Source: Halorhodospira halophila (GTDB taxonomy: Bacteria > Pseudomonadota > Gammaproteobacteria > Nitrococcales > Halorhodospiraceae). Taken from it: a stretch of 64,000 bases of DNA. Both the position numbers and the translations under genes were made by a program. Location: positions 1 through 64,000 of the forward strand of contig NZ_NHSN01000002.1 in NCBI RefSeq assembly GCF_016653405.1. Direction: 5' to 3'. The notes beneath the pieces are model-generated. The model made no database searches and was not told the origin of the DNA. It was given only the letters and a program-made list of their open reading frames with translations. How positions within the stretch are numbered: position 1 is the first letter of the stretch; every line of letters starts with the position of its first letter. Shown piece after piece: positions 1 through 64,000 of this stretch.

Positions 1-93
1 CTCCGCCCCGGCAACAATCCCCCCTGCCGCCGCTGCCACCACGGCCACCAGCCCCAAAAGGGCTCGGCCCCGCTGTCCACGTGTCTCGCTCAT
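1..93 (-). CDS. N-terminus of an unidentified membrane-anchored or exported protein (partial)
   Basis: Reading leftward from an ATG, 31 codons run to the window edge without a stop. The peptide begins MSETRGQRGRALLGL and continues as an Ala/Val/Gly-rich hydrophobic stretch, which looks like a signal anchor or first membrane segment after a short basic tail. No domain is visible, so no function can be given. It is divergent from the AhpD-like gene on the right, with about 220 bases between them. Confidence 0.5.
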   Translation of the reverse strand, partial: MSETRGQRGRALLGLVAVVAAAAGGIVAGAE

Positions 94-235
94 TACCGGT
101 ACACCAATTCCTTCACGCATCGGACTGGGTGCAGCGATGATAGCAGCCCTGAGACGGGACCAGCTGCTCATCCCGACCACCTGCCCCGTCCTTGGCCCCC
201 TCGCCGCCTCTACCCGTCGGGGCTACCCCGACACA

Positions 236-268
236 CTATCGATGCAGTTCTATCGATCCATGTAAAAT
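236..268 (+). promoter_or_regulatory. Possible promoter with a repeated CTATCGAT motif
   Basis: The octamer CTATCGAT occurs at 236-243 and again at 250-257 (14-base pitch), followed by a TAAAAT hexamer at 263-268 that could act as a -10 box for the gene starting at 318. No good -35 element is seen. The repeat could be a regulator site or chance. Confidence 0.3.
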
Positions 269-317
269 CGCGCCGTAACCTTGCCGTTTCCACGACCGCA
301 ACCAAGAGGATCCACCC

Positions 318-665
318 ATGTACAAGGATTGGGCCAGCACCGCCGACGAACTCTCCGCGCTGTTCAAGGAGGTCCGCAAGGGCCAGCCAGATGTTGCCAA
401 GGGGTTCTCGGCCATCGCCCAGGCCGCGACCGCCGACGGGGCGCTCTCGCCCAAGACCAAGGAATTGATCGCGGTCGCGATCAGTGTGGCGACCCGTTGT
501 GACGGTTGTATCGCCTTCCACACTAAGGCCGCGGCCAAGCATGGCGCCACCCGCGACGAGATCCTCGAGATGATCGGTGTCTCGGTCTACATGGGCGGCG
601 GTCCCTCGATGACCTACGGGGCCCAGGCCCTAGAGGCCTTCGACCAGTTCGCCGCGGATCGTTAG
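318..665 (+). CDS. AhpD-like / carboxymuconolactone decarboxylase family protein
   Basis: A 115-residue single-domain protein of the AhpD/CMD superfamily. The family signature C-x2-C-x3-H is present as C61, C64 and H68 (CDGCIAFH), followed by a Gly-rich stretch near residues 93-95. In AhpD this cysteine pair carries out thiol-disulfide exchange supporting peroxide reduction; many small relatives have no proven substrate. A ribosome site (AGAGGA) lies 8-10 bases before the ATG. It precedes an ArsR-rhodanese regulator on the same strand, and sulfur/redox sensing would suit both, but that link is inference. The exact substrate is unknown. Confidence 0.85.
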   Translation: MYKDWASTADELSALFKEVRKGQPDVAKGFSAIAQAATADGALSPKTKELIAVAISVATRCDGCIAFHTKAAAKHGATRDEILEMIGVSVYMGGGPSMTYGAQALEAFDQFAADR

Positions 666-717
666 TGCGGTAAAAAGTCCACTCCAAAAGGGAGCGCTTG
701 ATAAGCATCAAAACCAC

Positions 718-758
718 GCCGTACGGTAGGGAAGACCACTTGCTCCCTACCGTACGGC
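718..758. promoter_or_regulatory. Perfect 15-base inverted repeat upstream of the ArsR-rhodanese gene
   Basis: The arms GCCGTACGGTAGGGA (718-732) and TCCCTACCGTACGGC (744-758) are exact reverse complements separated by 11 bases, 24 bases before the regulator's ATG. The core CCGTACGG is itself palindromic. There is no T-run, so a simple terminator is less likely than an operator. It sits where an autoregulatory ArsR-type repressor would bind; it could instead be an RNA hairpin ending the upstream transcript. Confidence 0.6.
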
Positions 759-782
759 ACACCGGAGTGCAGCCTGGAATCC

Positions 783-1439
783 ATGGAACAGCAAATCCCC
801 AAACGTCGCGTGCTCGAGCAGTTCGCGGTCATCGCCAAGGCGGTGGGACACGAATACCGCCTGGAACTGCTCGAGCTAGTTGCGCAGCGGGAACGCAGCG
901 TCGAGGCCCTGACGCAGTTGACCCAGCTGCCCGTGGGCAGCGTCTCGCAACATCTGCAGCAGCTCCGGCGCGCCGGCCTGGTGACCGCCCGCAAAGAGGG
1001 TAAGTACGTCTACTACGCGCTCGCCGACGAGGAGGTTTTGACCCTGATGTCGACCCTGCGCCGGGTGGCCGAGCGCAACATAGCCGAGGTCAATCAGCTG
1101 ATTGCGCAGTACTTCGAGGACCACCAGGACCTGGACACACTCTCGTCGGCGGAGCTCCTTGAGCGCCTGCAGCGTAACGAAGTCACTTTGATCGACGTCC
1201 GCCCGCCCGAGGAGTACGCCTCCGGACACTTGCCGGGCGCCATCAACGTACCCCTGGATGAACTCGAGGCCCGGCTCCAAGACTTGCCCGCCGAGCAACA
1301 GGTGGTCGCCTACTGCCGGGGACCGTTCTGCGCCCTGGCTCGCGACGCCGTGCGCCGACTGCGCCGCCAAGGCGTTGACGCAACCCGGCTCAACCAAGGC
1401 TTCCCGGAGTGGAAGGCCGAGGGGCTCCCGGTTCAATAA
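783..1439 (+). CDS. ArsR-family transcription regulator fused to a rhodanese domain
   Basis: A 218-residue two-domain protein. Residues about 8-105 form an ArsR/SmtB winged helix (recognition region VGSVSQHLQQLRRAGLV); residues about 120-218 form a rhodanese domain with an active-site loop beginning C178-R-G and a second cysteine at C183. The DNA-binding domain has no cysteine, so the classical ArsR metal thiolate site is missing. The only two cysteines are in the rhodanese loop, which suggests sensing of sulfane sulfur or an oxidant there. A perfect 15-base inverted repeat lies just upstream, consistent with autoregulation. The fusion is a known architecture; the ligand is inference. Confidence 0.9.
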   Translation: MEQQIPKRRVLEQFAVIAKAVGHEYRLELLELVAQRERSVEALTQLTQLPVGSVSQHLQQLRRAGLVTARKEGKYVYYALADEEVLTLMSTLRRVAERNIAEVNQLIAQYFEDHQDLDTLSSAELLERLQRNEVTLIDVRPPEEYASGHLPGAINVPLDELEARLQDLPAEQQVVAYCRGPFCALARDAVRRLRRQGVDATRLNQGFPEWKAEGLPVQ

Positions 1440-1445
1440 GAGGGT

Positions 1446-1886
1446 TTACCAGTTCAACCACTTGCGGCACTCGCCCTCGGCGTCGGCCGCCACGGTCTCG
1501 GCATCCACCTGCTCCGGGCGCCATTCGCGTACCTGCCCCTGACACTCCAGGTGCAGGACCGGATACTGCGGCCGCGCCGTGTCCCCGTGCAGCGCAGGGA
1601 ACGCAAAGGACGGCTTGTGATAGAGGCGGCCCTCCACGGTGTAGACGCAGCTTCCCTCCGAGTCGGTTGCGACCATCAATCTGGCCCAGTGCTCGTTGTG
1701 CTCGACAAGGGCGGCAAACCCCTCGGCGATCAGGGTGTCGCGGGCCCGCCACAAGCCGGGTAGCACCGCCTCCCGGAAGCTTTGCTCGAGTTGTTGCTCG
1801 GCGTCACGGAGCTGTGCTTGCGCCGCCTCGGCATCGGCCATCTGGGGTTCGCCGCTTTTGAGGAGCTTTCTCAGCCAGCGTCTCAT
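1446..1886 (-). CDS. Conserved-looking hypothetical protein coupled to the BCCT gene
   Basis: A 146-residue soluble protein with no signal peptide. The N-terminus is basic (MRRWLRKLLKS), followed by an Ala/Gln/Glu-rich helix (residues about 18-45), then a mixed region. I chose the ATG at 1886 because it overlaps the stop of the upstream BCCT gene in an ATGA arrangement, which suggests translational coupling; an in-frame start further upstream would lie inside that gene. I do not recognise the family. The context suggests a partner or regulator of osmolyte uptake, but nothing in the sequence proves it. Confidence 0.7.
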   Translation of the reverse strand: MRRWLRKLLKSGEPQMADAEAAQAQLRDAEQQLEQSFREAVLPGLWRARDTLIAEGFAALVEHNEHWARLMVATDSEGSCVYTVEGRLYHKPSFAFPALHGDTARPQYPVLHLECQGQVREWRPEQVDAETVAADAEGECRKWLNW

Positions 1887-3490
1887 TGACGTTTCGTCCT
1901 TGTCTGCGGAGTGTCCGAGCTGCCCCGCGGCGGCCATCCACGGCGCCGCCGCCGGCGCTCATCCAGATAGCGGAACAGCCGTTCTAGCTTCGGCTCGGGG
2001 ATGGGGCTGATCATGTCCGACTGCTGCGCATCGGCACGGAACGCCGCCCACAGCCCCCAGGCCATGAGCAGAAGGATCAGTGACAACGGCAGCGCCGCCG
2101 CAATGGTGACTGTTTGCAAGGCCTGTAGCCCGCCGGCGATCAACAGCACCGCGGCCACGGCACCGGTCATGGTGCTCCAGAAGATCTTCTGCAGCAGCGG
2201 CGGATTGGGGTTGCCGCCGGAGGCCAGGACATTCATGACCAGCGCCCCCGAGTCTGCCGACGTCACGAAATAGCCCACCACCACGGCGGTAGCCAGTGGA
2301 ACCGTGATCGCCGCCAGGGGCAGCGCCTCGAGCATGGCGTAGAGCGCCTGCGGCACGCTCTCCTGTACCACTGCCGCGATGCCGGCGCCGGCCTGATCCA
2401 GATGCAGTGCACCCGCGCCGAAGGCGGTCAGCCAGACGAAGGTGAACAGCGTCGGTACCAACAACACGCCGAGGATGAACTCCCCCACCGTCCGCCCGCG
2501 GGAGACCCGGGCGATGAACATGCCCACGAACGGACACCACGAGATCCACCACCCCCAGTAGAACAGCGTCCAGTCGGCCTGCCAGTCGGGGCTCCGAAAC
2601 GCGTCGGTCCGGAAGGTCAGCTCCACGAGGCCGTCCACATAGTGGCCGAGGGATTCAAAAAAGCCGGCCAGGACCAGCCGGGTCGGCCCGGCGATCAGCA
2701 CGAACAACATCAGCGCCGCACCGAGGAACAGATTGGCGCGTGAGAGAAGACGGATCCCGTTGTTCAATCCGCTGACCACGGAGATGGTCGCCGCCCCCAT
2801 GATGGCGATGATCAGCCCGATCTGGTGCGTCAGTGACTCCTCCAGCAGCCCGACCCGTGCCAATCCGGAGTTGACCTGCATAACCCCCAACCCCAGGGAT
2901 GTCGCCACTCCGAGCACGGTCCCCACCACCGCCATGGTGTCGACCAGATCGCCAATGACGCCGTGTATACGCTGTCCGAGCAGCGGGTAGAGCGCCGAGC
3001 GAAGAGACAACGGCAAGTCGTGGCGGTAGGAGAAAAACGCCAGCGAGAGCGCGACGATGATGTAGATCGCCCAAGGGTGCAAACCCCAGTGGAAGAAAGT
3101 GATCTGCAGCGCCTCGAGGGCCGCATCCGGCGTACCCGGCTCGGCCCGGGGCGGATCGGCGAAGTGCATCAGCGGTTCGGCAACGCTGTAGAACAGCAGG
3201 CCGATGCCCATACCCGCCGAGAAGAGCATGGCGAACCACGACAGGTAGCTGTACTCCGGATAGGAGTCGGGCGGCCCCAGACGCAGCCTGCGGAAATCAG
3301 GACGCAGCAGCACCACCAAAACGAAACCGAGTAGGAACGCAACGACACCGGTGTAGACCCAGCCCAGCTCGACGGCAATGAACGTCTGCAGCCGGGCGAT
3401 CCCATCACCCATCGCCTCGGTCCAGACGGCGGCGGCCACCACCAGGGTCACCACCAGGGCTGCTGCCGGCAGAAAGACCCTAGGATACAT
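1883..3490 (-). CDS. BCCT-family glycine betaine/choline/carnitine transporter
   Basis: A 535-residue polytopic membrane protein with about 12 hydrophobic segments. It carries the BCCT hallmarks: GMGIGLLFYSVAEPL in the third-fourth helix region and the Trp-rich segment WGWWISWCPFVGMFIARVSR that lines the substrate site. BCCT carriers import betaines and related osmolytes driven by Na+ or H+; this is expected in a halophile. The start was placed at 3490, after a GGTGGG ribosome site; a GTG at 3520 is possible. The C-terminal tail is basic and hydrophilic, as in osmosensing BCCT members. A small hypothetical gene overlaps its stop. The substrate cannot be decided from sequence alone. Confidence 0.92.
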   Translation of the reverse strand: MYPRVFLPAAALVVTLVVAAAVWTEAMGDGIARLQTFIAVELGWVYTGVVAFLLGFVLVVLLRPDFRRLRLGPPDSYPEYSYLSWFAMLFSAGMGIGLLFYSVAEPLMHFADPPRAEPGTPDAALEALQITFFHWGLHPWAIYIIVALSLAFFSYRHDLPLSLRSALYPLLGQRIHGVIGDLVDTMAVVGTVLGVATSLGLGVMQVNSGLARVGLLEESLTHQIGLIIAIMGAATISVVSGLNNGIRLLSRANLFLGAALMLFVLIAGPTRLVLAGFFESLGHYVDGLVELTFRTDAFRSPDWQADWTLFYWGWWISWCPFVGMFIARVSRGRTVGEFILGVLLVPTLFTFVWLTAFGAGALHLDQAGAGIAAVVQESVPQALYAMLEALPLAAITVPLATAVVVGYFVTSADSGALVMNVLASGGNPNPPLLQKIFWSTMTGAVAAVLLIAGGLQALQTVTIAAALPLSLILLLMAWGLWAAFRADAQQSDMISPIPEPKLERLFRYLDERRRRRRGWPPRGSSDTPQTRTKRQ

Positions 3491-3549
3491 ATACCCACCC
3501 AAGGGACGCGGATCGACCACCCCGACGGACGCGCGGGGGGGCGGTCATG

Positions 3550-5103
<1,554 letters not shown>

Positions 5104-5226
5104 TCATCTCTGCCCGGCCGACGATTGCAAAGAGGCTCGCGAGACTTTGCCGCTGCTGTGCGCTTTCTTGCTAGGGTTCACGCTGGTGGAACCAGATTCC
5201 CACGCTGCAACCGATGAGCCAGCCCG

Positions 5227-6864
5227 ATGAGTGGACGGATCCCCGCGGAGCTCGAACACCCCTACGACCTGATCGTCATTGGCGCCGGGATCAATGGCGC
5301 CGGCATCGCCCGGGACGCAGCGCTGCGCGGACTCCGGGTACTGGTCCTGGAACAGGACGATATCGGCGGTGCCACCTCCGCCTGGAACAGCCGCCTGGTC
5401 CACGGCGGGCTGCGCTACCTCGAACACGGCGAGATCGGGCTGGTCCGGGAGTCTCTGCGCGATCGCGAGATCCTGCTGCGCACCGCCCCCCACCTGGTCA
5501 CGCCCCTGCCCCTGCTCATCCCTCTCTACGCCGGCCAGCGGCGGGGCCCCGGAATGGTGCGCCTGGGCATGCTCGCCTACGACTTCCTATCCTTGGACAA
5601 AAGCCTGCCTTGCCACCGCATGTACGACCGCGCCACAGTCCGTGCCGTCGAACCAGGCCTGGCCGAGCAGGGCCTACTCGGCGCCGCGCGCTATTACGAC
5701 GCCCAAGTCGCTTACCCGGAGCGGCTGACCCTGGAGAATCTCCTCTGCGCCCGTGCCCACGGAGCCACGGTCTATACCCACGCCCGGGCGCGGCGGGTGC
5801 AACGGGAAGCGGCCACGGGTCGTGTCACCGGGGTCGAGATCGAGGACCAGCTCACCGGCGAAACCGCCAGGGCGCGAAGCGCATCGGTGATCAATGTCGC
5901 CGGCCCGTGGGTCGACCACCTCCTTGAGGCCACCGCACCCGAGTTCCCGCGGCGCATCGGCGGCACCAAAGGCACGCACATCGTCGTCCCCCCCTTCCCC
6001 GGTGCTCCGGGCCACGCGCTCTATGCCGAGGCCCGAGAGGATGGGCGCCCCTACTTCACACTGCCCTGGAACGGGCTCTATCTGATCGGTACCACCGATA
6101 CCCGCTACGATGCAGACCCCGGGACCGCAGCCCCCACCGAGGACGAAATCCGCTACCTCCTCGATGAGACCAACCGGCTCCTGCCGGATGCAGGGCTCGA
6201 GCGCAGCCAGGTACTGTACGCCTACAGCGGTGTGCGCCCCCTACCCCACGTCGCCGCCGGAGAAACAGGGGCAATTACCCGGCGCCACCTGATCGTCGAC
6301 CACGAGGATCAGGCGCCAGGGCTGTGGTCGGTGATTGGCGGCAAACTCACCACGTACCGCCACCTGGCCGAGGAAGCAGTGGAGCGGATCGGCCGGTCCC
6401 GCGGCTGGCAGCTGCCCCCGTGCCCGACGCGCCGGCGGCCTCTCCCGGGAGCTGCGACCCCGGACCTGGAGACGTTTCGGCGCCGCCTAGCGGCAGCCCA
6501 TGGGCTAACCCCGGTGCTGGCCCAACGCCTGGCGGCGCTCTACGGCGTCAAGGCCGAGCAGATCGCTGCACGCATGAGCGCGGACCCTCGACTGCAGGAG
6601 GTGTTCAGCCCGCAGACTGGGGCCGTCGCCGCGGAGCTGATCCACGCTTTCGAGACGGAGATGTCCGAGACGCTCACCGACGCCCTGATGCGTCGCACGA
6701 TGGTCGGTCTGGGACCGGCGGCGGGGCTGGATGCGGTGGATAGCGCGGCGTGTATCGCCGGAGCGCACCTCGGGTGGGACCGTGACCGTGTGGCAGCAGA
6801 GGCGGAAGGATTCCGCACCTACATCGGCCGGTTCTGCCCGCAGACGACCGCCTCGGCACCCTAG
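5227..6864 (+). CDS. glpD: Aerobic glycerol-3-phosphate dehydrogenase
   Basis: A 545-residue FAD enzyme of the GlpD family. The dinucleotide-binding motif VIGAGINGAGIARDAA lies at residues about 16-31, followed by SRLVHGGLRYLE, a family signature. It oxidises glycerol 3-phosphate to dihydroxyacetone phosphate at the inner membrane and passes electrons to quinone. It is divergent from glpK and completes the glycerol pathway. Its 3' end overlaps that of the convergent small membrane protein gene by four bases. Confidence 0.96.
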   Translation: MSGRIPAELEHPYDLIVIGAGINGAGIARDAALRGLRVLVLEQDDIGGATSAWNSRLVHGGLRYLEHGEIGLVRESLRDREILLRTAPHLVTPLPLLIPLYAGQRRGPGMVRLGMLAYDFLSLDKSLPCHRMYDRATVRAVEPGLAEQGLLGAARYYDAQVAYPERLTLENLLCARAHGATVYTHARARRVQREAATGRVTGVEIEDQLTGETARARSASVINVAGPWVDHLLEATAPEFPRRIGGTKGTHIVVPPFPGAPGHALYAEAREDGRPYFTLPWNGLYLIGTTDTRYDADPGTAAPTEDEIRYLLDETNRLLPDAGLERSQVLYAYSGVRPLPHVAAGETGAITRRHLIVDHEDQAPGLWSVIGGKLTTYRHLAEEAVERIGRSRGWQLPPCPTRRRPLPGAATPDLETFRRRLAAAHGLTPVLAQRLAALYGVKAEQIAARMSADPRLQEVFSPQTGAVAAELIHAFETEMSETLTDALMRRTMVGLGPAAGLDAVDSAACIAGAHLGWDRDRVAAEAEGFRTYIGRFCPQTTASAP

Positions 6865-7175
6865 CGGATCGGCCGGGCCTGCTCGGCGGCGGCCCGCTGC
6901 TGGGCCCGGCGAGCCCGGACGCGCAGCACGGTCCAGATGATGGAGACGGCAGCAGCCGGCAGGGCAAGCCAGCGCAGCAGCTCGTAGAGCGGTAGATGGT
7001 CCGTCACGCTCCACCCCGGTGCATAGAGGCGCACGGCCACCGATGCACTGAGGATCGTGAAGGTCAGAACCGTGGCGGCGTAGTAAGGCTCGCGCCGGCG
7101 CAGCCCGGCCGCGCCGAAGGCGGCAACGTGGGCCAGGAAGATCAGCAGCAGTAGGGTCAGACCGTGGTCGGCCAT
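6861..7175 (-). CDS. Small membrane protein of unknown function
   Basis: A 104-residue protein with three likely membrane segments (residues about 6-24, 33-50 and 67-88) and a basic Arg/Ala-rich cytoplasmic tail. No enzymatic motif is visible. It follows the Na/Pi cotransporter and PhoU-like genes on the same strand after a hairpin at 7238-7255, so it is probably a separate transcript. I do not recognise the family. Confidence 0.7.
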   Translation of the reverse strand: MADHGLTLLLLIFLAHVAAFGAAGLRRREPYYAATVLTFTILSASVAVRLYAPGWSVTDHLPLYELLRWLALPAAAVSIIWTVLRVRARRAQQRAAAEQARPIR

Positions 7176-7237
7176 GGCAGCGCGTCCCTTCTCGCTGAAC
7201 CGGACGGAACGGTCCCCATCATAGCGGCCTCAGCCGG

Positions 7238-7255
7238 TCCCGGCCACGGCCGGGA
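7238..7255. terminator. Perfect GC hairpin after the PhoU-like gene
   Basis: TCCCGGCC (7238-7245) and GGCCGGGA (7248-7255) pair perfectly around a two-base loop, 20 bases past the stop of the PhoU-like gene. No T-run follows. It is probably a termination or RNA-stability hairpin. Confidence 0.45.
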
Positions 7256-7274
7256 AGGCGGTACAGGGGGGATA

Positions 7275-7955
7275 TCAGTCGCCCCCGGTTCCCGGCTCGA
7301 AGTCCAGCTCGGCCAGCTCGCCGAGCACCGCACTGGCGATGTTGGTCAGGTGCGCGGCCACACGCTTGTAGTGGCGAGCGAGCAGCGAATACGCCACCGC
7401 CTCGTGGAATTCGATCTCGCCCTCGTCCTCGAACAGCTCCTCGATGAGCTGATCGCAGCGGCGCTGGATGTCCCGCGCCTGCTCGCGGCGCTCACGGGCG
7501 GCCTCCTGCTGGTCCGGATCCCGGCACGCCGAGGCCAACGTGCGAAAAATCCCGCCTAACTCCCCTTCGATCTCCTCCAGGGGCTGGTGGTACTTCGCAA
7601 CGTGGAAGCCCCGTGTGTAGAAGCGCCCGATTTCAAAGACGTTCTTGCAGTAGTCGCCGATGCGCTCCGCATCCCTGGAGACACTCAGTAGCGCCAGACA
7701 AACGGGGACATCGTAGCCGGGGTTCACCGTCAGGTGGCGGAGGAGCTTGCGGCGGACCGAGCGCTCGCGGGCGTTGATCCGCCGATCCCGCTCATAGATC
7801 GCGTCCTCGGCCTTTTCCGCCGGTACCCGACTGTGCAGCACCTCGTTGGCCCGCTCGAACATCCACGCCCCGTCCTGGAGCATGGCTTCCAGCTCCGCAA
7901 AGGCACGGTCGACGGCCGTCTCTCGGGCAAAGGCACTGAGGATTTCGCGGAACAT
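7275..7955 (-). CDS. PhoU-like domain protein paired with the Na/Pi cotransporter
   Basis: A 226-residue, all-helical, strongly charged protein resembling PhoU domains (CLALLSVSRDAERIGDYCKNV matches the PhoU metal/helix signature E/DxxxxxD-R-xGD). Such domains modulate phosphate carriers; in many Na/Pi cotransporters the domain is fused to the carrier C-terminus, whereas here it is separate and starts 21 bases after the carrier's stop. The ATG at 7955 was preferred to 7961 because the GGAG site then lies six bases away. It is distinct from the Pst-linked phoU at 26 kb. Confidence 0.82.
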   Translation of the reverse strand: MFREILSAFARETAVDRAFAELEAMLQDGAWMFERANEVLHSRVPAEKAEDAIYERDRRINARERSVRRKLLRHLTVNPGYDVPVCLALLSVSRDAERIGDYCKNVFEIGRFYTRGFHVAKYHQPLEEIEGELGGIFRTLASACRDPDQQEAARERREQARDIQRRCDQLIEELFEDEGEIEFHEAVAYSLLARHYKRVAAHLTNIASAVLGELAELDFEPGTGGD

Positions 7956-7976
7956 CGCCATCTCCGGTGGGAGCGT

Positions 7977-9179
7977 TTAACGGTGAATGAGCAACACCTC
8001 GGTGACTGCCAGCCCGACAAGCGGCAGCACCAAGAATACCAAGAACAGGAACAGGAACGCGTACGGCATGCTGCGCCCGGCCAGGCGGCCGTACCAGCTG
8101 GCCATGCGGATCGGTATATAGCGTAACGGATACCAGATCGCCGTGCCCAACAGATTGAACAGCACGTGCACGAAGGCCACGGTCAGCGCCGCCGAGACGG
8201 GGTTGGCCGTAGCAGCCAGGACACTGGTCGCGGTGGTCCCGAGATTCGAGCCCATCATGAACGGCAGGACCCGCCGCATGGGCACCACACCGGCGCCGGC
8301 CAGGGGAACCATCAGACTCGTGGTAATCGTGCTGGACTGGACCATTACCGTGGAGATCGCCCCGATCCCGTAGGAGCGCGGATCCGTGCGGAAGAAATAG
8401 CTACGGAACAGACCGTCCATGTGCCGCAGCAGGGCCCCGCGGAGATTCTTCACCATGAGCACCAGGGCGAAGAACATGAGCACCAGGCCGCCGGCAGCCA
8501 CCAGCAGGCCCTCCGTGCCCCCGGTCGACGCCAGCGCACTCCCGCCCGACTCGAACACGGCCACGATCGGCGCGGTCACCACCCCCACCGGGCTGTCCGG
8601 TCGCGCCACTTCCGGCAGACCGACCAACTCGGCAAGCCAGGCAGCGGTCTGGGTGATCACGCCCCGGCCACTCTCGGCGAGAGCCGAGGTCACCCACTCC
8701 AGCGGGAAGAGCACGGCAACCGTGAGGATGTTGAAGAAGTCGTGGAGCAGCGCCGCAGTGAACGAGCGCCGGAAGGTCCGGCGGATCCGCATATTCGCCA
8801 GCGCCACGAGGAGGGCGGTGACCGAGGTGCCGATGTTCGCGCCCATGATGGCGAACACCGCCGTGCCCAGGGTCATCTCGCCGGTCGCCACCAAGGTGAC
8901 GATCAGCGCCGTCGTGAACGATGAACTCTGCACGATGGCCGTGACCAGCACGGCACCGAGTAGCGCGATGAACGGGTTCTCGCCATATTCGAAGGCGCGG
9001 ACGAAGAAGTCGCTGGCCTCGCCGAAAGTCCCCAGCCCGCTGCCGATGACGTTCAGCGCGGCCAGGAAGAGGTACAGACAGAGCCCGGCATAGACCCCGC
9101 GCAGCCAGGCCGGCACCTCACGATGCCGGACGACTGCCGGGTCCACCCCGGCAGCGGAGGCTGATTTGCCTTGTGCCAT
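7977..9179 (-). CDS. Na+/phosphate cotransporter (NptA/PNaS family)
   Basis: A 400-residue membrane protein with two inverted Na/Pi cotransporter repeats, each holding a QSS signature (QSSSFTTALIV, residues about 77-87, and QSSTITTSLMV, about 277-287). It imports inorganic phosphate with Na+, which suits a saline habitat. The usual C-terminal PhoU domain is absent and supplied by the next gene. Three PhoB-type half-sites lie about 90 bases upstream, so it is probably induced in phosphate starvation. The ATG at 9179 was chosen; an alternative start codon is at 9218. Confidence 0.9.
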   Translation of the reverse strand: MAQGKSASAAGVDPAVVRHREVPAWLRGVYAGLCLYLFLAALNVIGSGLGTFGEASDFFVRAFEYGENPFIALLGAVLVTAIVQSSSFTTALIVTLVATGEMTLGTAVFAIMGANIGTSVTALLVALANMRIRRTFRRSFTAALLHDFFNILTVAVLFPLEWVTSALAESGRGVITQTAAWLAELVGLPEVARPDSPVGVVTAPIVAVFESGGSALASTGGTEGLLVAAGGLVLMFFALVLMVKNLRGALLRHMDGLFRSYFFRTDPRSYGIGAISTVMVQSSTITTSLMVPLAGAGVVPMRRVLPFMMGSNLGTTATSVLAATANPVSAALTVAFVHVLFNLLGTAIWYPLRYIPIRMASWYGRLAGRSMPYAFLFLFLVFLVLPLVGLAVTEVLLIHR

Positions 9180-9268
9180 CAGCTGATCGCCCCTGTGTCC
9201 AGAACGGTCACCCGGCACGCACCGCGAAGCCCCGCGGCCGGGCGAACCGTAAGCTGCCCACCCGGCTC

Positions 9269-9297
9269 ATGACAGTCAAGTTACAGTTTCATTGCAG
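9269..9297 (-). promoter_or_regulatory. PhoB box array for the Na/Pi cotransporter
   Basis: On the minus strand the half-sites CTGCAAT (9297-9291), CTGTAAC (9286-9280) and CTGTCAT (9275-9269) repeat at exactly 11-base pitch. These match the E. coli pho-box half-site very closely. Unlike the other arrays in the window, no convincing -10 lies 10 bases downstream (GGCAGC there); CAGCTT at 12 bases is a weak candidate. Confidence 0.82.
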
Positions 9298-9324
9298 CCA
9301 ATAGGCCGAGCGCCCTGCCCAGGG

Positions 9325-9762
9325 TCACCCCGAGGGGCGCACCCAGGCGGTGATCCCCACCATCCGCTCGATACGCACCCGATCGCCCGGACGCAGCTCC
9401 TGCCCGTCGGCCCCGCGCGCGGGGAAGACCTCGTCATCGACCAGCACTCCGATCCCCTGCCCCCGCCGAACCAGGACACCGCATCGTCCTGCATAGGCAT
9501 CGGCCGGGGCGACCATCCGGTGGGCGTAGGCCCCGGCAAAACGCTGCGCAAGGCGGTAACCGGTCGGCAGGAGGATCAGTGTGGTGACCAGATAGATCAG
9601 CAGCTGGTGAGAGACGGCCATGTCCGCCTTCACTGACGTCACCACCGCCAGAACGAAGGCGGCCACGGCCAGATCCACCAGGAACAGGTGACCACCGAAG
9701 AGAGCCGCTGTCACGAGTAGCAGGATGCCGCCGGCCAGCCAGATCCAGGATGGGTCGAACAT
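9325..9762 (-). CDS. NfeD-like membrane protein
   Basis: A 145-residue protein with hydrophobic segments at residues about 5-22, 27-45 and 53-70 and a C-terminal beta-rich OB-fold-like part (AGRCGVLVRRGQGIGVLVDDEVFPARG...), the layout of short NfeD/YbbK proteins. NfeD proteins usually partner stomatin/SPFH proteins, which are not found beside it here. The ATG at 9762 follows a GGAGGT site. The 3' end lies just beyond the Pho array that drives the neighbouring carrier, so it is a separate leftward gene whose transcript may run into that carrier. Confidence 0.75.
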   Translation of the reverse strand: MFDPSWIWLAGGILLLVTAALFGGHLFLVDLAVAAFVLAVVTSVKADMAVSHQLLIYLVTTLILLPTGYRLAQRFAGAYAHRMVAPADAYAGRCGVLVRRGQGIGVLVDDEVFPARGADGQELRPGDRVRIERMVGITAWVRPSG

Positions 9763-9972
9763 GCACACCTCCAGCTCGCGGCCACTTTCAGTCTAATCCA
9801 CAAAAACTGTGGAAGGCCCTGTGGAAAACCCTGCCCCGCCCCGATCCCGTGCGGACCTGCGGCAGGTGGCGATTTTTTCGCCGGCTAGCCGCACCCACCC
9901 CGGGGTACGCTATCCTGAGCGGCCGAAACCGGACGCCGGCTCTATTCCCTGGCTCATCAACGAAGGTCTTTG

Positions 9973-11595
9973 ATGCGACTGATCGGCCCCTTATCCACTG
10001 TCGGCCTGCTGCTCGGCACCCTGTTCTTTGCCTTCTCGCTGACCCCGAGCCTGGTCCCCCGCCCCTTCGCCTTCCAGGGCGCCATCTCCGGCCTGTCCCT
10101 GACCGCGGGATACGCCATTGGTGCCGGGATGAGCGGGCTGTGGCACTACCTGCAACTCCCCGAGCTGCGCGGGCGGCTCGAGCGCATGGTGCGCTGGCTG
10201 GCCGTGGCCGGTTGCGCCCTGGTCGCGGTCACCTTCATGTGGCGCGCGGCCGGCTGGCAGGATGCGGTGCGCGCACAGATGGAGCTGGAACCGGCCGGCG
10301 GGCTGCCACCGATCGGTGCCGCGCTGGTTGCCTTGCTGGTCTTTGCCGCCGCCCTGCTCCTGGCCCGGCTCTTCCGTGGGACCTTCCGCTTCCTGTCCCA
10401 GCGCCTGCAGCGTTACATCCCCCGCCGGGTGTCGCAACTGGCCGGGGTCGTGGTCGCCGTGGGCCTGTTCTGGGCGGTGATCGACGGCGTGCTGTTCACC
10501 ATGGCCCTGCGCGCTGCCGACAGCTCCTACCAGCAGGTCGACGCCCTCATCGAGGCGGATCAGGAGCGTCCGAGTGAATCCGAACGCGCAGGCAGCCCGG
10601 ACTCGTTCGTCGACTGGAAGGATCTCGGCCGTCAGGGCCGCAGCTTCGTCTCCTCGGGCCCCACGGCGACGGAGCTCGAGTCGTTTATCGATAAGCCGAC
10701 CCCCACGCCCATCCGCATCTATATCGGCCTGAACGCCGCTGAGACGCCCGAGGAGCGCGCCCGGCTTGCCCTTCAGGAGCTTCACCGCACTGACGCCTTC
10801 GAACGGTCGGTGCTGGTCCTCGCCACACCCACCGGAACCGGCTGGATCGACCCGGCGGCCGCCGACCCGGTGGAGTACCTCCACCGCGGGGACATTGCCA
10901 CGGTCACCGCGCAGTACTCCTACCTGCCCAGCCCGCTGGCCCTGATGGTGGAGGGGGGATACGGGGCGGAGATGGCCCGGGCCCTGTTCGAGGCCGTCTA
11001 CGGACACTGGCGGACGCTGCCGGAGGATGAGCGCCCGGCGCTCTATCTCCACGGACTAAGCCTGGGTGCCCTCAACTCCGATCGCGCCTTCGACGTCTTC
11101 GATATCATCCAGGACCCCTTCGACGGCGCCCTCTGGAGCGGTCCCCCGTTTCGCAGCGAGACCTGGCGAACCGTCACCGAGCGCCGCGATGAGGGATCGC
11201 CGGCCTGGCTGCCGGAGTTCCGTGATGGTGAGGTGGTCCGCTTCATGAATCAGGAGACCCGGCTCGATGCCACCGGCGAGGAATGGGGACCATTCCGGAT
11301 TGCCTTCCTGCAATACGCCAGCGATCCGATCACCTTCTTCAGCCCAAGCATCCTTTACCGGGAACCCGACTGGATGAGTGAGCCCCGCGGGCCGGACGTC
11401 TCTTCGGAGCTGCGCTGGTACCCGGTGGTGACCATGCTTCAGCTGGCCGCGGACATGGCCGCCGGCGGCGCCCCAGCCGGCTACGGACACACCTACGCAG
11501 TAGAGGACTACATCGACGCCTGGGTTGATCTCACCGAGCCGGAGAGCTGGGACAGCGACGATCTGGATCAGCTACGCCAGCATCTGGGCGGCTGA
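9973..11595 (+). CDS. Membrane alpha/beta hydrolase (Abhydrolase_9-like)
   Basis: A 540-residue protein. The first about 180 residues hold four to five membrane segments, the rest is a cytoplasmic or periplasmic alpha/beta hydrolase domain with the nucleophile elbow HGLSLGALNS and a downstream GPPF/RFMNQ region typical of the Abhydrolase_9 family (N-terminal membrane part plus hydrolase). A lipid-active or ester-cleaving enzyme is likely; the substrate is unknown. The ATG at 9973, preceded by AAGG, was preferred to the TTG at 9970. It stands alone between divergent and co-directional neighbours. Confidence 0.85.
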   Translation: MRLIGPLSTVGLLLGTLFFAFSLTPSLVPRPFAFQGAISGLSLTAGYAIGAGMSGLWHYLQLPELRGRLERMVRWLAVAGCALVAVTFMWRAAGWQDAVRAQMELEPAGGLPPIGAALVALLVFAAALLLARLFRGTFRFLSQRLQRYIPRRVSQLAGVVVAVGLFWAVIDGVLFTMALRAADSSYQQVDALIEADQERPSESERAGSPDSFVDWKDLGRQGRSFVSSGPTATELESFIDKPTPTPIRIYIGLNAAETPEERARLALQELHRTDAFERSVLVLATPTGTGWIDPAAADPVEYLHRGDIATVTAQYSYLPSPLALMVEGGYGAEMARALFEAVYGHWRTLPEDERPALYLHGLSLGALNSDRAFDVFDIIQDPFDGALWSGPPFRSETWRTVTERRDEGSPAWLPEFRDGEVVRFMNQETRLDATGEEWGPFRIAFLQYASDPITFFSPSILYREPDWMSEPRGPDVSSELRWYPVVTMLQLAADMAAGGAPAGYGHTYAVEDYIDAWVDLTEPESWDSDDLDQLRQHLGG

Positions 11596-11698
11596 AGGCA
11601 GCGCCCGGGGAACCCCGCGGTGGCGTTCCGGTCCACTTGCCAGGCAAGGGTGGATCGCCTTTTAATGAATATTTTTGAATACCTTAGAGAGGTTACCT

Positions 11699-12211
11699 AT
11701 GCTCAAGCGCATCCTCATCCCGCTGGCCATCGCCCTGCCGGTACTGGGTCTACTCTACGTCGGCCTGGGCATGGACTCCGAGGAGCTGCCCTCGCCCCTG
11801 GTCGGCGAACAGGCACCGCCTTTCGAGCTGGAAGACCTCCACGATGGGGACGAGACGATCACCCATGAGGATTTCGTCGGCGACGTGGCTGTCGTCCACG
11901 TGTGGGGATCCACCTGCCCGGTCTGCCACGAGGACTTCCCCCACCTTGAGCGCCTCTCGGAGCACGGGGTCAAGGTCTACGCCTTTAACTACCGCGACGA
12001 CCGCGCGCAGGCCCTGCAGTATCTCCGGGTGCGCGGTGATCCCTACGATCGCATCGCCCACGACCCCGAGGGCGAGGCAGGTATGGAGTGGGGCGTCTAC
12101 GCCACCCCGGAGACCTACGTACTGGATGAGGACGGCACCATCACCTACAAGGAGATCGGGCCGCTCGATGAGGAGGTGGTGGAAGAGGAGATCCTCTCGC
12201 TGGTTGATTGA
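11699..12211 (+). CDS. Membrane-anchored thioredoxin-fold protein (DsbE/ResA-like)
   Basis: A 170-residue redoxin. An N-terminal membrane anchor (residues about 4-22) is followed by a periplasmic thioredoxin fold with the active site WGSTCPVC, where the CPVC pair is placed as in CcmG/DsbE and ResA. Such proteins reduce disulfides, often in cytochrome c maturation. No ccm genes adjoin it in this window, so the partner is unclear. Start chosen at the ATG after an AGAGAGG ribosome site. The C-terminus is unusually rich in Glu. Confidence 0.88.
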   Translation: MLKRILIPLAIALPVLGLLYVGLGMDSEELPSPLVGEQAPPFELEDLHDGDETITHEDFVGDVAVVHVWGSTCPVCHEDFPHLERLSEHGVKVYAFNYRDDRAQALQYLRVRGDPYDRIAHDPEGEAGMEWGVYATPETYVLDEDGTITYKEIGPLDEEVVEEEILSLVD

Positions 12212-12217
12212 ACCGCA

Positions 12218-12255
12218 GCGCTGGGCCACGGCCGCGGATGGCCGTGGCCCAGCGC
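12218..12255. terminator. Perfect 16-base hairpin between convergent genes
   Basis: GCGCTGGGCCACGGCC (12218-12233) and GGCCGTGGCCCAGCGC (12240-12255) are exact complements with a six-base loop, placed between the redoxin stop and the stop of the convergent TrpD-like gene. No T-run on either side. It is likely a bidirectional transcription block. Confidence 0.7.
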
Positions 12256-12262
12256 CACCCAC

Positions 12263-13345
12263 TTACGCCACCGCCCCGACCCCTCCCTGGACGCGACGCA
12301 GCGCGTCGAGCTTCCTGAGTGCGCCCCCGGTGGCCAGTGCCTCCTTGGCCTGTTCCGTGGCCCGTGCCGGGCTTGGGGCCCGGTCGGCGAGCCAGAGCAA
12401 CGCGGCCGCATTCATGGCGAAGAAATCGGCCTCCGGCGTATCGTAGCGGCCTTCAAGGGTCGCCAGGATGCGCTGCGCGTTATCCTCGGCGCGATTACTG
12501 CTGGCGATCTGTGCCAGCGGCCGCGTCGGTAGCCCGAAATCCGCCGGGGTCACCTCGAACGTGTCGATCCGCCCAGCCTTGAGCTGCACGAGCCGCGTCG
12601 GGCCGCAGGGCGAGACTTCATCCATGCCGAACCGCGGATCCTCGCCTTCGGCTCGACCGAATGGGGCCAGCGCCGCCTGCATACCGATCTCGCGCAGGAT
12701 CGCCACCAGCTGATCGCACACCCCGGGCGAATAGGCCCCGATCACGATATGACTGGTACGGGCACAAGGCATGGCCAGCGGGCCGACAATGTTGAACGCC
12801 GACGTAAAGCGCATGCGCTGGATCAGCCGCGCCCATCCAGACCGCAGGAACGCCTCGCCGGGCAAATAGCCAATGCCGTGGGCCTCCAGGCAGGCCTCGG
12901 CCCGCGCCATCGGGGCCTCCAGGTCTACGCCGAGGCGCTCTAGGACGTCGGATGCGCCGGATACCCCGGTGACCAGTCGCGCCCCCTTCTTGGCCACCGG
13001 TAATCCACAGGCGGCGGCGATCAGGGCCGCAGGGGTCGATGCGTTGACCGTCTTCAGGGAGTCGGAGCCAGTGCCGACGATGTCGCCCACAGGGCCGTCC
13101 ACCCGCGGGTGAATCTTCACCGTATCGTGGGCATCGAGGGCATCCCAGGCCCCGGAAAACTCCTCGGTAGTGGGTCCCCGGGCCTGATGGGCCGCCAAGA
13201 AGGCGCCCTGCTGGAGCTCGGGCTGCTCGTTCAGGATGACCTGCCGATAAGCGTCCGCAGCCTCTTCCCGGGACAGCTCCTCCCCACGGGCCAGCCGGCT
13301 GATTATCTTTCCGAAGCCCCGCAGTGCTTCTTCTTCACTGGACAT
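12263..13345 (-). CDS. TrpD-like phosphoribosyltransferase-family protein (TrpD2/YbiB type)
   Basis: A 360-residue protein of the anthranilate phosphoribosyltransferase fold. The PRPP loop reads GTGSDSLKTVNAST, where true TrpD has GTGGD...T.NIST, and the usual anthranilate-site KHGNR segment reads KKGARLVTG. These changes match the TrpD2/YbiB group, which binds nucleic acid or unknown substrates, more than tryptophan synthesis. No trp genes are nearby. It starts 26 bases after the dehydrogenase gene and is probably in its operon. The start was set at the ATG beginning MSSEEE; the longer reading frame upstream lies inside the dehydrogenase gene. Confidence 0.8.
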   Translation of the reverse strand: MSSEEEALRGFGKIISRLARGEELSREEAADAYRQVILNEQPELQQGAFLAAHQARGPTTEEFSGAWDALDAHDTVKIHPRVDGPVGDIVGTGSDSLKTVNASTPAALIAAACGLPVAKKGARLVTGVSGASDVLERLGVDLEAPMARAEACLEAHGIGYLPGEAFLRSGWARLIQRMRFTSAFNIVGPLAMPCARTSHIVIGAYSPGVCDQLVAILREIGMQAALAPFGRAEGEDPRFGMDEVSPCGPTRLVQLKAGRIDTFEVTPADFGLPTRPLAQIASSNRAEDNAQRILATLEGRYDTPEADFFAMNAAALLWLADRAPSPARATEQAKEALATGGALRKLDALRRVQGGVGAVA

Positions 13346-13371
13346 AACTGATTCCCTGTAGCGGTTGCCTT

Positions 13372-14364
13372 TCAAGCCTGGTAACCGGCCCCCTCCGGGC
13401 GCACGACAAAACGCAGAACACCCCCCTGCCCCACTCGACGCAGGGCGTCCGGGCTCTCTTCCAGGGATATCACCGCCTCGATCAGCGCCCCGGCCGCCTT
13501 CCGGTACCCGGCCAACAGGTCCACCGCCTCCGTTACTGAGGCGTGCGTGCACCCGAAAGCCCCCACCAGATGCAGCTGCCGATAGTGCACCTCGTTCAGG
13601 CGCGAAAGATCATTCCTACCGGCCTCCTGCCGCAGGCCGCTGAAAACGACGTATCGCCCCCCGGAGCGCAACCGCTGAAGCCCCGCACACAGGGCGTGGC
13701 TCGACGAAGTGGCGTTGATGGCCACGTCCCAGCCATACCCGGGCTCCTCCCGCGTGACCACCACGCCGCTCAGGGACTGGAAGCGACTGCTCAGTGCGGC
13801 TTTCTCCGCATCGACCTCCACAACCAGCGGTTGGGCGCCCCGCGCTCGGGCCGCCAGCGCCAGCAGCAGCCCTACTGGCCCGCCACCGTGGATCAACACC
13901 CGCTCCCCCGCCTCGACCCCGGCCTGGTTCAGCGCGTTGACGCCGCAGCCCAGCGGCTCGGCCAGACAGACCACGGCATCCGGCACCTCCCCCGGTACCG
14001 GCACCAGGCTGCTACGCGGAACGCGCACCCGCTGCGCAATGCCCCCATCACGATGGAACCCGAGAACCGCCACTGCCCGGCAGAGGTTCTCGGCGCCAGA
14101 CCGGCAGGCCTGACAGCGGCCACAGCTCGCCCCGGGCCAGACCGCATAGCGACGCCCATCCTCGCCGCGGACACACAGCTCATGCCCGAGGACACGGGGC
14201 AACACCAGATCTCGATGTCCGGACTGCCACATGCGTGCATCCGTCCGACAGATCGCGGCAGCGAGGACGTGCAGCACGACCTCCTCCGCCGTATCCGCCG
14301 GCAGCGCCTGTTCGACGATCCGCGCCTGCCCCGGCGCCTCGAGTCGCAGTGCCCGCACCGGCAT
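13372..14364 (-). CDS. Zinc-dependent medium-chain dehydrogenase
   Basis: A 330-residue MDR-family oxidoreductase. It keeps the catalytic zinc motif GHE (VLGHELCVRG), a structural zinc set of four cysteines (C-GRC-QAC-...-C) and a Rossmann motif (HGGGPVGLLLALAA). It should oxidise or reduce an alcohol/sugar with NAD(P). The ATG at 14364 (MPVRALRLEAPGQ) fits family N-termini; a GTG at 14397 is possible. Sitting between LpxD and the TrpD-like gene, it may act on a sugar-nucleotide or pentose-linked substrate, but this is only context. Confidence 0.85.
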   Translation of the reverse strand: MPVRALRLEAPGQARIVEQALPADTAEEVVLHVLAAAICRTDARMWQSGHRDLVLPRVLGHELCVRGEDGRRYAVWPGASCGRCQACRSGAENLCRAVAVLGFHRDGGIAQRVRVPRSSLVPVPGEVPDAVVCLAEPLGCGVNALNQAGVEAGERVLIHGGGPVGLLLALAARARGAQPLVVEVDAEKAALSSRFQSLSGVVVTREEPGYGWDVAINATSSSHALCAGLQRLRSGGRYVVFSGLRQEAGRNDLSRLNEVHYRQLHLVGAFGCTHASVTEAVDLLAGYRKAAGALIEAVISLEESPDALRRVGQGGVLRFVVRPEGAGYQA

Positions 14365-14400
14365 CAAGCCACTGCACGCCAACATCGACGCCGGCACCGG

Positions 14401-15459
14401 TCAGTCATCGCTGCCCCCGCCCTCCTCGGCGGCCCCACCGCGATGCCCCTCCAGTGCCTGGACACGACGGAAGAGGCTGTCGAGCTGCGTAAAACGAACC
14501 GTGTTGCGTCGCCACTGCCGGACCGGTTGCGCCGGCAGCGGCGAGGCGTAGGCGCCGGGCTCCCGAATCGATCCGGTGACCCCGGTCATCCCCATCAGAG
14601 AGACGCCGTCGGCGATGCGGATGTTGTCGGTGATCGCGACCAGCCCGCCAATCATGCAATCCCGTCCGATGATGGTGCTGCCCGCAACGACTGCGGCGCC
14701 AGCGATGACGGTACGGGCACCCACGCGGCAGTTGTGGGCGATGTGGACGTGGTCATCGAGCTTGACCCCGGCCTCGATGACCGTGTCCTCAAGCGCCCCG
14801 CGGTCCACCGTGGCATTGGCACCGATCTCAACGTCATCGCCGATTTCGACCGCGCCGATCTGCGGAACCTTGCGCCACCCCTTGCCATCGGGCAGAGGGG
14901 CATAACCGAAGCCATCGGCACCGATCACCGCTCCGGCATGGATACGCACCCGTTCACCGGTGCGACACCCGCCACCGAGCACCGCATTGGGACCGAGCCA
15001 GCCGCCCGCCCCCAGCCGGGCCGCGGCTCCGACGAAGGCTCCCGGAGCCACTGTACTGCCCGCGCCGAGCATCGCCCCGGCCTCGACCACCGCGTTGGGA
15101 CCGACACTGACCCCGTCTTCCAGCACAGCCTCCGACGAGACCACGGCACCGGACTGGACCCCCGTCGGCGCCGGCGCCTCGGGATGTAGAAGCTCCACCG
15201 CGTCGATGAAGGCCAGGTAGGGGTCGCCCACCACCAGCGCGGTGACCGGGCACTCGCTCTCGTATTCGGCGCGCACCAGCACGGCCGCCGCGGCGCAGCG
15301 GCGCAGGTCGCTCAAGTGGCGCTGGCTGGTGCAGAAGGCTACGGCATCATCCCCGGCCCCGAGCAGCGTGGCGGCACGGCGGACCGGGCGGTCCCCGTCA
15401 CCGGCCACCCGAGCGCCGACCCGCGCGGCGAGTTCCTGGATGGTCATGGCGCTGGTCAT
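14401..15459 (-). CDS. lpxD: UDP-3-O-acylglucosamine N-acyltransferase (LpxD family)
   Basis: A 352-residue left-handed beta-helix acyltransferase. The N-terminal uridine-binding part (residues about 1-105) is followed by about 30 hexapeptide turns ([24 protein letters not shown]) and the catalytic-histidine region HIAHNCRVG. LpxD adds the N-linked hydroxyacyl chain in lipid A synthesis. It is not in the usual bamA-lpxD-fabZ-lpxA cluster, so it may be a second copy or may serve a related sugar. The start was fixed by a very strong AGGAGGA site five bases before the ATG. Confidence 0.9.
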
Positions 15460-15593
15460 GCTTCCTCCTGGCGGCGGTGTTCGCGGAGCCGGCCCCGACC
15501 GGGCCCATCCCGGATCCCCGCACGCGCCCCGGCCCCCCACTGTAGCCGAGGGATCGTAACCGAACGGGTTGCCCGGCCTCCAGCCGGCTCCGA

Positions 15594-16886
15594 TCAGATC
15601 CGCCAGAAGGGCGGATAGCCAACGGCGTCCTGCGGGTTGCGGTAGATGCGCGAGCGAATCTCGCGTTCCCGCGCGATGATCTCCATCGAGCTGTCACCGG
15701 TGATCCACAGCTGCTGGAGCATCACGCCTGCGGCGGACAGTTCCGCCTCTCGGATGACCTCGTCGCGTTGGCGCACATGACGGATCAGGACGCCCTGCTC
15801 GGCCTCCAGTGCATCCACGTAATCGTAATCGAGGATATCCCCCACCCGGCCCGGCTCCCGGGCGGTGATCAGCACGATGAGCGTGAATCGGTGCGGCGCC
15901 CCCGCGCGCCACTGATCCCAAGGCGTGGGACGAGCCGGCCGCTGGCCAGCGGCGAGGAGTAGATTGTCCGCATAGAGCGAACTACCGAAGGAGTAGCGGT
16001 AGTTGTAGTGGTAACTGTGAGCCGCTCGCGGGTTGATCTCGGTCAGGTGCAGCGAGCCGTCTGGCATCACCCAGAACTCCAGATTGAAGAACTGGTTGCG
16101 GTACCCGAGAGCGGCCAGTCGCTGCATGTAGGCGGAGACCCACGCCTCGATGGTGTCGGCCATGTCCCGGCTGATCGATACCGGCGGCGTCAGGTAGCCG
16201 AGCGCCTGATGGTTGGAGAAGTAGATCTCCTCGGTCAGGCCGTAGTGGACAACCTGGCCATCGGCGGTGACATAGCCCTCGTAGCAGTATTCCGTGGCGC
16301 GGCTCATATCCACCAGATGCTCGGCCACGAAGGGGGGTGCCAGCGCCGGCACCTGCTGCGGTGCCACCCCCTCGAGGTAGGCCGCACACTGCCGCGCCAG
16401 CGCCCGCTGCAGCTCCCGGTCCTGCCGGTAATCGGCCAGCACCCGGCGCAACTCCTCCAGGTTGGCGATACGGAAGATCCCCCGGCCGAGCGACAGCGAG
16501 GTGTTCTTCAGCATGAAGGGCCACTCGTGCGCCGGGATTCGTGCGGCGATCTGTTCATCGCTCTCCTGAAGCGGGTCGACCGGGGCGTAGAAGAAGGCAT
16601 CCCGCTCCAGGGTCCGCATCAGGTACTTGTTCATGCAGTAGAAGAAAGCCACCCGCGAAGGGACTGGGTTGCCCAGGCGCTCATTGATGAGCAGATGGTG
16701 GAAGGCGTCCTTCTGCGCGAACCCGGCGACAGCCACGACCCCCTGCTCCCGGCAGAACCGCGCCGTGGAGCTGATTTCACCTTCGCTCCAGTGCTCAGGG
16801 TGGAGACGCACCACCTCATGTTCCTGCTCCAGCTCCGCCAGCGCCGGCTCCATGTAGGGCTGAGGATTGATAACGCCGAACTTCAT
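15594..16886 (-). CDS. ATP-grasp ligase-like protein of unknown substrate
   Basis: A 430-residue protein with an ATP-grasp core: a Lys-containing strand ([14 protein letters not shown]), an adenine-site stretch ([12 protein letters not shown]) and the metal-binding end FFNLEFWV...[18 protein letters not shown] short C-terminal lobe follows. ATP-grasp enzymes join a carboxylate to an amine or thiol; the partner cannot be named. The ATG at 16886 has an AGGGGGA ribosome site. It heads the leftward run ATP-grasp, LpxD, dehydrogenase, TrpD-like, with a 134-base gap before lpxD. It is divergent from the Pho-controlled HTH gene. Confidence 0.8.
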
Positions 16887-16970
16887 ATCGGTTTCCCCCT
16901 GCAACCAAGATCGCCAGCACGGTTTCGCGCGCCTCGCTGAGGATAGCGGACCGGGCCCGCCCGGAACCGC

Positions 16971-17026
16971 CCGTCATGCAAATGTCACGCGAACGGCATC
17001 GCCACGTCACGGCAGACTGCCAGGCT
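16971..17026 (+). promoter_or_regulatory. PhoB-type promoter for the small HTH gene
   Basis: Four half-sites repeat at exact 11-base pitch: CCGTCAT (16971-16977), ATGTCAC (16982-16988), ACGGCAT (16993-16999) and ACGTCAC (17004-17010). Ten bases later CAGGCT (17021-17026) can serve as the -10, the same spacing as in the other arrays here. This leaves a leader of about 45 bases before the ATG at 17079. Confidence 0.8.
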
Positions 17027-17078
17027 GCCGTCTAATCTGAATAGATCGACACGAAACGCACTCAAAGGAGATTCGACA

Positions 17079-17297
17079 ATGGCCCGCAAGAGCCCCACGG
17101 AGCTTTACCACACCGCGCTGCGCATGTACCGGCACGGCTGGACGATCGAGCAGATCGCCGACGAGCTGGCGATCCACCCGCAATCGCTGCGAACGTGGCT
17201 GACGGCCCCGGTGTATCCGGCTGCCCGCCGTAAGCACCCGACTCATGGCTACCCCGCAGAGCCCCGCCAAGTCAAACCCCAGCGGGCAGCACTCTGA
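17079..17297 (+). CDS. Small helix-turn-helix protein, predicted member of the Pho regulon
   Basis: A 72-residue basic protein. Residues about 6-44 form a helix-turn-helix of the homeodomain-like/transposase-HTH kind (MYRHGWTIEQIADELAIHPQSLRTWL); the remaining 28 residues are a Pro/Arg/Lys-rich tail with no clear fold. A consensus ribosome site (AAAGGAG) precedes the ATG. It has its own four-site PhoB-type promoter and lies just before the Pho-controlled ABC importer, which has a separate promoter. It could be a local regulator acting below PhoB. No transposase or other mobile-element trace adjoins it. The family is otherwise not recognised. Confidence 0.8.
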   Translation: MARKSPTELYHTALRMYRHGWTIEQIADELAIHPQSLRTWLTAPVYPAARRKHPTHGYPAEPRQVKPQRAAL

Positions 17298-17414
17298 TCT
17301 GACCCGCGCAGGGCGGACGATACGGCTGTCCGCCGCTCACCCCTCTCCTCACAGCACCCCCTGCCCCTAGCGCCGGCATACGCCGCGCGCCGTCTGTGCC
17401 CGCGTGCAAACAGC

Positions 17415-17481
17415 CCGCAACCGCAACGTCTTCCCACCGTTATCCGGCCGTAACCGAACCGCAACAAGCGGCTCCCATACT
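17415..17481 (+). promoter_or_regulatory. PhoB-type promoter for the ABC importer operon
   Basis: CCGTTAT (17437-17443), CCGTAAC (17448-17454) and CCGCAAC (17459-17465) are at 11-base pitch; in the same register a further CCGCAAC is at 17415-17421. CATACT (17476-17481) begins exactly 10 bases after the last site and fits a -10. The half-sites depart from CTGTCA at positions 2 and 5, so this is a somewhat weaker array than those of NptA or the pyruvate kinase. Confidence 0.72.
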
Positions 17482-17517
17482 GCCGCACTGTTCCCACCGC
17501 AACTGAACAGGTGCGCC

Positions 17518-18666
17518 ATGAGTCGACCCCAAACCTCCCGGCACGATGCCGCCCGCATCGGCCTTCCCAGCCCGGGCACGCGCAGCGCCGTGCTCGCCCT
17601 CATCGCCGGAGGTATCCTGATGACGGCGGGCTGCTCCGGCGACGAGGACGTCCCGACCGGCGCGATCGATGCCGATGACGTGGACGCCGGTCAGGTCGAG
17701 CTGCGCGACGACGTGCTCACCGTCTACCTCCACGACCACGGCGATGCCATCGCCGAGCGGTTTACCGACGACACCGGGATCCCGGTCCAGATCGTGGACA
17801 TGAGCGGCGGCGAGATCCTCGCCCGCATCGAGGCGGAGCGCGCCAACCCGCAGTGGGACGTGGTCTACGTCCAGGGCCACGGCAGCGTGAACCGCCTCTA
17901 CCAGGAGGGACAGCTCCTCGACGATGGCTGGCAGCCGGACAACGCGGCTCGCTACAACGACCTGGGCCGCCAGATCTACGACCAGGACCCGGATGCGGCG
18001 TGGTGGCCGGTCACCGTCAACGCCCCGGCGCTCCTGGTCTACAACCCGAACTGCGCCGACACGGAGCGGGTCGAGGAACTCGGCTGGGATGCCCTGCGCG
18101 ACCCGGCCTTCGAGGGCAAGGTCGGCATGCCCGACCCGGCCATCTCGGGCCCGGCCTACCCCTACGTGTCCTGGTTCTTCGAGGAGAGCATGGACGACGG
18201 CTACGCCTTCTGGGAGGACGTTTTCGACAACGGGGTCCGCATGTACCGCTCCAACAGCCCGGTGGCCGAAGCCCTGGCGGCCGGGGACATCTGCGTCGCC
18301 GGCCTTGAGGAGCCGAACACCTACGGCGAGGTGGAGAAGGACGCCGACATCGAGATCGTCTACCCCGCGGAGGGCACCCCCGGGGCCGCCCGCGCCACCG
18401 GGATCAGCGCCGACACCACCGTGGCCGATGACGCCCGGGCCTTCATCGAGTGGATGCTCGAGGCGGACACCCAGACCTATCTCACCCAGATCGAGCACCG
18501 CAACAAGTACTTCGTGCCGCTGGTCGAAGGCGCCGATCCCAACGAGCTGCTGCCGCCGAACGAGTTTCTCGACCGTGTGACCCCTTACGAGTTCACGGAC
18601 TACGAGTGGGCCGGCGACGTCGAGAACGAGATCAAGCAGTGGTTCGCCGACCAGTCGGGGTCGTGA
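17518..18666 (+). CDS. ABC importer substrate-binding lipoprotein (iron/2-aminoethylphosphonate type)
   Basis: A 382-residue exported protein. A long hydrophobic leader ends in the lipobox MTAGC, so the mature protein is probably a lipoprotein anchored at the outer face of the inner membrane. The rest resembles the periplasmic binding proteins of Fe3+ and 2-aminoethylphosphonate importers (VYLHDHGDAIAERFTDDTG; WPVTVNAPALLVYN; RSNSPVAEALAAGD). The acidic residue content is high. Its PhoB-type promoter favours a phosphorus compound over iron. Start at ATG 17518; a weak ribosome site. The ligand is not proven. Confidence 0.85.
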   Translation: MSRPQTSRHDAARIGLPSPGTRSAVLALIAGGILMTAGCSGDEDVPTGAIDADDVDAGQVELRDDVLTVYLHDHGDAIAERFTDDTGIPVQIVDMSGGEILARIEAERANPQWDVVYVQGHGSVNRLYQEGQLLDDGWQPDNAARYNDLGRQIYDQDPDAAWWPVTVNAPALLVYNPNCADTERVEELGWDALRDPAFEGKVGMPDPAISGPAYPYVSWFFEESMDDGYAFWEDVFDNGVRMYRSNSPVAEALAAGDICVAGLEEPNTYGEVEKDADIEIVYPAEGTPGAARATGISADTTVADDARAFIEWMLEADTQTYLTQIEHRNKYFVPLVEGADPNELLPPNEFLDRVTPYEFTDYEWAGDVENEIKQWFADQSGS

Positions 18667-18670
18667 GCCG

Positions 18671-20470
18671 GTGCAGGCAGCTCGACTCTCTCAGGTAGCA
18701 ACCAGCACCATCGCCCGGCAGGCGGCCCGCAGCGGGGCCGCATTGACCGGGCGGTGGCGCCGCCTTTCCGGCCCGGGGGACCGATCAGTGGCTTGGGCGG
18801 TGACGGCCGCCCTGATCGTTTTGGTCGGACTCCCGCTGGCCGCCATGCTGGCCCACCTGGCCTTCCCGCAGCTGTACCTGGGCAGCCTGCAACTCGGCAA
18901 TTTCGATCTGTTCAGCGACCTGTGGGAACGCAGCCTCTGGCGCAACGCGGTGCGCAACTCGCTGCTGCTCGGCCTTGGGACGATGGTCCTCGGCGCGGCC
19001 ATTGGCGTCGGACTCGCCTGGATGCGGCACCACTGGCGCTTCCCGGGATCGGGGTTGATCGACTTCTCCGCCTGGTTCGTCCTGGTGATGCCGTCGTTCA
19101 TCATCGCCCAGGGCTGGGTGCTCTTCGCACGCAGCGGCGGCACCGCCTCGCTGCTCGGCATCCCCTGGGCCGGGGACGTCATCTTCTCGTTGCCGGGGCT
19201 GATCCTGGTGATGAGCCTGGCCAACTTCCCGCTGGCCTACCTGGCCTTCAGCGCCGCGCTGCAGTGGGACGTCAGCCGGTACGAGCACGCCGCCCGGCTC
19301 TCCGGCGCGCGGCCGTGGACGGTTTTCCGCGCCATCCGGCTACCACTGCTCCTCCCGGCCCTGCTGGCCGCTGGCATCCTCGTCTTCGTGGATACCATCG
19401 GTGACTTCGGGCTGCCAGCCGCCTTCATCTCGGTGTTCCGTTTCCCGCTCATTCCCTACGTCATCCGCACCGAGATCCAGACCGTACCCGTGTCTTTTGA
19501 GGGGGCCGCCGTGCTGGCCGCGGTCCTGGTCTCGATGGTTGCCGTGGCGATCGCCATCCAGATCCGTGTGCTGCGCGGCGGCGGCCGGGATTTCCTCACC
19601 GCGGCGGCAACGCCGCGGCAGCGCCCCAGGCCCCGGTTCTGGCCGCTCCTCTCGGCGATCACCTTCGCGTTCCTCGGCCTGGCGGTCTTCGCCCCGCTGG
19701 GAACCAGCCTCTCCGTCTCGTTCATGGAGCGCTACGGGGCCGGCCTGAGCTGGGACAATCTCACCCTGGCCAACTACCAGGCCGTGCTATCCAGCGGCTC
19801 GGCCTTGCTGCCGGCGCTCAAGAACAGCTTCGGCATCGCCTTCGCCGCTGCCGCCATCGCCCTGGTCATTGGCTTCCTGGCGGCGTATCTGCTGGCCTAC
19901 AGCGGGCACCGGCTGCGGCGCTTTATCGATGTGGCCTCGACCGTCACCCTGGCAGTTCCCGGCATTGTTCTGGCCGTAGGCTACATCTTCTGGTGGAACC
20001 AGCGCTGGCTGGCCGACATCGGCATCCAGGTCTACGGCAGCGGCTGGGCGATTGCCCTGTGCTCGGCAGCGGCCTCGGTGCCCATCGCCGTGCGGGTTTT
20101 GCTCGGCGCCATGTCCCAGACGCCGGGATCGTTCCTGTCGAGCGCCGCACTCCAGGGAGCTGGCCTGTGGACGCGCATCCGCGCCATCCTCCTGCCGCTG
20201 ACCCTCTCCGGCCTGCTCTCCGCCGGCCTCGCTGTATTCGCCACCAGTGTCTTCGACCTGGCCATCACCACCATGCTACAGCCGCCGGGCTTCCCGACCA
20301 TCCCGGTGATCATCGACGAGCATTTCCGCACGGTGCAGTACGAATGGGCGACCGCCGCTACGGTCGTGGTCTGCCTGATCACCGCAGCGGTCATCGTCAC
20401 GGTCCGTTTCAGCGCCCGACGGCTGTTCCGTAGCTACTTCGAAACCACGACGGAGACATCACGATCATGA
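18671..20470 (+). CDS. ABC importer permease with two fused membrane domains
   Basis: A 599-residue permease with about 12 membrane segments and two BPD_transp_1 modules (residues about 90-290 and 370-580), each with an EAA-type loop (YEHAARLSGARPWTVFRAIRLPLL and FLSSAALQGAGLWTRIRAILLP). This double-permease form is typical of FbpB/AfuB and PhnU/V-like systems. It follows the binding protein by four bases and overlaps the ATPase gene by four, so the three form one translationally coupled operon. Confidence 0.92.
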   Translation: MQAARLSQVATSTIARQAARSGAALTGRWRRLSGPGDRSVAWAVTAALIVLVGLPLAAMLAHLAFPQLYLGSLQLGNFDLFSDLWERSLWRNAVRNSLLLGLGTMVLGAAIGVGLAWMRHHWRFPGSGLIDFSAWFVLVMPSFIIAQGWVLFARSGGTASLLGIPWAGDVIFSLPGLILVMSLANFPLAYLAFSAALQWDVSRYEHAARLSGARPWTVFRAIRLPLLLPALLAAGILVFVDTIGDFGLPAAFISVFRFPLIPYVIRTEIQTVPVSFEGAAVLAAVLVSMVAVAIAIQIRVLRGGGRDFLTAAATPRQRPRPRFWPLLSAITFAFLGLAVFAPLGTSLSVSFMERYGAGLSWDNLTLANYQAVLSSGSALLPALKNSFGIAFAAAAIALVIGFLAAYLLAYSGHRLRRFIDVASTVTLAVPGIVLAVGYIFWWNQRWLADIGIQVYGSGWAIALCSAAASVPIAVRVLLGAMSQTPGSFLSSAALQGAGLWTRIRAILLPLTLSGLLSAGLAVFATSVFDLAITTMLQPPGFPTIPVIIDEHFRTVQYEWATAATVVVCLITAAVIVTVRFSARRLFRSYFETTTETSRS

Positions 20471-21639
20471 CCACGACGAAACCCGCCAACCGGGCACAGG
20501 CCGCCGGCGTGGAGGTGGACGCCGTCAGCCGCCACTTCGACGGGGTCCCGGCGCTGGGACAGGCCTCCCTGAACATCCACCCCGGCGAGGTAATCGCCAT
20601 CCTCGGCCCTTCCGGTTGCGGGAAGTCCACGCTGCTTCGCCTGATCGCCGGGCTCGACACGCCCAGCGCGGGGGCCATCCGCATCGGCGGCCGGTGCGTA
20701 TCCCGGCCCGGCGCCGTCGTTCCGCCCGAGCAGCGCCCCGTGAACATGGTCTTCCAGGACTTCGCCCTGTGGCCGCACATGACCGTGGAGCGCATTGTCC
20801 GCTTCGGTATGCGTCATCGCGGTGTGCCCAAGGCCGTGTGGGCTTCGCGCACGGCGGAGCTGCTCGGCATGCTCGGCCTGGACGGGATGGCACAGCGCTA
20901 CCCGCGCCAGCTCTCCGGCGGGCAGCAACAGCGGGTGGCCATCGCACGCGCGCTGGCCACGGACCCGCAGGTGCTTCTGTTCGATGAGCCCCTGTCCAAC
21001 CTCGATGCCCAGCTGCGGATCCAGATGCGCATCGAGCTCGCCGAGCTGCTGCAGCGGCTCGAGACCACTGCCATTTACGTCACCCACGATATCCACGAGG
21101 CGGTCGCCCTAGGGCACCGGCTGGTGGTCATGCGCGGCGGTCAGGTCGAGCAGGTGGGCTCGGCGAAGGAGGTCTTCCAGTCGCCGTCGAACGCCTGGAT
21201 TGCCGGCCTGGTGGGCTACAACAACCAGCTGCAGGCCGAGATCGTCGGCCACGATGGCGAAGGCCGCCTCAGCGTCCGCAGCGGCGGCACGCACATGACG
21301 GTTCGCGGCCATGCCCGGGGCGAGCCCCGCGGCACTGGAGCCACGGTCCGCATCCGTCCGGAAGCCATCCGTCCGCTGCGCGCGGACGAGCCAGCACGCG
21401 CCGACGAGCAGCTGGTCACGGCCACCGTGGAGCAGTGCTGTTTCGAGGGTTACCACTGGCGGGTGGTATGCCGCCTCGGCGATGAGCCGCTGACGTTCTT
21501 TTCCCGCCATCCGCTGGACGCCGCCGGCCCCGTGCAGCTGGCCATCGATACCGAAGGGACCTGCGCCTACAGCGACGAGCCAACCGCTGCCAACTCCGCC
21601 CCGGAAGGCGCCGCAGACTGCCAGCTGCGGACAGCCTGA
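20467..21639 (+). CDS. ABC importer ATPase (FbpC/PhnT-like)
   Basis: A 390-residue ATP-binding subunit. Walker A is GPSGCGKST (residues about 48-56), the signature is [15 protein letters not shown], Walker B is [12 protein letters not shown], and the H-loop is YVTHD. A TOBE-like domain (residues about 280-365) forms the C-terminus. It powers import by the double permease. It starts in an ATGA overlap with the permease. The substrate group is shared between Fe3+, 2-aminoethylphosphonate and related compounds; the Pho-type promoter supports a phosphorus source. Confidence 0.92.
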
Positions 21640-21652
21640 CGCCGGCGGATCA

Positions 21653-21708
21653 CTGTCATCCCCGGCTCACGCAGCCATCACGACCCTGCAACATGGCCCC
21701 CGCAGACT
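21653..21708 (+). promoter_or_regulatory. PhoB-type promoter for the GT4-PAP2-arsC operon
   Basis: Half-sites CTGTCAT (21653-21659), GGCTCAC (21664-21670), CCATCAC (21675-21681) and CTGCAAC (21686-21692) are all at 11-base pitch. CAGACT (21703-21708) begins 10 bases after the last one, the same hexamer and spacing as at pstS. A start of transcription near 21715 would fall almost on the ATG at 21717. Confidence 0.78.
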
Positions 21709-21718
21709 CGGGGGCCAT
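21693..21718 (+). promoter_or_regulatory. Hairpin covering the glycosyltransferase start
   Basis: ATGGCCCCCG (21693-21702) and CGGGGGCCAT (21709-21718) are exact complements around CAGACT. It may end read-through from the ABC operon upstream, or, in longer transcripts, hide the start codon at 21717. Its loop is the proposed -10 hexamer. Confidence 0.5.
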
Positions 21719-22922
21719 GAGCAAAAAGATCTTACCCCCGCCCGCCCCATTGCAACGCGTGAGCATCGTGTCCGAAACCTACGCCCCGGAAGCCAACGGG
21801 GTGGCCACGACGCTCTCGCACCTGGTCGCCGGTTTGAGACAGGACACGACCCGGGTTGACCTGATCGTGCCCCACCACCCGGCGCGTCCACGCGGCCAGG
21901 AGACCAACCTCTACCCGGTCTGCGGCGTTTCGATACCGGGCTACCGGGAGGTCCGTTGCGGCCTCGTCCGCCCCCGCCTCCTCGAAGAGCTCTGGCGCAG
22001 CCAAAGACCGGACGCCGTCTATATCGCCACGGAAGGGCCCCTGGGCTGGTCGGCGCAGCGGGCGGCGGCCCGCCTGCGCCTACCCACCGTCAGCGGCTTC
22101 CACACGCGCTTCGATACCTACGCCAGCCACTACGGGCTCGGCCCGCTGAACGGGGCCGTCCAGCGCTACCTGCGCCGATTCCACAATCGAACCGACCGGA
22201 CACTGGTTCCTGAAACCCGCTTGGCCGAGGCACTGACCGAGCGGGGCTACCGGAACGTCGAGACCCTCGGCCGGGGGGTCGACACCCACCGCTTCCACCC
22301 GGACCGGCGCTCGGCCACGTTGCGCGCTGGCTGGGGAGCCGATGACCGTGCCCCGGTTCTGCTCTATGTCGGGCGTCTGGCCGCGGAGAAGAACCTAGGC
22401 CTGGCCGTCGAGGCGTTCCGCCATATCCAGCACGTACAGCCGGCGGCAAGACTGGTACTTGTCGGCGACGGCCCGATGCGCGCGGAACTCCAGCGTCAGC
22501 ACCCGGATCTGATCTTCGCCGGTGTGCGCCGCGGCGCGGACCTCGCCCGCTATTACGCCTCGGCGGATCTGTTCCTCTTCCCCAGCCTGAGCGAGACCTT
22601 CGGCAACGTGACGCTCGAGGCACTGGCCAGCGGGGTGCCAGTCATCGCCTTCGACTACGCCGCTGCCCATCGCCACGTCGAGGACGCCGTCAGTGGCCGC
22701 CTTGTTGCCCGGGACGACCCCGGCGGCTGGATCGAGGCCGCCGTCGGATCCGCGCTCCTCGCTCCGGAAACCCGCCAGCGCTGGCAAAAGGCCGCCCGCG
22801 CCGAGGTTGAATCCCTGAGTTGGCAACACGTCGCTCGGCGTTTCGGCCACATCCTGGCCGAGGCCGTGCGGGGACACGATGGCCTGAACCGAGGAGGGGT
22901 CACGCTATGCAGCAAGCCCTGA
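21717..22922 (+). CDS. GT4 glycosyltransferase, probable glycolipid synthase of the phosphate-stress response
   Basis: A 401-residue GT-B glycosyltransferase. The N-terminal motif ETYAPEANGVATTL and the C-terminal E-x7-E motif (SETFGNVTLEAL) place it in family GT4, close in layout to SqdX and to lipid mannosyl/glucosyltransferases. It should transfer a sugar from a nucleotide donor, probably to diacylglycerol. The four-site PhoB-type promoter and the downstream PAP2 phosphatase support membrane lipid replacement in phosphate starvation. ATG 21717 is proposed; GTG 21759 (giving MSIVSETYAPEANG) is an alternative. Donor and acceptor are inferred, not seen. Confidence 0.82.
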   Translation: MSKKILPPPAPLQRVSIVSETYAPEANGVATTLSHLVAGLRQDTTRVDLIVPHHPARPRGQETNLYPVCGVSIPGYREVRCGLVRPRLLEELWRSQRPDAVYIATEGPLGWSAQRAAARLRLPTVSGFHTRFDTYASHYGLGPLNGAVQRYLRRFHNRTDRTLVPETRLAEALTERGYRNVETLGRGVDTHRFHPDRRSATLRAGWGADDRAPVLLYVGRLAAEKNLGLAVEAFRHIQHVQPAARLVLVGDGPMRAELQRQHPDLIFAGVRRGADLARYYASADLFLFPSLSETFGNVTLEALASGVPVIAFDYAAAHRHVEDAVSGRLVARDDPGGWIEAAVGSALLAPETRQRWQKAARAEVESLSWQHVARRFGHILAEAVRGHDGLNRGGVTLCSKP

Positions 22923-23437
22923 TCCGCTTTCAGCAGTGGGAGCTGCTTCTCTGCCTGGCGCTGCGCCGGGTCCAGCAACGGCAGTTGTCGCGCCGGGTGT
23001 TCGTCGCGGCGAGTCGTCTGGGCGACGGTGGGCTCTGGTACGGCCTCATGGCCGGTATCCTCCTGATCGAGGGGATCAACGGAGCGACTGCGGTGCTGCA
23101 CATGGCCGCAGCGGGCCTGGTCGGCACCCTGCTCTACACGCTCATCAAGCGCGGCACGCGTCGGCTCCGGCCGTATGAGGCAGACCCCTCCCTGACCCCG
23201 GGGACACCGGCCCTCGACCGCTACAGCTTCCCCTCCGGGCATACCTTGCATGCGGTCGGATTCACGCTGCTGGCTAGCGCCTACTACCCGGCCCTTGCCG
23301 TATGGCTGATCCCGGTCGCCGGGCTCATCGCCGCCTCGCGGGTGGTCCTGGGGCTCCACTACCCGACGGACGTCCTCGCCGGTGCCCTGATCGGCGCCCT
23401 GATCGCCCATGGCAGCCTGTGGCTGTTCGTGGTTTAG
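22907..23437 (+). CDS. PAP2-family lipid phosphatase
   Basis: A 176-residue membrane phosphatase with all three PAP2 motifs: K-x6-RP (KRGTRRLRP), PSGH (FPSGHTLHA) and SR-x5-H-x3-D (SRVVLGLHYPTD). Four to five membrane segments are visible. It could make diacylglycerol from phosphatidic acid for the glycosyltransferase just upstream, freeing phosphate; undecaprenyl-pyrophosphate is the other common substrate. A strong GAGGAGG ribosome site lies before the ATG at 22907, and the gene overlaps the end of the glycosyltransferase by 16 bases, so the two are co-translated. Confidence 0.9.
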   Translation: MQQALIRFQQWELLLCLALRRVQQRQLSRRVFVAASRLGDGGLWYGLMAGILLIEGINGATAVLHMAAAGLVGTLLYTLIKRGTRRLRPYEADPSLTPGTPALDRYSFPSGHTLHAVGFTLLASAYYPALAVWLIPVAGLIAASRVVLGLHYPTDVLAGALIGALIAHGSLWLFVV

Positions 23438-23476
23438 ACTCGGGAGCTACCGCGCCCCCATCCATGGAGGACGCCC

Positions 23477-23908
23477 ATGACCAACACGCGCACCCTGCTC
23501 TTCCTCTGCACCGGCAACTCCTGCCGGTCCCAGATGGCCGAAGGTTACGCCCGAACGATGGCGGACGAAAGCTGGCGGGTGCTGTCCGCCGGCATCGAAG
23601 CGCACGGCCAAAATCCCCGCGCGATCGCCGTCATGCGCGAGGACGGGGTTGATATAGCCAACCAACATTCGACCGTCTTGACCGAGGATATGCTGAACCA
23701 GGCCGATATGCTGGTCACGGTATGCGGACACGCCGACGAGCACTGCCCCGTGGTGCCCGGCCGGGTTGTTAAACACCACTGGCCGCTGCCGGACCCGGCC
23801 CGCGCCGAGGGCACCGACGAGGAGATCCTCAATGCCTTCCGTGCCGTTCGGGACGACATCAAGCAGCGTGTCCGCGCGCTCCTCACCGATCCGATCTCCA
23901 CGACCTAG
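23477..23908 (+). CDS. arsC: Arsenate reductase, thioredoxin-coupled type
   Basis: A 143-residue protein of the low-molecular-weight phosphatase fold. The phosphate loop CTGNSCRSQ (CX5R) and the redox cysteines of the S. aureus-type ArsC relay (VTVCGHADEHCPV) are all present, which separates it from ordinary tyrosine phosphatases. It reduces arsenate to arsenite. It lies 39 bases after PAP2 in the same Pho-controlled operon, fitting the need to handle arsenate that enters through phosphate carriers. Arsenite would leave through ArsB encoded 0.7 kb on. GGAGGA ribosome site. Confidence 0.92.
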   Translation: MTNTRTLLFLCTGNSCRSQMAEGYARTMADESWRVLSAGIEAHGQNPRAIAVMREDGVDIANQHSTVLTEDMLNQADMLVTVCGHADEHCPVVPGRVVKHHWPLPDPARAEGTDEEILNAFRAVRDDIKQRVRALLTDPISTT

Positions 23909-23971
23909 GAGAATCCACGCGGCAACCGGTCTGGCGGGCACCCGGTCTGTCGGAGTCCCGTAAAGCGCGTT

Positions 23972-23993
23972 TATATACGGTTGACCGGATATA
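23972..23993. promoter_or_regulatory. 10-2-10 inverted repeat before the CBS-arsB genes
   Basis: TATATACGGT (23972-23981) and ACCGGATATA (23984-23993) are complementary at nine of ten positions around a two-base centre. It is an AT-rich patch in a GC-rich genome, between arsC and the CBS gene, and has the form of an ArsR-type operator with its promoter. No nearby arsR other than the gene at 783 is visible. Confidence 0.55.
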
Positions 23994-24059
23994 TGGACAA
24001 ACGTACTCTTGCCGGATAACCGGAGAGATGGGCCGCGTCGATCCGCAGGAGGGCAGGCG

Positions 24060-24569
24060 ATGAAGATCGAACGGATCATGACCCGGGAGCCGACCACGGT
24101 CCCCCCGGAAACCCCGGTTCACGAGGTGGCGAATGCGATGCTCGCGCAATGCCTGAACAGCATCGCTGTGGTCGACGCGCAGGGAACCCTGATCGGCATC
24201 GTCTCCACCGGCGATCTCACGCACAGGATGGCGGATCTGCGGGTCCCGCAGCGTGAGTCCTGGTGGGTCGAGTCCCTCTACCGCTCCCCCCTGCGCGGCG
24301 CCGCTGCCGACGAGCCGGATCGGGTGGAAGGACGCACGGCGCAGCAGGTCATGACCCGCAAGCTAGTGACCGTCACCCCGCAGGATGACACGAGCGTGGC
24401 GGCCCGTATGCTCCTCGAGCACCGCATCCATGCAGTGCCAGTCGTCAACCGCGAGGGACGTCTGCTCGGGATGGTCACGCGCTTCGATCTGATGCGCTGC
24501 CTGACGCAGCACCCGGAGTGCTGTAACCCCATGAAAGGGGATCTGCCCAGCGACGACTCATCCCCGTGA
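24060..24569 (+). CDS. Tandem CBS-domain protein
   Basis: A 169-residue soluble protein made of two CBS domains (residues about 1-60 and 95-155; IMTREPTTVPPETPVHEVANAML and VMTRKLVTVTPQDDTSVAARMLL). CBS pairs bind adenine nucleotides and regulate partner proteins. Placed 44 bases before arsB and after the 10-2-10 dyad, it may tune the arsenite pump, but such a pairing is inference. Strong AGGAGG ribosome site; the ATG is at 24060. Confidence 0.88.
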   Translation: MKIERIMTREPTTVPPETPVHEVANAMLAQCLNSIAVVDAQGTLIGIVSTGDLTHRMADLRVPQRESWWVESLYRSPLRGAAADEPDRVEGRTAQQVMTRKLVTVTPQDDTSVAARMLLEHRIHAVPVVNREGRLLGMVTRFDLMRCLTQHPECCNPMKGDLPSDDSSP

Positions 24570-24613
24570 CCCCAACCACCCCAACACCCTCCTGACCCCG
24601 AAGACCGGAAGCC

Positions 24614-25909
24614 ATGCTATTAGCCGCCATCGCGATCTTCGTCATCACCATCGCTCTGGTCATCTGGCAGCCCAAGGGGCTGGGCATCGGCTGGAGCGCG
24701 ACCGCCGGTGCCCTGGTGGCGCTGGTCACCGGCGTGGTCGAGCTAAGCGATGTCCCCGTGGTGGTGGATATCGTCTGGAACGCCACCCTGACCTTCGTGT
24801 TCATCATCATCATCTCGCTGCTGCTGGACGAGGCCGGATTCTTCGAATGGGCGGCGTTACACGTGGCGCGCTGGGGCAAGGGCAGCGGCCTGCGCCTCTA
24901 CGCCTTTATCATCTTCCTGGGCGCAGCAGTGGCGGCGATCTTCGCCAACGACGGCGCTGCACTCATGCTGACCCCGATCGTCCTTGAGATGCTCTTGGCG
25001 CTCGGCTTTTCGGCCGGTGCGGCGTTCGCCTTCGTCATCGCGGCGGGGTTCATCGCCGATACCGCCTCGCTGCCGCTGGTCATCTCCAACCTGGTGAACA
25101 TCGTCTCGGCGGACTTCTTCGATATCGGCTTCAACCAGTATGCGATGGTCATGGTGCCGGTGACGGTGGTCTCGGTGCTCGCCTCACTGGCCGTGCTCAC
25201 GCTCTTCTTCCGCAAGCAGATCCCGCGGGTCTACTCCGCGGCAGGCCTGCGCGAGCCGCGTCAGGCAATCAAGGATCCGGCCGTGTTCAGGGCCGGCTGG
25301 GGCGTACTGGCCCTGCTGCTTCTAGCCTTTCTGGTGATCGAGCCGATGGGCGTGCCCATCTCCGCGATTGTCGGCGCCGGTGCGGCCATCCTGCTGGCCG
25401 TTGCCGCCCGGGGCCACGCCATTGCCACTCGACAGGTGCTGAAGAACGCGCCGTGGCAGATCGTGATCTTCTCGGTAGGGATGTACCTGGTCGTCTACGG
25501 GCTACGCAACCAGGGGCTGACCGCCGAGATCGCCGGCGCGCTCGATGTCATCGCCGCCCAGGGCGTGGTCGTGGCGACGCTCGGCACCGGCTTCATCGCC
25601 GCGTTCCTCGCCTCGGTGATGAACAACATGCCCGGTGTCATGGTGGTGGCACTCTCCATCGATGAGTCCGGCGCCAGCGGGTTGGTCAAGGAAGCCATGA
25701 TCTACGCCAACGTCATCGGCTCGGACCTGGGGCCGAAGATCACCCCGATCGGCAGTCTGGCCACGCTGCTCTGGCTACACGTACTGGCCCGCAAAGGGGT
25801 GCACATCACCTGGGCGAAATACTTCGCCATCGGCATCGTCATCACCCCGCCGGTGCTGTTCGTCACGCTCCTCGCCCTCGCCGGCTGGCTTCAGGTGCTC
25901 CACGGCTAG
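24614..25909 (+). CDS. arsB: Arsenite efflux pump
   Basis: A 431-residue polytopic protein of the ArsB family (ion transporter superfamily) with about 12 segments. Family stretches include [35 protein letters not shown] and [13 protein letters not shown], with the conserved NDG and NNMP loops. It expels arsenite (and antimonite) using the membrane potential. Together with arsC 0.7 kb upstream it gives arsenate resistance. The last stretch of the gene converges on phoU, with a GC hairpin between. Confidence 0.92.
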
Positions 25910-25984
25910 GCCCTCACCGGCGAAAACGGGGCTCAAGCGGCTTTACTGCGCCAACCAAGCCGGGGCTATTCAAGCCGACGCGCC

Positions 25985-26019
25985 GCGCCCCTGGCCCGCA
26001 CAGCCGGGCCCGGGGGCGC
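25985..26019. terminator. GC-rich hairpin between convergent arsB and phoU
   Basis: GCG/CCCC/GGCCCG (25985-25998) pairs with CGGGCC/GGGG/CGC (26005-26019) with one mismatch and one bulge around a six-base loop. It lies in the 148-base gap where two convergent operons meet. No T-run. Confidence 0.5.
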
Positions 26020-26057
26020 CAAGCGGGGTACCGGGTGGTTGGTTGCGCGCCGTAGCC

Positions 26058-26798
26058 CTAATGCCGGTCTCCGGTGGCCTCCTGAGCCATCTGCTCGAAG
26101 CTCGTGTGGCGCACGTTCTTGCCGCGGACGAAGTAGACCACGTACTCGCAGATATTGCGGGCGCGATCCCCGATGCGTTCCAGCGAACGAGCTGTCCAGA
26201 CCACGTCCATGACCCGCGGTACGGTCTCCGGACTGCGCATCATCTGCTCCATCAGACGGTGGACAATCACCTCGTACTGACTGTCCGCCTGGATGTCCTG
26301 CTGCGCCACGCGCACGGCCTGCTCGACATCCATGCGGGCGAAGGCATCCAGTGAACCGCGCAGCATCCCCTGCACATGCTCGCCCATCTCGCCGAGTTCC
26401 TCGATCGGACCGTTCTGCCGGTCCAGCTCGAGGAAGTGCAGCGCCATCCGCCCGATCCGCTCCGCCTCGTCGCCGATGCGCTCCAGATCCGTGATGGTCT
26501 TGATCACCGCCATGACCAGGCGCAGATCCGAGGCGGTGGGCTGTCGGCGGACCAGGATCTGCGTGCAGTCCTCGTCCAGGGCCACCTCCAGGGCGTTGAT
26601 CTGGTAGTCACTGGTTACCACCTTCTCCGCCAGTTCCGTCCGCGACTCGGCCATCGCCGCCACGGCATCGGCCAGTTGCTGCTCCACCAGGCCGCCCATG
26701 CTCAGAACGCGGTCGTGGATCGCCTCTAGCTCGGCGTTGAACCGCTGGGAGATGTGCTCCTGGAAGAAGCTCTTTTCGGTGGGGTTCTCGTCGGTCAT
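26058..26798 (-). CDS. phoU: Phosphate-signalling protein PhoU
   Basis: A 246-residue PhoU with two three-helix repeats and both metal-site signatures (ITDLERIGDEAERIGRMA near residue 95 and ARSLERIGDRARNICEYVVY near 205). PhoU links the Pst importer with the PhoR kinase and keeps the Pho regulon off when phosphate is plentiful. It is the last gene of pstC-pstA-pstB-phoU, starting 11 bases after pstB. Length and motifs are typical. Confidence 0.97.
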   Translation of the reverse strand: MTDENPTEKSFFQEHISQRFNAELEAIHDRVLSMGGLVEQQLADAVAAMAESRTELAEKVVTSDYQINALEVALDEDCTQILVRRQPTASDLRLVMAVIKTITDLERIGDEAERIGRMALHFLELDRQNGPIEELGEMGEHVQGMLRGSLDAFARMDVEQAVRVAQQDIQADSQYEVIVHRLMEQMMRSPETVPRVMDVVWTARSLERIGDRARNICEYVVYFVRGKNVRHTSFEQMAQEATGDRH

Positions 26799-26809
26799 CG
26801 GCGGTCTCC

Positions 26810-27667
26810 TCAGCCGTAACGGCCGGTGATGTAATCCTCGGTCTGCTTCTTGCCGGGATTGGTGAAGAGCGTATCGGTATCGTTGTGCTCAATGAGCTCA
26901 CCGAGGTAGAGGAACGCCGTGAAATCCGACACCCGCGCGGCCTGCTGCATGTTGTGGGTGACGATGGCGATGGTGTAGCGCTCCTTGAGTTCGAACATCA
27001 ACTCCTCGATCTTGAGCGTAGCCAACGGATCGAGGGCTGATGCCGGTTCGTCGAGCAGCAGCACCTCCGGCTCCACGGCGATGGCCCGGGCAATGACGAG
27101 CCGCTGCTGCTGCCCACCGGAGAGGCCGAAGGCGTTCTCGTGGAGCCGGTCCTTGACCTCGTCCCAGAGTGCGGCCCGGCGCAACGACTTCTCGACAACC
27201 TCATCGAGGGTACGGCGATTGCGCACGCCCTGAAGACGCAGACCGTAGGCCACATTCTCGTAGATCGACTTCGGGAAGGGGTTCGGCTTCTGGAAGACCA
27301 TGCCGACCCGGCGGCGCAGCTCGGGCACATCCATGCGCCGGGCGTGGATCTCCTCGCCGTCGAGGGTGATGCGCCCTTCGATCCGGCAGTTGTCGATCAG
27401 GTCATTCATCCGGTTGAAACACCGCAGAAGCGTCGACTTCCCGCAACCTGAAGGCCCGATGAAGGCGGTGATCTGGCCTCGGGGGATCTCCAGGTCGACC
27501 CCTTTGAGCACCTGCTCCTCCCCGTACCAGAGGCTGAGCTCATGGGTCTGAAGACAGATATCGCTGCCCAACCGTTTTCTCGCCGCCGAGCCATCCCGCT
27601 GGCGGTCCTGCAGCGCCTCGCTGCTGAAACCGTGGGTGGGTGCGGACGGGGAATTGGTGGCGTTCAT
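26810..27667 (-). CDS. pstB: Phosphate ABC importer ATPase
   Basis: A 285-residue ATPase. Walker [10 protein letters not shown], signature [33 protein letters not shown] and the PstB-specific [16 protein letters not shown] segment are all seen. A non-conserved basic tail of about 35 residues precedes the domain. It powers phosphate uptake through PstC/PstA. It lies 11 bases from each neighbour in the pst operon. Confidence 0.97.
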
Positions 27668-27678
27668 AGCTCCCTCTC

Positions 27679-29355
27679 TTAATCGCTCTCGGCCTTGTAC
27701 TTCTCGCGCAGGAAGTTGCGGATCGAGATGGCCGTCAGGTTGAGCACAATGATGACCAGCACCAGGATCAGCGCCGTGGCGTAGACCAGCGGCCGCCCGG
27801 CCTCGACGTTGGGGCTCTGGAAGCCGACGTCGAAGATGTGAAAGCCCAGGTGCATGAAACTGCGCTCCAGGTGGATGTACGGGAAACTCCCATCCACCGG
27901 CAGCTGCGGGGCCAGCTTGACCACGCCGACAAGCATCAGCGGCGCTACCTCGCCGGCCGCACGGGCCACGGCCAGGATCAGCCCGGTGATCATCGCCGGC
28001 GTCGCCAACGGGATCACCACCCGCCAGAGCATCTCCGCCTTAGTCGCCCCCAGGGCCAACGCCCCTTGCCGGATCGACCCGGGGATGCGCGAGAGACCCT
28101 CCTCGGTGGAGACGATCACCACCGGCAGGGTCAGCAGCGCCAGGGTCAGCGAGGCCCAGAGCACGCCGCCCTTGCCGAAGGTTGGCGCCGGTAGGCGCTC
28201 CTCGAAGAAGAGCTGGTCCACTCCACCCCCGACGAAGTAGACGAAGAAGCCGAGGCCGAAGACGCCGAAGACGATGGACGGGACGCCGGCGAGGTTGTTC
28301 ACCGAGATGCGGATCATCCGCGTCAGCGGCCCCTGCCGGGCGTACTCACGCAGGTAGATCGCCGCGAGCACGCCGAAGGGTGTGACAAAGACGGCCATGA
28401 CGATGGTCATCAGCACCGTGCCGAAGATCGCCGGCAGGATGCCGCCCTCGGTGTTGGCCTCCCGCGGATAGCCGCTGACGAAGTCCCAGAAGTCGCCGAC
28501 GTAGAAGCGGGCCTTGTCCCAGACGCTCATGGCGTTCGGTCGCCATGGCTTGACCACGTCGCCCATGGCGATGACCACCTCTTTACCCGCGGCGGTCTCC
28601 ATCCCCACGGCGTAGCGTCCGACCTCCTCGAGCAGCTCGTTGCGCCGCTGCTCGAGCTCCGCGTACTCCCCCTCCCAGCGGTCCCGTTCGGCCTCCAGGG
28701 CCTCGAGCTGCTCGGTGCGCTCCTCCTCGCTCAGGGTTAGGTCGGCCTCGATTTGGCGCTCGGTCAGGCGGATCTCCTCGATCTCGGCGTTAACCGCGCC
28801 GATCTCCACGCGCTCGATGCGCTGGATCTCCTGGATCCGCGAGCGATTCTCCTCGTAGAGCTCCAGGAAACGGTCCCAGGTCGCGTCGCCCTCGTCGCTG
28901 ACCGTCTCGACCTTCTCCCCGTCGATGCGCACGTCGCGCAGGTAGCCGATGAAATCCCCCCACTGCCGGCGCTCGATGACCACCGCATCCTTGGGGTGAC
29001 TCCACTCCGACATGTTGACGTCGGCGTACCAAACAAAGTCCCGGCCATCGACGTCCCGGTTGCCGCGCTTGATCCGGTAGCGGGTGATCAGCGCATCGTC
29101 GTCGTCCACCTCGAAGCCGCGCTCGCGGGCCGCCGGCGCGGTCAGGGTCTCCGCGGCGTCGACCTCGCCGAGAACCTGCTCGGCGTCACGCCCGGGCTCT
29201 TGGTATTCGAAGGCCACGACATTGCTGGGCCAGAAGTGCTGCAGGCCGTTGTAGGCAATATGGCCGATGAGCCCCGCCACCATGACCAGTGATACGGCCA
29301 CGGCCCCGGCGTTGAGCCAAATCCAGGGTGTTCCCTTGTTGAACCAGTCGCGCAT
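27679..29355 (-). CDS. pstA: Phosphate ABC importer permease PstA, long form
   Basis: A 558-residue PstA, about twice the length of E. coli PstA. The first membrane segment is followed by a large periplasmic insert (residues about 45-270) containing a coiled coil rich in Glu/Arg/Leu (residues about 165-235), corresponding to the DUF3333-type N-terminal region. The standard permease domain follows (residues about 300-550; [31 protein letters not shown]). It forms the channel with PstC. The long form is known in several gammaproteobacteria; the insert's role is not established. Confidence 0.95.
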
Positions 29356-29374
29356 CGTTGCGGCATCCTCCGTA

Positions 29375-31708
29375 TCAGAGCGCGCTGTACTTCTTGCGCA
29401 GGCGGTGGCGCACGATCTCCGCCACGGTGTTGACCGCGAAGGTCAGGACGAAGAGCACTAAGGCGGCAAGGAATAGGATCCGGTAGTGGCTGCTCCCCTG
29501 CGCGGTCTCCTTCATCTCCACAGCGATGTTGGCCGAGAGCGTGCGCATGCCCTCGAAGAGGTTGAAATTGGTGACTGGCGAGTTGCCGGTGGCCATGACC
29601 ACGATCATGGTCTCGCCGACGGCCCGGCCGAAGCCGATCATCACCGCCGAAAAGATGCCGGGGCTGGCCGTCAGCAGGACCACGGTGGCCACTGCCTGCC
29701 AGGGCGTCGCGCCGAGCGCCAAGGCCCCCTGCGAGAGGTGGCGCGGCACGTTGAACACCGCATCCTCGGAGATGGAGAAGATCGTCGGGATCACCGCGAA
29801 GCCCATGGCGATCCCCACAACCAAGGCGTTGCGCTGGTCGTAGTCGATCCCCTGATTGGTGAGCCACTGGCGCATATCACCGCCGAAGAAAGCGAGCTCC
29901 ATGTAGGGACTGGCGGTGACGCCGAGCCACCCGACCCCGATCACCACCGGGATCAGCAGTGCGGCCTCCCAGCCCGGCGGCACCCGGCTGCGGATGCCCT
30001 CGGGGAAGACCCGGGTCCACAGCCAAGCGGCCATCACCATGGCGATAGGCAGGGCGATCAGGATGGAGAAGACTGCCGGGAGATTCCGCTCGAAAAACGG
30101 CGCAGCCCAGAGCCCCGCGAGGAAGCCGAGGATGACCGTTGGCAGCGCCTCCATGATCTCGATGGCGGGCTTGGTCATCTGCCGCATGCGTGCGGACATG
30201 AAGTAGGCCGAGTAGATCGCCCCGAGGATCGCGATGGGTGTCGCAAAGAGCATGGCGTAGAACGCCGCCTTCAACGTGCCGATGGTCAGCGGTACCAGCG
30301 AGAACTTGGGCTCGAACTCGTCGGTAGCGGAAGATGACTGCCAGACGTAGGCGGGCGCATCGCGGCCCTCGTACCAGACCCTCTGCCACAGGGCCTTGAA
30401 CGAAACCTCCGGGTGCGGGTTGTCGACGTCCAGGTAGTTGAACCGCTCGTTGGCACCGACGGCCATCAGCGCGTTCTGTCGCGGCGCCATCGACAGCGCG
30501 GCCACTGAGGGGCCGCCCTCCAGCGCCAGCTGCGTCAACGTGCGCGACGAGGTGGCATAGTGCAGCTGCAGCGTGCCGTCGGCGGCGCCGGTAGCGAAGC
30601 CTTTACGGGCGTGCTCCGGTGCGATGCCGGTCACCGCCGCCGGGTGGCCATCGAAGGTACGGATGCGCGTAAGCTGCCGATCCCCCGCCTCGTCCCGGGT
30701 CACCATGTATTGTGACACCGATCCGTCGGAGCCACCGGCGATCATCGACGCGGCCCCGAGCAGGAACTGAAGCTGCGTGACCTCGGCATCGTCCCCCTCG
30801 ATTGCGCGCACTGTGCCGACCAGACGCGGGCGGTTCAGGTTTGAGACATCGAAGTAGTGCAACCGCCCCTTGGCATCGCCAACGAAGAGGTTACGCATGG
30901 TGGTGTCGAGGAGGATCCGTGTGACCTCGATTCCCGACTCCGGCCAAGGCAGGTCGTAGACCTCGCGCTCAACGGTCGCCTCACCGGTGATGAAGTCCGT
31001 CTCCTCCTCGAAGAGCACCAGGCGCAGGGCCTCCTGCTCGTTGCTGGCACCCACCACGGCGGAGCCACGGCTCCCCCGCTGGACCCCGATGGCGTCGAGC
31101 GGATGGCCATCCTCGCCCCAGATCGCCAGGGGTTCGCCCTCGCCCTCCGGATAGGTGATCGACGGGGTGACCTGGCGCTCGCCGTCCGGGTAGCTGACGT
31201 CGTAGTCGTGACGGGCGAAGATCGCCGTGCCGTCATCGAGGCCGTAGCCCACCAGCCGATGGCGGGCTTCGGCCGTGTCGAAACTGCGGATCTGTGCCCC
31301 GGACGGCTTGTTCAGCTGCCCCTGCTCGATCAGCTCGCCGCTGCGGGGGTCGAAAAAGGCGTAACCGGCCCGGTCGGTGAAGCGCACCCCGACCTCGCGG
31401 TAGCGCTCCATGGCGACGTGGACCGTCTCGCCAAGTTCCGGTCCGCCGGGGGCGGCGTAGCTGGCGGCGGGCCGGATCTCCGGCTCGCCAAAGATGGGCA
31501 TGGTTTCGGAGAAGAGGTAGACGAACATCAGCGCCAGCGCGCCGATGACCCCCACGCCGAAGGTGGCCACGCTGCCACGACTGATCCAGTCCTTGGCCCC
31601 GCGCCAGCGGCGCAGGCGGCGCCGACGGGCCGCGTCCGGCAGGCCCCGGGACGGACCCTTGCCACTGCCTCGGCCCGGTTCGGTGAGCCCTGTCGTCTGA
31701 TCGCTCAT
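29375..31708 (-). CDS. pstC: Phosphate ABC importer permease PstC, long form
   Basis: A 777-residue PstC. After one membrane segment (residues about 45-70) comes a periplasmic insert of about 380 residues with repeats resembling a beta-propeller (for example GYGLDDGTAIFARHDY, VGDAKGRLHYFDVSN, ATGAADGTLQLHYA), then the usual permease domain (about 490-770). It pairs with the long PstA. The start MSDQTTG at 31708 was preferred to 31723. It has its own PhoB-type promoter and leads pstC-pstA-pstB-phoU, separate from pstS. Confidence 0.95.
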   Translation of the reverse strand: MSDQTTGLTEPGRGSGKGPSRGLPDAARRRRLRRWRGAKDWISRGSVATFGVGVIGALALMFVYLFSETMPIFGEPEIRPAASYAAPGGPELGETVHVAMERYREVGVRFTDRAGYAFFDPRSGELIEQGQLNKPSGAQIRSFDTAEARHRLVGYGLDDGTAIFARHDYDVSYPDGERQVTPSITYPEGEGEPLAIWGEDGHPLDAIGVQRGSRGSAVVGASNEQEALRLVLFEEETDFITGEATVEREVYDLPWPESGIEVTRILLDTTMRNLFVGDAKGRLHYFDVSNLNRPRLVGTVRAIEGDDAEVTQLQFLLGAASMIAGGSDGSVSQYMVTRDEAGDRQLTRIRTFDGHPAAVTGIAPEHARKGFATGAADGTLQLHYATSSRTLTQLALEGGPSVAALSMAPRQNALMAVGANERFNYLDVDNPHPEVSFKALWQRVWYEGRDAPAYVWQSSSATDEFEPKFSLVPLTIGTLKAAFYAMLFATPIAILGAIYSAYFMSARMRQMTKPAIEIMEALPTVILGFLAGLWAAPFFERNLPAVFSILIALPIAMVMAAWLWTRVFPEGIRSRVPPGWEAALLIPVVIGVGWLGVTASPYMELAFFGGDMRQWLTNQGIDYDQRNALVVGIAMGFAVIPTIFSISEDAVFNVPRHLSQGALALGATPWQAVATVVLLTASPGIFSAVMIGFGRAVGETMIVVMATGNSPVTNFNLFEGMRTLSANIAVEMKETAQGSSHYRILFLAALVLFVLTFAVNTVAEIVRHRLRKKYSAL

Positions 31709-31747
31709 GATCTTTGATCGCACCCTGCGAGAAATGAACGCTGACGC

Positions 31748-31792
31748 AGCCTAAGGGGGGCGGATGACGGTTTCGTGACGAAACGATGAACA
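31748..31792 (-). promoter_or_regulatory. PhoB-type promoter for pstC-pstA-pstB-phoU
   Basis: On the minus strand TGTTCAT (31792-31786), TCGTCAC (31781-31775) and CCGTCAT (31770-31764) are at 11-base pitch, and TAGGCT (31753-31748) begins exactly 10 bases after the last. The predicted leader before pstC is about 33 bases. Confidence 0.85.
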
Positions 31793-31815
31793 CCCGCTGA
31801 ACCCCCTAAACAGAA

Positions 31816-31838
31816 CGGGCCGGCGTAGGGCCGGCCCG
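31816..31838. terminator. Perfect 9-base hairpin after pstS
   Basis: CGGGCCGGC (31816-31824) and GCCGGCCCG (31830-31838) pair exactly around five bases. Together with the next hairpin it separates pstS from the pstC promoter. No T-run. Confidence 0.6.
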
Positions 31839-31857
31839 CGTAGCGCTCAACGATGGT

Positions 31858-31879
31858 GCCGGGGCGTATGGGCCCCGGC
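31858..31879. terminator. Perfect 8-base hairpin after pstS
   Basis: GCCGGGGC (31858-31865) and GCCCCGGC (31872-31879) pair exactly around a six-base loop, 15 bases past the pstS stop. It may terminate or protect the abundant pstS message. Confidence 0.6.
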
Positions 31880-31893
31880 CAGTGGGTTGCCCC

Positions 31894-32859
31894 TTACAGA
31901 CCGAGACGCTCGCGCTCGCGCTCGGCGGCCTGTGCGGGCATGGGGATGAAGCCGTCGCGGCGGACCACGTCCTGGCCTTCCTCGGAGAGGACCAGCTTCA
32001 GGAACTCCCGCTCGATGGGCGGCAGTTCGCCGTTGGGGTCCTTGTTCACGTAGACGTAGAGGAACCGCGACAGCGGGTAGTCGCCGCTGACCGCATTCTC
32101 GGCGTTGGGCTCGTAGAGGTTGTCCTCGTCGTCGCCCAGGGCGATCGCCTTCACACCGGAGGTCTGGTAGCCGATCCCGGAGTAGCCGATGCCGTTGAGC
32201 GACTCGGACACACCCTGGACCACCGAGGCGGAGCCCGGCTGCTCGTTGATGGCGTCCTTAAAGTCGCCGTCGCACAGGGCGTGCTCGCGGAAGAAGCCGT
32301 AGGTGCCGGAGACGGCGTTGCGGCTATAGAGCGTGATGTCCCGATTCTGCCAGGGGCCGTCCAGCCCCACGTCGCCCCAGCGCGTGACATCGCTGCCACC
32401 ACAGCGCTGCGTGGCCGAGAACATCCCGTCCACCTGCTCCATGGTCAGCCCGTCGATCGGATTGTCGCGGTTGACGAAGACCGCGATGGTGTCGATGGCC
32501 ACCCGCACCTTGGTGGGCTCGTAACCGTGGGCATCCTCAAAGCTCTCGATCTCCGAGGAACGCATATCCCGGCTCATCGGGCCGAAGTTCGCAGTCCCCT
32601 CGGTCAGCGCCACCGGCGCCGTCCCCGAGCCGGCCCCCTCGATCTCCACCGAGACGTTGGGGTAAAAATCCTGGAACTCCTCCGCCCATAGCGTCATCAG
32701 GTTGTTGAGGGTATCCGAGCCCTGACTGCCCAGGTTGCCGGAAATGCCCGAAACCCGCTCGTAATTCGGCAGGTCGTCATCCACCTCGGCAGCACCCAGC
32801 GGCCCGCCGGCCACCAGGGCCATGCTGGCCATGCCCAGGAAACAACCTCTCTTCCACAT
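31894..32859 (-). CDS. pstS: Phosphate-binding periplasmic protein
   Basis: A 321-residue exported protein. The signal peptide ([19 protein letters not shown]...) is followed by the PstS core: [38 protein letters not shown] and [11 protein letters not shown], all phosphate-site segments. It delivers phosphate to PstCAB. The ATG at 32859 was chosen because the longer reading frame runs back into phoR. It has its own PhoB-type promoter, located in the end of phoR, as expected for the most abundant Pst component. Confidence 0.96.
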
Positions 32860-32910
32860 GATCTCTGCTCCACTCAGCTTGTTCGGGAAGCCTGACTCCA
32901 GGCACGAAAG

Positions 32911-32966
32911 AGTCTGCGCCGCTTCCCTTACCGGCTCGTGAAGGCAGGGTGACGATTCGATGAAAC
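32911..32966 (-). promoter_or_regulatory. PhoB-type promoter for pstS, overlapping the phoR 3' end
   Basis: On the minus strand GTTTCAT (32966-32960), TCGTCAC (32955-32949), CCTTCAC (32944-32938) and CGGTAAG (32933-32927) run at 11-base pitch. CAGACT (32916-32911) begins exactly 10 bases after the last. The first three half-sites and part of the fourth lie inside the phoR reading frame. The leader before pstS is about 45 bases. Confidence 0.82.
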
Positions 32967-34268
32967 GCCGTCGCGCTCCAAAGTCCGCGCCGGGAAGACC
33001 AACGTGAAGGTGGATCCCTGGTCGGGCTCGCTGCGCACGTTCAGCCAACCACCGTGGCGATGCATCACGTGCTTAACGATGGCCAGCCCCAGCCCGGTAC
33101 CCCCGGTGGCGTTGGAGCGGGCCTTGTCCACCCGATAGAAACGCTCGGTGATCCGCGGCAGGTGCTCGCGCGGGATGCCGATGCCGCTGTCCGCGACCTC
33201 GCACCGGGCCGTGTGCGCATCGGCCTGCCAGCGCACGCGGATGGCACCACCGCCCGGTGTGTAGCGCACGGCGTTAGAGACCAGGTTCGCAACCGCGCTG
33301 CGCAACTCTCCGTACGATCCGCGCACGAACAGGCCCGGCTCCGCCTCAAGCTCTATCCGATGATTCTGGTCTCCAGAGAGCGTCCGCGCCTCGGCACAGA
33401 CCTCCTCGAGCAGGGCCTGCATATCCACCGGATCCTCTTCCTCAGCCAGCGACCCGGTCTCCAGTCGGGACAGGGTTAGCAGATCCTGGACCAGTCGCTG
33501 CATCCGCGCGGATTGCTCCTGCAGCAGCCGAATCGATCCCGCCCAACCCGGTTGCTCCGGGGCCAGCTCCTCACCCATCTCCTCGGCAACGCCGTAGATC
33601 ACGGTCAAGGGGGTCTTGAGCTCGTGGGACACATTGGCCACGAAGTCCCGCCGGATCGTCTCAAGCCGCTGCGTGCGGCTGATATCGCGGGCGATGAGCA
33701 ACCGCTGATTGCGGCCGTAGGGGACCAGACGAAGCTCCAGTGTGATCCGCGGGTCGACCGGCGACGGCATGGTCAGCGGCGCGCTGTGTTTGGTGGCGGT
33801 ATCCAGGAAGGCCCTGAACTCCGGTTGCCGGAGCAGGTTGCTGATACGCTGCCCCTCGTCGCCCGGCCAGGTCAGGCCGAGGAGCTCGCGTGCCGCATTG
33901 TTCCACCAGAGCAGACGATCATCGGCGTAGAGCACCATGGTGGCATCGGGCATCGCCTTGGCGGATTCCCGGTACTCGCGGATGACCCGGCGCAGCCGGT
34001 GCCTGCGCTCCCGCTGTCGGCGCTGGCGGCGATGCAGGGCATGGAACACCTCGCCCCAGACCCCGCGGGAGATGGGCGGATCCAGCTTGCGGCCGACCCG
34101 CAGCCAGCGCTCCAGCCGCCAGAGTTGATACTGGTTCCACAGGTAACCCAGCGCCAGCAGGATCGCCGCGGCCTCCACCCACCAGCCGGTGGCCAGCCCG
34201 GCAATCAACCAGACCGCCAGCGCGGCGAGGAGCGTCAGCAGAAACCCCGGCCAGGGATTGCGTGTCAT
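32928..34268 (-). CDS. phoR: Phosphate-sensing histidine kinase
   Basis: A 446-residue PhoR. Two N-terminal membrane segments (residues about 5-45) lead to a basic linker, a PAS domain (about 105-200), HisKA with the phospho-acceptor in [12 protein letters not shown], and HATPase_c with [20 protein letters not shown] and [12 protein letters not shown] boxes. It phosphorylates PhoB in phosphate starvation under PstSCAB-PhoU control. It lies 24 bases after phoB, so the pair is one operon; pstS follows with an extra promoter. Confidence 0.96.
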
Positions 34269-34292
34269 GGAATCCGCTCTCTCAGCCGCGGA

Positions 34293-34982
34293 TCAGGTCT
34301 GTTCCGAGAACCGATAGCCGGCCCCACGGACCGTCTGGACCAGGGCGTCGTGGCCCGTCGCGGCCAGGATCTTGCGCAGTCGGCGGATGTGCACATCCAC
34401 GGTGCGCTCTTCGACATAGACATTGGTGCCCCAGACCTGATCGAGCAGCTGCGTGCGGGTAAAGACGCGATCGGGATGCGCCATGAAGAATCGCAGCAGC
34501 CGGTACTCGGTGGGACCGAGTTCCAGCGACTGGCCGTGTCCGGTGACCCGGTGGCTGACCGGATCCAGGCGCAGGCCGGCCGCCTCCAGGGGGGCATCGG
34601 TTGTCGCCGGGGCCGTGCGCCGGAGGACGGCCTTGACCCGGGCAGCCAGCTCGCGCGGCGAGAACGGCTTGGTCACGTAATCATCCACCCCGGAATCGAA
34701 GCCCCGCACCTTGTCCTCCTCCTCACCCCGGGCGGTGAGCAGGATGATGGGGATCCCGCGGGTCTGCTCATCCTCCTTGAGTCCCCGCGCCCACTCGACA
34801 CCGCTGACCTGCGGCAGCATCCAGTCGAGCAGAATCAGATCCGGCGGCCGCTCGCGCAGCTGCTCCGAGGCCTGCATGGCATCAACCACCGGTATGACGT
34901 CGAACCCCTGCCGCTCGAGGGAGGTGATCAGCATCTCACGCACCGCCGAGTCGTCCTCAACCACGAGTATCCTTGCTGCCAT
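34293..34982 (-). CDS. phoB: Phosphate regulon response regulator
   Basis: A 229-residue OmpR/PhoB-type regulator. The receiver domain has the acidic pair D10-D11, phospho-acceptor D53 (ILLDWMLP) and a conserved Lys (TKPFSPREL); the winged helix has [15 protein letters not shown] and [14 protein letters not shown]. It should bind the 11-base-pitch arrays in this window. Two such half-sites and a TTTAAT -10 stand upstream of it, so it probably activates its own synthesis. Confidence 0.97.
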
Positions 34983-35026
34983 CAGGCTGTATCCCCTTTT
35001 TCGGCATGGCCGTTCATGCCCGCGTC

Positions 35027-35060
35027 ATTAAAAGGCAAGCACATTGCAGGATTGTGACAA
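35027..35060 (-). promoter_or_regulatory. PhoB-type promoter for phoB-phoR
   Basis: On the minus strand TTGTCAC (35060-35054) and CTGCAAT (35049-35043) are 11 bases apart, and TTTAAT (35032-35027) follows after exactly 10 bases. The leader before phoB is about 38 bases. Only two half-sites are clear, the minimum for one pho box. Confidence 0.75.
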
Positions 35061-35065
35061 CGCAA

Positions 35066-35121
35066 GCTTCACACAAACCCCACACCACCGTCATCGCGAC
35101 GTAAGAAACACCGCCTAGCGT
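35066..35121 (+). promoter_or_regulatory. PhoB-type promoter for the porin
   Basis: GCTTCAC (35066-35072), ACCCCAC (35077-35083), CCGTCAT (35088-35094) and ACGTAAG (35099-35105) repeat at 11-base pitch; TAGCGT (35116-35121) begins exactly 10 bases later. The array begins six bases beyond the phoB array, pointing the other way. Confidence 0.78.
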
Positions 35122-35179
35122 GTCCTCCGAGTCGGGGCCGTGCTCCCCGGCGACGCTCCAAACCCGAGGAGGACCCTTG

Positions 35180-36361
35180 ATGACAACGAGACGAATCGCG
35201 CCGTACCTCTCGACCACCGCCCTGCTGGGCGCGGGCCTGGCCGTGGCCTTCCCCTACGAGGCTCTGGCCAACCCCGAGTTCGACATCCGCGGCCGGCTGC
35301 AGATGGACTACCACATGATCGACGAGGACGAGACCGACTTCGTCGACGGCTTCAACAACCGTCGCGCCCGCCTGGGCATGGACGGCAGCATTGACGAGCA
35401 CTGGGACGGCCGGGTGGAGATCAACGTGGCCGAGGGTGGCGTCAGCGCCGCTGACTTCCGCCTGCGCCGCAGCCTCGGCCCGGGGCGGCTGTGGCTGGGT
35501 CAATACAAGGTGCCGCAGGGTCTGAACCAGCTGACCAGCTCCAACAACTACACCTTCATGGAGCGCTCCTCGGTCAGCAACATCATCCCCGACTCGCGGC
35601 GCATCGGTATCGCCTATGAGCAGACCGGCGACGAGCTCGGCTTCAAGACCATGTTCTTCGGCCGATCGCTGGGGGACGGCGGTGAGTACGACGGCGATCA
35701 GCCCAAGGGCTACGCGGTGCGCGGCGTCTACGCCCCGTTCCTGACCGCCTCCCGCCACAACGAGGCGCCGCGGCTGCACCTGGGCGCCTCGCTGGTCTAC
35801 GAGGACCAGGACGAGCCGCACGAGCTTGGCTTCAGCGATCGCCCCGAACTGCGCGATGGCGACGGCGGCGGTACCCGCCTGCTTGAGGTTGACGGCGTCT
35901 CCGACGTGACCGACACCACCAAGCTCGGCCTGGAGGCGGCCTACATCGCCGGCCCCCTCTCCGCCGAGGCGGAGTACCTCACCGTCTCGATGAACCGCGA
36001 CAACAGCGACGAGCCCACCTTCAGCGGCTGGCACGTCCAGGGCAGCTACGTGCTCACCGGCGAGAGCCGCACCTACTCCACCGGCGGCTTCGGCGGCGTC
36101 ACCCCCAGCGGCTCCGGCGGGGCGTGGGAGCTGGCGGCCCGCTACAGCCACATGGACCTGAACGACTCCGGGTTCGAAGGCGGTGAGCAGAACAACGTCA
36201 CCCTGGGTATCAACTACTACGCCAGCAGCAACCTGCGCTTTATGGGCAACGTCGTCTTCGCCGACGTCAAGGACCGCAGGGAAGACGGCCTCCCGGGACG
36301 CGATGTCCTCCCGGACGAGAGTCCGACCCTGGTCGGCTTCCGCGCCCAGTACAACTGGTAG
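35180..36361 (+). CDS. Phosphate-starvation porin (OprO/OprP-like)
   Basis: A 393-residue outer-membrane protein. A signal peptide (residues 1-about 30, ending YEALA) precedes a beta-barrel of the phosphate-selective porin O/P family (FDIRGRLQMDYH; FNNRRARLGMDGSIDEHWDGRVEINV; RLWLGQYKVPQGLNQLTSSNN). The C-terminus ends in an aromatic residue (AQYNW), the usual barrel-assembly signal. It should let phosphate or polyphosphate cross the outer membrane. Acidic loops are abundant, as in halophiles. GGAGGA ribosome site. Selectivity is inferred from the family and its PhoB-type promoter. Confidence 0.92.
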   Translation: MTTRRIAPYLSTTALLGAGLAVAFPYEALANPEFDIRGRLQMDYHMIDEDETDFVDGFNNRRARLGMDGSIDEHWDGRVEINVAEGGVSAADFRLRRSLGPGRLWLGQYKVPQGLNQLTSSNNYTFMERSSVSNIIPDSRRIGIAYEQTGDELGFKTMFFGRSLGDGGEYDGDQPKGYAVRGVYAPFLTASRHNEAPRLHLGASLVYEDQDEPHELGFSDRPELRDGDGGGTRLLEVDGVSDVTDTTKLGLEAAYIAGPLSAEAEYLTVSMNRDNSDEPTFSGWHVQGSYVLTGESRTYSTGGFGGVTPSGSGGAWELAARYSHMDLNDSGFEGGEQNNVTLGINYYASSNLRFMGNVVFADVKDRREDGLPGRDVLPDESPTLVGFRAQYNW

Positions 36362-36372
36362 GTGCCACTGCG

Positions 36373-36439
36373 ACGGGAGGTTCCGGAGACCCTGACCGGG
36401 CCTCCCGTACATGCCATGGATCCCGGCAGCGCCGGGATC
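36373..36439. terminator. Two hairpins after the porin gene
   Basis: ACGGGAGG (36373-36380) pairs with CCTCCCGT (36401-36408); then GATCCCGGC (36419-36427) pairs exactly with GCCGGGATC (36431-36439) around three bases. They lie between the porin and the EAL-GGDEF gene and probably reduce read-through. Confidence 0.55.
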
Positions 36440-36516
36440 GGGTGCTCCCTCTGGCCACGGCCAGCTTCGGGCGGCGGTCCAGTCGGGCCGCCGCCGCTTT
36501 CTCGGTAGCCAACACC

Positions 36517-38262
36517 ATGACCGAATTCGCATTGAAATCGGCGTCGCTCGATGCGGTCATCCAAGGTGGAGGGCTCCGCCCGTTCTTTCAGCCGATCCTG
36601 GATACCCGCAGCGGCGATATCTTCGGGTATGAAGCCCTGATCCGTGGCCCGGTCTGCACCGACCTGGCCACGCCCGCCGCCCTATTCCAGGCGGCGGCCG
36701 AGCAGGACAGGCTGCTGGAGCTGGACTGGGCGGCACGCCGCGCGTGTATCCAACGGTTCGCGTCGCTGGACCTACCCGGGCTCCTGTTCATCAATGTCAT
36801 GCCCCAGTCCTTGCTCGACCCGACCTTCCAGCAAGGACTTACGCTGCATTTCCTCCATGAGTACGGCGTATCGCCACATCGGGTCATCATCGAACTCACC
36901 GAACAACACCCCATCCACGACTACACGCTGCTCGGCGAGGCTGTCGCTCACTACCGGCGCATGGGCTTCCGCGTGGCGCTGGATGACCTCGGCACCGGCT
37001 ATTCCGGATTGCGCCACTGGTCGGAGTTGAAACCGGATTTCGTCAAGATCGACCGCCACTTCGTGCAGCAGATCGACCATGACGCGGGCAAGCGCCGTTT
37101 CATGGAGTGGCTTCAGGAGGTCGCCGCCGACCTCGACTGCCAGGTCATCGCCGAAGGGGTCGAGACGCAGGGGGAGTATGACTGCCTCTGGGCCCGCAAT
37201 TGGCGCCTGATGCAGGGGTTCTTTTTCGCCCGTCCAAGCGCCGTACCGCCCCGGAAGCTCGATTGCGCCGCCGGATCGAATCGCCGACACACGAGCCCCC
37301 CACGGGGGACCGTCGCCTCGCTCTCCCGACGGTGCGCGACCGTTGCCGCGGAGACTCCGATGGCTGAAGTGGCCCAGCTGCTCCGATGTGCCGAACAGCC
37401 GCCGCGGACCATCGCGGTGACCGAGGGGACAGAGCCGGTCGGCCTGATCCGTACCTCCCGATTCCTGTCCCGATTCGCCAACCCCTACGCCCACTCCCTT
37501 TACGGCAGACGGCCTGCCCGGGCTTTCGCCGATCCTGAGACACGATTCGTCCAGGAGGACACCTCGCTCGAGGACCTCAGCCGGCAGCTCACCGAATGCA
37601 ACGAAACCATCGAGGAAGATTTCATTATCGTGGACACAGCCGGCCGATACGCGGGAACCGCTTCCGCAATCGACCTGCTACGCGAGATCACCAACCTACA
37701 GTTACGCAATGCCCGGCACGCCAACCCGCTAACGGACCTCCCCGGCAACGTCCCCATCAAAGAGGAGCTTGCGCGCCGCCTGGCCACAGAGAGGGCATTC
37801 GTGGTCGTTCACTGCGATATCGATGCCTTCAAGGCGTTCAACGATTACTACGGGTATGCTCAGGGTGATCAACTCATCCAGGCCCTGGCGGACACACTCC
37901 GGCAACAACTGCATGAGCGCGACGACTTCCTCGGACACATCGGGGGCGACGACTTTCTCATGATCCTCGGACCGGAGTCCTGGCAAGCGAAGTGCGAATC
38001 CGTGCTGGCGCGTTTCGCATGGCTGGCGCCGGAGCATTACGACGCCCATGCCCGCGGCCGTGGCGGTATCGAAAGCATCGATCGACAGCAGCGGCGTCGT
38101 TTCTTCCCCATTTGCAGCCTGTCGCTGGCCGTCCTGCCCGTGACGGCGGCGCGCTACAGCCAGCCCCACGAGATCTCCGATACGCTGGCCGAACTCAAGG
38201 CTCAGGCAAAGCGTGAGCCCGGCAACTCGATCTTCGTGGAGCGGCGAACAGCCGCCGAGTGA
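36517..38262 (+). CDS. EAL-CBS-GGDEF cyclic di-GMP enzyme
   Basis: A 581-residue cytoplasmic protein with EAL first (residues about 15-245), a CBS-pair-like middle (about 275-395) and GGDEF last (about 410-575). EAL keeps the key residues (EALIRGP, ELTE, ALDDLGTGYSG, FVKIDRHF, EGVET, QGFFFARP), so phosphodiesterase activity is likely. The GGDEF motif is altered to GGDDF and no RxxD inhibitory site is seen, so cyclase activity is doubtful. It follows the Pho-controlled porin after hairpins and may respond to nucleotide through the CBS part. Pho-linked EAL proteins (RapA) are known elsewhere. Confidence 0.9.
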   Translation: MTEFALKSASLDAVIQGGGLRPFFQPILDTRSGDIFGYEALIRGPVCTDLATPAALFQAAAEQDRLLELDWAARRACIQRFASLDLPGLLFINVMPQSLLDPTFQQGLTLHFLHEYGVSPHRVIIELTEQHPIHDYTLLGEAVAHYRRMGFRVALDDLGTGYSGLRHWSELKPDFVKIDRHFVQQIDHDAGKRRFMEWLQEVAADLDCQVIAEGVETQGEYDCLWARNWRLMQGFFFARPSAVPPRKLDCAAGSNRRHTSPPRGTVASLSRRCATVAAETPMAEVAQLLRCAEQPPRTIAVTEGTEPVGLIRTSRFLSRFANPYAHSLYGRRPARAFADPETRFVQEDTSLEDLSRQLTECNETIEEDFIIVDTAGRYAGTASAIDLLREITNLQLRNARHANPLTDLPGNVPIKEELARRLATERAFVVVHCDIDAFKAFNDYYGYAQGDQLIQALADTLRQQLHERDDFLGHIGGDDFLMILGPESWQAKCESVLARFAWLAPEHYDAHARGRGGIESIDRQQRRRFFPICSLSLAVLPVTAARYSQPHEISDTLAELKAQAKREPGNSIFVERRTAAE

Positions 38263-38347
38263 GCCAGGCCTCGAATGAGGAAGGAGACGTAAGCGCGCCC
38301 GGTCACAGCCCCTCCCCCTTGAGCAAGGCGCCCGGGTCCCCCCAGCA

Positions 38348-40252
38348 CTACTCGTCCGCCGCAGGCTGCGGCGCCGGCTGATTCTGCACAATGCCGAGCG
38401 CCCGCAACCGAGGGGTCTTCTTGCGCTGGTGCTGCTGCATTCGATGGAGGATACCGTCGAGCGTGCGCAGGGCCGTCACGATGTAGGGCCCCTTGTTCAG
38501 CATCACGCACTCGGCGCGGCCGGACATCGCCGCATCGGTCAGTTCCGGGCGCGAGGCAATGCCTTTCTTGGCCAGGCTCTCCAGGACCTGCGTGGCCCAG
38601 ATCACCGGCACGTGGGCAGCCTCGCAGAGCCAGAGCAGTTCCTCCTGAACCTCTGCAAGACGCTCGCCGCCGATCTCCACGGCGAGATCCCCCCTGGCGA
38701 TCATCACGCCCAGATCGAAGCGCCCCATCCCGCCGAGCAGGATGTCCGGTAGGTTCTGCACGCCGCGTTGGGTCTCGATCTTGGCGATGACACCCAGGTC
38801 CACGGCGCCGCGCCGGGCCAGCGCCGCCCCCAGGGCTTCCAGATCCGAGCGGGACTCCGTAAAGGAAAGAGCCACCGTGTCCGCGAGCTCGGCGACGAAA
38901 TCCAGATCCTGCTCATCCTGCGCGCTCAGCGCCGGCAGACCCAGATCGAGCCCTGGAAAGTTCAGGCCCTTGTCTTCATGCAGCACGGCACCCTGCGGAC
39001 GGCTCCGCGTAATGCGCAACCGGGCGCCGTGGGCGTCGACACACTCCACCTCGGCACCGATCTTGCCGTCGTCGATCCACACCGCCTGGCCAGGGCCGAG
39101 CTGGTCGATCACCTGCGGGTGCGAGCACGCGATGCGCGCGGGCACAACCATCCCCCCGTCCTCGTCCCGCCGCCCGGGGGTTCCCGGCTCGAGCCGACGC
39201 AGGAGCACCAGGGTGTCCCCTTCAAAAAGGCGGATTTCCATCTGCGCTTCCGCAAATCCCCCGCACCGGAGGCCGCGAATCACGGTCTGCCACTTACCAG
39301 CGCCCCGCCGTTGGAGGGCAAAGCGGGTCCTGGGCGTCACGTAAGCCGTGCTCCCGATATCCGCCCGAAAGCCGCCCGGGATCGCCTCGCGGACCGCCAG
39401 CAGGCGACTGGATTTCCGGGCATCCCGAAAGCGCAGACGGTCCCCGACCCTCATACTGGCCAGAGTTTCACTGTCCAGGCAGAGACGGGGGACACCGCCC
39501 CGGCCGGTGTCACCGATCTGCTCAGGGTGCACCAGATCGACCTGTGCGCGTCGAACGGTCCGGCCGTAGGCATCCCGCATTGGTTTCAGCCGAACCACTG
39601 GAGTTCGCGGGGCAACAGGGCCGGTGCGCACCTTATGGCCAGCCAAGTCCATGTGGACCCGACAGGAACGCCCGGTACGGGCCTCGGCGTCCCGCACATG
39701 CCGAGCCATGCGGCGCCACATGGCCGGATCGTCGTGGGCGCAGTTGATTCGCGCCATATCCATCCCGGAAGCGACCAACGAGCGCACCAGATCCGGATCA
39801 TCGGCGGCGGCGGATGGCAGGGTCACCATGACACGGCTGTCACGGCCTTCCGGCACCGGACCGAGCAGATCGGCTGCATGCGTCGCCAGGCGGAGGTGGG
39901 CCTGCTCGAAAGTCGGTCCACCCCGCCTTCGTTGCGTCACCCGCCCGACCCGGGCACCCAGGGCCTCAATGACCTCATTCAAGCCCGCGAGTACATGGGG
40001 TTCGTGACGCCCCAGCGACGAAAGCCCGAAGCGGGCCAGGGAGCGCTGCACACTGCGCAGATCGCGGTTGCGCAATGCCAGGTAGTGGGCGAAGTTTTCG
40101 GCGCTGGTGGTGACCCCATCCGGGAAGGCGTCCTCGTAGCGACGCAGCCAACGCTCTGCGCCCTCCTCGATGTCCCAGCGCAGCGCCTCCAGGACGTCCA
40201 GCAAAGCCTCCGGCTGCCAGACAGAACCGTCGAATCCGGTTTTCTCGTTCAT
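38348..40252 (-). CDS. Atypical pyruvate kinase-like protein under a Pho box
   Basis: A 634-residue protein, longer than usual pyruvate kinase (about 470-500). Residues 1-about 138 are a helical extension of unknown function. A pyruvate kinase barrel follows from about 139 (MARINCAHDD replaces the usual RlNfSHG), with a large inserted B-type domain and then the catalytic Lys strand VIAKIETQRG, the metal loop MIARGDLAVEI and ATQVLESLAKKGIASRPELTDAAMSG. The C-terminal allosteric domain is missing. Key catalytic residues appear intact, so PEP to pyruvate conversion is possible, without the usual effector control. It has a near-consensus three-site PhoB array 27 bases upstream. Confidence 0.85.
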   Translation of the reverse strand: MNEKTGFDGSVWQPEALLDVLEALRWDIEEGAERWLRRYEDAFPDGVTTSAENFAHYLALRNRDLRSVQRSLARFGLSSLGRHEPHVLAGLNEVIEALGARVGRVTQRRRGGPTFEQAHLRLATHAADLLGPVPEGRDSRVMVTLPSAAADDPDLVRSLVASGMDMARINCAHDDPAMWRRMARHVRDAEARTGRSCRVHMDLAGHKVRTGPVAPRTPVVRLKPMRDAYGRTVRRAQVDLVHPEQIGDTGRGGVPRLCLDSETLASMRVGDRLRFRDARKSSRLLAVREAIPGGFRADIGSTAYVTPRTRFALQRRGAGKWQTVIRGLRCGGFAEAQMEIRLFEGDTLVLLRRLEPGTPGRRDEDGGMVVPARIACSHPQVIDQLGPGQAVWIDDGKIGAEVECVDAHGARLRITRSRPQGAVLHEDKGLNFPGLDLGLPALSAQDEQDLDFVAELADTVALSFTESRSDLEALGAALARRGAVDLGVIAKIETQRGVQNLPDILLGGMGRFDLGVMIARGDLAVEIGGERLAEVQEELLWLCEAAHVPVIWATQVLESLAKKGIASRPELTDAAMSGRAECVMLNKGPYIVTALRTLDGILHRMQQHQRKKTPRLRALGIVQNQPAPQPAADE

Positions 40253-40262
40253 AGCGCCACCG

Positions 40263-40307
40263 AGGCTAACCCCGCGCGGTGACAGCCGCGTGACAGGCCG
40301 GTGACGT
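40263..40307 (-). promoter_or_regulatory. Near-consensus PhoB promoter for the pyruvate kinase-like gene
   Basis: On the minus strand ACGTCAC (40307-40301), CTGTCAC (40296-40290) and CTGTCAC (40285-40279) repeat at 11-base pitch; TAGCCT (40268-40263) begins exactly 10 bases after the last. Transcription would begin near 40256, only a few bases before the ATG at 40252. Confidence 0.87.
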
Positions 40308-40377
40308 CCCGGACATCGTCCCACCGCTGGTGCTGCTCCTGAACCGGTCCCCGGTGCCATCGCTAGCCGCAGCCCGT

Positions 40378-40433
40378 GTGTCATCCGAACGTCATCGGCA
40401 TTTCAAAGGCCTGTAAGCGGCATTGCATACGGT
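40378..40433 (+). promoter_or_regulatory. PhoB-type promoter for the phnDCE-like operon
   Basis: GTGTCAT (40378-40384), ACGTCAT (40389-40395), ATTTCAA (40400-40406) and CTGTAAG (40411-40417) are at 11-base pitch; TACGGT (40428-40433) begins exactly 10 bases later. The leader before phnD is about 65 bases. Confidence 0.83.
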
Positions 40434-40505
40434 GCACCGCGAGTCACGACGGGACCACGGGACGGGCCGTCTTGAGTCCCCTACGGCAACCACCAGGAGT
40501 GATCG

Positions 40506-41405
40506 ATGAGACCTACGAGCCAAGCCCTCAGCACCGTGACCGCCGTCGCCCTGCTCAGCGCCGGCATGACGGCCGCCCACGCCGACGTGGCCGAACAGTG
40601 TCCGAGCACCCTGCGCCTGGCCGATACCGGCATCGAGGGTGCCGAAGAGCTGCGCCGCGCTTTCGGTCCCTTTGCGGAGCAATTCAGCGAGATCACCGGC
40701 GTCAACATGGAGTTCTTCGCCGTCAGCAACCGCACCGCGGCCGCCAACGCCTTGCGCTACGACTCCATTGATCTGGCCCTGGCCGGCCCCTCCGAGTACG
40801 TCGTCATGAGCAGTGAAGCAGACATCGATGTCGCCTTCGGCCTTGAGCGCGACGCCTACGGGGCCAAGATTGTCGCCAACGCCAATTTGGGCGCCGAGGA
40901 CATCGAGGATCTGCGGGGCACGACCCTGGCCTTCGGCGATGTCGGCTCGACGACCAACCACATCACCCAGGGTTGGATGATCGAAGACGCCGGCCTTTCG
41001 TTGGATCGTGACCTCGACACCGTCCACGCCGGCGATGCCCGCATCCAGGCTCTGGTCAACGGCGACGTGGACGCCGCCGCTCTCGGCTATCGCGACCTGG
41101 ATCTGATCCCGGAGTACGACGCGGACTTCGATTACGACGTGGTAGCCGACAGCGGCACCATGCCCAGGGACCCGATGGTCGCCCGCGCCGAGCTCGGTGA
41201 AGGTTGCATCGCCGCTATTCGGGATACCGTCCAGGAGCACGAGGAGGAGCTCTTCTCGGCCTTCGTCGAGCCGGGCAAGGATGAGGGCTTCAACGAGGCC
41301 CAGGAGCGGGCGAAGTACCTCGGCGCCCGGTTCGTCTACGACATCTCGGACGACGAATACGACATGGTCCGGGAGGCGTACGACTACCTCGGATTCGACC
41401 TTTAA
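40506..41405 (+). CDS. phnD: Phosphonate/phosphite-type periplasmic binding protein
   Basis: A 299-residue exported protein with a signal peptide (residues 1-about 26, ending AHA). The mature part matches PhnD-like binding proteins (LAGPSEYVVM; FGDVGSTTNHITQGWMIEDAGL; HAGDARIQALVNGDVDAAALGY). It captures a phosphonate, phosphite or related anion for PhnCE. Driven by a four-site PhoB-type promoter. No C-P lyase (phnG-M) or phosphite dehydrogenase gene is in the window, so how the substrate is used is not seen. GGAG ribosome site. Confidence 0.88.
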   Translation: MRPTSQALSTVTAVALLSAGMTAAHADVAEQCPSTLRLADTGIEGAEELRRAFGPFAEQFSEITGVNMEFFAVSNRTAAANALRYDSIDLALAGPSEYVVMSSEADIDVAFGLERDAYGAKIVANANLGAEDIEDLRGTTLAFGDVGSTTNHITQGWMIEDAGLSLDRDLDTVHAGDARIQALVNGDVDAAALGYRDLDLIPEYDADFDYDVVADSGTMPRDPMVARAELGEGCIAAIRDTVQEHEEELFSAFVEPGKDEGFNEAQERAKYLGARFVYDISDDEYDMVREAYDYLGFDL

Positions 41406-41484
41406 CCCCTTGCCATCAGCGGGACAAGCCCGACCCCGGCAGCATGACCCGCTACCGGGGTCCCATTCATTGAGGTAGGCGGAT

Positions 41485-42276
41485 ATGGCCATCATCGAGT
41501 GCAACGACCTGCACAAGAGTTACGAAAAGCTTCGGGTACTGCGCGGGATCGACTTCCGCATGGAAGCCGGCGAGGGTGTCGTTCTCCTCGGTGCCAATGG
41601 ATGCGGGAAATCGACCCTAATGAGGTGCATCAGCGGGCTGGAACGACCGCAACAAGGCGGCGTCCGTGTACTGGGTACGGATCTGGCCCAGTCCGGGCGC
41701 CGCTCACTGCGAGAGGCGCGCACCCGCATCGGTATGGTGTTCCAGAAGTTCAATCTGGTGCAGAACCTGAGCGTCTTTCAGAACGTCCTTTACGGGGCCA
41801 GCGGCCGCCACCGCAGTTTCTGGTCCGTCACGGCCCCCTTCGCGGCGGCCGAGGAACGGGACTACGCCATGCACTGCCTGGAGCGGGTCAACCTCGCCGA
41901 TCGTGCTGGCCAGCGCGCCGACCAGCTCTCCGGCGGACAGCAGCAGCGGGTGGCCATCGCCCGTACGCTGATGCAGCAACCCACCGTCGTCCTCGCCGAC
42001 GAGCCGGTTGCGAGTCTCGATCCGCGCTCGGCCCGCGAGGTCATGGAGCTGCTCTGGGGGATCGTCCGAGAGGAGCGACTCAGCCTGCTCTGCTGCCTAC
42101 ATCAACTCGACTTTGCCGAAGAGTTCGGTGAACGGGCCCTCGGCATGAAGGCTGGCCGAATCGTGCTCGACCGCCCCATGGCGGACATCCGCCGCGCTGA
42201 GCTTGACGCCCTCTACGAGGGCGCCGTGCGCGTCGATGAGGCGGAGACGAAACCCCGGCTCGCCGTCGCTTCCTGA
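41485..42276 (+). CDS. phnC: Phosphonate-type ABC importer ATPase
   Basis: A 263-residue ATPase with Walker A GANGCGKST, PhnC-typical MVFQKFNLVQNLSVFQNVLYG, signature [15 protein letters not shown] and Walker B VVLADEPVASLDP. It energises the PhnDE importer. Located 79 bases after phnD and 54 before phnE, all in one direction. Confidence 0.93.
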   Translation: MAIIECNDLHKSYEKLRVLRGIDFRMEAGEGVVLLGANGCGKSTLMRCISGLERPQQGGVRVLGTDLAQSGRRSLREARTRIGMVFQKFNLVQNLSVFQNVLYGASGRHRSFWSVTAPFAAAEERDYAMHCLERVNLADRAGQRADQLSGGQQQRVAIARTLMQQPTVVLADEPVASLDPRSAREVMELLWGIVREERLSLLCCLHQLDFAEEFGERALGMKAGRIVLDRPMADIRRAELDALYEGAVRVDEAETKPRLAVAS

Positions 42277-42330
42277 GCCGGACCGCCCTACGTCAAACAC
42301 CGCACCAATCCGTCTTCGAAGAGGTCAGCG

Positions 42331-43134
42331 ATGACTAGCCACGAGCCCCGCTCGACGGCCACGCCGGAGCGTTTCCAGCGGCCGTCGGTCTTTACCTGGG
42401 TGGTACTCGTCGGGTTCCTGGCATTCCTCATCCAGGGACTGAGCACGATCGACACAACCTTCGAGCGGCTTCTGCAAGGCATGGGCAACCTGGGCGATTT
42501 CTTCGCCCGTGCAGTACCACCTGATTTCAGCCGCTTCGACAGCATCGCCGGGGCGATGCTGGAGACCCTCAACATGGCGGTGGTCGGCGTCACCGCAGGC
42601 GTCATCCTGAGCGTGCCCATGGCGCTGCTCTGCTCCCGCAACACCACACCGCACTGGAGCATCGCGTGGATTTCCCGGGGCGTCGTGGCCACCCTACGGA
42701 CGGTCCCCGAACTCGTCTGGGCGCTGATCTTCGTAGCGGCCGTTGGCCTGGGGCCTCTGGCCGGCATCCTGGCCATCGTCATGGACACCATCGGCTTCGC
42801 GGCGCGGTTCTTTTCAGAACGCATCGAGGAGATCCCCAAGGGGCCCTCCGAGGCACTCGCCTCCACCGGCGCAAGCCGAACAGGGACGATCATCGGCGCC
42901 ATCCTCCCGGAAGCGAGCGCGTCGATGACGGCCACCAGCCTCTACAGCATCGAGAAAGGGATTCGCTCGGCCATCGTTCTGGGACTGGTCGGCGCCGGCG
43001 GGATTGGGGTGGAACTGAGCACCGCCATGAGCATGTTCAACTACGACGCCGCACTGGCGATCATCATCGTGATCCTGCTGGTGGTCATCGGCGTCGAGCA
43101 GGTCTCTTCGGCGATTCGACAGCGGCTTCTCTAG
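42331..43134 (+). CDS. phnE: Phosphonate-type ABC importer permease
   Basis: A 267-residue permease with six membrane segments and the PhnE EAA loop (GPSEALASTGASRTGTIIGAILPEA). It forms the channel for phosphonate or phosphite. A 25-residue hydrophilic N-terminus precedes the first segment. Last gene of the phnDCE-like operon, followed by a strong hairpin. Confidence 0.93.
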   Translation: MTSHEPRSTATPERFQRPSVFTWVVLVGFLAFLIQGLSTIDTTFERLLQGMGNLGDFFARAVPPDFSRFDSIAGAMLETLNMAVVGVTAGVILSVPMALLCSRNTTPHWSIAWISRGVVATLRTVPELVWALIFVAAVGLGPLAGILAIVMDTIGFAARFFSERIEEIPKGPSEALASTGASRTGTIIGAILPEASASMTATSLYSIEKGIRSAIVLGLVGAGGIGVELSTAMSMFNYDAALAIIIVILLVVIGVEQVSSAIRQRLL

Positions 43135-43152
43135 CCGTCGGCACGCTGCGTT

Positions 43153-43178
43153 CCCTGCGCAGCCTGTGCTGCGCAGGG
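43153..43178. terminator. Perfect 11-base hairpin after phnE
   Basis: CCCTGCGCAGC (43153-43163) and GCTGCGCAGGG (43168-43178) pair exactly around CTGT, 18 bases past the phnE stop and ahead of the convergent CBS gene's end. No T-run. Confidence 0.65.
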
Positions 43179-43220
43179 GACAGGCCCTTCGGACAGAGTC
43201 AAACGGGAGCGGCTCGCGAT

Positions 43221-43727
43221 CTACGCGATCGTGGCCGCGCGACGCAGCAGGTCGATGGTGGTCACGATGCCGACGTAGCGTCCCTCTTCATCAACGACCA
43301 GGCACTCGTCCCCGGCCGAGGGCAGCCCTTCCCGGAAACGGCCGAGCATAAGGCGCCAGGGCTCCTCGGCGCGCCAGATGGCGCGTGGCGGTCGGGACAG
43401 CTCATAGACGCGACTCGGCCGTTTCACCGTCACCCAACCGTCGTTCTGGCGCACCCACGCGGTCAGTTCGTCCCGCCGCAGGATGCCAACCGGGAGCCCG
43501 CACTCATCAATGACCGGCAGACTACGCAACCCGTACCAGTACCCGGCCGATAGAGGGACCGCAACCAACGGGGCAGTGGCCGCGATGGCCGGCACCCGCC
43601 GGGCGAGTTCACCCAGCGTTGCGGGATGGCCTGCCATAGCCGGTGCCGGTTCGCGGATTCCCCCTGGGTCGGACGTCAGCGCGGAGACCGGGGCACGGTC
43701 CGGGGAACTTTCCAGGGACATCATCAT
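43221..43727 (-). CDS. Stand-alone CBS-type protein related to the EAL-CBS-GGDEF middle domain
   Basis: A 168-residue protein convergent with phnE. Its parts (SLPVIDECGLPVGILRRDEL ... PSRVYELSRPPRAIWRAEEP ... LVVDEEGRYVGIVTTIDLLRR) line up with the middle region of the EAL-CBS-GGDEF protein at 36.5 kb (TEPVGLIRTSRF ... RRPARAFADPETRF ... IIVDTAGRYAGTASAIDLLRE). It thus looks like the same nucleotide-binding module without the c-di-GMP domains. GGAGGT ribosome site fixes the start at 43727, the first of three ATGs. Ligand unknown. Confidence 0.82.
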   Translation of the reverse strand: MMMSLESSPDRAPVSALTSDPGGIREPAPAMAGHPATLGELARRVPAIAATAPLVAVPLSAGYWYGLRSLPVIDECGLPVGILRRDELTAWVRQNDGWVTVKRPSRVYELSRPPRAIWRAEEPWRLMLGRFREGLPSAGDECLVVDEEGRYVGIVTTIDLLRRAATIA

Positions 43728-43911
43728 AGCGGCACCTCCATTGCGGTCAGAAACTGTCGAGGAGGCTACCCGCCAATGTTGTCCGGAACGTGAATGTCGC
43801 GCGACTTTTGCGTTGCGCTTATCGACTTCACGACGGTAGCCAAGCACATCCGGCGTACTTAGCATCCTCCGTTCAGGCTGCCGACCCACATACAGACTCC
43901 GAGGACTATCG

Positions 43912-44535
43912 ATGGCTGACGCCCCCGCGCTACCCGGTCGCTGGCACACCCTCGCCAGCGTCTTTTTCCGGCCACGCCGGATCCTGGAGGAGTGGCACGA
44001 CGCCGATCCGGACGTGCCGTGGATCCTGGCGCGGCTGACGGTACCGTTGTTGCTGGCCAGCGTGCTCGGGGCCGGGATCGCCCACGCCCTGATCCCCAGC
44101 GGGTTCCCGCCAGAGACCCGCCCCGACCCCATCGGTTTCGGCATCTACAGCGCCCTGACCCAGTTTGTCGGCGTCATCGCCCTGGCGGCCGCAGCGCACT
44201 ATCTTTGCGACCTATTCCAGGGCTATTCGGACTTCCGGCGTCCACTGACCGCGGTCTCCGTGGCTCTGATCCCCGCCTGGGTAGGCAACGTGGTGGCTGC
44301 CCTGCCCTGGCCGGTGGGGCCACACCTGGCCCTGTTGCTGATCCTCTACAGCCTGGGGCTGCTTTACGCCGCCTTTGCCGTCATCGCCGGGGTGCGCAAG
44401 GGCAACCGCCTGGGCCACTACCTGGCCGCGCTTGGCGCCGCCCTGCTGGTGACGTTTGCCTTCGGCTGGCAAGCCATGAGCCTGATCCCCGGGGCTGCAC
44501 CGGAAGTTCGCCTGGGTACCACCTGGTTGATCTAG
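43912..44535 (+). CDS. Yip1-domain family membrane protein
   Basis: A 207-residue protein with a short cytoplasmic lead (residues 1-about 38, with FFRPRRILEEW, a Yip1-family start) and five membrane segments. Bacterial Yip1-domain proteins have no firm role; membrane trafficking of the eukaryotic kind is not implied. It stands alone ahead of the peroxiredoxin gene. Confidence 0.78.
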   Translation: MADAPALPGRWHTLASVFFRPRRILEEWHDADPDVPWILARLTVPLLLASVLGAGIAHALIPSGFPPETRPDPIGFGIYSALTQFVGVIALAAAAHYLCDLFQGYSDFRRPLTAVSVALIPAWVGNVVAALPWPVGPHLALLLILYSLGLLYAAFAVIAGVRKGNRLGHYLAALGAALLVTFAFGWQAMSLIPGAAPEVRLGTTWLI

Positions 44536-44610
44536 CGACGGGCTGCAACCCTGGCCTGGTGACGCTATCCTCCGTGCAAGAGCCCGGTGCCGCCCACGGA
44601 GAATACGCCC

Positions 44611-45081
44611 ATGTCGATCGAAGAAGGCCAGCCCGCCCCCGATTTCACCCTGTCAGACGCCGACGGCAAGCACGTGACCCTCAGCGCCCTGCGGGGTCAG
44701 CCGGTGGTCGTCTACTTCTACCCCAAGGACGAGACGCCGGGCTGCACCAAGGAGGCCTGCGCCTTTCGCGATATCTGGGCCGATTTGCAGGAGACCGGAG
44801 CGGCCGTGCTGGGGATCTCCCCCGATGACGCAGCCTCCCACCAACGCTTCCGGGACCGGCACGAACTCCCTTTCACGCTGCTCAGCGACCCGGATAAAGA
44901 GGTCATGAGCCGCTACGGCGCCTGGGGCGAGAAGAACATGTACGGGCGCAAGAGCATGGGCGTGATCCGCTCTACGGTCTTGATCGACGCCGAAGGGGTT
45001 GTCCGCAAGCATTGGCGCCGGGTCTCGAAGGCCGAGGCCCATCCTCACAAGGTCCTGGAGGCCCTGCAGCAGCTGGTCTAG
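44611..45081 (+). CDS. bcp: Thioredoxin-dependent peroxiredoxin, BCP/PrxQ type
   Basis: A 156-residue peroxiredoxin. The peroxidatic cysteine lies in YFYPKDETPGCTKEACAFRD (C46) with the resolving cysteine five residues on (C51), the classic PrxQ pair. It reduces hydrogen and organic peroxides using thioredoxin in the cytoplasm. The ATG at 44611 follows a GGAG site and matches the family N-terminus (GQPAPDFTLSD). Confidence 0.95.
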   Translation: MSIEEGQPAPDFTLSDADGKHVTLSALRGQPVVVYFYPKDETPGCTKEACAFRDIWADLQETGAAVLGISPDDAASHQRFRDRHELPFTLLSDPDKEVMSRYGAWGEKNMYGRKSMGVIRSTVLIDAEGVVRKHWRRVSKAEAHPHKVLEALQQLV

Positions 45082-45105
45082 TCGCGCCCGGAAGCCGGTC
45101 GTGGA

Positions 45106-46335
45106 TCAGTCGACCTGCCACAGGCGCAGGCGGCGGTCTTCGCCCACCGAAAGACCCAGCCCCCCGTCCTGAGTGAAGGCCACGCCCCACACCGCCCGGT
45201 CGTGGCCCGCATACCTGCGCACCGGCTCGACCGGCTGATCGTCCTCCGGCTCGGCTTCCAGGTCCCAGAGCTTGAGCGACCCGTCCCGAGCCCCGGTCAG
45301 CGCACGGTGGCCGTCAGGGCTGACGGTCACCGCCAGCACCTCCGCGCGATGGCCCTCCAGGCGCAGAGCAAGGTGGCCGCGGTCGAGCTGCCAGAGTTTG
45401 ACCGCACCACTCTGGGTGCCGGCCAGCGCGTGCCGGCCACGCGGGGTGAACGCCACCGCCTCCACCGGCCCTGACTCATCCGGCGCAAAGGCGCCGATCG
45501 CGCGACCGTACGTGGCATTCCAAAGCACCAGGGGCTCATCGCCAGCCCCGGCGGAAAGGGCCCGAGCACCATCAGAGTCGTAGGTCACGGCGTGGAAGGC
45601 GGCCTGCTGCTCGCGGAACGTGCGCAGCTGACGGCCGCTGGCCGTATCCCAGAGCTGCAGCTTGCCCGCCTCGGTGGCCACCAGGGCCCGCTGCCCCCGA
45701 GGGCTCAGCGCCAGTGCACGGATCGGCGAATCGGCCTCAACCAGGGTTCGCTGCGCCTGATCCCGGTCGGTCTGCCAGAGCTTCACCACCCCGGCCGCAT
45801 CGCCCGAGAGGAAGCTGCGCCCATCGGCACTGGCCGTCACCGCGTTCACCGCCGCGGCGTGCCCCGGGTAGGTGCGCAGCACCTGTCCGTCCTCCAGGCG
45901 CCATAGCTTGATCCGGCGGTCCGCCGACGCGGTGAGCACCCGGCCGTCCGGCAAAGACGCGACGGCCCGCACGGCGTCGCGATGCTCCCGGTAGCTGGCC
46001 AGCGGATCGCCCGGGCCACTCAGCGTCAGGTGGAAGGTCTGCTCGGTGTCGGCACGCAGGGTCACCTCCCGTTCGGCGCGCATGGGCTCACCGTGGTCGG
46101 TGTCCTCGGCAGGGATCTTCGCCTCGATGGCATACGTGCCCGGCGGCAGCCGCACCATGAAGGTGTCCCGCGTCCGCTGCGGCGAGATCCCGTAGGGTTC
46201 GCCGTCGATGCGCAGCTCCGCCTCGCCCGGCTCGGTAGAGATGCGCAGGGTCGCGGTGGAGTCGCCAGAAACCGCAGGAGTCAGGCTCAGCAGCGCCACG
46301 CCGAGCCAGCCGACCAGGAATCGGTACCAACCCAT
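45106..46335 (-). CDS. Exported PEGA-WD40 protein
   Basis: A 409-residue protein. A signal peptide (ending AVSG) is followed by a PEGA domain (residues about 27-110; TEPGEAELRIDGEPYGISP, the PEGA motif giving the family type) and then about seven WD40 repeats (VASLPDGRVLTASADRRIKLW, VTASADGRSFLSGDAAGVVKLW and so on) that should form a beta-propeller. A periplasmic or surface scaffold role is likely. The ligand is unknown. Convergent with bcp, and next to sohB on the same strand. Confidence 0.85.
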   Translation of the reverse strand: MGWYRFLVGWLGVALLSLTPAVSGDSTATLRISTEPGEAELRIDGEPYGISPQRTRDTFMVRLPPGTYAIEAKIPAEDTDHGEPMRAEREVTLRADTEQTFHLTLSGPGDPLASYREHRDAVRAVASLPDGRVLTASADRRIKLWRLEDGQVLRTYPGHAAAVNAVTASADGRSFLSGDAAGVVKLWQTDRDQAQRTLVEADSPIRALALSPRGQRALVATEAGKLQLWDTASGRQLRTFREQQAAFHAVTYDSDGARALSAGAGDEPLVLWNATYGRAIGAFAPDESGPVEAVAFTPRGRHALAGTQSGAVKLWQLDRGHLALRLEGHRAEVLAVTVSPDGHRALTGARDGSLKLWDLEAEPEDDQPVEPVRRYAGHDRAVWGVAFTQDGGLGLSVGEDRRLRLWQVD

Positions 46336-46392
46336 CGCCCAACCCTCCCGGTTGATCGGTCGCACCCCCACTCGGGCGACGGTACGTTACAC

Positions 46393-47400
46393 CTACCCGA
46401 AGCCGGGCCCGAACCGGTCCAGCACACCGCGCTGCCCGAGCAGGCGCTCGGTGACCATCGTCAGGCGCTGCGACCAGCCCTCCCGTTGACGGAAATCGAC
46501 CTCCAACAGGTGCGCCTGCTCGCGCTGAGCCATGATGCAGTCATCACTGGTCTGCAGCGCGTCGATCAATCCCGCTTCCAGGGCCCGCTCAGCCAGCCAG
46601 AACTCTCCAGTGGCCACCGTCTCAACATCCAGCTGCGGGCGGTAACGACGGAGGAACCCCTTGAACTGTTCGTGGATGTGGGCCAGGTCCTCGCGAAAGC
46701 GCTCCCGGTCGGCCTCGGTGTTTTCCCCGAACAGGGTCAGGGTCCGCTTGTACGCCCCGGCGGTATGCTGCTCGAAATCGATGTCACGGTTGCGCAGCCA
46801 GCGGTGGAAATTCGGCAGGCTCCCGACCACCCCGATGGACCCGATCAACGCAAACGGTGCCGCCACGATACGGTCCCCGACCACCGCCATCAGGTAGCCG
46901 CCGCTGGCGGCAACCCGATCCACACATACGGTCAAGTAAATCCCGGCCTCGCGCAGGCGCGCCAGCTGCGAGGCTGCCAGCCCATAGGCCGGCACGGCAC
47001 CGCCGGGGCTCTCGAGGCGGAGGATCACCTCGTCCTGCCCGGGGCGGGCCGCGGCGATCACCGCGGTAATCTCCTCGCGCAGCCCCTCCACGGCACGGGC
47101 CCGGATGTCGCCGCGGAAATCCAGGACGTAGACGCGCTTATCCGGCAGCTCGGCGGGCGGTGGATCCACCGGTTTACGCTGCAGCTTCCTGCGCAGCCGA
47201 CCTCGCCAGGAGCTCGGGGCACCGGCGCGGCGCAGCGCCTCCGCACGCTGCCGGTAGACACCGTTGAGCGCTCGCACCTGCAGCCGACCCGCCCCAGCGC
47301 CTCCCTCCTGGCGCATGCGGAATACCGCCGCGAGGATAAACAGGACGGCGAGCACCACAGTAGCGGTCTTGGCCAGGAACAGCAGGTATTCGTTTAGCAT
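46393..47400 (-). CDS. sohB: Inner-membrane S49 peptidase SohB
   Basis: A 335-residue SppA/SohB protease. One N-terminal membrane segment (residues about 6-28) and a periplasmic S49 domain with nucleophile region VAASGGYLMAVVGDRIVAAPFALIGSIGVV and a Lys base region AGAYKRTLTLFGENT. It degrades signal peptides or membrane peptides. Length and order fit SohB rather than double-domain SppA. ATG 47400 chosen for the membrane anchor. Confidence 0.93.
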   Translation of the reverse strand: MLNEYLLFLAKTATVVLAVLFILAAVFRMRQEGGAGAGRLQVRALNGVYRQRAEALRRAGAPSSWRGRLRRKLQRKPVDPPPAELPDKRVYVLDFRGDIRARAVEGLREEITAVIAAARPGQDEVILRLESPGGAVPAYGLAASQLARLREAGIYLTVCVDRVAASGGYLMAVVGDRIVAAPFALIGSIGVVGSLPNFHRWLRNRDIDFEQHTAGAYKRTLTLFGENTEADRERFREDLAHIHEQFKGFLRRYRPQLDVETVATGEFWLAERALEAGLIDALQTSDDCIMAQREQAHLLEVDFRQREGWSQRLTMVTERLLGQRGVLDRFGPGFG

Positions 47401-47495
47401 CCGTCGGATCTCGGCAGGGCATCGCTTCGGTAACCCTAGCATGCGCGCGGCCCGATGCTCCTACCTTCCGGAAGCAGCGGCAGATCCCCCGCCTC

Positions 47496-48110
47496 TCAGA
47501 GCCGCTGGAGCGCGATACGCAAGGCGTCCCCCTGGTCCTTGGCCTTGAAGTAGACCTCGTGATAGGGGGTATCCGGGTCGGTGAGATCCACGCGCACCCG
47601 CAGCTGCCGGGCCAGGGGCATGGATCGACTCTCCACCTTGCGGATCTCATCGACCTGCACCTGCAGGGCCCGGGCCGCGGTCACAAAGAACGCATGCCGG
47701 TTCTCTTTGTCGAGCACCGCCCATTCGCCCCGCCCCTGAAAGACCTCGCTGATCTCAAAGCCTTCCTTCGCCAGCCGGCTCACGTTGCGCTGGCGGAGGA
47801 AAGGCGCCAGCAGTAGGTTGTAGAGCACCCCGACCACCATCGAGACCAAAACCAGGGCGAAACCTGCGACGACCACGTAGAACAGCCGCACAGCGGCATC
47901 CGCCTCAAGGCCCAGCTGGAGCAGCCCAGCCGGCAGCACCCCCTGGAACAGACCGAGCACCGCGGCCCAGGTATCCGCAGCGAGGAAGACGCTGACAAAG
48001 GAGAAGACCAGCATCACGAGCAGCCCCGTGAACGCCAGCAGGAACAGCAGCGACTCGAAAGCGACACCGACCGGATTCTTGACGATCAGCCGGGAAAATA
48101 CACTGGCCAT
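47496..48110 (-). CDS. Membrane protein of unknown function
   Basis: A 204-residue protein. Two long hydrophobic hairpins (residues about 18-45 and 70-105) precede a soluble C-terminal domain of about 90 residues (KEGFEISEVFQGRGEWAVLD...). No known motif is recognised. A GGTGGAG ribosome site supports the ATG at 48110. It lies 95 bases upstream of sohB in the same direction and may be co-transcribed. Confidence 0.7.
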   Translation of the reverse strand: MASVFSRLIVKNPVGVAFESLLFLLAFTGLLVMLVFSFVSVFLAADTWAAVLGLFQGVLPAGLLQLGLEADAAVRLFYVVVAGFALVLVSMVVGVLYNLLLAPFLRQRNVSRLAKEGFEISEVFQGRGEWAVLDKENRHAFFVTAARALQVQVDEIRKVESRSMPLARQLRVRVDLTDPDTPYHEVYFKAKDQGDALRIALQRL

Positions 48111-48486
48111 ACGCGACTCCACCCCTCTGTTTGGTCAACGAGACACCCCGCGGCACCGATCCGCTGTGGGCCGCCGACTCATCGAAAACCGATGGATGGT
48201 AACGGCAACGACGTGAACCTGGCACCGCAATGCGTCCAGATACCGCGCTGGGCGTGCCCAACGGACATTCGATCGATGTTTGATGACGGATGCGCTCCGC
48301 CCCCCCAGGGCGTGAGCGTCGGGGGAAGGAACGAAGCCGCCGACAGCGCCTGAGCGCCCGGTGAGGCGGATTGGGCGGAAAGCGCGGTCAGAATCGGGAG
48401 TTGCAGGCCCTGACAATGCCGTCGGCCGAGCTGCGATAGAGGACAATGGAACCTGGGGCAGGTCGTTTCACGGGCGGGGGAGGAAA
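48111..48486. other. Gene-free stretch between the membrane protein and tRNA-Glu
   Basis: About 376 bases with no supported reading frame. A hairpin with a ten-pair stem and one bulge lies at 48293-48318 (CGCTCCGCCC with GGGCGTGAGCG) and could end or protect the leftward tRNA transcript. The right part is G-rich. I see no RNA family or repeat I can name. Confidence 0.5.
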
Positions 48487-48563
48487 TGGCGTCCCCAACG
48501 GGATTCGAACCCGTGTCGCCACCTTGAAAGGGTGGTGTCCTAGGCCAGCTAGACGATGGGGAC
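48487..48563 (-). tRNA. tRNA-Glu (anticodon TTC)
   Basis: On the minus strand the 77-base gene begins GTCCCCATCG and ends GGGGAC-G-CCA, with an acceptor stem GTCCCCA/TGGGGAC, a T-loop GGTTCGAATCC and the anticodon loop CTTTCAA (TTC). The CCA end is encoded. It reads GAA/GAG codons and lies near gltX, which charges it, 5 kb away. Confidence 0.95.
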
Positions 48564-48585
48564 GCTGTGCCGTAAAGCGAGCGCA

Positions 48586-48614
48586 ATGGTAAGGGCGGCT
48601 GACGGGGGTGTCAA
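48586..48614 (-). promoter_or_regulatory. Sigma-70 promoter for tRNA-Glu
   Basis: On the minus strand TTGACA (48614-48609), 17 bases, then TACCAT (48591-48586). Transcription would begin about 16 bases before the mature tRNA end. This is the best housekeeping promoter in the window. Confidence 0.8.
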
Positions 48615-48691
48615 CACTTCCGGCCATGACGATCGCACCGGCTCTGTTAAACTGGCGGAACACTGACCGAAGAGCACCCTCCAGGTCCTGC

Positions 48692-50191
48692 ATGGCTCCG
48701 CAAACCGGCACGACGTTACACCTCCCGGAGGCGGCCCTGTACCGACTGGGGCTGACCGCACAGCCCTTCGTCGGCATCCCCGACCCTCCCTTCGAGGACA
48801 GCGCCCGAATCACGCAGATCAACGTCACGCTGAGTCTCCTGCAAAGCGGCGAACGCATCGTGCTCATTAGCGGCGACGCGGGCCTGGGCAAGACGACACT
48901 CCTGCGCCGCCTGGCCGAATCTCAGCCCCCCGGGCTGAGCATGCAGCGGGTCCAGGGCGACGGTGCCGACATCGATACCCTGTGGGGCGCTCTGGTCGCC
49001 GCCGCGGAGGCCGAGGAAGGCACCCTGGCTCCTCGATCCCGCGAACAGGCCTTGAACTACGTGCGGAGTGCCCGCCGTGGCGGCGTTCGCCCCGCCCTGC
49101 TTATCGATGATGCCCACGCCCTGCCCGCACGGGAGATCGACGAGCTGCTTGGACTGTGGACAGAACTCGCCGAGGACGACGAGGCCTTCAGCCTCGCCAT
49201 GGCCCTCGAGCCCGCCGGCCTGCAGAGCCTCCCGGAGACGCCGCCCGCGGAGCGGTTTCACACCACGACCCTATACCCGCTGAGCCAGGAGCAGACCGGC
49301 GCCTACCTGGACCACCGAACCCGAAGCGCCGGTGCCGAGCACACCCTGTTCGACCCGCACGAGATCGAGGACATATTCCGGCAATCCGGCGGACACCCGG
49401 AGCGGATCAACGAGGCGGCCTATCGACGCCTGACCGCCCGGCTGGCCAGTTCCGACCAGCCGGCGCCCAAGCCGGGGCCGCGCCCGGCGAAATCGCCCGG
49501 GCTCCGCGGCACCGGCTTACGGTGGGCCCTGGCCGGTGTCACCGGGATCACGGCCGCGTCGGCGGGCACCTACTGGCTGCTCACGCACCAGCTATCCACC
49601 GGCCCGGCGACGGAGGAACTCGCCATCGAGGATTTCGAGGAACCCGAGGAGGAGACAGTCGCGGCCGAAAGCGAAGAGATCGAGCCGGCAAGCGACACAC
49701 CCTTTGGCCTGGATCTACCCGGGCGCTACAGCTTCCGGGACAGCCCTGACGAACAGGAGCCACCCTCCCCCACGGGACAGTCGACGACCAACCTGCAGCT
49801 CCTCGACACCCCGGATGCTGCGCAAGGGCCAACTGACAGCGGTCCGACCGAGGGCGAGCCGGGCACCGAAACCGCGGAGGAGGACCTGGCCGATAGCGCG
49901 GACTGGATCCGCGGCGAGGACGGGGAGCGCTACACCATCCAGCTGCTGGCCGCCTCTGAGCCAGCTCCGCTGCAGGAATACGCGGGGCAACAGCCACTGG
50001 ATGAGCCGACCCACGTGGTCGCTACGGAGCGCGACGACGGCGATCTGTGGTTCCTGCTATTACACGGCTCCCACGAAGACCGAGAGGCCGCTCACGCAGC
50101 CCTTGACGCCCTCCCAGAAGCGGTCGCGGAGCGCGGTGCGTGGGTGCGCTCCTTCGAGTCCGTAGCCGAGAGCCTGGCGGCCGAGGACTAG
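48692..50191 (+). CDS. ExeA/DamX-like AAA ATPase with a SPOR domain
   Basis: A 499-residue membrane protein. A cytoplasmic AAA ATPase part (Walker A GDAGLGKTT near residue 62, Walker B LLIDDAHAL near 136) precedes a single membrane segment (GLRWALAGVTGITAASAGTYWLL, about 275-297), an acidic Glu/Asp-rich linker and a C-terminal SPOR-like domain (YTIQLLAASEPAPLQEYAG). SPOR domains bind denuded peptidoglycan at the division site; the layout matches DamX and GspA/ExeA relatives. Start chosen at the ATG (MAPQTG). Confidence 0.85.
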   Translation: MAPQTGTTLHLPEAALYRLGLTAQPFVGIPDPPFEDSARITQINVTLSLLQSGERIVLISGDAGLGKTTLLRRLAESQPPGLSMQRVQGDGADIDTLWGALVAAAEAEEGTLAPRSREQALNYVRSARRGGVRPALLIDDAHALPAREIDELLGLWTELAEDDEAFSLAMALEPAGLQSLPETPPAERFHTTTLYPLSQEQTGAYLDHRTRSAGAEHTLFDPHEIEDIFRQSGGHPERINEAAYRRLTARLASSDQPAPKPGPRPAKSPGLRGTGLRWALAGVTGITAASAGTYWLLTHQLSTGPATEELAIEDFEEPEEETVAAESEEIEPASDTPFGLDLPGRYSFRDSPDEQEPPSPTGQSTTNLQLLDTPDAAQGPTDSGPTEGEPGTETAEEDLADSADWIRGEDGERYTIQLLAASEPAPLQEYAGQQPLDEPTHVVATERDDGDLWFLLLHGSHEDREAAHAALDALPEAVAERGAWVRSFESVAESLAAED

Positions 50192-50264
50192 TCCGGCGTC
50201 ACCAGGGCGACACCTGTAGCAGAGCGACATTTTTTTGACGCACCAAGGGTGTCAATTGCTTGAC

Positions 50265-51323
50265 ATGTCAGCACAACGTCCCACGGTGTGGATCCGCTTC
50301 CCAGAGGCCAGCGGCCGGCCGGATCTGCCGTTGCGCCTGGGGGACACCCTGGAGGCGCGGGCCCGGCTCACCGGGGCCGGGCTGATCCTGATCCTCGGCG
50401 CCCACCGCCTCCCCGCACGGGCCGATGTACCGGTGGCCGGCGGCGATCGCCTGCGACTGCGTGTGGCCAGCGTGGGCCACCCCCTGGTGCTACAGGTCAC
50501 CGACCACCTTGGCCCCCGCCCGGCGCTGCAGTGGACCCTGCGCCAGGCCCTGCCCCGCCAGGCCACTGCGGAATCGCTGGTAGGCGACCTGCGCAGCGCA
50601 CTCCGGCGCCCTCTTACCAACCTTGATTTGCACACAGCGTGCCAAGAGTTCCAGGATGCCGTGCCGTCGGCACGCTCACTGAGCTCCGCCGCCGGTATCC
50701 GCGAGACCTTGGCCCACGCCGGCCTCTACTTGGAGGCTCGACTGGCCCGCGGTGCCGACACGGGCGCGGATCTCAAGGGGCGGTTGAGCGCCTGGCTCGC
50801 TGCATTGCGCCCACGCCACCCGGAGGGGGGCGACCGCAAGAGGCCCACGCCGGAGTTCCCGCCGGCCGAGCGCGCCCTGCTCGACCAACTGGAGGCCTTC
50901 TTCTGGCGCATCCAGGCACTTCAGGCCCACCGTGCCCTCCACACCCGCGGGACACGCGACTGGACGCTCGACATCCCGGTACGCCAGGGCGACGCCCTGC
51001 ACGCCCTGCGACTGCGCATCCGCCCCGCCACCGGGGCAGACGGCGGCGCAGCGTGGACCATCGAGGCCCGTCTGGCACTCGAGCGACTGGGCCCGGTGGC
51101 AGTCTCGCTGCACCTGGCCGGCGGGCGCGCCGATCTGGCCTGGTGGGCCCAGCAGCGTGTCAGCGCCGAGCGCCTGGCCAACGCGCTCCCGAAGCTTGAA
51201 CAACGCCTCCGCGCCGCCGGCCTCGAACCCGGCGCGATTACCTGCTACCACGGGTGGCCGGCTCACGACGGTACCGCCCCTTCATCCACCGCGACCCAGG
51301 GGATCATCGATGAGCAGATCTGA
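50265..51323 (+). CDS. FliK-like flagellar hook-length control protein
   Basis: A 352-residue protein rich in Ala, Arg and Leu. The C-terminal part (residues about 250-340; LGPVAVSLHLAGGRADLAWWAQ...LRAAGLEPGAITC) resembles the FliK export-switch domain; the N-terminal half has no clear fold. FliK halts hook growth by switching export substrate. A TTG at 50235 is an alternative start; the ATG at 50265 has no clear ribosome site. It overlaps the next gene by 14 bases. No other flagellar structural genes are in the window. Confidence 0.7.
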   Translation: MSAQRPTVWIRFPEASGRPDLPLRLGDTLEARARLTGAGLILILGAHRLPARADVPVAGGDRLRLRVASVGHPLVLQVTDHLGPRPALQWTLRQALPRQATAESLVGDLRSALRRPLTNLDLHTACQEFQDAVPSARSLSSAAGIRETLAHAGLYLEARLARGADTGADLKGRLSAWLAALRPRHPEGGDRKRPTPEFPPAERALLDQLEAFFWRIQALQAHRALHTRGTRDWTLDIPVRQGDALHALRLRIRPATGADGGAAWTIEARLALERLGPVAVSLHLAGGRADLAWWAQQRVSAERLANALPKLEQRLRAAGLEPGAITCYHGWPAHDGTAPSSTATQGIIDEQI

Positions 51324-51579
51324 TCCGGAGCCGGACGAGTTCGGGCGGACCCTCCTGGAGCGAGCCGCAACCCGGGGCTTCGCGCTACCCGACGACCCCG
51401 ACCTGGCCGCGGCACTGGCCCGCCTTGAGGACGACGCGGAACCACCCCCCGAGGTTGCGGAGGCCATCGCTGCCCTACTGGCGTTCACCTGGACGGTGGA
51501 GCAGGATGTCGGGCCCGCCGGCGCCGGCCCGTCACTCGATCACCCGGAGGCGCCGCCCTCTCCGCGCCCCGGACCGTGA
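51310..51579 (+). CDS. FlhB C-terminal-domain-like protein (shortened)
   Basis: An 89-residue protein resembling the cytoplasmic C-terminal domain of FlhB/EscU switch proteins (ATRGFALPDDPDLAAALARLED...PPEVAEAIAALLAFTW). The usual NPTH cleavage segment and the preceding strand are missing; only the last half of the domain is present. Stand-alone homologues (FhlB) exist in many bacteria. It overlaps the FliK-like gene by 14 bases, so the pair is coupled, in line with FliK-FlhB interaction. Confidence 0.75.
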   Translation: MSRSDPEPDEFGRTLLERAATRGFALPDDPDLAAALARLEDDAEPPPEVAEAIAALLAFTWTVEQDVGPAGAGPSLDHPEAPPSPRPGP

Positions 51580-51965
51580 AGCAGAACCACCAGGTCCGCC
51601 TCCACCTGACTGATCTCGCAGGTATCGGCGATCTCCCGGGCCTCGGCCCCCTTGCGCGCCATGCGGATCGCCTGATTGAAGCGGCTGCCATCCGTGCCGC
51701 CGGCTGCGGCCACCTGATCCAGACGCCGCCGCAGCCGGGCCAGGTTCTGCTCCAGCCGGGCCAGGTGCTCCCCCTGGCCGACCGCCCCCGCGGAGAGCCC
51801 CCGGAAGTGCTCGAGGATCTGCCGGGTCGTGGTCTCGACGCTCTCCATGCGTTGCTCAGCCTGCTGGACCCGCTCCAGGGTGCGCTGCACGCGGTAAACG
51901 GCATAGGCCGACGCCACCAGGGCACCGGCTAGAACGGCGAGCACCACCCCGATCAGCCACGCCAT
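51540..51965 (-). CDS. DUF2802-type membrane protein
   Basis: A 141-residue protein with one N-terminal membrane segment (MAWLIGVVLAVLAGALVASAYAVYRV), a coiled coil (residues about 27-85) and a C-terminal helix-turn-helix-like DUF2802 part (AIRMARKGAEAREIADTCEISQVEADLVVLLH). Such genes sit beside flagellar/chemotaxis clusters in gammaproteobacteria; here it overlaps the end of the convergent FlhB-like gene. AGGAGG ribosome site sets the start at 51965, inside a longer shadow frame of cysS. Confidence 0.78.
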   Translation of the reverse strand: MAWLIGVVLAVLAGALVASAYAVYRVQRTLERVQQAEQRMESVETTTRQILEHFRGLSAGAVGQGEHLARLEQNLARLRRRLDQVAAAGGTDGSRFNQAIRMARKGAEAREIADTCEISQVEADLVVLLHGPGRGEGGASG

Positions 51966-51978
51966 GCGGCCCTCCTCG

Positions 51979-53361
51979 TTAGCGGGTTCGCCGCCACTTG
52001 GTCCCCTCCGGCGTGTCCTCCAGCTCAATCCCCCGCGCCTGGAGTTCGTCCCGGATCCGATCGGCCTCGGCGAAATCCTTCGCCTTGCGCGCCGCTGCCC
52101 GCTGCGCCACGAGCGCCTCGATCTCGTCGACCTCGGCATCCGCAACATCGCCGCGCAGGTAGCTCTCCGGGTCCTGCTGCAACAGCCCGAGGACCGCGCC
52201 GAGCTCACGCAGCTCGGCGGCTGCCGCAGCAGCTCCTGCCTCGTCACCGCCCTCGCGCAGCCGGTTGATCTCACGGGCACTCTCGAAGAGCACCGCGAGG
52301 GCTTCACGGGTATTGAAGTCGTCGTCCATCGCCTCACGGAAGCGCTCCCGCGCCCGGCTGCACGCCGGTTCTGCCTCCGGCAGTCCGCGCAGGGCGTTGT
52401 AGAGCCGCTCCAGCCCCCCGCGGGCCTCGCCCAGTGCATCCCCCGTGTAATTGAGCGGGCTGCGGTAGTGACTCGAGAGCAGGAAAAGACGGACGGCCTC
52501 GGCCGGATGCTCGGCCAGGACGTCGCGCACCGTAAAGAAGTTGCCCAGCGACTTGGCCATCTTCTCGTCATCGATGCGCACGTGGCCGTTGTGCATCCAG
52601 TAGTTGACGAAACGGTGACCGCTGGCGCACTCGCTCTGGGCGATTTCGTTCTCATGGTGCGGGAACTGCAGATCGACCCCGCCCCCATGGATATCGAAGT
52701 GGCTGCCGAGTAGGTCACGGGACATGGCCGAGCATTCGATGTGCCAGCCGGGCCGACCATCTCCCCACGGCGAGGGCCAGGCCGGCTCACCGCTCTTGGC
52801 CGCTTTCCAGAGGACGAAATCCACCGGATCACGCTTGGCTTCGTCCGGCTCGATGCGCGAGCCCGAGCGCAGTTCCTCCACCCGACGCCCGGACAGCTTG
52901 CCGTACGCCGGGAAGCTGGCCACCGAGAAGTAGACGTCGCCGTTCTCGCCAACGTAGGCGTGGCCGCCGGAGATCAGCTCCTCGATCAGCGCGATCATCG
53001 ACTCAAGGCGCTCGGTGGCACGCGGCTCATGGTCGGGGCGCTCGACGCCCAGCGCCGCGCAGTCCTCGTGCATGGCCTGGATGAAGCGATCGGTCAGGGC
53101 GCTCATTGGCTCGCCGTTCTCCGCCGCGCGGCGGATGATCTTGTCGTCGATGTCGGTGATGTTGCGCACGTAGGTCACCTCGTAACCCTGCCAGCGCAGA
53201 TACCGGACCACCGCATCGAAGACCACCAGGGCACGGGCGTGGCCCAGATGGCAGAGGTCGTAGACCGTCATGCCGCAGACGTAGATCCGCACCCGCCCCG
53301 GCTCAATGGGCCGGAACGGCTCCTTGGCTCCGGTCAGACTGTTGTGGATCTTCAGCATCAC
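51979..53361 (-). CDS. cysS: Cysteinyl-tRNA synthetase
   Basis: A 460-residue class I synthetase of the usual CysRS length. The zinc/cysteine site [17 protein letters not shown] includes the HIGH motif as HLGH; the KMSKS motif is KMAKSLGN. It charges tRNA-Cys. Starts in an ATGA overlap with gltX, so the two are translated together. Confidence 0.97.
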
Positions 53362-54791
53362 TCCCCCTGCGCGCCTTGCTCCGCGGCGAGGGTGGCGGCG
53401 CGCCTGAGCCGCTCAACCACCCGCTCACCGCCCATCAGGTCGACCACCGGCTGCAGCTCCGGACCGCTACATCGACCGGTGAGCGCCGCGCGCAGCGGCA
53501 TGAAGAGTCGCTTGCCCTTGACCCCGGTACGTTCCTTGACCGCCTCGGTCAGCCCCTTGAACCGGGTGTAGCCCTCCTCAGCGGCACCCACGGCAGCCTC
53601 GAAGAACTCCGGCCCCGCCGAGACGATGGCCGCCTCGGCGTCGGCATCGAGCCCCGGCGGCCCGGCGAAGACCCGTTTGGCCCAGTCCCGCGCATCCGCC
53701 GGGAAACGCACGTTATCGCGCACGGCGTTGACCAGGTCGTCGGCGTACCCGGGGGGCACCAGGGCATCGATCCCCATCCACGGCCGCAGGCGCCGCGCCG
53801 GGCTGCGGTGCACCGCCTCGTCCTGCCAGTGCCGCAGATGGTCCGGGTCAAAACGCGACGGCGCCGTGCTGATACGCGCCGGATCGAAGACCTCGGCCAA
53901 GCCGGCCAGATCGAGCAGCGCTTCGGACGCGCAGGTGTGCCCGACCCGGGCCAGGTAATTGAGCATGGCCTCGGGCAGATACCCCTCTCGAGCCAACTCA
54001 CCGACGGAGCGACTGCCGTTGCGCTTGGACAGCGGCGCGCCATCGGCCCCGGTGATCAGCCCCATGTGGCCGTAACGCGGCGCCGACAGCCCCAAGGCCT
54101 TCAGGATGAGCAACTGCCGCGGGGTGTTCGTAAGGTGATCATCCCCCCGCAGGACATCGGTGATCCCCATCAGCGCGTCATCGACAGCGTTGGTGAACAG
54201 ATACGCGGCGGTGCCGTCGGCGCGGCGGATGATGAAGTCGCCGATGTCATCCGTCCGGAAGCTCTGCTCACCGTGGATGCGATCATCGAAGCGCACCTGC
54301 TCACCGCTCGGCACCCGGAACCGCAGAGCCGGCTGCACCCCCTCGGCGCGCTTGCGCGCCACCTCATCGGCGCTGAGGCGTGCGCAGGTGCCGGGATAGC
54401 GCGGCGGCTGCCCGGCCGAGCGCTGGGCACGCCGGGCCATCTCCAGCTCGCGCTCGCTGCAGAAGCAGGGGTAAGCCCACCCCTCGGCCTCGAGCTGTCG
54501 GTAGTAGGCGTCGTAGAGAAATCCCCGGTCAAACTGGTGGTACGGCGGCGCCGGACCGCCCACCTCCGGGCCTTCCTGCCAGTCCAGTCCCAGCCAGCGC
54601 AGATCGCCCATCAGCGAGCGGGTCGCCTCCGGGCTGTAGCGCTCACGATCGGTATCCTCGATCCGCAACACGAACCGCCCGCCGTTGCCGTAGGCCAGCA
54701 GGGCATTGAACAGGGCCGTGCGCAGGTTGCCGAGGTGCAGGGCCCCGGTCGGGCTCGGTGCAAAGCGCGTCTTGACGGTCATCTCGTTCAT
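53358..54791 (-). CDS. gltX: Glutamyl-tRNA synthetase
   Basis: A 477-residue class I synthetase. The HIGH region is [18 protein letters not shown] and the KMSKS region is PLSKRNGS; a Cys-containing insert ([15 protein letters not shown]) may hold zinc. It charges tRNA-Glu, whose gene is at 48.5 kb. Start at ATG 54791; ATG 54782 is possible. Operon with cysS. Confidence 0.97.
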
Positions 54792-54906
54792 GGCGGGGCA
54801 TTTTAACAGCGTCGCCCTATTCCGGGGGCATCCCACGGCCTTGCCCGCGCTCCGCCCTCGAGGGACACTGGCGCTCCGTTAATGACACCGGACTCGGACC
54901 GACGCC

Positions 54907-55635
54907 ATGCCCCGACCCGTTCTGGTCATCGCCGACCTGCACCTGGACCGCAGCCGCCCGGCTGCGACGGACACCTTCCTGCGCTTCCTCGAGAAGGAGG
55001 CGCCGGGCGCCGAAGCCGTCTACATCTTGGGCGACCTGTTCGAGGCGTGGATCGGCGACGACGCGGTCTCCGCCGACGACCCCGTCCTGCAGGCCCTCCG
55101 TGCAGCCGCGGCGAGCACGGATATCTACGTCATGCACGGGAATCGGGATTTCCTGCTCGGTGCCGATTTCGCCGCAGCCAGCGGCACCCACCTGCTCCCC
55201 GATCCCAGCGTGGTGACCATCCACGGCGAACACGCGCTGATGATGCACGGCGACAGCCTGTGCACCGATGACGCCGAGTACATGGAGTTCCGCGCCATGG
55301 TGCGCGATCCCGCATGGCAGCAGCACTTCCTGGCGCTGCCGGTGGCGGAGCGACTCGAGCAGGCGCGCCAGGCGCGCGGCGCCAGCACCGAGCGGAACCA
55401 GCAGCTAGACGAGGCCATCATGGATGTCACCCCGGTGGCGGTGGATGCGGCACTCAGGGAGCACCAGGTGCGCTGGCTCATCCACGGCCACACGCATCGT
55501 CCGGCCATTCACGACTTGGACACACCCTTCGGTTGGGGCAAACGCTTCGTGGTGGGTGACTGGTTCGATCAGGGCAGCCTGCTGCGCTGTCAACCAGAGG
55601 GCTGGAGGCTGGAGACCCTGCCCCACGACGCCTAG
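54907..55635 (+). CDS. lpxH: UDP-2,3-diacylglucosamine hydrolase
   Basis: A 242-residue calcineurin-like phosphoesterase. Metal-site motifs are IADLHLDRS, GDLFEAWIGDD, MHGNRDFLLG and GHTHRP. LpxH splits UDP-2,3-diacylglucosamine to lipid X in lipid A synthesis at the inner membrane. Divergent from gltX. Length fits LpxH closely. Confidence 0.95.
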   Translation: MPRPVLVIADLHLDRSRPAATDTFLRFLEKEAPGAEAVYILGDLFEAWIGDDAVSADDPVLQALRAAAASTDIYVMHGNRDFLLGADFAAASGTHLLPDPSVVTIHGEHALMMHGDSLCTDDAEYMEFRAMVRDPAWQQHFLALPVAERLEQARQARGASTERNQQLDEAIMDVTPVAVDAALREHQVRWLIHGHTHRPAIHDLDTPFGWGKRFVVGDWFDQGSLLRCQPEGWRLETLPHDA

Positions 55636-55654
55636 CGGGCAGCAGGCGCCGCCG

Positions 55655-56641
55655 TCATGCAGCCTCCCCATGGGCGACGCACTTCAGCGCGCGCTCGATC
55701 ACGTCGGGGCCGGCCCCCGGCTGCTGACTGCCTTCGGTCAGGGTCCGACGCCAGGCGCGGGCACCGGGCAATCCATTGAACAGCCCCATGAGCACCTTGA
55801 CCAGCTGGCTCATGGGCACCCCTTCGCGCCGACGCGCCTCGACATAAGGCAGATACGCGGTCACCACAGCGCGACGCCCGGGCAACTCGCCTCCGAACAG
55901 CATGCAATCCCACTGTGCCAGCACGTAGGGATTGGAGAAGGCCTCGCGGCCGATCATCGCCCCATCGACCCACTGCAGCTGCTCCCGCAGCGTCGCCGCA
56001 TCCGCAATACCACCGTTGATCGCCACCTCCAGATCCGGCCGCCGCGCCTTGAGCCGATGCACACGGAGGTAATCCAGGGGCGGGATCTCGCGATTCTCCT
56101 TGGGGCTGAGCCCCGAAAGCCATGCCTTGCGGGCATGCACAATAAAGCTCCGGCACCCCGCTGCGGCCACGGCCTCCACGAAAGCGTCCAGGAAGGCCTC
56201 GCTGTCGTGATCGTCGACCCCGATGCGGGTTTTGACCGTCACCGGCAAGCGGGTGGCCGCCTGCATCGCGGCGACGCAGTCGGCCACCCGGGCCGGCTCG
56301 AGCATCAGGCAGGCCCCGAAACGCCCCGACTGCACACGGTCACTGGGGCACCCGACGTTGAGATTGACCTCGTCGTAACCCCACTGCTCGGCGAGGCGCG
56401 CCGCGTGGGCCAGCTCCTGCGGGTCGCTACCCCCGAACTGCACCGCCACCGGGTGCTCCGCCGGGTGAAACGGCAGAAAACGTTCCGCCGCCCCGTGCCA
56501 GAGCGCCACGGCCGGCACCATCTCCGTGTAGAGACGCACGTTGGGCGCCAGCAGGCGCAGGAAGTAGCGTGCCGGCGGCGTGGTCCACTCCATCATCGGG
56601 GCCACGCTCAAACGCCCGTGTATGCACGGCGGCTCGGTCAT
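55655..56641 (-). CDS. dusA: tRNA-dihydrouridine synthase A
   Basis: A 328-residue FMN-dependent Dus enzyme. The N-terminal SVAPMMEWTTPPARYFLRLL, the QFGGSDP segment and the catalytic loop NVGCPSDRVQSGRFGACLM (active Cys) are typical of DusA, which reduces uridine 20 and 20a in the D-loop. Start chosen at MTEPPC; the longer frame would overlap the glutaredoxin-like gene upstream. Confidence 0.95.
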   Translation of the reverse strand: MTEPPCIHGRLSVAPMMEWTTPPARYFLRLLAPNVRLYTEMVPAVALWHGAAERFLPFHPAEHPVAVQFGGSDPQELAHAARLAEQWGYDEVNLNVGCPSDRVQSGRFGACLMLEPARVADCVAAMQAATRLPVTVKTRIGVDDHDSEAFLDAFVEAVAAAGCRSFIVHARKAWLSGLSPKENREIPPLDYLRVHRLKARRPDLEVAINGGIADAATLREQLQWVDGAMIGREAFSNPYVLAQWDCMLFGGELPGRRAVVTAYLPYVEARRREGVPMSQLVKVLMGLFNGLPGARAWRRTLTEGSQQPGAGPDVIERALKCVAHGEAA

Positions 56642-56738
56642 CAGTCCCTCTCTGCAGTCACTCAGCGATGGTTTGCCGGGGCCGGCCGGCTGGGTATTAT
56701 ACGCCAAGGTACGGTTGCCAGCGGCACACACGCCACCC

Positions 56739-56993
56739 ATGACCCAATCCGTGACGCTCTACGGGACCAGCGGCTGCCACCTCTGCGACGAGGCGCGCGA
56801 CCTCATCCGCCGTTATGCGGCCTACACCCCGCTGCAGCTGCACGAGGCCGACGTCCTCGACCACTTCCCGGACGACCCGGCGCTCCAGGAGCGCATCCCC
56901 TTCCTGGAGGGCGAGCACCCCGGCGGGCGCCTGTTCTGGCCGTTCGATGCCGGGGACCTGCACCAGTGGCTGCAGACCGGAGGCCGACCGTGA
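56739..56993 (+). CDS. Glutaredoxin-like protein (DUF836 type)
   Basis: An 84-residue thioredoxin-fold protein with the active site SGCHLCDEAR (C-x2-C) and a cis-Pro region RIPFLEGE. It probably takes part in thiol exchange; targets are unknown. It overlaps the next gene in a GTGA junction, so it is coupled to an L,D-transpeptidase. Confidence 0.85.
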   Translation: MTQSVTLYGTSGCHLCDEARDLIRRYAAYTPLQLHEADVLDHFPDDPALQERIPFLEGEHPGGRLFWPFDAGDLHQWLQTGGRP

Positions 56994-57577
56994 GCCGGAT
57001 GGCGCGGCTGCTCCTTTGCCTGGCACTGCTTGCGCCGGGTCTGCTCGCGGCGCAGCAGGAGCCGCCGAACGACCTGCCGTTCAAGCCGGAGGACGATGAA
57101 CGATGGGTTCTGGTGGACACCGATACCTACCGGATAACCGTGTTTGAAGGGGACCGCCCCTTCGCGCATTTTGAAAACCTCGCCGTGGGCCGCTACGGCA
57201 CGGCGGAAACCCGCCGTCGCGGCGACCGGACCACTCCGCTGGGAAAATTCCGCATCAACCGGATCAATGAAGAGAGCCAGTACCATCTTTTTCTCGGGCT
57301 GAATTACCCAAGTCTGGAGAATGCGCGCAAGGCCCGGGATGACGGGACCATCGACCAAGAGGAGTATCTTGATTTTCTGGATGACTTTGCCCGCCTGGGT
57401 CGTCCGCCCCAGCGGACGGCTCTGGGCGGGCATATCGGCATCCACGGGGTGGGCGATGGTGATGTCCGGTTCCACCGGCATGTCAACTGGACAGATGGCT
57501 GCGTGGCGCTGGAAGACGATCAGGTCGAGGCGCTGGCCAGCCTTGTGGGCATTGGCACACGCGTGTATATCCGCTAG
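56990..57577 (+). CDS. L,D-transpeptidase (YkuD domain)
   Basis: A 195-residue exported protein: signal peptide (residues 1-about 22), then a YkuD domain with the catalytic signature HIGIHGVG...NWTDGCVALED (His and Cys). It can cross-link peptidoglycan or attach a lipoprotein to it. A GTG start, six bases after GGAGG, overlaps the upstream stop; ATG 56999 is the alternative. An Lpp-like lipoprotein gene follows within 54 bases. Confidence 0.88.
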   Translation: MSRMARLLLCLALLAPGLLAAQQEPPNDLPFKPEDDERWVLVDTDTYRITVFEGDRPFAHFENLAVGRYGTAETRRRGDRTTPLGKFRINRINEESQYHLFLGLNYPSLENARKARDDGTIDQEEYLDFLDDFARLGRPPQRTALGGHIGIHGVGDGDVRFHRHVNWTDGCVALEDDQVEALASLVGIGTRVYIR

Positions 57578-57630
57578 CATTCAAACACGAATAGGCGCAA
57601 AAAAACCTTCCCAGCACAAGGAGATACTCG

Positions 57631-57930
57631 ATGCCTCAACGTTTCGCATCCGTTGCCAAGCTCGCGGCTGTCGGCGCCGCCTTCGGCCTGGTCGCCGCCT
57701 GCGCCACCGTGGATGAGGATCAGATTGGCGCCGCGGTGGACCGTGAGCTTGAGGACCTCTACGCCGAGATGGACGAAACCCGCGCCATCGCTGAAGACGC
57801 CCGCGACACCGCCGAGGGCGCTGACGAGCGGGCGGCCGAGGCACACAGCATCGCCGAGGAGGCGCTGCGCAAGGCTGAGGACAACGAGGAGAAGATCGAC
57901 CGCATGTTCGAGCGGACGATGCAGAAGTAA
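57631..57930 (+). CDS. Lpp-like murein lipoprotein
   Basis: A 99-residue protein with a signal peptide ending in the lipobox LVAAC, followed by an Ala/Glu-rich heptad coiled coil (residues about 35-90) and a C-terminal lysine (RTMQK). This is the layout of Braun's lipoprotein and OprI, in which the last lysine is joined to peptidoglycan. It lies between two L,D-transpeptidase genes, the enzyme class that makes that link. AAGGAG ribosome site; strong terminator downstream. Confidence 0.88.
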   Translation: MPQRFASVAKLAAVGAAFGLVAACATVDEDQIGAAVDRELEDLYAEMDETRAIAEDARDTAEGADERAAEAHSIAEEALRKAEDNEEKIDRMFERTMQK

Positions 57931-57977
57931 CCAACCGTCGGAACCCCGGGCGTTAACGCGACGCCCGGCATCCCCGG

Positions 57978-58006
57978 AAGCCCGGCCCCGCGTCGGGCTT
58001 TTTTTT
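57978..58006 (+). terminator. Rho-independent terminator after the lipoprotein gene
   Basis: AAGCCCG (57978-57984) pairs with CGGGCTT (57994-58000) and eight T residues follow (57999-58006). It is the only textbook terminator with a long T-run in the window, as expected for a highly expressed lipoprotein. Confidence 0.9.
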
Positions 58007-58090
58007 CGCTCCGGGCATGGCAGCAAGGGTCGTCGACCCCACGGCGGCGCAGCACCCCGCCGATAGCCGCTATGCGGCTTGGGGGGGTGC

Positions 58091-59161
58091 TCACTCCCCG
58101 GACGGACGATGCGGGGTGGCGTTACTCCGGGACACACGGCGGATCCGCCCGTCCTGCTCATCGGCAGCCGCGCGGACCCGCGCGCCGTCCACCCGATGGG
58201 CCGTATCGCCGAGGGCGTGGGCGACACTCTCGACGGCCATCTCGACGCGCTCCGCCCGCGACGGATCGTCTTCCTCGAAGAACGGAAACGCCTGGAGGTG
58301 GAGCACCCCGTCGGCAGACCAACCTGCCTGGAACGGCTGATTGACGATCTTCACCGGCGTGCCCACTGACAACTGATCGTAGAGGTACTCGATATCCCGC
58401 GGATGCAGCCGGATGCACCCGTGGGTGGCCCGCATCCCGATGCCCCAGGGGCGGTTGGTGCCGTGAAGCAGATAGCCACTGATGTCGAGCAGGATGGCGT
58501 GCCGACCCAGCGGGTTGTCGGGTCCCGGGGGCACTTCGCGTGGCATCGTTTCGCCTCGCTCCTCGGCCTGCTTGCGGATCGACTCCGGCGGGTACCAGGC
58601 CGGGTCCTCGATCTTCCCGGTGACCTCGGTACGCCCGAGCGGGGTTGACCAGTCCATGCGTCCGATACTGACCGGGAAGATCTCCACCACTTGCTCGTCT
58701 TCCGGGTAGTGGTAGAGGCGCATCTCGGCCAGGTTGATGACCACGCCTTCACGCGGCGCATCGGGGAGGATGTAGCGTGACGGGATGCGAACCTCCGCGC
58801 CCTCCCCCGGCAGCCAGGTATCGACGCCCGGGTTGGCCATGCGGATCTGCTCGTAGCCGACCGCATGGCGCTTGGCGACATCCAGCAGGGTATCCTCGGC
58901 ATTCGCCCGGGCGGTCTGCTCCTCACCAACGACGTCGACGCCGTCCTGCAGCTCGAAGCGGTGAAGGGTCCGATCCCAGTCGTGCTCCTCGAAGGCGTCC
59001 TCGTCGACCACCTCGCCCTCGCCCGCCTGCTCGGGCGGAGGGGCTTCGTCAGCCACGACCGGCATCGCCAGCAACAGCAACCAGATCCCCGACCCGAGCA
59101 ACCCTGCACCTCGCGCAGCGTCCATCCGACACCGCACCCTGCCCGCCATACGTCCCGCCAT
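58091..59161 (-). CDS. LysM-containing L,D-transpeptidase (ErfK/YbiS type)
   Basis: A 356-residue exported protein. A signal-type segment lies at residues about 14-37, then a LysM-like domain (DTLLDVAKRHAVGYEQIRMANPGVD, about 88-135) and a YkuD domain with HGTNRPWGIGMRATHGCIRL (His and Cys catalytic pair). ErfK/YbiS/YcfS enzymes attach Lpp to murein; the adjacent Lpp-like gene supports that job. The ATG directly after the nudL stop is used (TAAATG junction); ATG 59125 would also keep the signal peptide. Confidence 0.88.
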   Translation of the reverse strand: MAGRMAGRVRCRMDAARGAGLLGSGIWLLLLAMPVVADEAPPPEQAGEGEVVDEDAFEEHDWDRTLHRFELQDGVDVVGEEQTARANAEDTLLDVAKRHAVGYEQIRMANPGVDTWLPGEGAEVRIPSRYILPDAPREGVVINLAEMRLYHYPEDEQVVEIFPVSIGRMDWSTPLGRTEVTGKIEDPAWYPPESIRKQAEERGETMPREVPPGPDNPLGRHAILLDISGYLLHGTNRPWGIGMRATHGCIRLHPRDIEYLYDQLSVGTPVKIVNQPFQAGWSADGVLHLQAFPFFEEDDPSRAERVEMAVESVAHALGDTAHRVDGARVRAAADEQDGRIRRVSRSNATPHRPSGE

Positions 59162-59767
59162 TTAGCCTATGCCCTGTAATGCTTCTCGGAGTTGCCAGAG
59201 CATACCTGCTGTCGCCCCCCAGATCAGCTGCTCCTGATGAATCAGCGCCGGGAAGCGCTCGATCCGTCCGAAGGGGCCGGGCACCCGGACCTCGCCGTCG
59301 ACACGCCCCTCGAGCAGCCGTTCCAGGGGCAGCTCGAAGACCGACTCGACCTCGCCCGGATCCGGCCGCCAGATGACCGGGCTGCGAATGACGGCAACCA
59401 CCGGCTGGATCACGAACCCGGTACCCGTATGGTAGCGGCCGAGCCGCCCGAGGACTCGCACCGCGTCGGGCTCGAGCCCAACCTCCTCGTGCGCCTCGCG
59501 CAGGGCGGTCGCCTCGGCGCTGGCATCGGCCGGATCGACGCGCCCCCCCGGGAAGCTCACCTGCCCCGGGTGATCACGCAGGCCGCCGGCGCGCCGCGTC
59601 AGCAGGATTCGCGGCTGATGCTGCGGCTCAAGCAGGGCGATCAGCACCGATGCCGGCACTGGGTGCCCCGGGGATCGGCGCCACCCGCGCTCAGGCCAGG
59701 CCTGCCCGGTCAGGCGGGCCCGCAGGGCCTCCGGGCAACACGCCGGTCCGGACAGGGCGACGGGCAT
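59162..59767 (-). CDS. nudL: Nudix hydrolase, CoA pyrophosphatase type
   Basis: A 201-residue Nudix protein. The box is GGRVDPADASAEATALREAHEEVGL, and the preceding LLTRRAGGLRDHPGQVSFPGGR is the CoAse-family signature (NudL/YeaB). It hydrolyses CoA and its derivatives. It starts seven bases after lipA, and its stop abuts the L,D-transpeptidase start. Confidence 0.9.
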   Translation of the reverse strand: MPVALSGPACCPEALRARLTGQAWPERGWRRSPGHPVPASVLIALLEPQHQPRILLTRRAGGLRDHPGQVSFPGGRVDPADASAEATALREAHEEVGLEPDAVRVLGRLGRYHTGTGFVIQPVVAVIRSPVIWRPDPGEVESVFELPLERLLEGRVDGEVRVPGPFGRIERFPALIHQEQLIWGATAGMLWQLREALQGIG

Positions 59768-59774
59768 GGCACCG

Positions 59775-60779
59775 TCAACCAGCGTCCGGGCCGGGGGCTG
59801 GCAAGCCGACGTTGTTGCCCTCGAGCACGCGGTCCGCCCGGTAGCTCGAACGCACCAGCGGACCCGCGACGACCTCACGGAACCCCAGCCTGAGCCCCTC
59901 CTGGCGAAGGGCCTCGAACTCGTCCGGGCTCACGAACCGCTCCACCGGAAGGTGGTTGCGGGTCGGCTGCAGATACTGCCCCAGGGTGACGATGTCCACC
60001 TCCGCCCGGCGCAAATCCTCGAAGGCCTCATGGAGCTCGGCATCCGTCTCGCCGAGCCCCACCATCAGGCTCGACTTGGTCACCACGTCGGGGCGCAACC
60101 GCTTGGCCGCCCGCAGCACGTCCAGGCTCTGCTCATAGTCGGCACGCGGGTCGCGCACCTGCGGTGAGAGGCGCCGGACCACCTCGACGTTGTGAGCGAA
60201 GACTTCCAACCCGGACTCGACCACCGTCCGCACGGCCTCTTCATCGCCACGGAAATCCGGCGTGAGGGCCTCGACCGCGGTTTCCGGATTCTCCGCCTTG
60301 ATCGCCCGAACGCACTGGGCGTAATGCTCCGCTCCGCCATCGCGCAGGTCATCACGGTCGACGGAGGTCAGAACGACGTAGCGCAATCCCATCAGGCGCA
60401 CCGACTCGGCGCAGTGCTGCGGCTCCCGGTCATCCAGACGCCCTTTGGGGTTGCCGGTATCCACGGAGCAGAACCGGCACGTGCGCGTGCACACCGATCC
60501 GAGAACCATAAAGGTGGCCGTGCCGTGGCTCCAGCACTCGCCCAGATTGGGACAATGGGACTCCTCGCAGACCGTGCTCAGGTGGTGGTCGTGGACGATA
60601 CCGCGCACCCGACGATAGCCCTCGCCGCCGGGAGCACGCGCCTTGAGCCACTGCGGCTTGCGTGCGCGCGGCGCCTGCTGCCCATCGCCGCGGCGCTTCA
60701 CGCCGTCCTTGATAGTGCGCACCCCGTCGCGTTCAAAGACACTACCGCTGCTCACCGGAATCCCCTTGAAATCGGTCAT
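59775..60779 (-). CDS. lipA: Lipoyl synthase
   Basis: A 334-residue radical SAM enzyme. Both iron-sulfur cluster motifs are intact: auxiliary [12 protein letters not shown] and radical [11 protein letters not shown]; the C-terminal RSSYRAD contains the conserved RSSY. It inserts sulfur into octanoyl groups on lipoyl domains. A perfect 8-3-8 dyad and a TACAAT -10 lie upstream. First gene of lipA-nudL. Confidence 0.97.
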
Positions 60780-60808
60780 ACCCTACCCCTGGCCGCCATC
60801 GAAACCGC

Positions 60809-60841
60809 ACCGGATGTACCATCCGGTAGGATCCCATTGTA
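60809..60841 (-). promoter_or_regulatory. lipA promoter with an 8-3-8 operator-like dyad
   Basis: TACAAT on the minus strand (60841-60836) fits a -10 box. The perfect inverted repeat ACCGGATG-TAC-CATCCGGT (60809-60827) lies where transcription would start, a typical repressor position. The lipA leader would be about 50 bases. The regulator is not known. Confidence 0.55.
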
Positions 60842-60955
60842 CGCGCAGCAGCGCTGCCCTGCCGAACCACCCAGCCGGGGACGAAGCCCGGCAGCGGTCG
60901 CCAACCCAGGCCAGGAGCCCTAAGATGGGGCCGAGGCCACAGGAAGGATCGCCCC

Positions 60956-62086
60956 ATGTCCACGCCCCTGCTGCGCAGCACCACCCTGCTCGCCGGCCTT
61001 TTGTTTGCCGGCAGCGCCATCACCAGCCCCTGTGCCGAACCGGGGCAATGGTACGATCCGGGTCACCAACGCACCCTCGGCACCCATGAGGTGCTCGATG
61101 CCCTCGAGGGCGTCGATTTCATCCTGCTCGGCGAGCGCCACGACGATGCCGCCCACCACCGCTGGCAGCTCCATACCCTGGCCGCTTTGCACGGGCGAGG
61201 GGAGCTTGGGGCCATTGGCTTCGAGATGTTCCCACGCAGCAAACAGAAACCGCTAGAAGACTGGCGCACGGGCAACCTGACGCGCGAGGCGTTCCTCGAG
61301 GAGACCGAATGGCAGCGCGTCTGGGGCTACGACGCCGAACTCTACATGCCACTGTTCGAATTCGTCCGCGCGCACCGCGTGCCGGCCGAAGCCCTCAACG
61401 TTGAGCGAGACACCGTGCGCGCCGTGCGGGAACGCGGTTTCGACGATCTGGATGAGGACGAGCGTGAATCCGTCGGCCAGCCGGCAGCGGCCAGCGAGGC
61501 GTACCGGGACCGCCTGCAGGGTATCTTCCGTCATCACCCCGGCGCCGGCGAGAACGATGCCGACCTGGATCGGTTCATCGAGGCGCAGACGTTCTGGGAC
61601 CGGGCGATGGCCGAGTCGATGGTCTCCGCCCTAGAGGCCTACGGCGACCCGGTCGTCGGCATCGTCGGCAGGGGTCACGCCGAGTACGGTGACGGCATCG
61701 CCCACCAGCTCCGGGATCTCGGCCACGACTCGATCCGCATCCTGCTGCCGCTCGACGCCGCCGCCGCGTGCCCGGACGCCGATCGGGCGGACTTCGTCTT
61801 CGCGCTCGAGCCCGAGCGCGCCACCCCCGATCCGCCGCGTCTGGGCATCGCCATGGAGGAGGACGATTCGAAGGTGACCATCCTCGAAGTCTTCCCCGAT
61901 ACACCCGCCGATCAGGCCGGGCTGGCCGCCGGCGACCGCATCGTGAAGGCAGCGGAGACCGAGATCCGGCATCCTCGCGACCTGCAGCACATCGTGTCCC
62001 GTCAGGCGCCGGGCACCTGGCTGCCGCTGGTCATCGAGCGGAATGGGGAGACCTTGGAGAAGGTGGCGCGGTTCCCCGCCGAGTAG
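60956..62086 (+). CDS. ChaN-family protein with a C-terminal PDZ domain
   Basis: A 376-residue exported protein: signal peptide (residues 1-about 27, no clear lipobox), a ChaN/Tiki-like domain (about 40-270; VDFILLGERHDDAAHH, GFEMFPRSKQKPLEDW, GIVGRGHAEYGDGIA) and a PDZ domain (about 285-370; TPADQAGLAAGDRIVKAAET). ChaN proteins bind heme and the fold is related to proteases. The PDZ part suggests peptide binding. GGAAGGA ribosome site. Function is not established. Confidence 0.88.
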   Translation: MSTPLLRSTTLLAGLLFAGSAITSPCAEPGQWYDPGHQRTLGTHEVLDALEGVDFILLGERHDDAAHHRWQLHTLAALHGRGELGAIGFEMFPRSKQKPLEDWRTGNLTREAFLEETEWQRVWGYDAELYMPLFEFVRAHRVPAEALNVERDTVRAVRERGFDDLDEDERESVGQPAAASEAYRDRLQGIFRHHPGAGENDADLDRFIEAQTFWDRAMAESMVSALEAYGDPVVGIVGRGHAEYGDGIAHQLRDLGHDSIRILLPLDAAAACPDADRADFVFALEPERATPDPPRLGIAMEEDDSKVTILEVFPDTPADQAGLAAGDRIVKAAETEIRHPRDLQHIVSRQAPGTWLPLVIERNGETLEKVARFPAE

Positions 62087-62126
62087 CCGTGAGCGTTGGG
62101 CTGAGCTTCGCGCGGGGTTCCGCTTT

Positions 62127-62155
62127 GGCGGCCGGGCCCTGGCGACCCGGCCGCC
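62127..62155. terminator. Perfect 10-base hairpin between convergent genes
   Basis: GGCGGCCGGG (62127-62136) and CCCGGCCGCC (62146-62155) pair exactly around a nine-base loop, between the ChaN-PDZ gene and the convergent cytochrome gene. No T-run. Confidence 0.65.
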
Positions 62156-62163
62156 CCGCAGGA

Positions 62164-62472
62164 TCAAAGGGTCGAGAGCATGTACTCGATGGCCTTGACC
62201 AGATCCTCGCGGTCGGCACGCCCGTCGTAGGCCGGCATGGCGCCCTTGCCCGCGAGCGTGCTCTCGACCAGCTCGTCCACCGAGGAGGGCCGGTCGGCCC
62301 AGTCTTCGGGCGCGTTGAGCTCCGGTGCGCCGGCCACCCCGCGGTCATGGCACGAGGAACAGGTCGGAGCCGTGCCGTTGATGTAGATGGATTCGCCGTC
62401 GGCAAGGGCCGCCCCCATGCCGCCGAAGATCAGCGCGGTCGCGGTACCCGCGGCCAGAACAATGCGTTTCAT
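62164..62472 (-). CDS. Small periplasmic cytochrome c (class I, c5-like)
   Basis: A 102-residue protein with a signal peptide (ending GAALA), one heme site CSSCHDRG and the distal Met ligand in GKGAMPAYDG. The mature chain is about 78 residues, the size of c5/c551 electron carriers. The mature part is acidic. It would shuttle electrons between periplasmic redox partners, which are not encoded nearby. Confidence 0.93.
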   Translation of the reverse strand: MKRIVLAAGTATALIFGGMGAALADGESIYINGTAPTCSSCHDRGVAGAPELNAPEDWADRPSSVDELVESTLAGKGAMPAYDGRADREDLVKAIEYMLSTL

Positions 62473-62681
62473 GATCGGCTACTCCTCGGTCTTTTAGTCT
62501 CTATGCTTGATGCGCCCGGTAGCAGGGCCGCTCAATAGCCCGTCGAGCATCCCCTGGACGGGTGCCGGTGCGCCAGCCGACGTTCTCAGTGGCGCCCCTC
62601 GGGTTGGACTATCTCGATCAGTCTAGCCTAACGAGGCGCAAAGCGGTACCACGAATTCCCTGCTTTGTTGCCGGAAAACCT

Positions 62682-63542
62682 TCAGGACCGACCCGCCCCC
62701 GTCCGGACCAGATCGGCCAGCGCCCGTTCCAGGCAGTCCGCGCCGCGGCGCCAACTGGGCTCAAGCATGGTGGCGTGGCCGGCGCCGGGGATCCAGCGTG
62801 GCTCCACGCCATAGAGCCACGCCGTCGTGCGCACCATCCACTGCGGGATGATGACATCCTCCTCGGCCCCGATCACCGCCACCGGCACGGACACGCCGCC
62901 CCATCGCGGCCAGCGCGGGAAACCCATCTCAAACAGGGCCAGCTGCGACTCCGGCTGCATGCGGCTGGTGTAATCGAGCAGCACCTCCGGATCCATCTCT
63001 TCCGCAAACAGGGCCCGATGGGCCTCATCCACATCGACCCAGGCCGGTCCGAACCCCTGAAGAATGCCCATCTGCCAGAGCAGCCGCGGCTCGGTCAGCA
63101 TCATCTGCATGCCGGAGGGGGCGAGCCCGGTTGGGGGCACCGAGGCCAAAAGCACAGCGCCGGCGGCCGGTACGCCCTGGCGCAGGGCGATATCCACCAC
63201 CAAACCGCCCATGGAGTGACCGATGAGCACCGGCGGATGTGGCAGCGACTCGACGGCTTCGGCCACGTCCTCGACGTAGTGGCTCAGGGAGGCCGAGTTG
63301 AGCGTCTCCCGGCCTGCGCTCGCCCCGTGGCCGCGGAGGCTCAGCGCGTGAGCCTCGTAGCCCAGGCCGGCGAAGTGCGGCAGGTAGTGGACCTCCCAGC
63401 ACCAGGCACCGGCGAAGGCGCCGTGGATGAACAGCAGCGGCGGGAACACGGCATCCGATGCCCCGTCGCTGCCCGCGTACCGGATCAGCTCCAGCCCCGT
63501 CTCCGGGCCGCCGCCCCCGATCCCCCCGAAACTTGCGTACAT
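62682..63542 (-). CDS. Alpha/beta hydrolase
   Basis: A 286-residue soluble hydrolase. Oxyanion region FIHGAFAGAWCW, nucleophile elbow GHSMGG, acid region GAEEDVIIP and catalytic His in PGAGHATML complete the triad. No signal peptide. The substrate cannot be named; lipase or esterase activity is possible. It lies alone, divergent from pepN. Confidence 0.88.
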   Translation of the reverse strand: MYASFGGIGGGGPETGLELIRYAGSDGASDAVFPPLLFIHGAFAGAWCWEVHYLPHFAGLGYEAHALSLRGHGASAGRETLNSASLSHYVEDVAEAVESLPHPPVLIGHSMGGLVVDIALRQGVPAAGAVLLASVPPTGLAPSGMQMMLTEPRLLWQMGILQGFGPAWVDVDEAHRALFAEEMDPEVLLDYTSRMQPESQLALFEMGFPRWPRWGGVSVPVAVIGAEEDVIIPQWMVRTTAWLYGVEPRWIPGAGHATMLEPSWRRGADCLERALADLVRTGAGRS

Positions 63543-63644
63543 TCAGCCTCCCGCGTTGGGTCACCCGTGTGCCCGGAGTGCCCTGATCAGGTAAGCTGCT
63601 TATTCCACACCGATCACCTCGCTATATTCAACACGAGCGTCCCC

Positions 63645-64000
63645 ATGAGTGCACCCCGACCGCAGACCATCCGCCTGCGCGACTATCGTCCGCCCGCCTT
63701 TCTGGTCGACCGGATCCACCTCCGCGTGGACCTCCATGCTGGCATGGCCCGCGTGGAGGCGGCGCTGGAGCTGCGCCGCAACCCTGCGGCCACCGACGAT
63801 GAGGCGCCGCTGCGCCTGGACGCAGAGTTCCTGGAGCTGGAAGCGCTGACCGTCGACGGGGTCGAACTGGAGCCCAGCGCGCACCAGGATGAGCAGGGGG
63901 CGGTGATCCTCTATGATGCCCCCGAGCGCTGCCGCGTGGAGACCGTCAGCCGGTTCGATCCCGCGGCGAACACCGCCCTCTCCGGCCTTTACCGCTCCGG
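63645..64000 (+). CDS. pepN: Aminopeptidase N, N-terminal part
   Basis: The first 118 codons run to the window edge. The start (RLRDYRPPAFLVDRIHLRVDLH) and the following beta-rich domain (EAALELRRNP, LELEALTVDGVEL, NTALSGLYRSG) match gammaproteobacterial PepN, an M1 zinc aminopeptidase. The catalytic HExxH part lies beyond the window. Confidence 0.88.
   Translation, partial: MSAPRPQTIRLRDYRPPAFLVDRIHLRVDLHAGMARVEAALELRRNPAATDDEAPLRLDAEFLELEALTVDGVELEPSAHQDEQGAVILYDAPERCRVETVSRFDPAANTALSGLYRS

Follow-up and report, generated by a model that had tools for sequence, protein, structure and literature searches.

The Pho box is described as a series of 11-nt direct repeats (7-nt sites with 4-nt gaps) held at strict spacing from the core promoter (PMC4415409, PMC10294691, PMC4563254, in the available parts of these sources). 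The Escherichia coli PhoB regulon, as covered in the same portions of those papers, shares with the locus reported here its repeat layout, its strict spacing and its pst, phoB and phn targets, whereas the present locus places ten promoters in 31 kb and adds lipid, arsenate, porin, kinase and helix-turn-helix (HTH) genes; the terms "pyk" and "pyruvate" are absent from the main text of PMC10294691. In Pseudomonas aeruginosa, PlcP-Agt lipid renovation similarly has glycolipid glycosyltransferases under a Pho box (PMC8528852, available sections), but here GT4 is accompanied by PAP2 and arsC-arsB. Halomonas sp. HAL1 likewise carries an island in which arsenic genes sit beside pstSCAB under PhoBR control, yet its phoBR lies on a separate contig and the demonstrated PhoB target is arsenite oxidase (PMC4563254, as far as its available text goes).

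We analysed a 64,000-nt stretch of DNA (hereafter the window) from the photosynthetic bacterium Halorhodospira halophila. An earlier note had proposed ten PhoB-type arrays within it, built of 7-base half-sites that repeat every 11 bases, and all ten were located where predicted (Table 1); 30 half-sites were read by hand, against the 34 that the note counted. In nine of the ten arrays the -10 hexamer it quoted does follow the last half-site at exactly 10 bases, with the Na/Pi array as the sole exception.

Table 1. Predicted PhoB-type arrays and associated genes in the window (+10, hexamer following the last half-site at exactly 10 bases).
Feature	Position	Strand	Detail
Na/Pi array CTGCAAT/CTGTAAC/CTGTCAT	9246..9297	-	TACGGT 17 bases past CTGTCAT; cotransporter 7977-9218
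HTH-gene array, four half-sites	16971..17026	+	CAGGCT at +10
72-aa stand-alone helix-turn-helix protein, MARKSP... family	17079..17297	+	PF13384
Importer array CCGTTAT/CCGTAAC/CCGCAAC	17437..17481	+	CATACT at +10
ABC importer: solute-binding protein, double permease, ATPase	17404..21639	+	best NCBIfam PhnS2/PhnU2/PhnT2
Array before GT4-PAP2-arsC-CBS-arsB, four half-sites	21653..21708	+	CAGACT at +10; genes 21717-25909
pstC array TCGTCAC/CCGTCAT	31748..31781	-	TAGGCT at +10; pstC-pstA-pstB-phoU 26058-31723
pstS array, three half-sites	32911..32955	-	CAGACT at +10; pstS 31894-32859
phoB array TTGTCAC/CTGCAAT	35027..35060	-	TTTAAT at +10; phoB-phoR 32928-34982
Porin array CCGTCAT/ACGTAAG	35088..35121	+	TAGCGT at +10; Porin_O_P open frame 35120-36361
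Kinase array ACGTCAC/CTGTCAC/CTGTCAC	40263..40307	-	TAGCCT at +10
Pyruvate kinase NF011314/PRK14725, 634 aa	38348..40252	-	profile match
phnD array, four half-sites	40378..40433	+	TACGGT at +10; phnD-phnC-phnE 40506-43134

Scored with a leave-one-out matrix (each array dropped from the matrix in turn before scoring), nine of the ten arrays lie above all 366,280 background positions in 183.7 kb of own-genome DNA, the Na/Pi array by a narrow margin (14.7 vs 14.3); the exception is the phoB array, whose score is reached by three background positions. With the full matrix, a -10 lies at spacing 10 from nine half-site pairs of the island; each other spacing from 4 to 19 gives at most one such pair. 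Pairs above 13 bits at pitch 11 number 15 in 36.3 kb against 3 in 212.4 kb outside the island. Across the whole genome, the pattern YGTMAY-N5-YGTMAY-N10-YANNNT with at most one mismatch gives 10 matches (5 in the island, 5 elsewhere; 4 in the backwards control), and since it detects just 5 of the 10 island arrays, weaker sites may lie elsewhere; CTGTCAY-N4-CTGTCAY with at most two mismatches gives 23 matches against 12 in its control, and the only perfect CTGTCAY pair at 11-bp pitch in the genome is that of the pyruvate kinase array. A scatter of equally strong arrays through coding DNA, the outcome that would have spoken against a regulatory reading, was looked for in the 212 kb outside the island and by pattern across the whole genome, and was not found. 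The top own-genome array outside the island, among ~185 kb of own-genome stretches, is at C2:74227 (14.3 bits).

Several target genes could be assigned by profile. The Na/Pi cotransporter matches PF02690 and the porin PF07396 (Porin_O_P), the start codon of the latter having to lie 3' of the open-frame start at 35120. The start codon of the ABC importer is probably the ATG at 17518; the importer scores below all three equivalog cut-offs of the 2-aminoethylphosphonate importer PhnSTU2 (TIGR03261, 82.2 against 392.75 bits; TIGR03262, 114.6 against 593.25; TIGR03265, 315.6 against 457.7), and these models do not place it in that family.

Most of the island arrays recur before the same genes in relatives: those of pstC and pstS in both G006 and G008, and the top scores upstream of the porin reach 16.4–26.1 bits in seven other genomes, while the importer gene phnS2 is without an array in G016 (-1.3) and G029 (4.8). 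Conservation of the whole island as one block was rejected, in that its gene content is patchy and the HTH gene relocates. As a positive control, the matrix was applied to phoB upstream regions in other genera, of which 34 of 80 reach p<=0.01 (32 among the first 40 loci), with 16 of 230 random windows at p<=0.05.

The arrays are assigned to PhoB by their CTGTCAY consensus and by the genes present, and other regulators of the OmpR/PhoB family also bind tandem 7-bp repeats, so that a different member of this family recognizing 11-bp direct repeats could in principle occupy the arrays; we regard this as quite improbable, given that most targets are phosphate genes, that phoB and its own array are centrally placed and that the matrix recovers phoB promoters in other genera. 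The reading of the arrays as PhoB-type is borne out by scores far over background, by their placement ahead of genes, by their recurrence and by the presence of phoB-phoR-pst among the targets. We therefore favor, at a probability of about 0.88, a core PhoB regulon in 31 kb around phoBR-pst whose predicted targets include conserved kinase and HTH genes. By analogy with E. coli, two to four half-sites would be occupied by phosphorylated PhoB dimers in head-to-tail order, with the last one replacing the -35 element, and PhoB would present the weak -10, exactly 10 bases downstream, to sigma-70. The tandem repeats and fixed spacing that the earlier note singled out are already in print; Pho boxes and strict spacing being known, the island alone is an ordinary, tightly packed PhoB regulon. 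The novelty lies instead in two of the target genes, the kinase and the HTH gene.

The kinase fits its description as atypical. In its longer open frame (from 40384) it scores 706.1 bits against the NF011314/PRK14725 cut-off of 642, and it is an isozyme extended at its N-terminus and lacking the C-terminal regulatory domain, no Pfam match to the C-terminal pyruvate kinase domain being found in it. Motifs of the catalytic residues, which we take to be R72, N74, D112, K117, R119, K269, E271, D295 and T327 in rabbit numbering, are conserved in 30 of 30 family members aligned with the canonical Pyk of the same genome, and the family signatures CAHD, WATQVLE and MLNKGP are nearly invariant in this alignment; the window kinase has Leu and Lys at positions that presumably mark K+-independence. 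An AlphaFold2 model from the single kinase sequence has a mean pLDDT of 39.2. Only a canonical kinase is present in 25 of 30 genomes (G006 included) and the PRK14725/NF011314 gene is broken in G008, and hence the NF011314 kinase is dispensable.

The layout of the window kinase, an N-terminal extension and no C-terminal domain, matches that of Corynebacterium glutamicum Pyk2, which has a 120-residue N-terminal extension and a domain A split between residues 128–213 and 346–606, and likewise lacks the C-terminal domain (PMC5112673, available text, as for what follows on this enzyme). Pyk2 is an active, FBP-activated enzyme that makes pyruvate and ATP from PEP and ADP, its affinity being higher for ADP than PEP, and it can substitute for Pyk1 in vivo; it differs in its co-transcription with ldhA and its K+-dependence, the window kinase carrying Leu and Lys at the positions noted above. 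The likeness drawn here is one of layout. The NF011314 profile matches two control genomes, C. glutamicum being one, and a single one of the two, which could be either, is over the cut-off.

A different activity for the PRK14725 protein, with the arrays still being PhoB sites, would accord with its own family signatures and missing C-terminal domain match, with the back-to-back arrangement of its gene and phnDCE in the window and with the canonical pyk elsewhere in the genome (G000:C17); it might act on another phospho-enol or phosphonate-derived substrate, or be a PEP phosphatase that releases phosphate. The retention of pyruvate kinase residue motifs in all 30 aligned members, and the activity of Pyk2 as a pyruvate kinase despite the same layout (PMC5112673, available text), make this unlikely. 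We retain the glycolytic reading, in which the kinase most likely sustains conversion of PEP to pyruvate and ATP as adenylates and sugar phosphates drop, so that carbon and phosphate would be freed.

Arrays upstream of the kinase reach p<=0.05 in 42 and p<=0.01 in 35 of 57 usable loci from 38 families (p values from first-order Markov resampling; L234, with its N-terminus missing, excluded), against 31 of 621 control windows at p<=0.05. Loci within one family are not independent; counted by family, at least one kinase upstream region reaches p<=0.01 in 22 of 38. Two orders, picked after a good array had been seen there, supplied 28 of the 57 loci; of the other 29, sampled from class and phylum, 16 reach p<0.01 and 20 p<0.05. 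The kinase array ranks first in its own stretch (4–20 kb, most ~19 kb) in 14 of 29 loci and within the top four in 18 of 29; in shorter stretches it ranks first in 17 of 28. None of 25 regions upstream of canonical pyk reaches p<0.05, with each open frame taken to begin at its first start codon, such that some true promoters may be missed. Control windows do give lone scores of 12–15 bits (12.6 bits or more in 8 of 621), as would be expected if the kinase and HTH arrays were chance matches that a permissive matrix picks up in short stretches upstream; this is very improbable indeed, in view of the kinase excess over controls, of arrays at p<=0.02 before 13 of 14 HTH genes, and of the unforced emergence of pitch 11 and spacing 10 as best when each is left free. 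The kinase is accordingly a conserved predicted PhoB target in many gammaproteobacterial families, as judged from its upstream regions, and our literature search found no paper tying the PRK14725/NF011314 kinase to PhoB.

The 15 loci without a significant array include all three of family f164, both of f254 and both out-of-class loci. Two of the 15 sit in operons with arrays ahead, L203 following pstSCAB and L181 following GT4-PAP2; elsewhere the kinase is divergent from pst (L186, L204) or precedes pstS (Thiodictyon). Within the genus of the window, the kinase array scores 27.9 (rank 1) in G007 and a weak 12.0 in G008, and no array stands directly before the kinase in G002 (score 2.0). On plasmids, the Marinobacter kinase array is weak, scoring 13.7 bits (rank 7 among 35,506) and followed by a poor -10, and that of Thiodictyon scores 5.8, its pstS -2.5. 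Leaderless transcription was rejected as a rule for the kinase family: of 37 loci scoring at least 12, the start codon lies at least 17 bases past the -10 in 24, exactly 6 bases past it in 7 and 7–8 bases past it in 3, and 3 overlaps are not starts.

The 72-aa HTH protein passes PF13384 (HTH_23) marginally, at 24.9 bits against a gathering cut-off of 24.6, and no NCBIfam family comes near its cut-off. Matches of 60–76 aa occur in 15 of 59 genomes, the own genome included, and a matrix built without the window's HTH array still recovers an array before the gene in 13 of the 14 other genomes. In G007 the gene has histidine kinases around it, and in one neighboring family it precedes cydAB. Cytochrome bd as an independent PhoB target was discarded: arrays reach p<=0.05 at none of the 24 cydA loci that lack the HTH gene and at four of the five that have it (30 loci in all, of which L277 was too short and was left out).

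What we observe directly is the set of arrays, the conservation of these arrays and the retention of active-site motifs in the kinase; from these we infer PhoB binding, induction at low phosphate and the functions of the targets, the metabolic role of the kinase included. Under phosphate starvation the regulon would boost phosphate and phosphonate uptake, phospholipids would be replaced by way of GT4-PAP2, arsC-arsB would clear arsenate entering along with phosphate, and the pyruvate kinase isozyme and the tiny HTH protein would be induced. The same promoter type before the kinase and HTH genes in many related bacteria suggests that the response to phosphate starvation has two components so far overlooked. 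We lean towards the view that the gammaproteobacterial Pho regulon has two unrecognized, widely conserved members, a distinct kinase isozyme that would bring the last glycolytic step under PhoB and, within the order of this bacterium, a stand-alone HTH protein of 60–76 aa that would serve as a PhoB-induced second-tier regulator, with cytochrome bd downstream in one family. Plants alter the PEP-to-pyruvate step in phosphate starvation. If our reading is true, a pyruvate kinase run by PhoB would put the PEP-to-pyruvate node under bacterial phosphate control, the little-studied PRK14725/NF011314 enzyme family would gain a testable role, and the HTH protein would add a second tier to phosphate control.

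The ten half-site arrays that the earlier note had described between positions 9253 and 40433 were each found as described (two to four PhoB-type 7-base half-sites at 11-base pitch), with a -10 hexamer exactly 10 bases past the last half-site in nine of them; the exception is the Na/Pi promoter, where TACGGT lies at 17 bases. Scored with leave-one-array-out matrices against a background from the same genome (an assembly of 2.86 Mb in 45 contigs), nine arrays exceed all 366,280 background positions, and three positions reach the score of the phoB array. Both the pitch of 11 and the spacing of 10 stand out within the island. The genome holds a single perfect CTGTCAY pair at pitch 11, that of the kinase, and a single pair with one mismatch, that of Na/Pi; allowing two mismatches gives a genome-wide total of 23 pairs, against 12 for the control. 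The wider pattern YGTMAY-N5-YGTMAY-N10-YANNNT, with at most one mismatch, has five matches in the island and five outside it, against four for the control. The earlier finding is right, and the island is a known kind of regulatory feature.

Features of the phosphate island (window positions)
Feature	Position	Strand	Remarks
Na/Pi carrier			
72-aa HTH gene	17079-17297	+	
ABC importer			nearest to PhnS2/U2/T2
GT4-PAP2-arsC-CBS-arsB			gene group
Inverted repeat	21692-21719		perfect, 11 bp; the GT4 promoter's -10 hexamer CAGACT forms its 6-base loop and lies 8 bases before the ATG
phoU-pstBAC, pstS, phoR-phoB			phosphate genes
PstC	29375-31723	-	782 aa; middle weakly like WD40 propellers, below Pfam cut-offs
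Porin_O_P gene			
EAL-GGDEF protein	36442-38262	+	intact EAL motif, GGDDF; marginal CBS match (24.3 against a cut-off of 24 bits)
Pyruvate kinase	38348-40252	-	
phnDCE			

The window has a GC content of 65-69%, and two reaction-centre genes are present in the genome. The EAL-GGDEF open frame begins 80 bases 3' of the porin stop codon; the two genes are perhaps co-transcribed, in which case c-di-GMP turnover may be under PhoB.

The window kinase scores over the NF011314/PRK14725 cut-off and aligns with kinases of solved structure over residues 139-211 and 370-608. Because the matches cover only these two stretches, the segment between 211 and 370, site of the lid domain, would be longer than usual; Pfam gives the protein no match to the C-terminal domain. 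Motifs round the presumed catalytic residues are intact in all 30 aligned family members. C. glutamicum Pyk2, which is a proven kinase, has the same layout (PMC5112673). The class sample (274 genomes) has family matches in 22 genomes and the phylum sample (397) in 9, own genome counted in each; in the orders of G391 and G109 they occur in 30 of 250 and 2 of 6 genomes, respectively. In the congener G008 the gene is broken by a large internal deletion (L130, 4805-6074; residues about 308-513 gone), with a weak array (12.0 bits) ahead. On the Marinobacter nauticus plasmid pMAQU02 (L236, 7953-12065) a gene for an acetyl-CoA hydrolase/transferase and the PHB-synthesis gene phbB come after the kinase gene, and a glycosyltransferase gene lies close by.

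When the matrix was built without the window's kinase array, 14 of 21 kinase upstream regions in the class sample scored at p<0.01 and 18 at p<0.05 (first-order Markov resampling); none of 25 canonical pyk upstream regions reached p<0.05. The kinase upstream region is the top-scoring place of its own stretch (usually about 19 kb) in 14 of 29 cases, and among the top four in 18. When arrays were picked by half-sites only and spacing was left free, a good -10 lay at spacing 10 in 9 of 15, and no other spacing between 3 and 24 had more than four; with pitch left free, the 29 regions held 12 strong pairs at pitch 11 and no more than three at the other pitches between 8 and 15. Of the 28 kinase loci in a second set, 18 reached p<0.01 and 22 reached p<0.05. 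Over all 57 loci (38 families) the counts are 35 for p<=0.01 and 42 for p<=0.05, compared with 31 for p<=0.05 among 621 control windows; as a positive control, 34 of 80 phoB promoters scored at p<=0.01.

Two kinase genes without their own array belong to Pho-type operons that have arrays ahead: the kinase follows pstSCAB in L203 and GT4-PAP2 in L181. At L186 and L204 it is divergent from pst. There is also counter-evidence: the array is missing in families f164 and f254, in both loci from outside the class and directly before the kinase of the congener G002, and the named plasmid copies (Marinobacter, Thiodictyon) score weakly. On a tree of 58 kinases, window included, 43 of them with an array, the label requires 11 changes against a shuffled mean of 13.4 (40 of 500 shuffles as low), so kinases with and without an array are spread throughout the family. 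At seven of 37 loci scored (L180, L182, L183, L189, L190, L204, L235) a kinase start codon lies exactly 6 bases past the predicted -10, which would mean a leaderless kinase mRNA there.

Arrays at the other island genes also recur. The close relative G006 has them before Na/Pi, HTH, pstC, pstS, phoB and porin, and several same-gene arrays recur in G008, G016 and G029; the importer gene phnS2 has none upstream in G016 or G029. Operon-internal genes (pstA, phoU, phoR, phnU2, phnC, PAP2) mostly score like background. The score of 37.9 for pstB in G002 is an exception, presumably since the gene is first in a separate transcript in that genome. Gene content differs between relatives: GT4 is absent from the G006 stretches examined, the G006 importer is reduced to a 31-residue remnant, and that genome has no NF011314/PRK14725 kinase.

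The small HTH protein has matches in 15 of 59 genomes, own included. Twelve compared proteins (60-76 aa) share the N-terminus MAR-[KS]-[SN]-P and the HTH and differ in their tails. A matrix built without the window's HTH array detects an array at 13 of the 14 loci in other genomes (p<=0.02), and for 12 of them p takes its lowest possible value (one locus, L250, is a near-copy of the window); L261 fails (p=0.133). The array is the best place of its stretch in nine of the 14. Neighbours are phosphate or importer genes in four genus members and histidine kinases in G007; in seven of the 14 loci (L256-L262), all of family f2, the HTH gene directly precedes cydA, with an array in six, and cydB and CydDC-like ABC genes are also present where the stretch reaches them. 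None of 24 cydA genes lacking the HTH gene has an array, and the neighbours change, so the array follows the HTH gene. The likeliest role for the product of this gene, proposed tentatively, would be that of a PhoB-induced second regulator.

In the literature searched, mostly non-subscription papers (including PMC7244524, PMC12889132, PMC12604563, PMC4448153 and PMC6133358 on pyruvate kinase), no report of a PhoB-controlled pyruvate kinase in proteobacteria was recognised. The kinase and HTH promoters, two of the ten, apparently mark conserved, so-far-undescribed predicted PhoB targets, and both are worth follow-up; in family f2, cytochrome bd may be induced by phosphate starvation.

Follow-up and report, generated by a model that had tools for sequence, protein, structure and literature searches.

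Second-tier regulators of phosphate starvation are known in bacteria. In Synechococcus WH8102, PtrA is such a regulator and belongs to the CRP family (PMC4415409). The helix-turn-helix (HTH) protein described here, encoded in a 64,000-nucleotide stretch of Halorhodospira halophila (the window), is likened to PtrA because it, too, is proposed to act next to PhoR-PhoB as a second regulatory layer. It differs from PtrA in being a lone HTH of 72 residues with no sensor domain, and in coming from another phylum. No described bare HTH of 55-76 residues was found among the second-tier Pho regulators. Literature searches for small HTH proteins or cascade members in the Pho regulon, and for Halorhodospira, yielded no description of it; a search for domesticated transposases as bacterial regulators yielded nothing relevant.

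Other described proteins resemble the HTH itself. The top Foldseek match is to the serine recombinases (Sin, gamma-delta and Tn3 resolvase), which also combine a three-helix HTH with an N-terminal extension; there the HTH ends a recombinase, whereas here it stands alone, and the E-values are 0.06 and weaker. SIRV1 ORF55 (PDB 2x48), with about 55 residues, is likewise a three-helix HTH that stands alone; identity is 28% over 39-43 residues and the rmsd 0.8-1.6. However, it is an archaeal virus protein, and the match is weak (Foldseek E 0.12, Z 5.0) and lends no support to common descent. The HTH of the IS3-type transposase protein OrfA, seen in the actinobacterial loci L084, L088 and L091, shares the helix order and the sequence of helices 2 and 3 (IADxLGIHPEALRTW against IADELAIHPQSLRTW). 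OrfA is nevertheless longer (about 100-118 residues) and contains a further helical region, whereas the gene of the window is a single copy with a Pho promoter, no OrfB in the annotated neighbourhood and no flanking terminal repeats found.

The Pho-type promoter and its background

The promoter of the HTH gene (Table 1) has the layout of the pstS promoters of the same order, namely half-sites, ten bases and a -10 element. In those promoters the -10 element, usually CATACT, begins 17 bases downstream of the first base of half-site 4. The model used for scoring comprises four half-sites and a -10 hexamer and derives from 23 pstS promoters of the order, with no HTH promoter included. Its half-site seed matrix, made of textbook E. 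coli PhoB sites, was a starting point only; the choice of the training sites with this matrix creates a bias towards Pho-like sites, not towards HTH promoters. The HTH promoter scores 23.7, against 11.9 for the best of 1000 dinucleotide shuffles, none of which reaches its score. A model trained only outside the window's family (f1) places the promoter at this position too, with a score of 24.4. As a -10 hexamer CAGGCT is poor, and the better TAATCT is kept as TAnnCT in the window and in genomes G006 and G007; either of the two may serve as the -10 element. The earlier note had described a 72-residue HTH gene with a four-site Pho promoter, CAGGCT at ten bases and a strong ribosome binding site, and all of this stands, weak as the hexamer is.

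Table 1. Position of the HTH gene and of the sequence elements around it in the window.
Feature	Position	Strand	Description
Pho box	16971..17010	+	Four PhoB-type half-sites, exact 11-bp spacing (sequence; pstS-trained model)
Half-site 1	16971-16977	+	CCGTCAT
Half-site 2	16982-16988	+	ATGTCAC
Half-site 3	16993-16999	+	ACGGCAT
Half-site 4	17004-17010	+	ACGTCAC
Imperfect palindrome	17009..17031	.	ACGGCAGACTG-C-CAGGCTGCCGT; overlaps half-site 4 and -10; possible operator, weak lead
-10 element	17021..17026	+	CAGGCT; 10 bases past half-site 4, in the register of CATACT of pstS promoters
Alternative, better -10 element	17033..17038	+	TAATCT; about one helical turn downstream of CAGGCT
Ribosome binding site	17064..17070	+	AAAGGAG; 8 bases before the ATG of the HTH gene
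HTH gene	17079..17297	+	ATG start; 72 aa; arm MARKSP, residues 1-6; HTH, residues 6-42; basic disordered tail, residues 45-72
Hairpin	17312..17334	+	GGCGGAC...GTCCGCC; just past the HTH stop codon; also 3' of the G006 orthologue
Pho-type promoter of the AEP-type importer operon	17426..17481	+	Score 26.5

The same promoter precedes 14 of the 16 orthologues, over three families, and in each case none of 1000 shuffles equals its score with the pstS-trained model. At the G043 orthologue there are two good half-sites and a TACGCT in register, with an overall score matched by 36 of 1000 shuffles. The G037 orthologue shows no Pho promoter in the 116 bases up to the contig end; its HTH has changes at positions that are constant in the other sequences (IADIPGLDPQS..., with the tryptophan missing), which suggests that this copy is decaying. 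PhoB itself is encoded in the same window (G000:C2:34305-34982; 348.4 bits against a family cut-off of 296.2). Membership of the HTH gene in the Pho regulon, as the earlier note had proposed, thus gains support beyond the window, and judging from its promoter the gene belongs to the regulon in all likelihood.

Pho-type scores of at least 18 are found in the window at the HTH gene, the importer (17426), a glycosyltransferase (21653), phnD (40378), pstS and pstC, and also near the start of a pyruvate kinase gene (40263, minus strand). In the collected loci, 18 of 228 gene upstreams score at least 5 with the non-f1 model; sorted by neighbour annotation, ten belong to pst, phn, phoB, importer or phoB-divergent genes, six to HTH genes and two to others. 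The promoter at the pyruvate kinase gene (40263-40318, minus strand; score 18.8) may drive this PRK14725-like gene (38351-about 40252, minus strand), a putative assignment as the start codon is uncertain. Another, with a score of 29.0 (21653-21708, plus strand), overlaps the start of a GT4 glycosyltransferase gene (21693-22922) whose product resembles N-acetylglucosaminyl phosphatidylglycerol synthase. A PAP2-type phosphatase gene comes next, and a lipid change in phosphate starvation is possible for this pair. A conserved gene divergent from phoB also has a Pho-type promoter (L033 1798 and L034 1759, both minus strand; scores 14.3 and 13.3, in G005 and G001).

Two candidate autoregulatory operators of the HTH gene were considered and rejected. 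The palindrome ACGGCA-N11-TGCCGT occurs at the HTH promoter in three genomes only and at one unrelated site, and a reversed control gives similar numbers; the outer arms of the palindrome are kept only in the window, G004 and G006. The conserved leader GTCTAnnCTnAAnAGATCGA has a single occurrence in the genome. Neither the leader element nor the palindrome is repeated at other Pho genes as a target site for the HTH protein.

The protein and its orthologues

A genome search finds the HTH gene in single copy, without a paralogue. The protein narrowly passes the gathering score of Pfam HTH_23 (PF13384; 24.9 against 24.6 bits), a generic HTH match that is uninformative on function. Beyond it, searches of curated families give generic HTH models only, all below their cut-offs, and no curated family covers the protein. 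AlphaFold2, applied to nine sequences, predicts three helices (residues 6-18, 23-30 and 34-42) at about 90 pLDDT and disorder after residue 45. The protein and its orthologues are basic, with a net charge of +1 to +7 and a pI of 8.3-11.9.

The 16 orthologues, of 55-76 residues, come from three families of one order, which consists mostly of salt- and soda-loving bacteria. Six are from the genus (G000, G001, G004, G005, G006 and G007), one from another genus of the window's family (G010), eight from family f2 (G022, G027, G031, G033, G035, G037, G039 and G043) and one from f4 (G020). The arm MARKSP is the most conserved stretch, with R3 and P6 invariant in all 15 distinct aligned sequences, and the surface positions of the recognition helix differ between clades. 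Over residues 1-44, dN/dS is 0.07-0.19 in seven of eight pairs and 0.44 in the eighth; the orthologues are under purifying selection. The gene is missing from three of nine genus genomes (G002, G003 and G008) and from six of 14 f2 genomes, all with pstS and phoB matches, and is therefore dispensable. Its dispensability, the variable surface of the recognition helix and the failure to find a target site at other Pho genes are all counted against a regulatory role.

Every stand-alone relative that was found belongs to the order. Searches of 369 genomes of the class and 398 of the phylum, in which 15-17 candidates were scored per genome, gave weak matches only, mostly within longer reading frames. 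Pattern scanning across 84,980 species genomes found the MARKSP type in Ectothiorhodospiraceae only; its other matches are IS3 OrfA-like proteins of Actinobacteria. PHROGs returned weak generic HTH matches only. The earlier note had allowed that homologues might turn up merely as pieces of transposases or prophages; within the order the orthologues are stand-alone genes, and no relative was found in viral contigs.

Beyond the order, the most similar sequences are OrfA HTHs of the IS3 type from Actinobacteria, and the gene could be read as a functionless leftover of such a transposase, with a promoter that resembles a Pho box by chance. This is extremely improbable in view of the purifying selection, the conserved length and start and the shared Pho promoter, as well as the lack of the IS3 hallmarks already mentioned (further copies, terminal repeats, OrfB). 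Moreover, the next gene encodes a solute-binding protein, and the NCBIfam IS3 transposase model scores 13.9 bits against a cut-off of 160. The resemblance to OrfA is a lead on origin only.

The structural neighbours of the model are DNA-binding HTHs, e.g. resolvases, Tc3, LsrR and SIRV1 ORF55, and also chains of sigma domain 4. Assignment to a family by fold was dropped, the matches being weak (best Foldseek E 0.06, best Z 5.6). A protein of this kind might bind RNA polymerase, a sigma factor or PhoB rather than specific DNA, for instance as a look-alike of sigma region 4, and so tune the strength of the Pho response. The sigma domain 4 chains, the presence of Sigma70_r4_2 among the better Pfam matches (E 1.4e-4) and the strong conservation of the arm beside a varying DNA-facing helix surface agree with such a partner. 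Nevertheless, Sigma70_r4_2 (PF08281) reaches 21.9 bits against a curated gathering cut-off of 25.7, and the same generic resemblance extends to many HTHs; we regard this explanation as unlikely.

The high pI, the basic tail and the variable recognition surface would also suit a nucleoid-type or otherwise non-specific DNA binder that, for example, compacts or protects DNA at growth arrest during starvation. Nucleoid proteins are usually oligomeric, whereas the protein has only one three-helix unit, and its conserved arm suggests a defined contact, which makes this role quite unlikely.

Surroundings of the gene

The HTH gene has different neighbours in different lineages, as far as can be told from gene calls made with a simple ORF and GC3 heuristic. 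In the window it is flanked by an ATP-grasp gene and the AEP-type importer, in G001 and G005 by phoU/pst and lpxD, and in G007 by a pair of hybrid histidine kinases; in G010 it adjoins HiPIP and aminopeptidase genes. Eight f2 genomes have it beside cydABDC or cydDC (cydDC in G031). The conserved unit is the HTH gene with its promoter, not the surroundings. The gene-neighbourhood analysis that the earlier note had proposed consequently undoes its argument for a regulator from the position beside a Pho importer, since that adjacency is not conserved.

The importer of the window (17404-21639, plus strand) consists of a solute-binding protein, a fused double permease and an ATPase and resembles the 2-aminoethylphosphonate (AEP) transporters PhnS2, PhnU2 and PhnT2; it is below all equivalog cut-offs for these and is AEP-type by resemblance. 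A separate Pho-type promoter makes it independent of the HTH promoter. G006 has a remnant of the gene for its solute-binding protein 3' of the HTH gene (L031, about 9306-9635). The HTH gene remains there with its Pho promoter; this lineage has therefore lost the importer but not the HTH gene. A functional link to the importer was rejected on these grounds and on the variation of the neighbours.

A role as regulator or leader of the cyd operon is also unlikely, as cydA has its own TATACT/TATAAT promoter-like sequences behind the HTH gene, e.g. CTATATACTGG. No Pho promoter is seen at cydA genes that do not adjoin an HTH gene; hence it is the HTH gene that the promoter accompanies. The wider possibility that the protein locally regulates its neighbour, the importer in the window and the cytochrome bd oxidase genes in f2, finds some encouragement in the cyd adjacency of the eight f2 genomes. 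The change of neighbours between families, the survival of the gene beside the importer remnant, the promoter-like sequences of cydA and the importer's own Pho-type promoter render it very unlikely.

On the other side of the f2 HTH gene there is often a LuxR-type response regulator (L036, L038, L041 and L043), accompanied in L041 by a PAS histidine kinase. In G033 an apparent insertion (L037, 2014-2340) separates the HTH gene from cydA; its ends, AAGGAAACACTGATTTATTCCC and GGGAATAAATCAGTGTTTCCTT, are inverted copies, and it looks like a small mobile element. The HTH gene of the window is probably transcribed alone. The hairpin just past its stop codon probably marks where this transcript ends, but it was rejected as a typical terminator, as it is without a T-run and the surrounding 96-nt stretch folds no better than shuffles.

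A candidate second layer of the Pho response

In all probability the HTH protein genuinely contributes to the response to phosphate starvation, as an uncharacterised helper. The reading that we favour, with moderate confidence and on the strength of the promoter and its joint retention with the gene, the purifying selection and the predicted fold, is that of a PhoB-induced second-tier DNA-binding regulator; the fold and the charge of the protein suit such a role. Under low phosphate, phosphorylated PhoB would occupy the four half-sites and recruit RNA polymerase, which would give a short one-gene transcript. The product would be a minimal basic DNA-binding protein, made up of the three-helix HTH, the arginine-bearing N-terminal arm and the disordered basic tail. 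The conserved arm probably reaches into the DNA. Comparable N-terminal arms are present in resolvase-type and homeodomain-like HTHs, a likeness that points to DNA binding in which the arm occupies the minor groove. As a point against this reading, the protein has no dimerisation or sensor domain and as a monomer may therefore bind specific sites weakly. Subsequently, the bound protein would alter the expression of further genes during phosphate starvation.

As to origin, it is a tentative and rather doubtful idea that the order possesses its own family of minimal regulators, each working as a single 40-residue HTH plus arm, with neither sensor nor dimer domain. On this view they would stem from the DNA-binding part of an IS3-type transposase, and their capture by PhoB would have created a second layer of the response to phosphate starvation.

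The gene and its Pho promoter persist among changing neighbours, and this justifies a direct test of function, which is practicable for a short, single-copy gene that probably forms its own transcript. If the protein is regulatory, it would show with how little protein an old regulon can gain a further layer, and that transposases may be the source of such pieces.

Follow-up and report, generated by a model that had tools for sequence, protein, structure and literature searches.

The 64,000-nt stretch of DNA analysed here (the window) belongs to a 2.86 Mb, GC-rich gammaproteobacterial genome and contains, behind a predicted PhoB-binding array, the genes of a GT4 glycosyltransferase, a PAP2-type phosphatase and a thioredoxin-type arsenate reductase (ArsC), all of them intact and located on the forward strand. 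These features and their downstream neighbours are as follows:

21653-21696, + strand: four-unit PhoB (Pho box) array with an 11-bp period, assigned by scoring, shuffles and conservation in five relatives
21717-22922, + strand: GT4 glycosyltransferase of the Agt2 clade, probable diacylglycerol glucuronosyl/glucosyltransferase (Pfam GT4 domains, 48% identity to an Agt2 orthologue, tree, EX7E motif)
22907-23437, + strand: PAP2-type membrane lipid phosphatase, probable diacylglycerol supplier (Pfam PAP2, three motifs, structure model, pairing with GT4)
23477-23908, + strand: thioredoxin-type arsenate reductase ArsC, a neighbour that is probably co-transcribed (TIGR02691, catalytic cysteines)
24060-24569, + strand: CBS-domain protein, 3' of ArsC (Pfam CBS)
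24614-25909, + strand: ArsB arsenite efflux pump (Pfam ArsB, 503.8 bits; NCBIfam above cut-off)
26058-34982, - strand: phoU-pstBAC-pstS-phoR-phoB, convergent with the operon and the source of its predicted regulator (Pfam PhoU, PstB/A/C-type ABC, PBP_like_2, PhoR, response regulator)

The surroundings of the three genes are a phosphate island. A phosphate-type porin and phnDCE-like genes lie beyond the phoU-pst-phoBR genes, and a PhnS/U2/T-like ABC transporter that scores below NCBIfam cut-offs as well as a Na/Pi cotransporter with a PhoU-like protein are encoded upstream of GT4. The ABC transporter (17404-21639) is closest to PhnU2/PhnT2 but far below the NCBIfam cut-offs, and a PhoB-like array is present at 16971, about 430 bp before it. 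The strongest three-unit PhoB array in the window (near 9275-9297) lies ahead of the Na/Pi cotransporter and the PhoU-like protein (7278-9218, - strand), while a strong four-unit array (40378-40421, + strand) precedes the phnDCE-like phosphonate transporter genes (40506-43134). At 782 aa the PstC protein (29375-31723, - strand) is long, and its N-terminal half has weak WD40/beta-propeller-like matches.

The close spacing or overlap of the genes described in an earlier note on this DNA is borne out by our analysis. GT4 and PAP2 overlap by 16 nt (GT4 end 22922, PAP2 start 22907), and the PAP2 start is preceded by a strong ribosome site, GGAGGGG. The start of ArsC (23477) is 39 nt past PAP2 and has its own ribosome site, GGAGG. 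Since no terminator was found between the GT4, PAP2 and ArsC genes, this short gap and the ribosome site make the co-transcription of ArsC likely.

The PhoB array and the start of GT4

The array (CTGTCATcccc GGCTCACgcag CCATCACgacc CTGCAACatgg) ends at 21696, 20 nt upstream of the GT4 start at 21717. PhoB sites were scored as 7-bp units at 11-bp spacing, with the use of a matrix that reflects the commonly known E. coli box and was not fitted to this genome. The four-unit score at 21653 ranks 5 among 127,922 positions of both strands of the window; the only 4 higher-scoring positions (overlapping registers included) are found before the genes of the Na/Pi cotransporter and its PhoU-like partner and before phnDCE, a result that lends support to the scoring. 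No more than 0.02% of dinucleotide shuffles of the region reached its three-unit score, and 0 of 5000 reached the four-unit score. Its two outer units are good and the two inner ones are weak. The five closest relatives carrying GT4 show the same four-unit arrangement, 18-20 nt upstream of the start codon and with variable spacer and flank bases; the four-site array of the earlier note is thus confirmed.

In a wider set of 88 homologous loci, a three-unit array at shuffle p<0.05 is present upstream of the GT4 homologue in 78%, and the best two-unit PhoB scores are above those of in-gene controls (Wilcoxon 2e-13), although these loci are mutually related and the p-values overstate their independence. 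Like members of the Pho regulon, GT4 thus has a PhoB box array upstream, and the Pho control of GT4 and PAP2 is, as far as sequence can indicate, well supported. PhoB is predicted to bind at the array. Transcription from 21653-21696 is likewise a prediction, since no convincing -10 element was found by the array upstream of GT4.

An alternative GT4 start, ATG at 21693, was rejected in favour of ATG at 21717, because the former is located inside the fourth PhoB unit and the five relatives keep an ATG at the position of the latter. A perfect GC-rich hairpin (21692-21717, z -3.4) covers the ribosome site and start of GT4 and could be a block on translation of read-through transcripts. It was rejected as a conserved attenuator, as a similar stem was found in only one other relative (L002).

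The glycosyltransferase and its PAP2 partner

Among plasmid records, the window GT4 best matches a protein of P. aeruginosa, with 48% identity over 374 aa, whose gene immediately follows a phospholipase C gene and plcR. Based on this position and the PAO1 gene order we take it to be PA0842, i.e., Agt2, which by sequence comparison is the closest characterised protein to the window GT4. Agt2 is a UDP-glucuronate:diacylglycerol glucuronosyltransferase that makes glucuronic acid-diacylglycerol (GADG) in E. coli and in vitro and can also use UDP-glucose; its deletion abolishes GADG, and its gene, like the window GT4, has an upstream Pho box and is Pho-regulated (PMC8528852). The two loci differ in that the P. 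aeruginosa gene has no adjacent PAP2 gene, whereas the window GT4 overlaps one.

The maximum-likelihood tree places the window GT4 inside the Agt2 clade (94/93). Agt1, which is linked to PlcP and only 37% identical to the window GT4, forms a sister clade (100/100) together with a PlcP-adjacent alphaproteobacterial glycosyltransferase, and the remaining, LPS/EPS-like GT4s of the genome are outside, on long branches. Since the branching near Agt2 is poorly resolved, we claim clade membership and not one-to-one orthology. The grouping with LPS or capsule transferases, which had been named beforehand as the contrary outcome, was not obtained. The protein has Pfam GT4 domains and the EX7E motif. 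No NCBIfam equivalog was found for it, the best model being GlcN-PG synthase (NF053787; 156 bits vs. a cut-off of 480), which makes the transferred sugar uncertain; the nearest solved structures are PimB', MshA and PimA, all with low scores. UDP-sugar dehydrogenase-family genes are present in the genome. On this sequence evidence the GT4 is probably a diacylglycerol glucuronosyl/glucosyltransferase of Agt2 type. In order relatives (L012, L015, L020, L026), GT4s of the Agt1-side clade also often adjoin PAP2, and some adjoin an AMP-binding ligase.

The PAP2 protein retains all three catalytic motifs (KX6RP, PSGH, and SRX5HX3D), and its structure was modelled with confidence (pLDDT 95.7), with PgpB of B. 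subtilis and LpxE of Aquifex as fold matches. Among the NCBIfam models, undecaprenyl-diphosphatase SepP comes closest, at 50 bits vs. a cut-off of 250. PAP2 enzymes are promiscuous. Gene order points to a partnership with GT4: in 80 loci, which were collected by ranking on GT4 similarity and thus represent a sample of close, nearly all gammaproteobacterial homologues, PAP2 is near GT4 in 78, nearly always directly downstream, and in one of the two exceptions the contig stops just past GT4. The GT4-PAP2 pair is thus common across Gammaproteobacteria and not unusual, and PAP2 is the probable supplier of diacylglycerol for GT4. We found no paper describing an Agt2-PAP2 pair in the open-licence literature, screened mostly by title, abstract and term counts, which is not proof of novelty.

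The neighbours of the pair are also related to phosphate or to phosphorus-free lipids. An OlsA-like acyltransferase gene, with OlsB-like genes before it, is located upstream on the same strand in 14 loci; genes of this type serve the synthesis of ornithine lipid, another phosphorus-free lipid. An exopolyphosphatase (Ppx) gene occupies an upstream, same-strand position in 14 loci, and phoBR, pst or a phosphate porin adjoin GT4-PAP2 in several relatives. In the window genome, the PF13444 matches, at most candidates for OlsB, are a tandem pair on contig C19.

Source of diacylglycerol

In P. aeruginosa, PlcP supplies most of the diacylglycerol used by Agt2 (PMC8528852). A PlcP of the P. aeruginosa type was not found in the window genome, where the only match is of LpxH level (E=1e-4) and none reaches E<=1e-40, nor in the family of this genome, which gave only LpxH-level matches. 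The metallophosphoesterase encoded downstream in Xanthomonadales was rejected as a PlcP candidate, as it is a true LpxH (348 bits vs. 190).

We surveyed genomes with this GT4 for PlcP and for PAP2 adjacent to GT4. Among 20 assessable genomes of the class sample, nine have both, seven PAP2 only, four PlcP only and none neither; with order relatives added (30 genomes), the respective numbers are 9, 14, 7 and 0. The one-sided Fisher test gives a p of 0.15 when restricted to the class, 0.006 once the relatives are included and 0.047 after collapsing by genus; these values are suggestive only, since the counts were joined by hand and the groupings chosen after viewing. Strict exclusion between PlcP and PAP2 is rejected, as nine genomes carry both, and any replacement of PlcP by PAP2 is accordingly not strict. 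That none of the 30 genomes is devoid of both suggests that PAP2 supplies diacylglycerol. Agt2 can draw on another supply, as is evident from the GADG that persists in the plcP mutant of P. aeruginosa (PMC8528852). As PAP2 acts on lipid phosphates, its natural route would be the diversion of phosphatidic acid. Whether Agt2-PAP2 represents, throughout the Gammaproteobacteria, a second, PlcP-independent diacylglycerol route that diverts new phosphatidic acid rather than degrading phospholipids, and the sole such route in PlcP-free lineages, is a proposal to which we give even odds.

ArsC and the proposed function of the locus

The window ArsC scores 191.1 bits with TIGR02691 (cut-off 174.3) and has its catalytic cysteines (CX5R and the Cys83/Cys90 pair). 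The earlier note had considered the GT4-PAP2-ArsC grouping unusual and proposed a survey of its order. The trio was found in 0 of the 80 homologous loci, with one near case (G003, where ArsC is one ORF after PAP2), and is not a conserved operon; what had looked unusual is a common pair to which ArsC is no conserved third member. ArsC adjoins pst or phoU in four genomes (G003, G006, G010, and G012). In G006, which is of the same genus, GT4-PAP2 has been lost and ArsC is kept beside phoU, with synteny on both sides; the deletion removed PhnS-U-T-GT4-PAP2, leaving only a 94-bp PhnS scar (L169:10451-10544), while arsC and pst stayed, which indicates the modularity of the locus. Judged by these gene orders, ArsC is outside the lipid unit, a neighbour by local arrangement with a tie to pst/phoU. 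That ars genes cluster with pst and phn genes had been described before (PMC3834237).

The best explanation of the locus, to which we assign a probability of about 0.7, is that of a Pho-controlled membrane-lipid remodelling pair, GT4-PAP2, followed by an arsenate reductase gene. When phosphate is short, PhoB, whose gene is about 13 kb distant, would bind the four-unit array and turn on GT4 and PAP2. As to the sugar, the lipid substrate and the products, we infer that PAP2 would dephosphorylate phosphatidic acid (or a similar lipid phosphate) to diacylglycerol and free phosphate, and that the Agt2-type GT4 would move a sugar, most likely glucuronic acid from UDP-glucuronate and otherwise glucose, to this diacylglycerol. 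The resulting phosphorus-free glycolipid could then stand in for phospholipid. Since no PlcP was found in the genome, PAP2 would take its place, mainly diverting newly made phosphatidic acid rather than degrading existing phospholipid. ArsC, probably on the same transcript, may together with ArsB deal with arsenate entering via the induced phosphate carriers. Of the interpretation given in the earlier note, Pho control and lipid replacement by GT4 and PAP2 are upheld by the Agt2 clade membership, conserved arrays, pairing and ornithine-lipid and phosphate neighbours, while the inclusion of ArsC in the unit is not.

The role of PAP2 may be read differently: GT4 would make a diacylglycerol glycolipid, and PAP2, under the same Pho switch, would not feed it but salvage phosphate from PGP, undecaprenyl diphosphate or lipid A. 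The SepP match, the fold similarity to PgpB and LpxE, which act on PGP and lipid A, and the retention of PAP2 alongside PlcP in nine genomes are consistent with such salvage. We consider it unlikely, as the tight pairing with GT4, down to overlapping genes, and the lack of surveyed genomes having this GT4 with neither PlcP nor adjacent PAP2 favour the supplier role.

Quite improbable is an acceptor of GT4 other than diacylglycerol, such as phosphatidylglycerol (GlcN-PG type), an LPS/exopolysaccharide intermediate or a polyprenyl carrier recycled by PAP2. While the GlcN-PG synthase model and the structures named above leave some room for it, the identity to and shared clade with the proven Agt2, to the exclusion of the genome's own LPS/EPS-like GT4s, argue for diacylglycerol, and Pho boxes and ornithine-lipid neighbours would be odd for a polysaccharide enzyme. 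That GT4-PAP2-ArsC is a single selected functional unit with ArsC as dedicated partner is highly improbable: the short spacings, ribosome sites, lack of terminators and the G003 arrangement agree with it, but the survey of the 80 loci, the position of ArsC by pst/phoU and its survival in G006 speak against it.

The preferred reading, remodelling by GT4 and PAP2, makes the locus a variant of known Pho-controlled lipid remodelling and not a new three-gene system; what is new is the partnership with PAP2 and how widely it occurs, and not the grouping with ArsC. Known PlcP-Agt remodelling (Phaeobacter, Sinorhizobium, and P. aeruginosa PA3219-PA3218; PMC4796936, PMC8528852) likewise combines Pho control with a diacylglycerol-producing enzyme encoded next to a GT4. 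It differs in that the supplier in the window would be PAP2 and not the metallophosphoesterase PlcP, and in the sister-clade relationship of the window GT4 to Agt1. As in the arsenic/phosphate gene islands (ars with pst, phn, and pho; PMC3834237), arsC and arsB are beside pst/pho and phn genes in the window; those islands are defined by aioBA, whereas no arsenite oxidase genes were seen among the genes scanned here, and a glycolipid pair is in between.

Lipid replacement under phosphate starvation has been traced in genomes largely by plcP. If our reading is true, the presence of a conserved Agt2-PAP2 pair under Pho control in genomes devoid of PlcP would imply that many lipid-remodelling bacteria have been overlooked. 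The pair would also suggest, in general terms, what kind of enzyme may be behind the unexplained diacylglycerol supply for the glucuronic acid lipid that is left in the plcP mutant of P. aeruginosa (PMC8528852). What the pathway predicts is clear and can be tested in culturable halophilic and sulphur bacteria. Two further lipid-remodelling clusters were observed among the homologous loci: one with phoB-GT4, a PlcP-like gene and an OlsF/GlsB-like acyltransferase gene (L118:7624-11991), and one with GT4, a PlcP-like gene, PAP2 and a second GT4 (L038:4983-8850).
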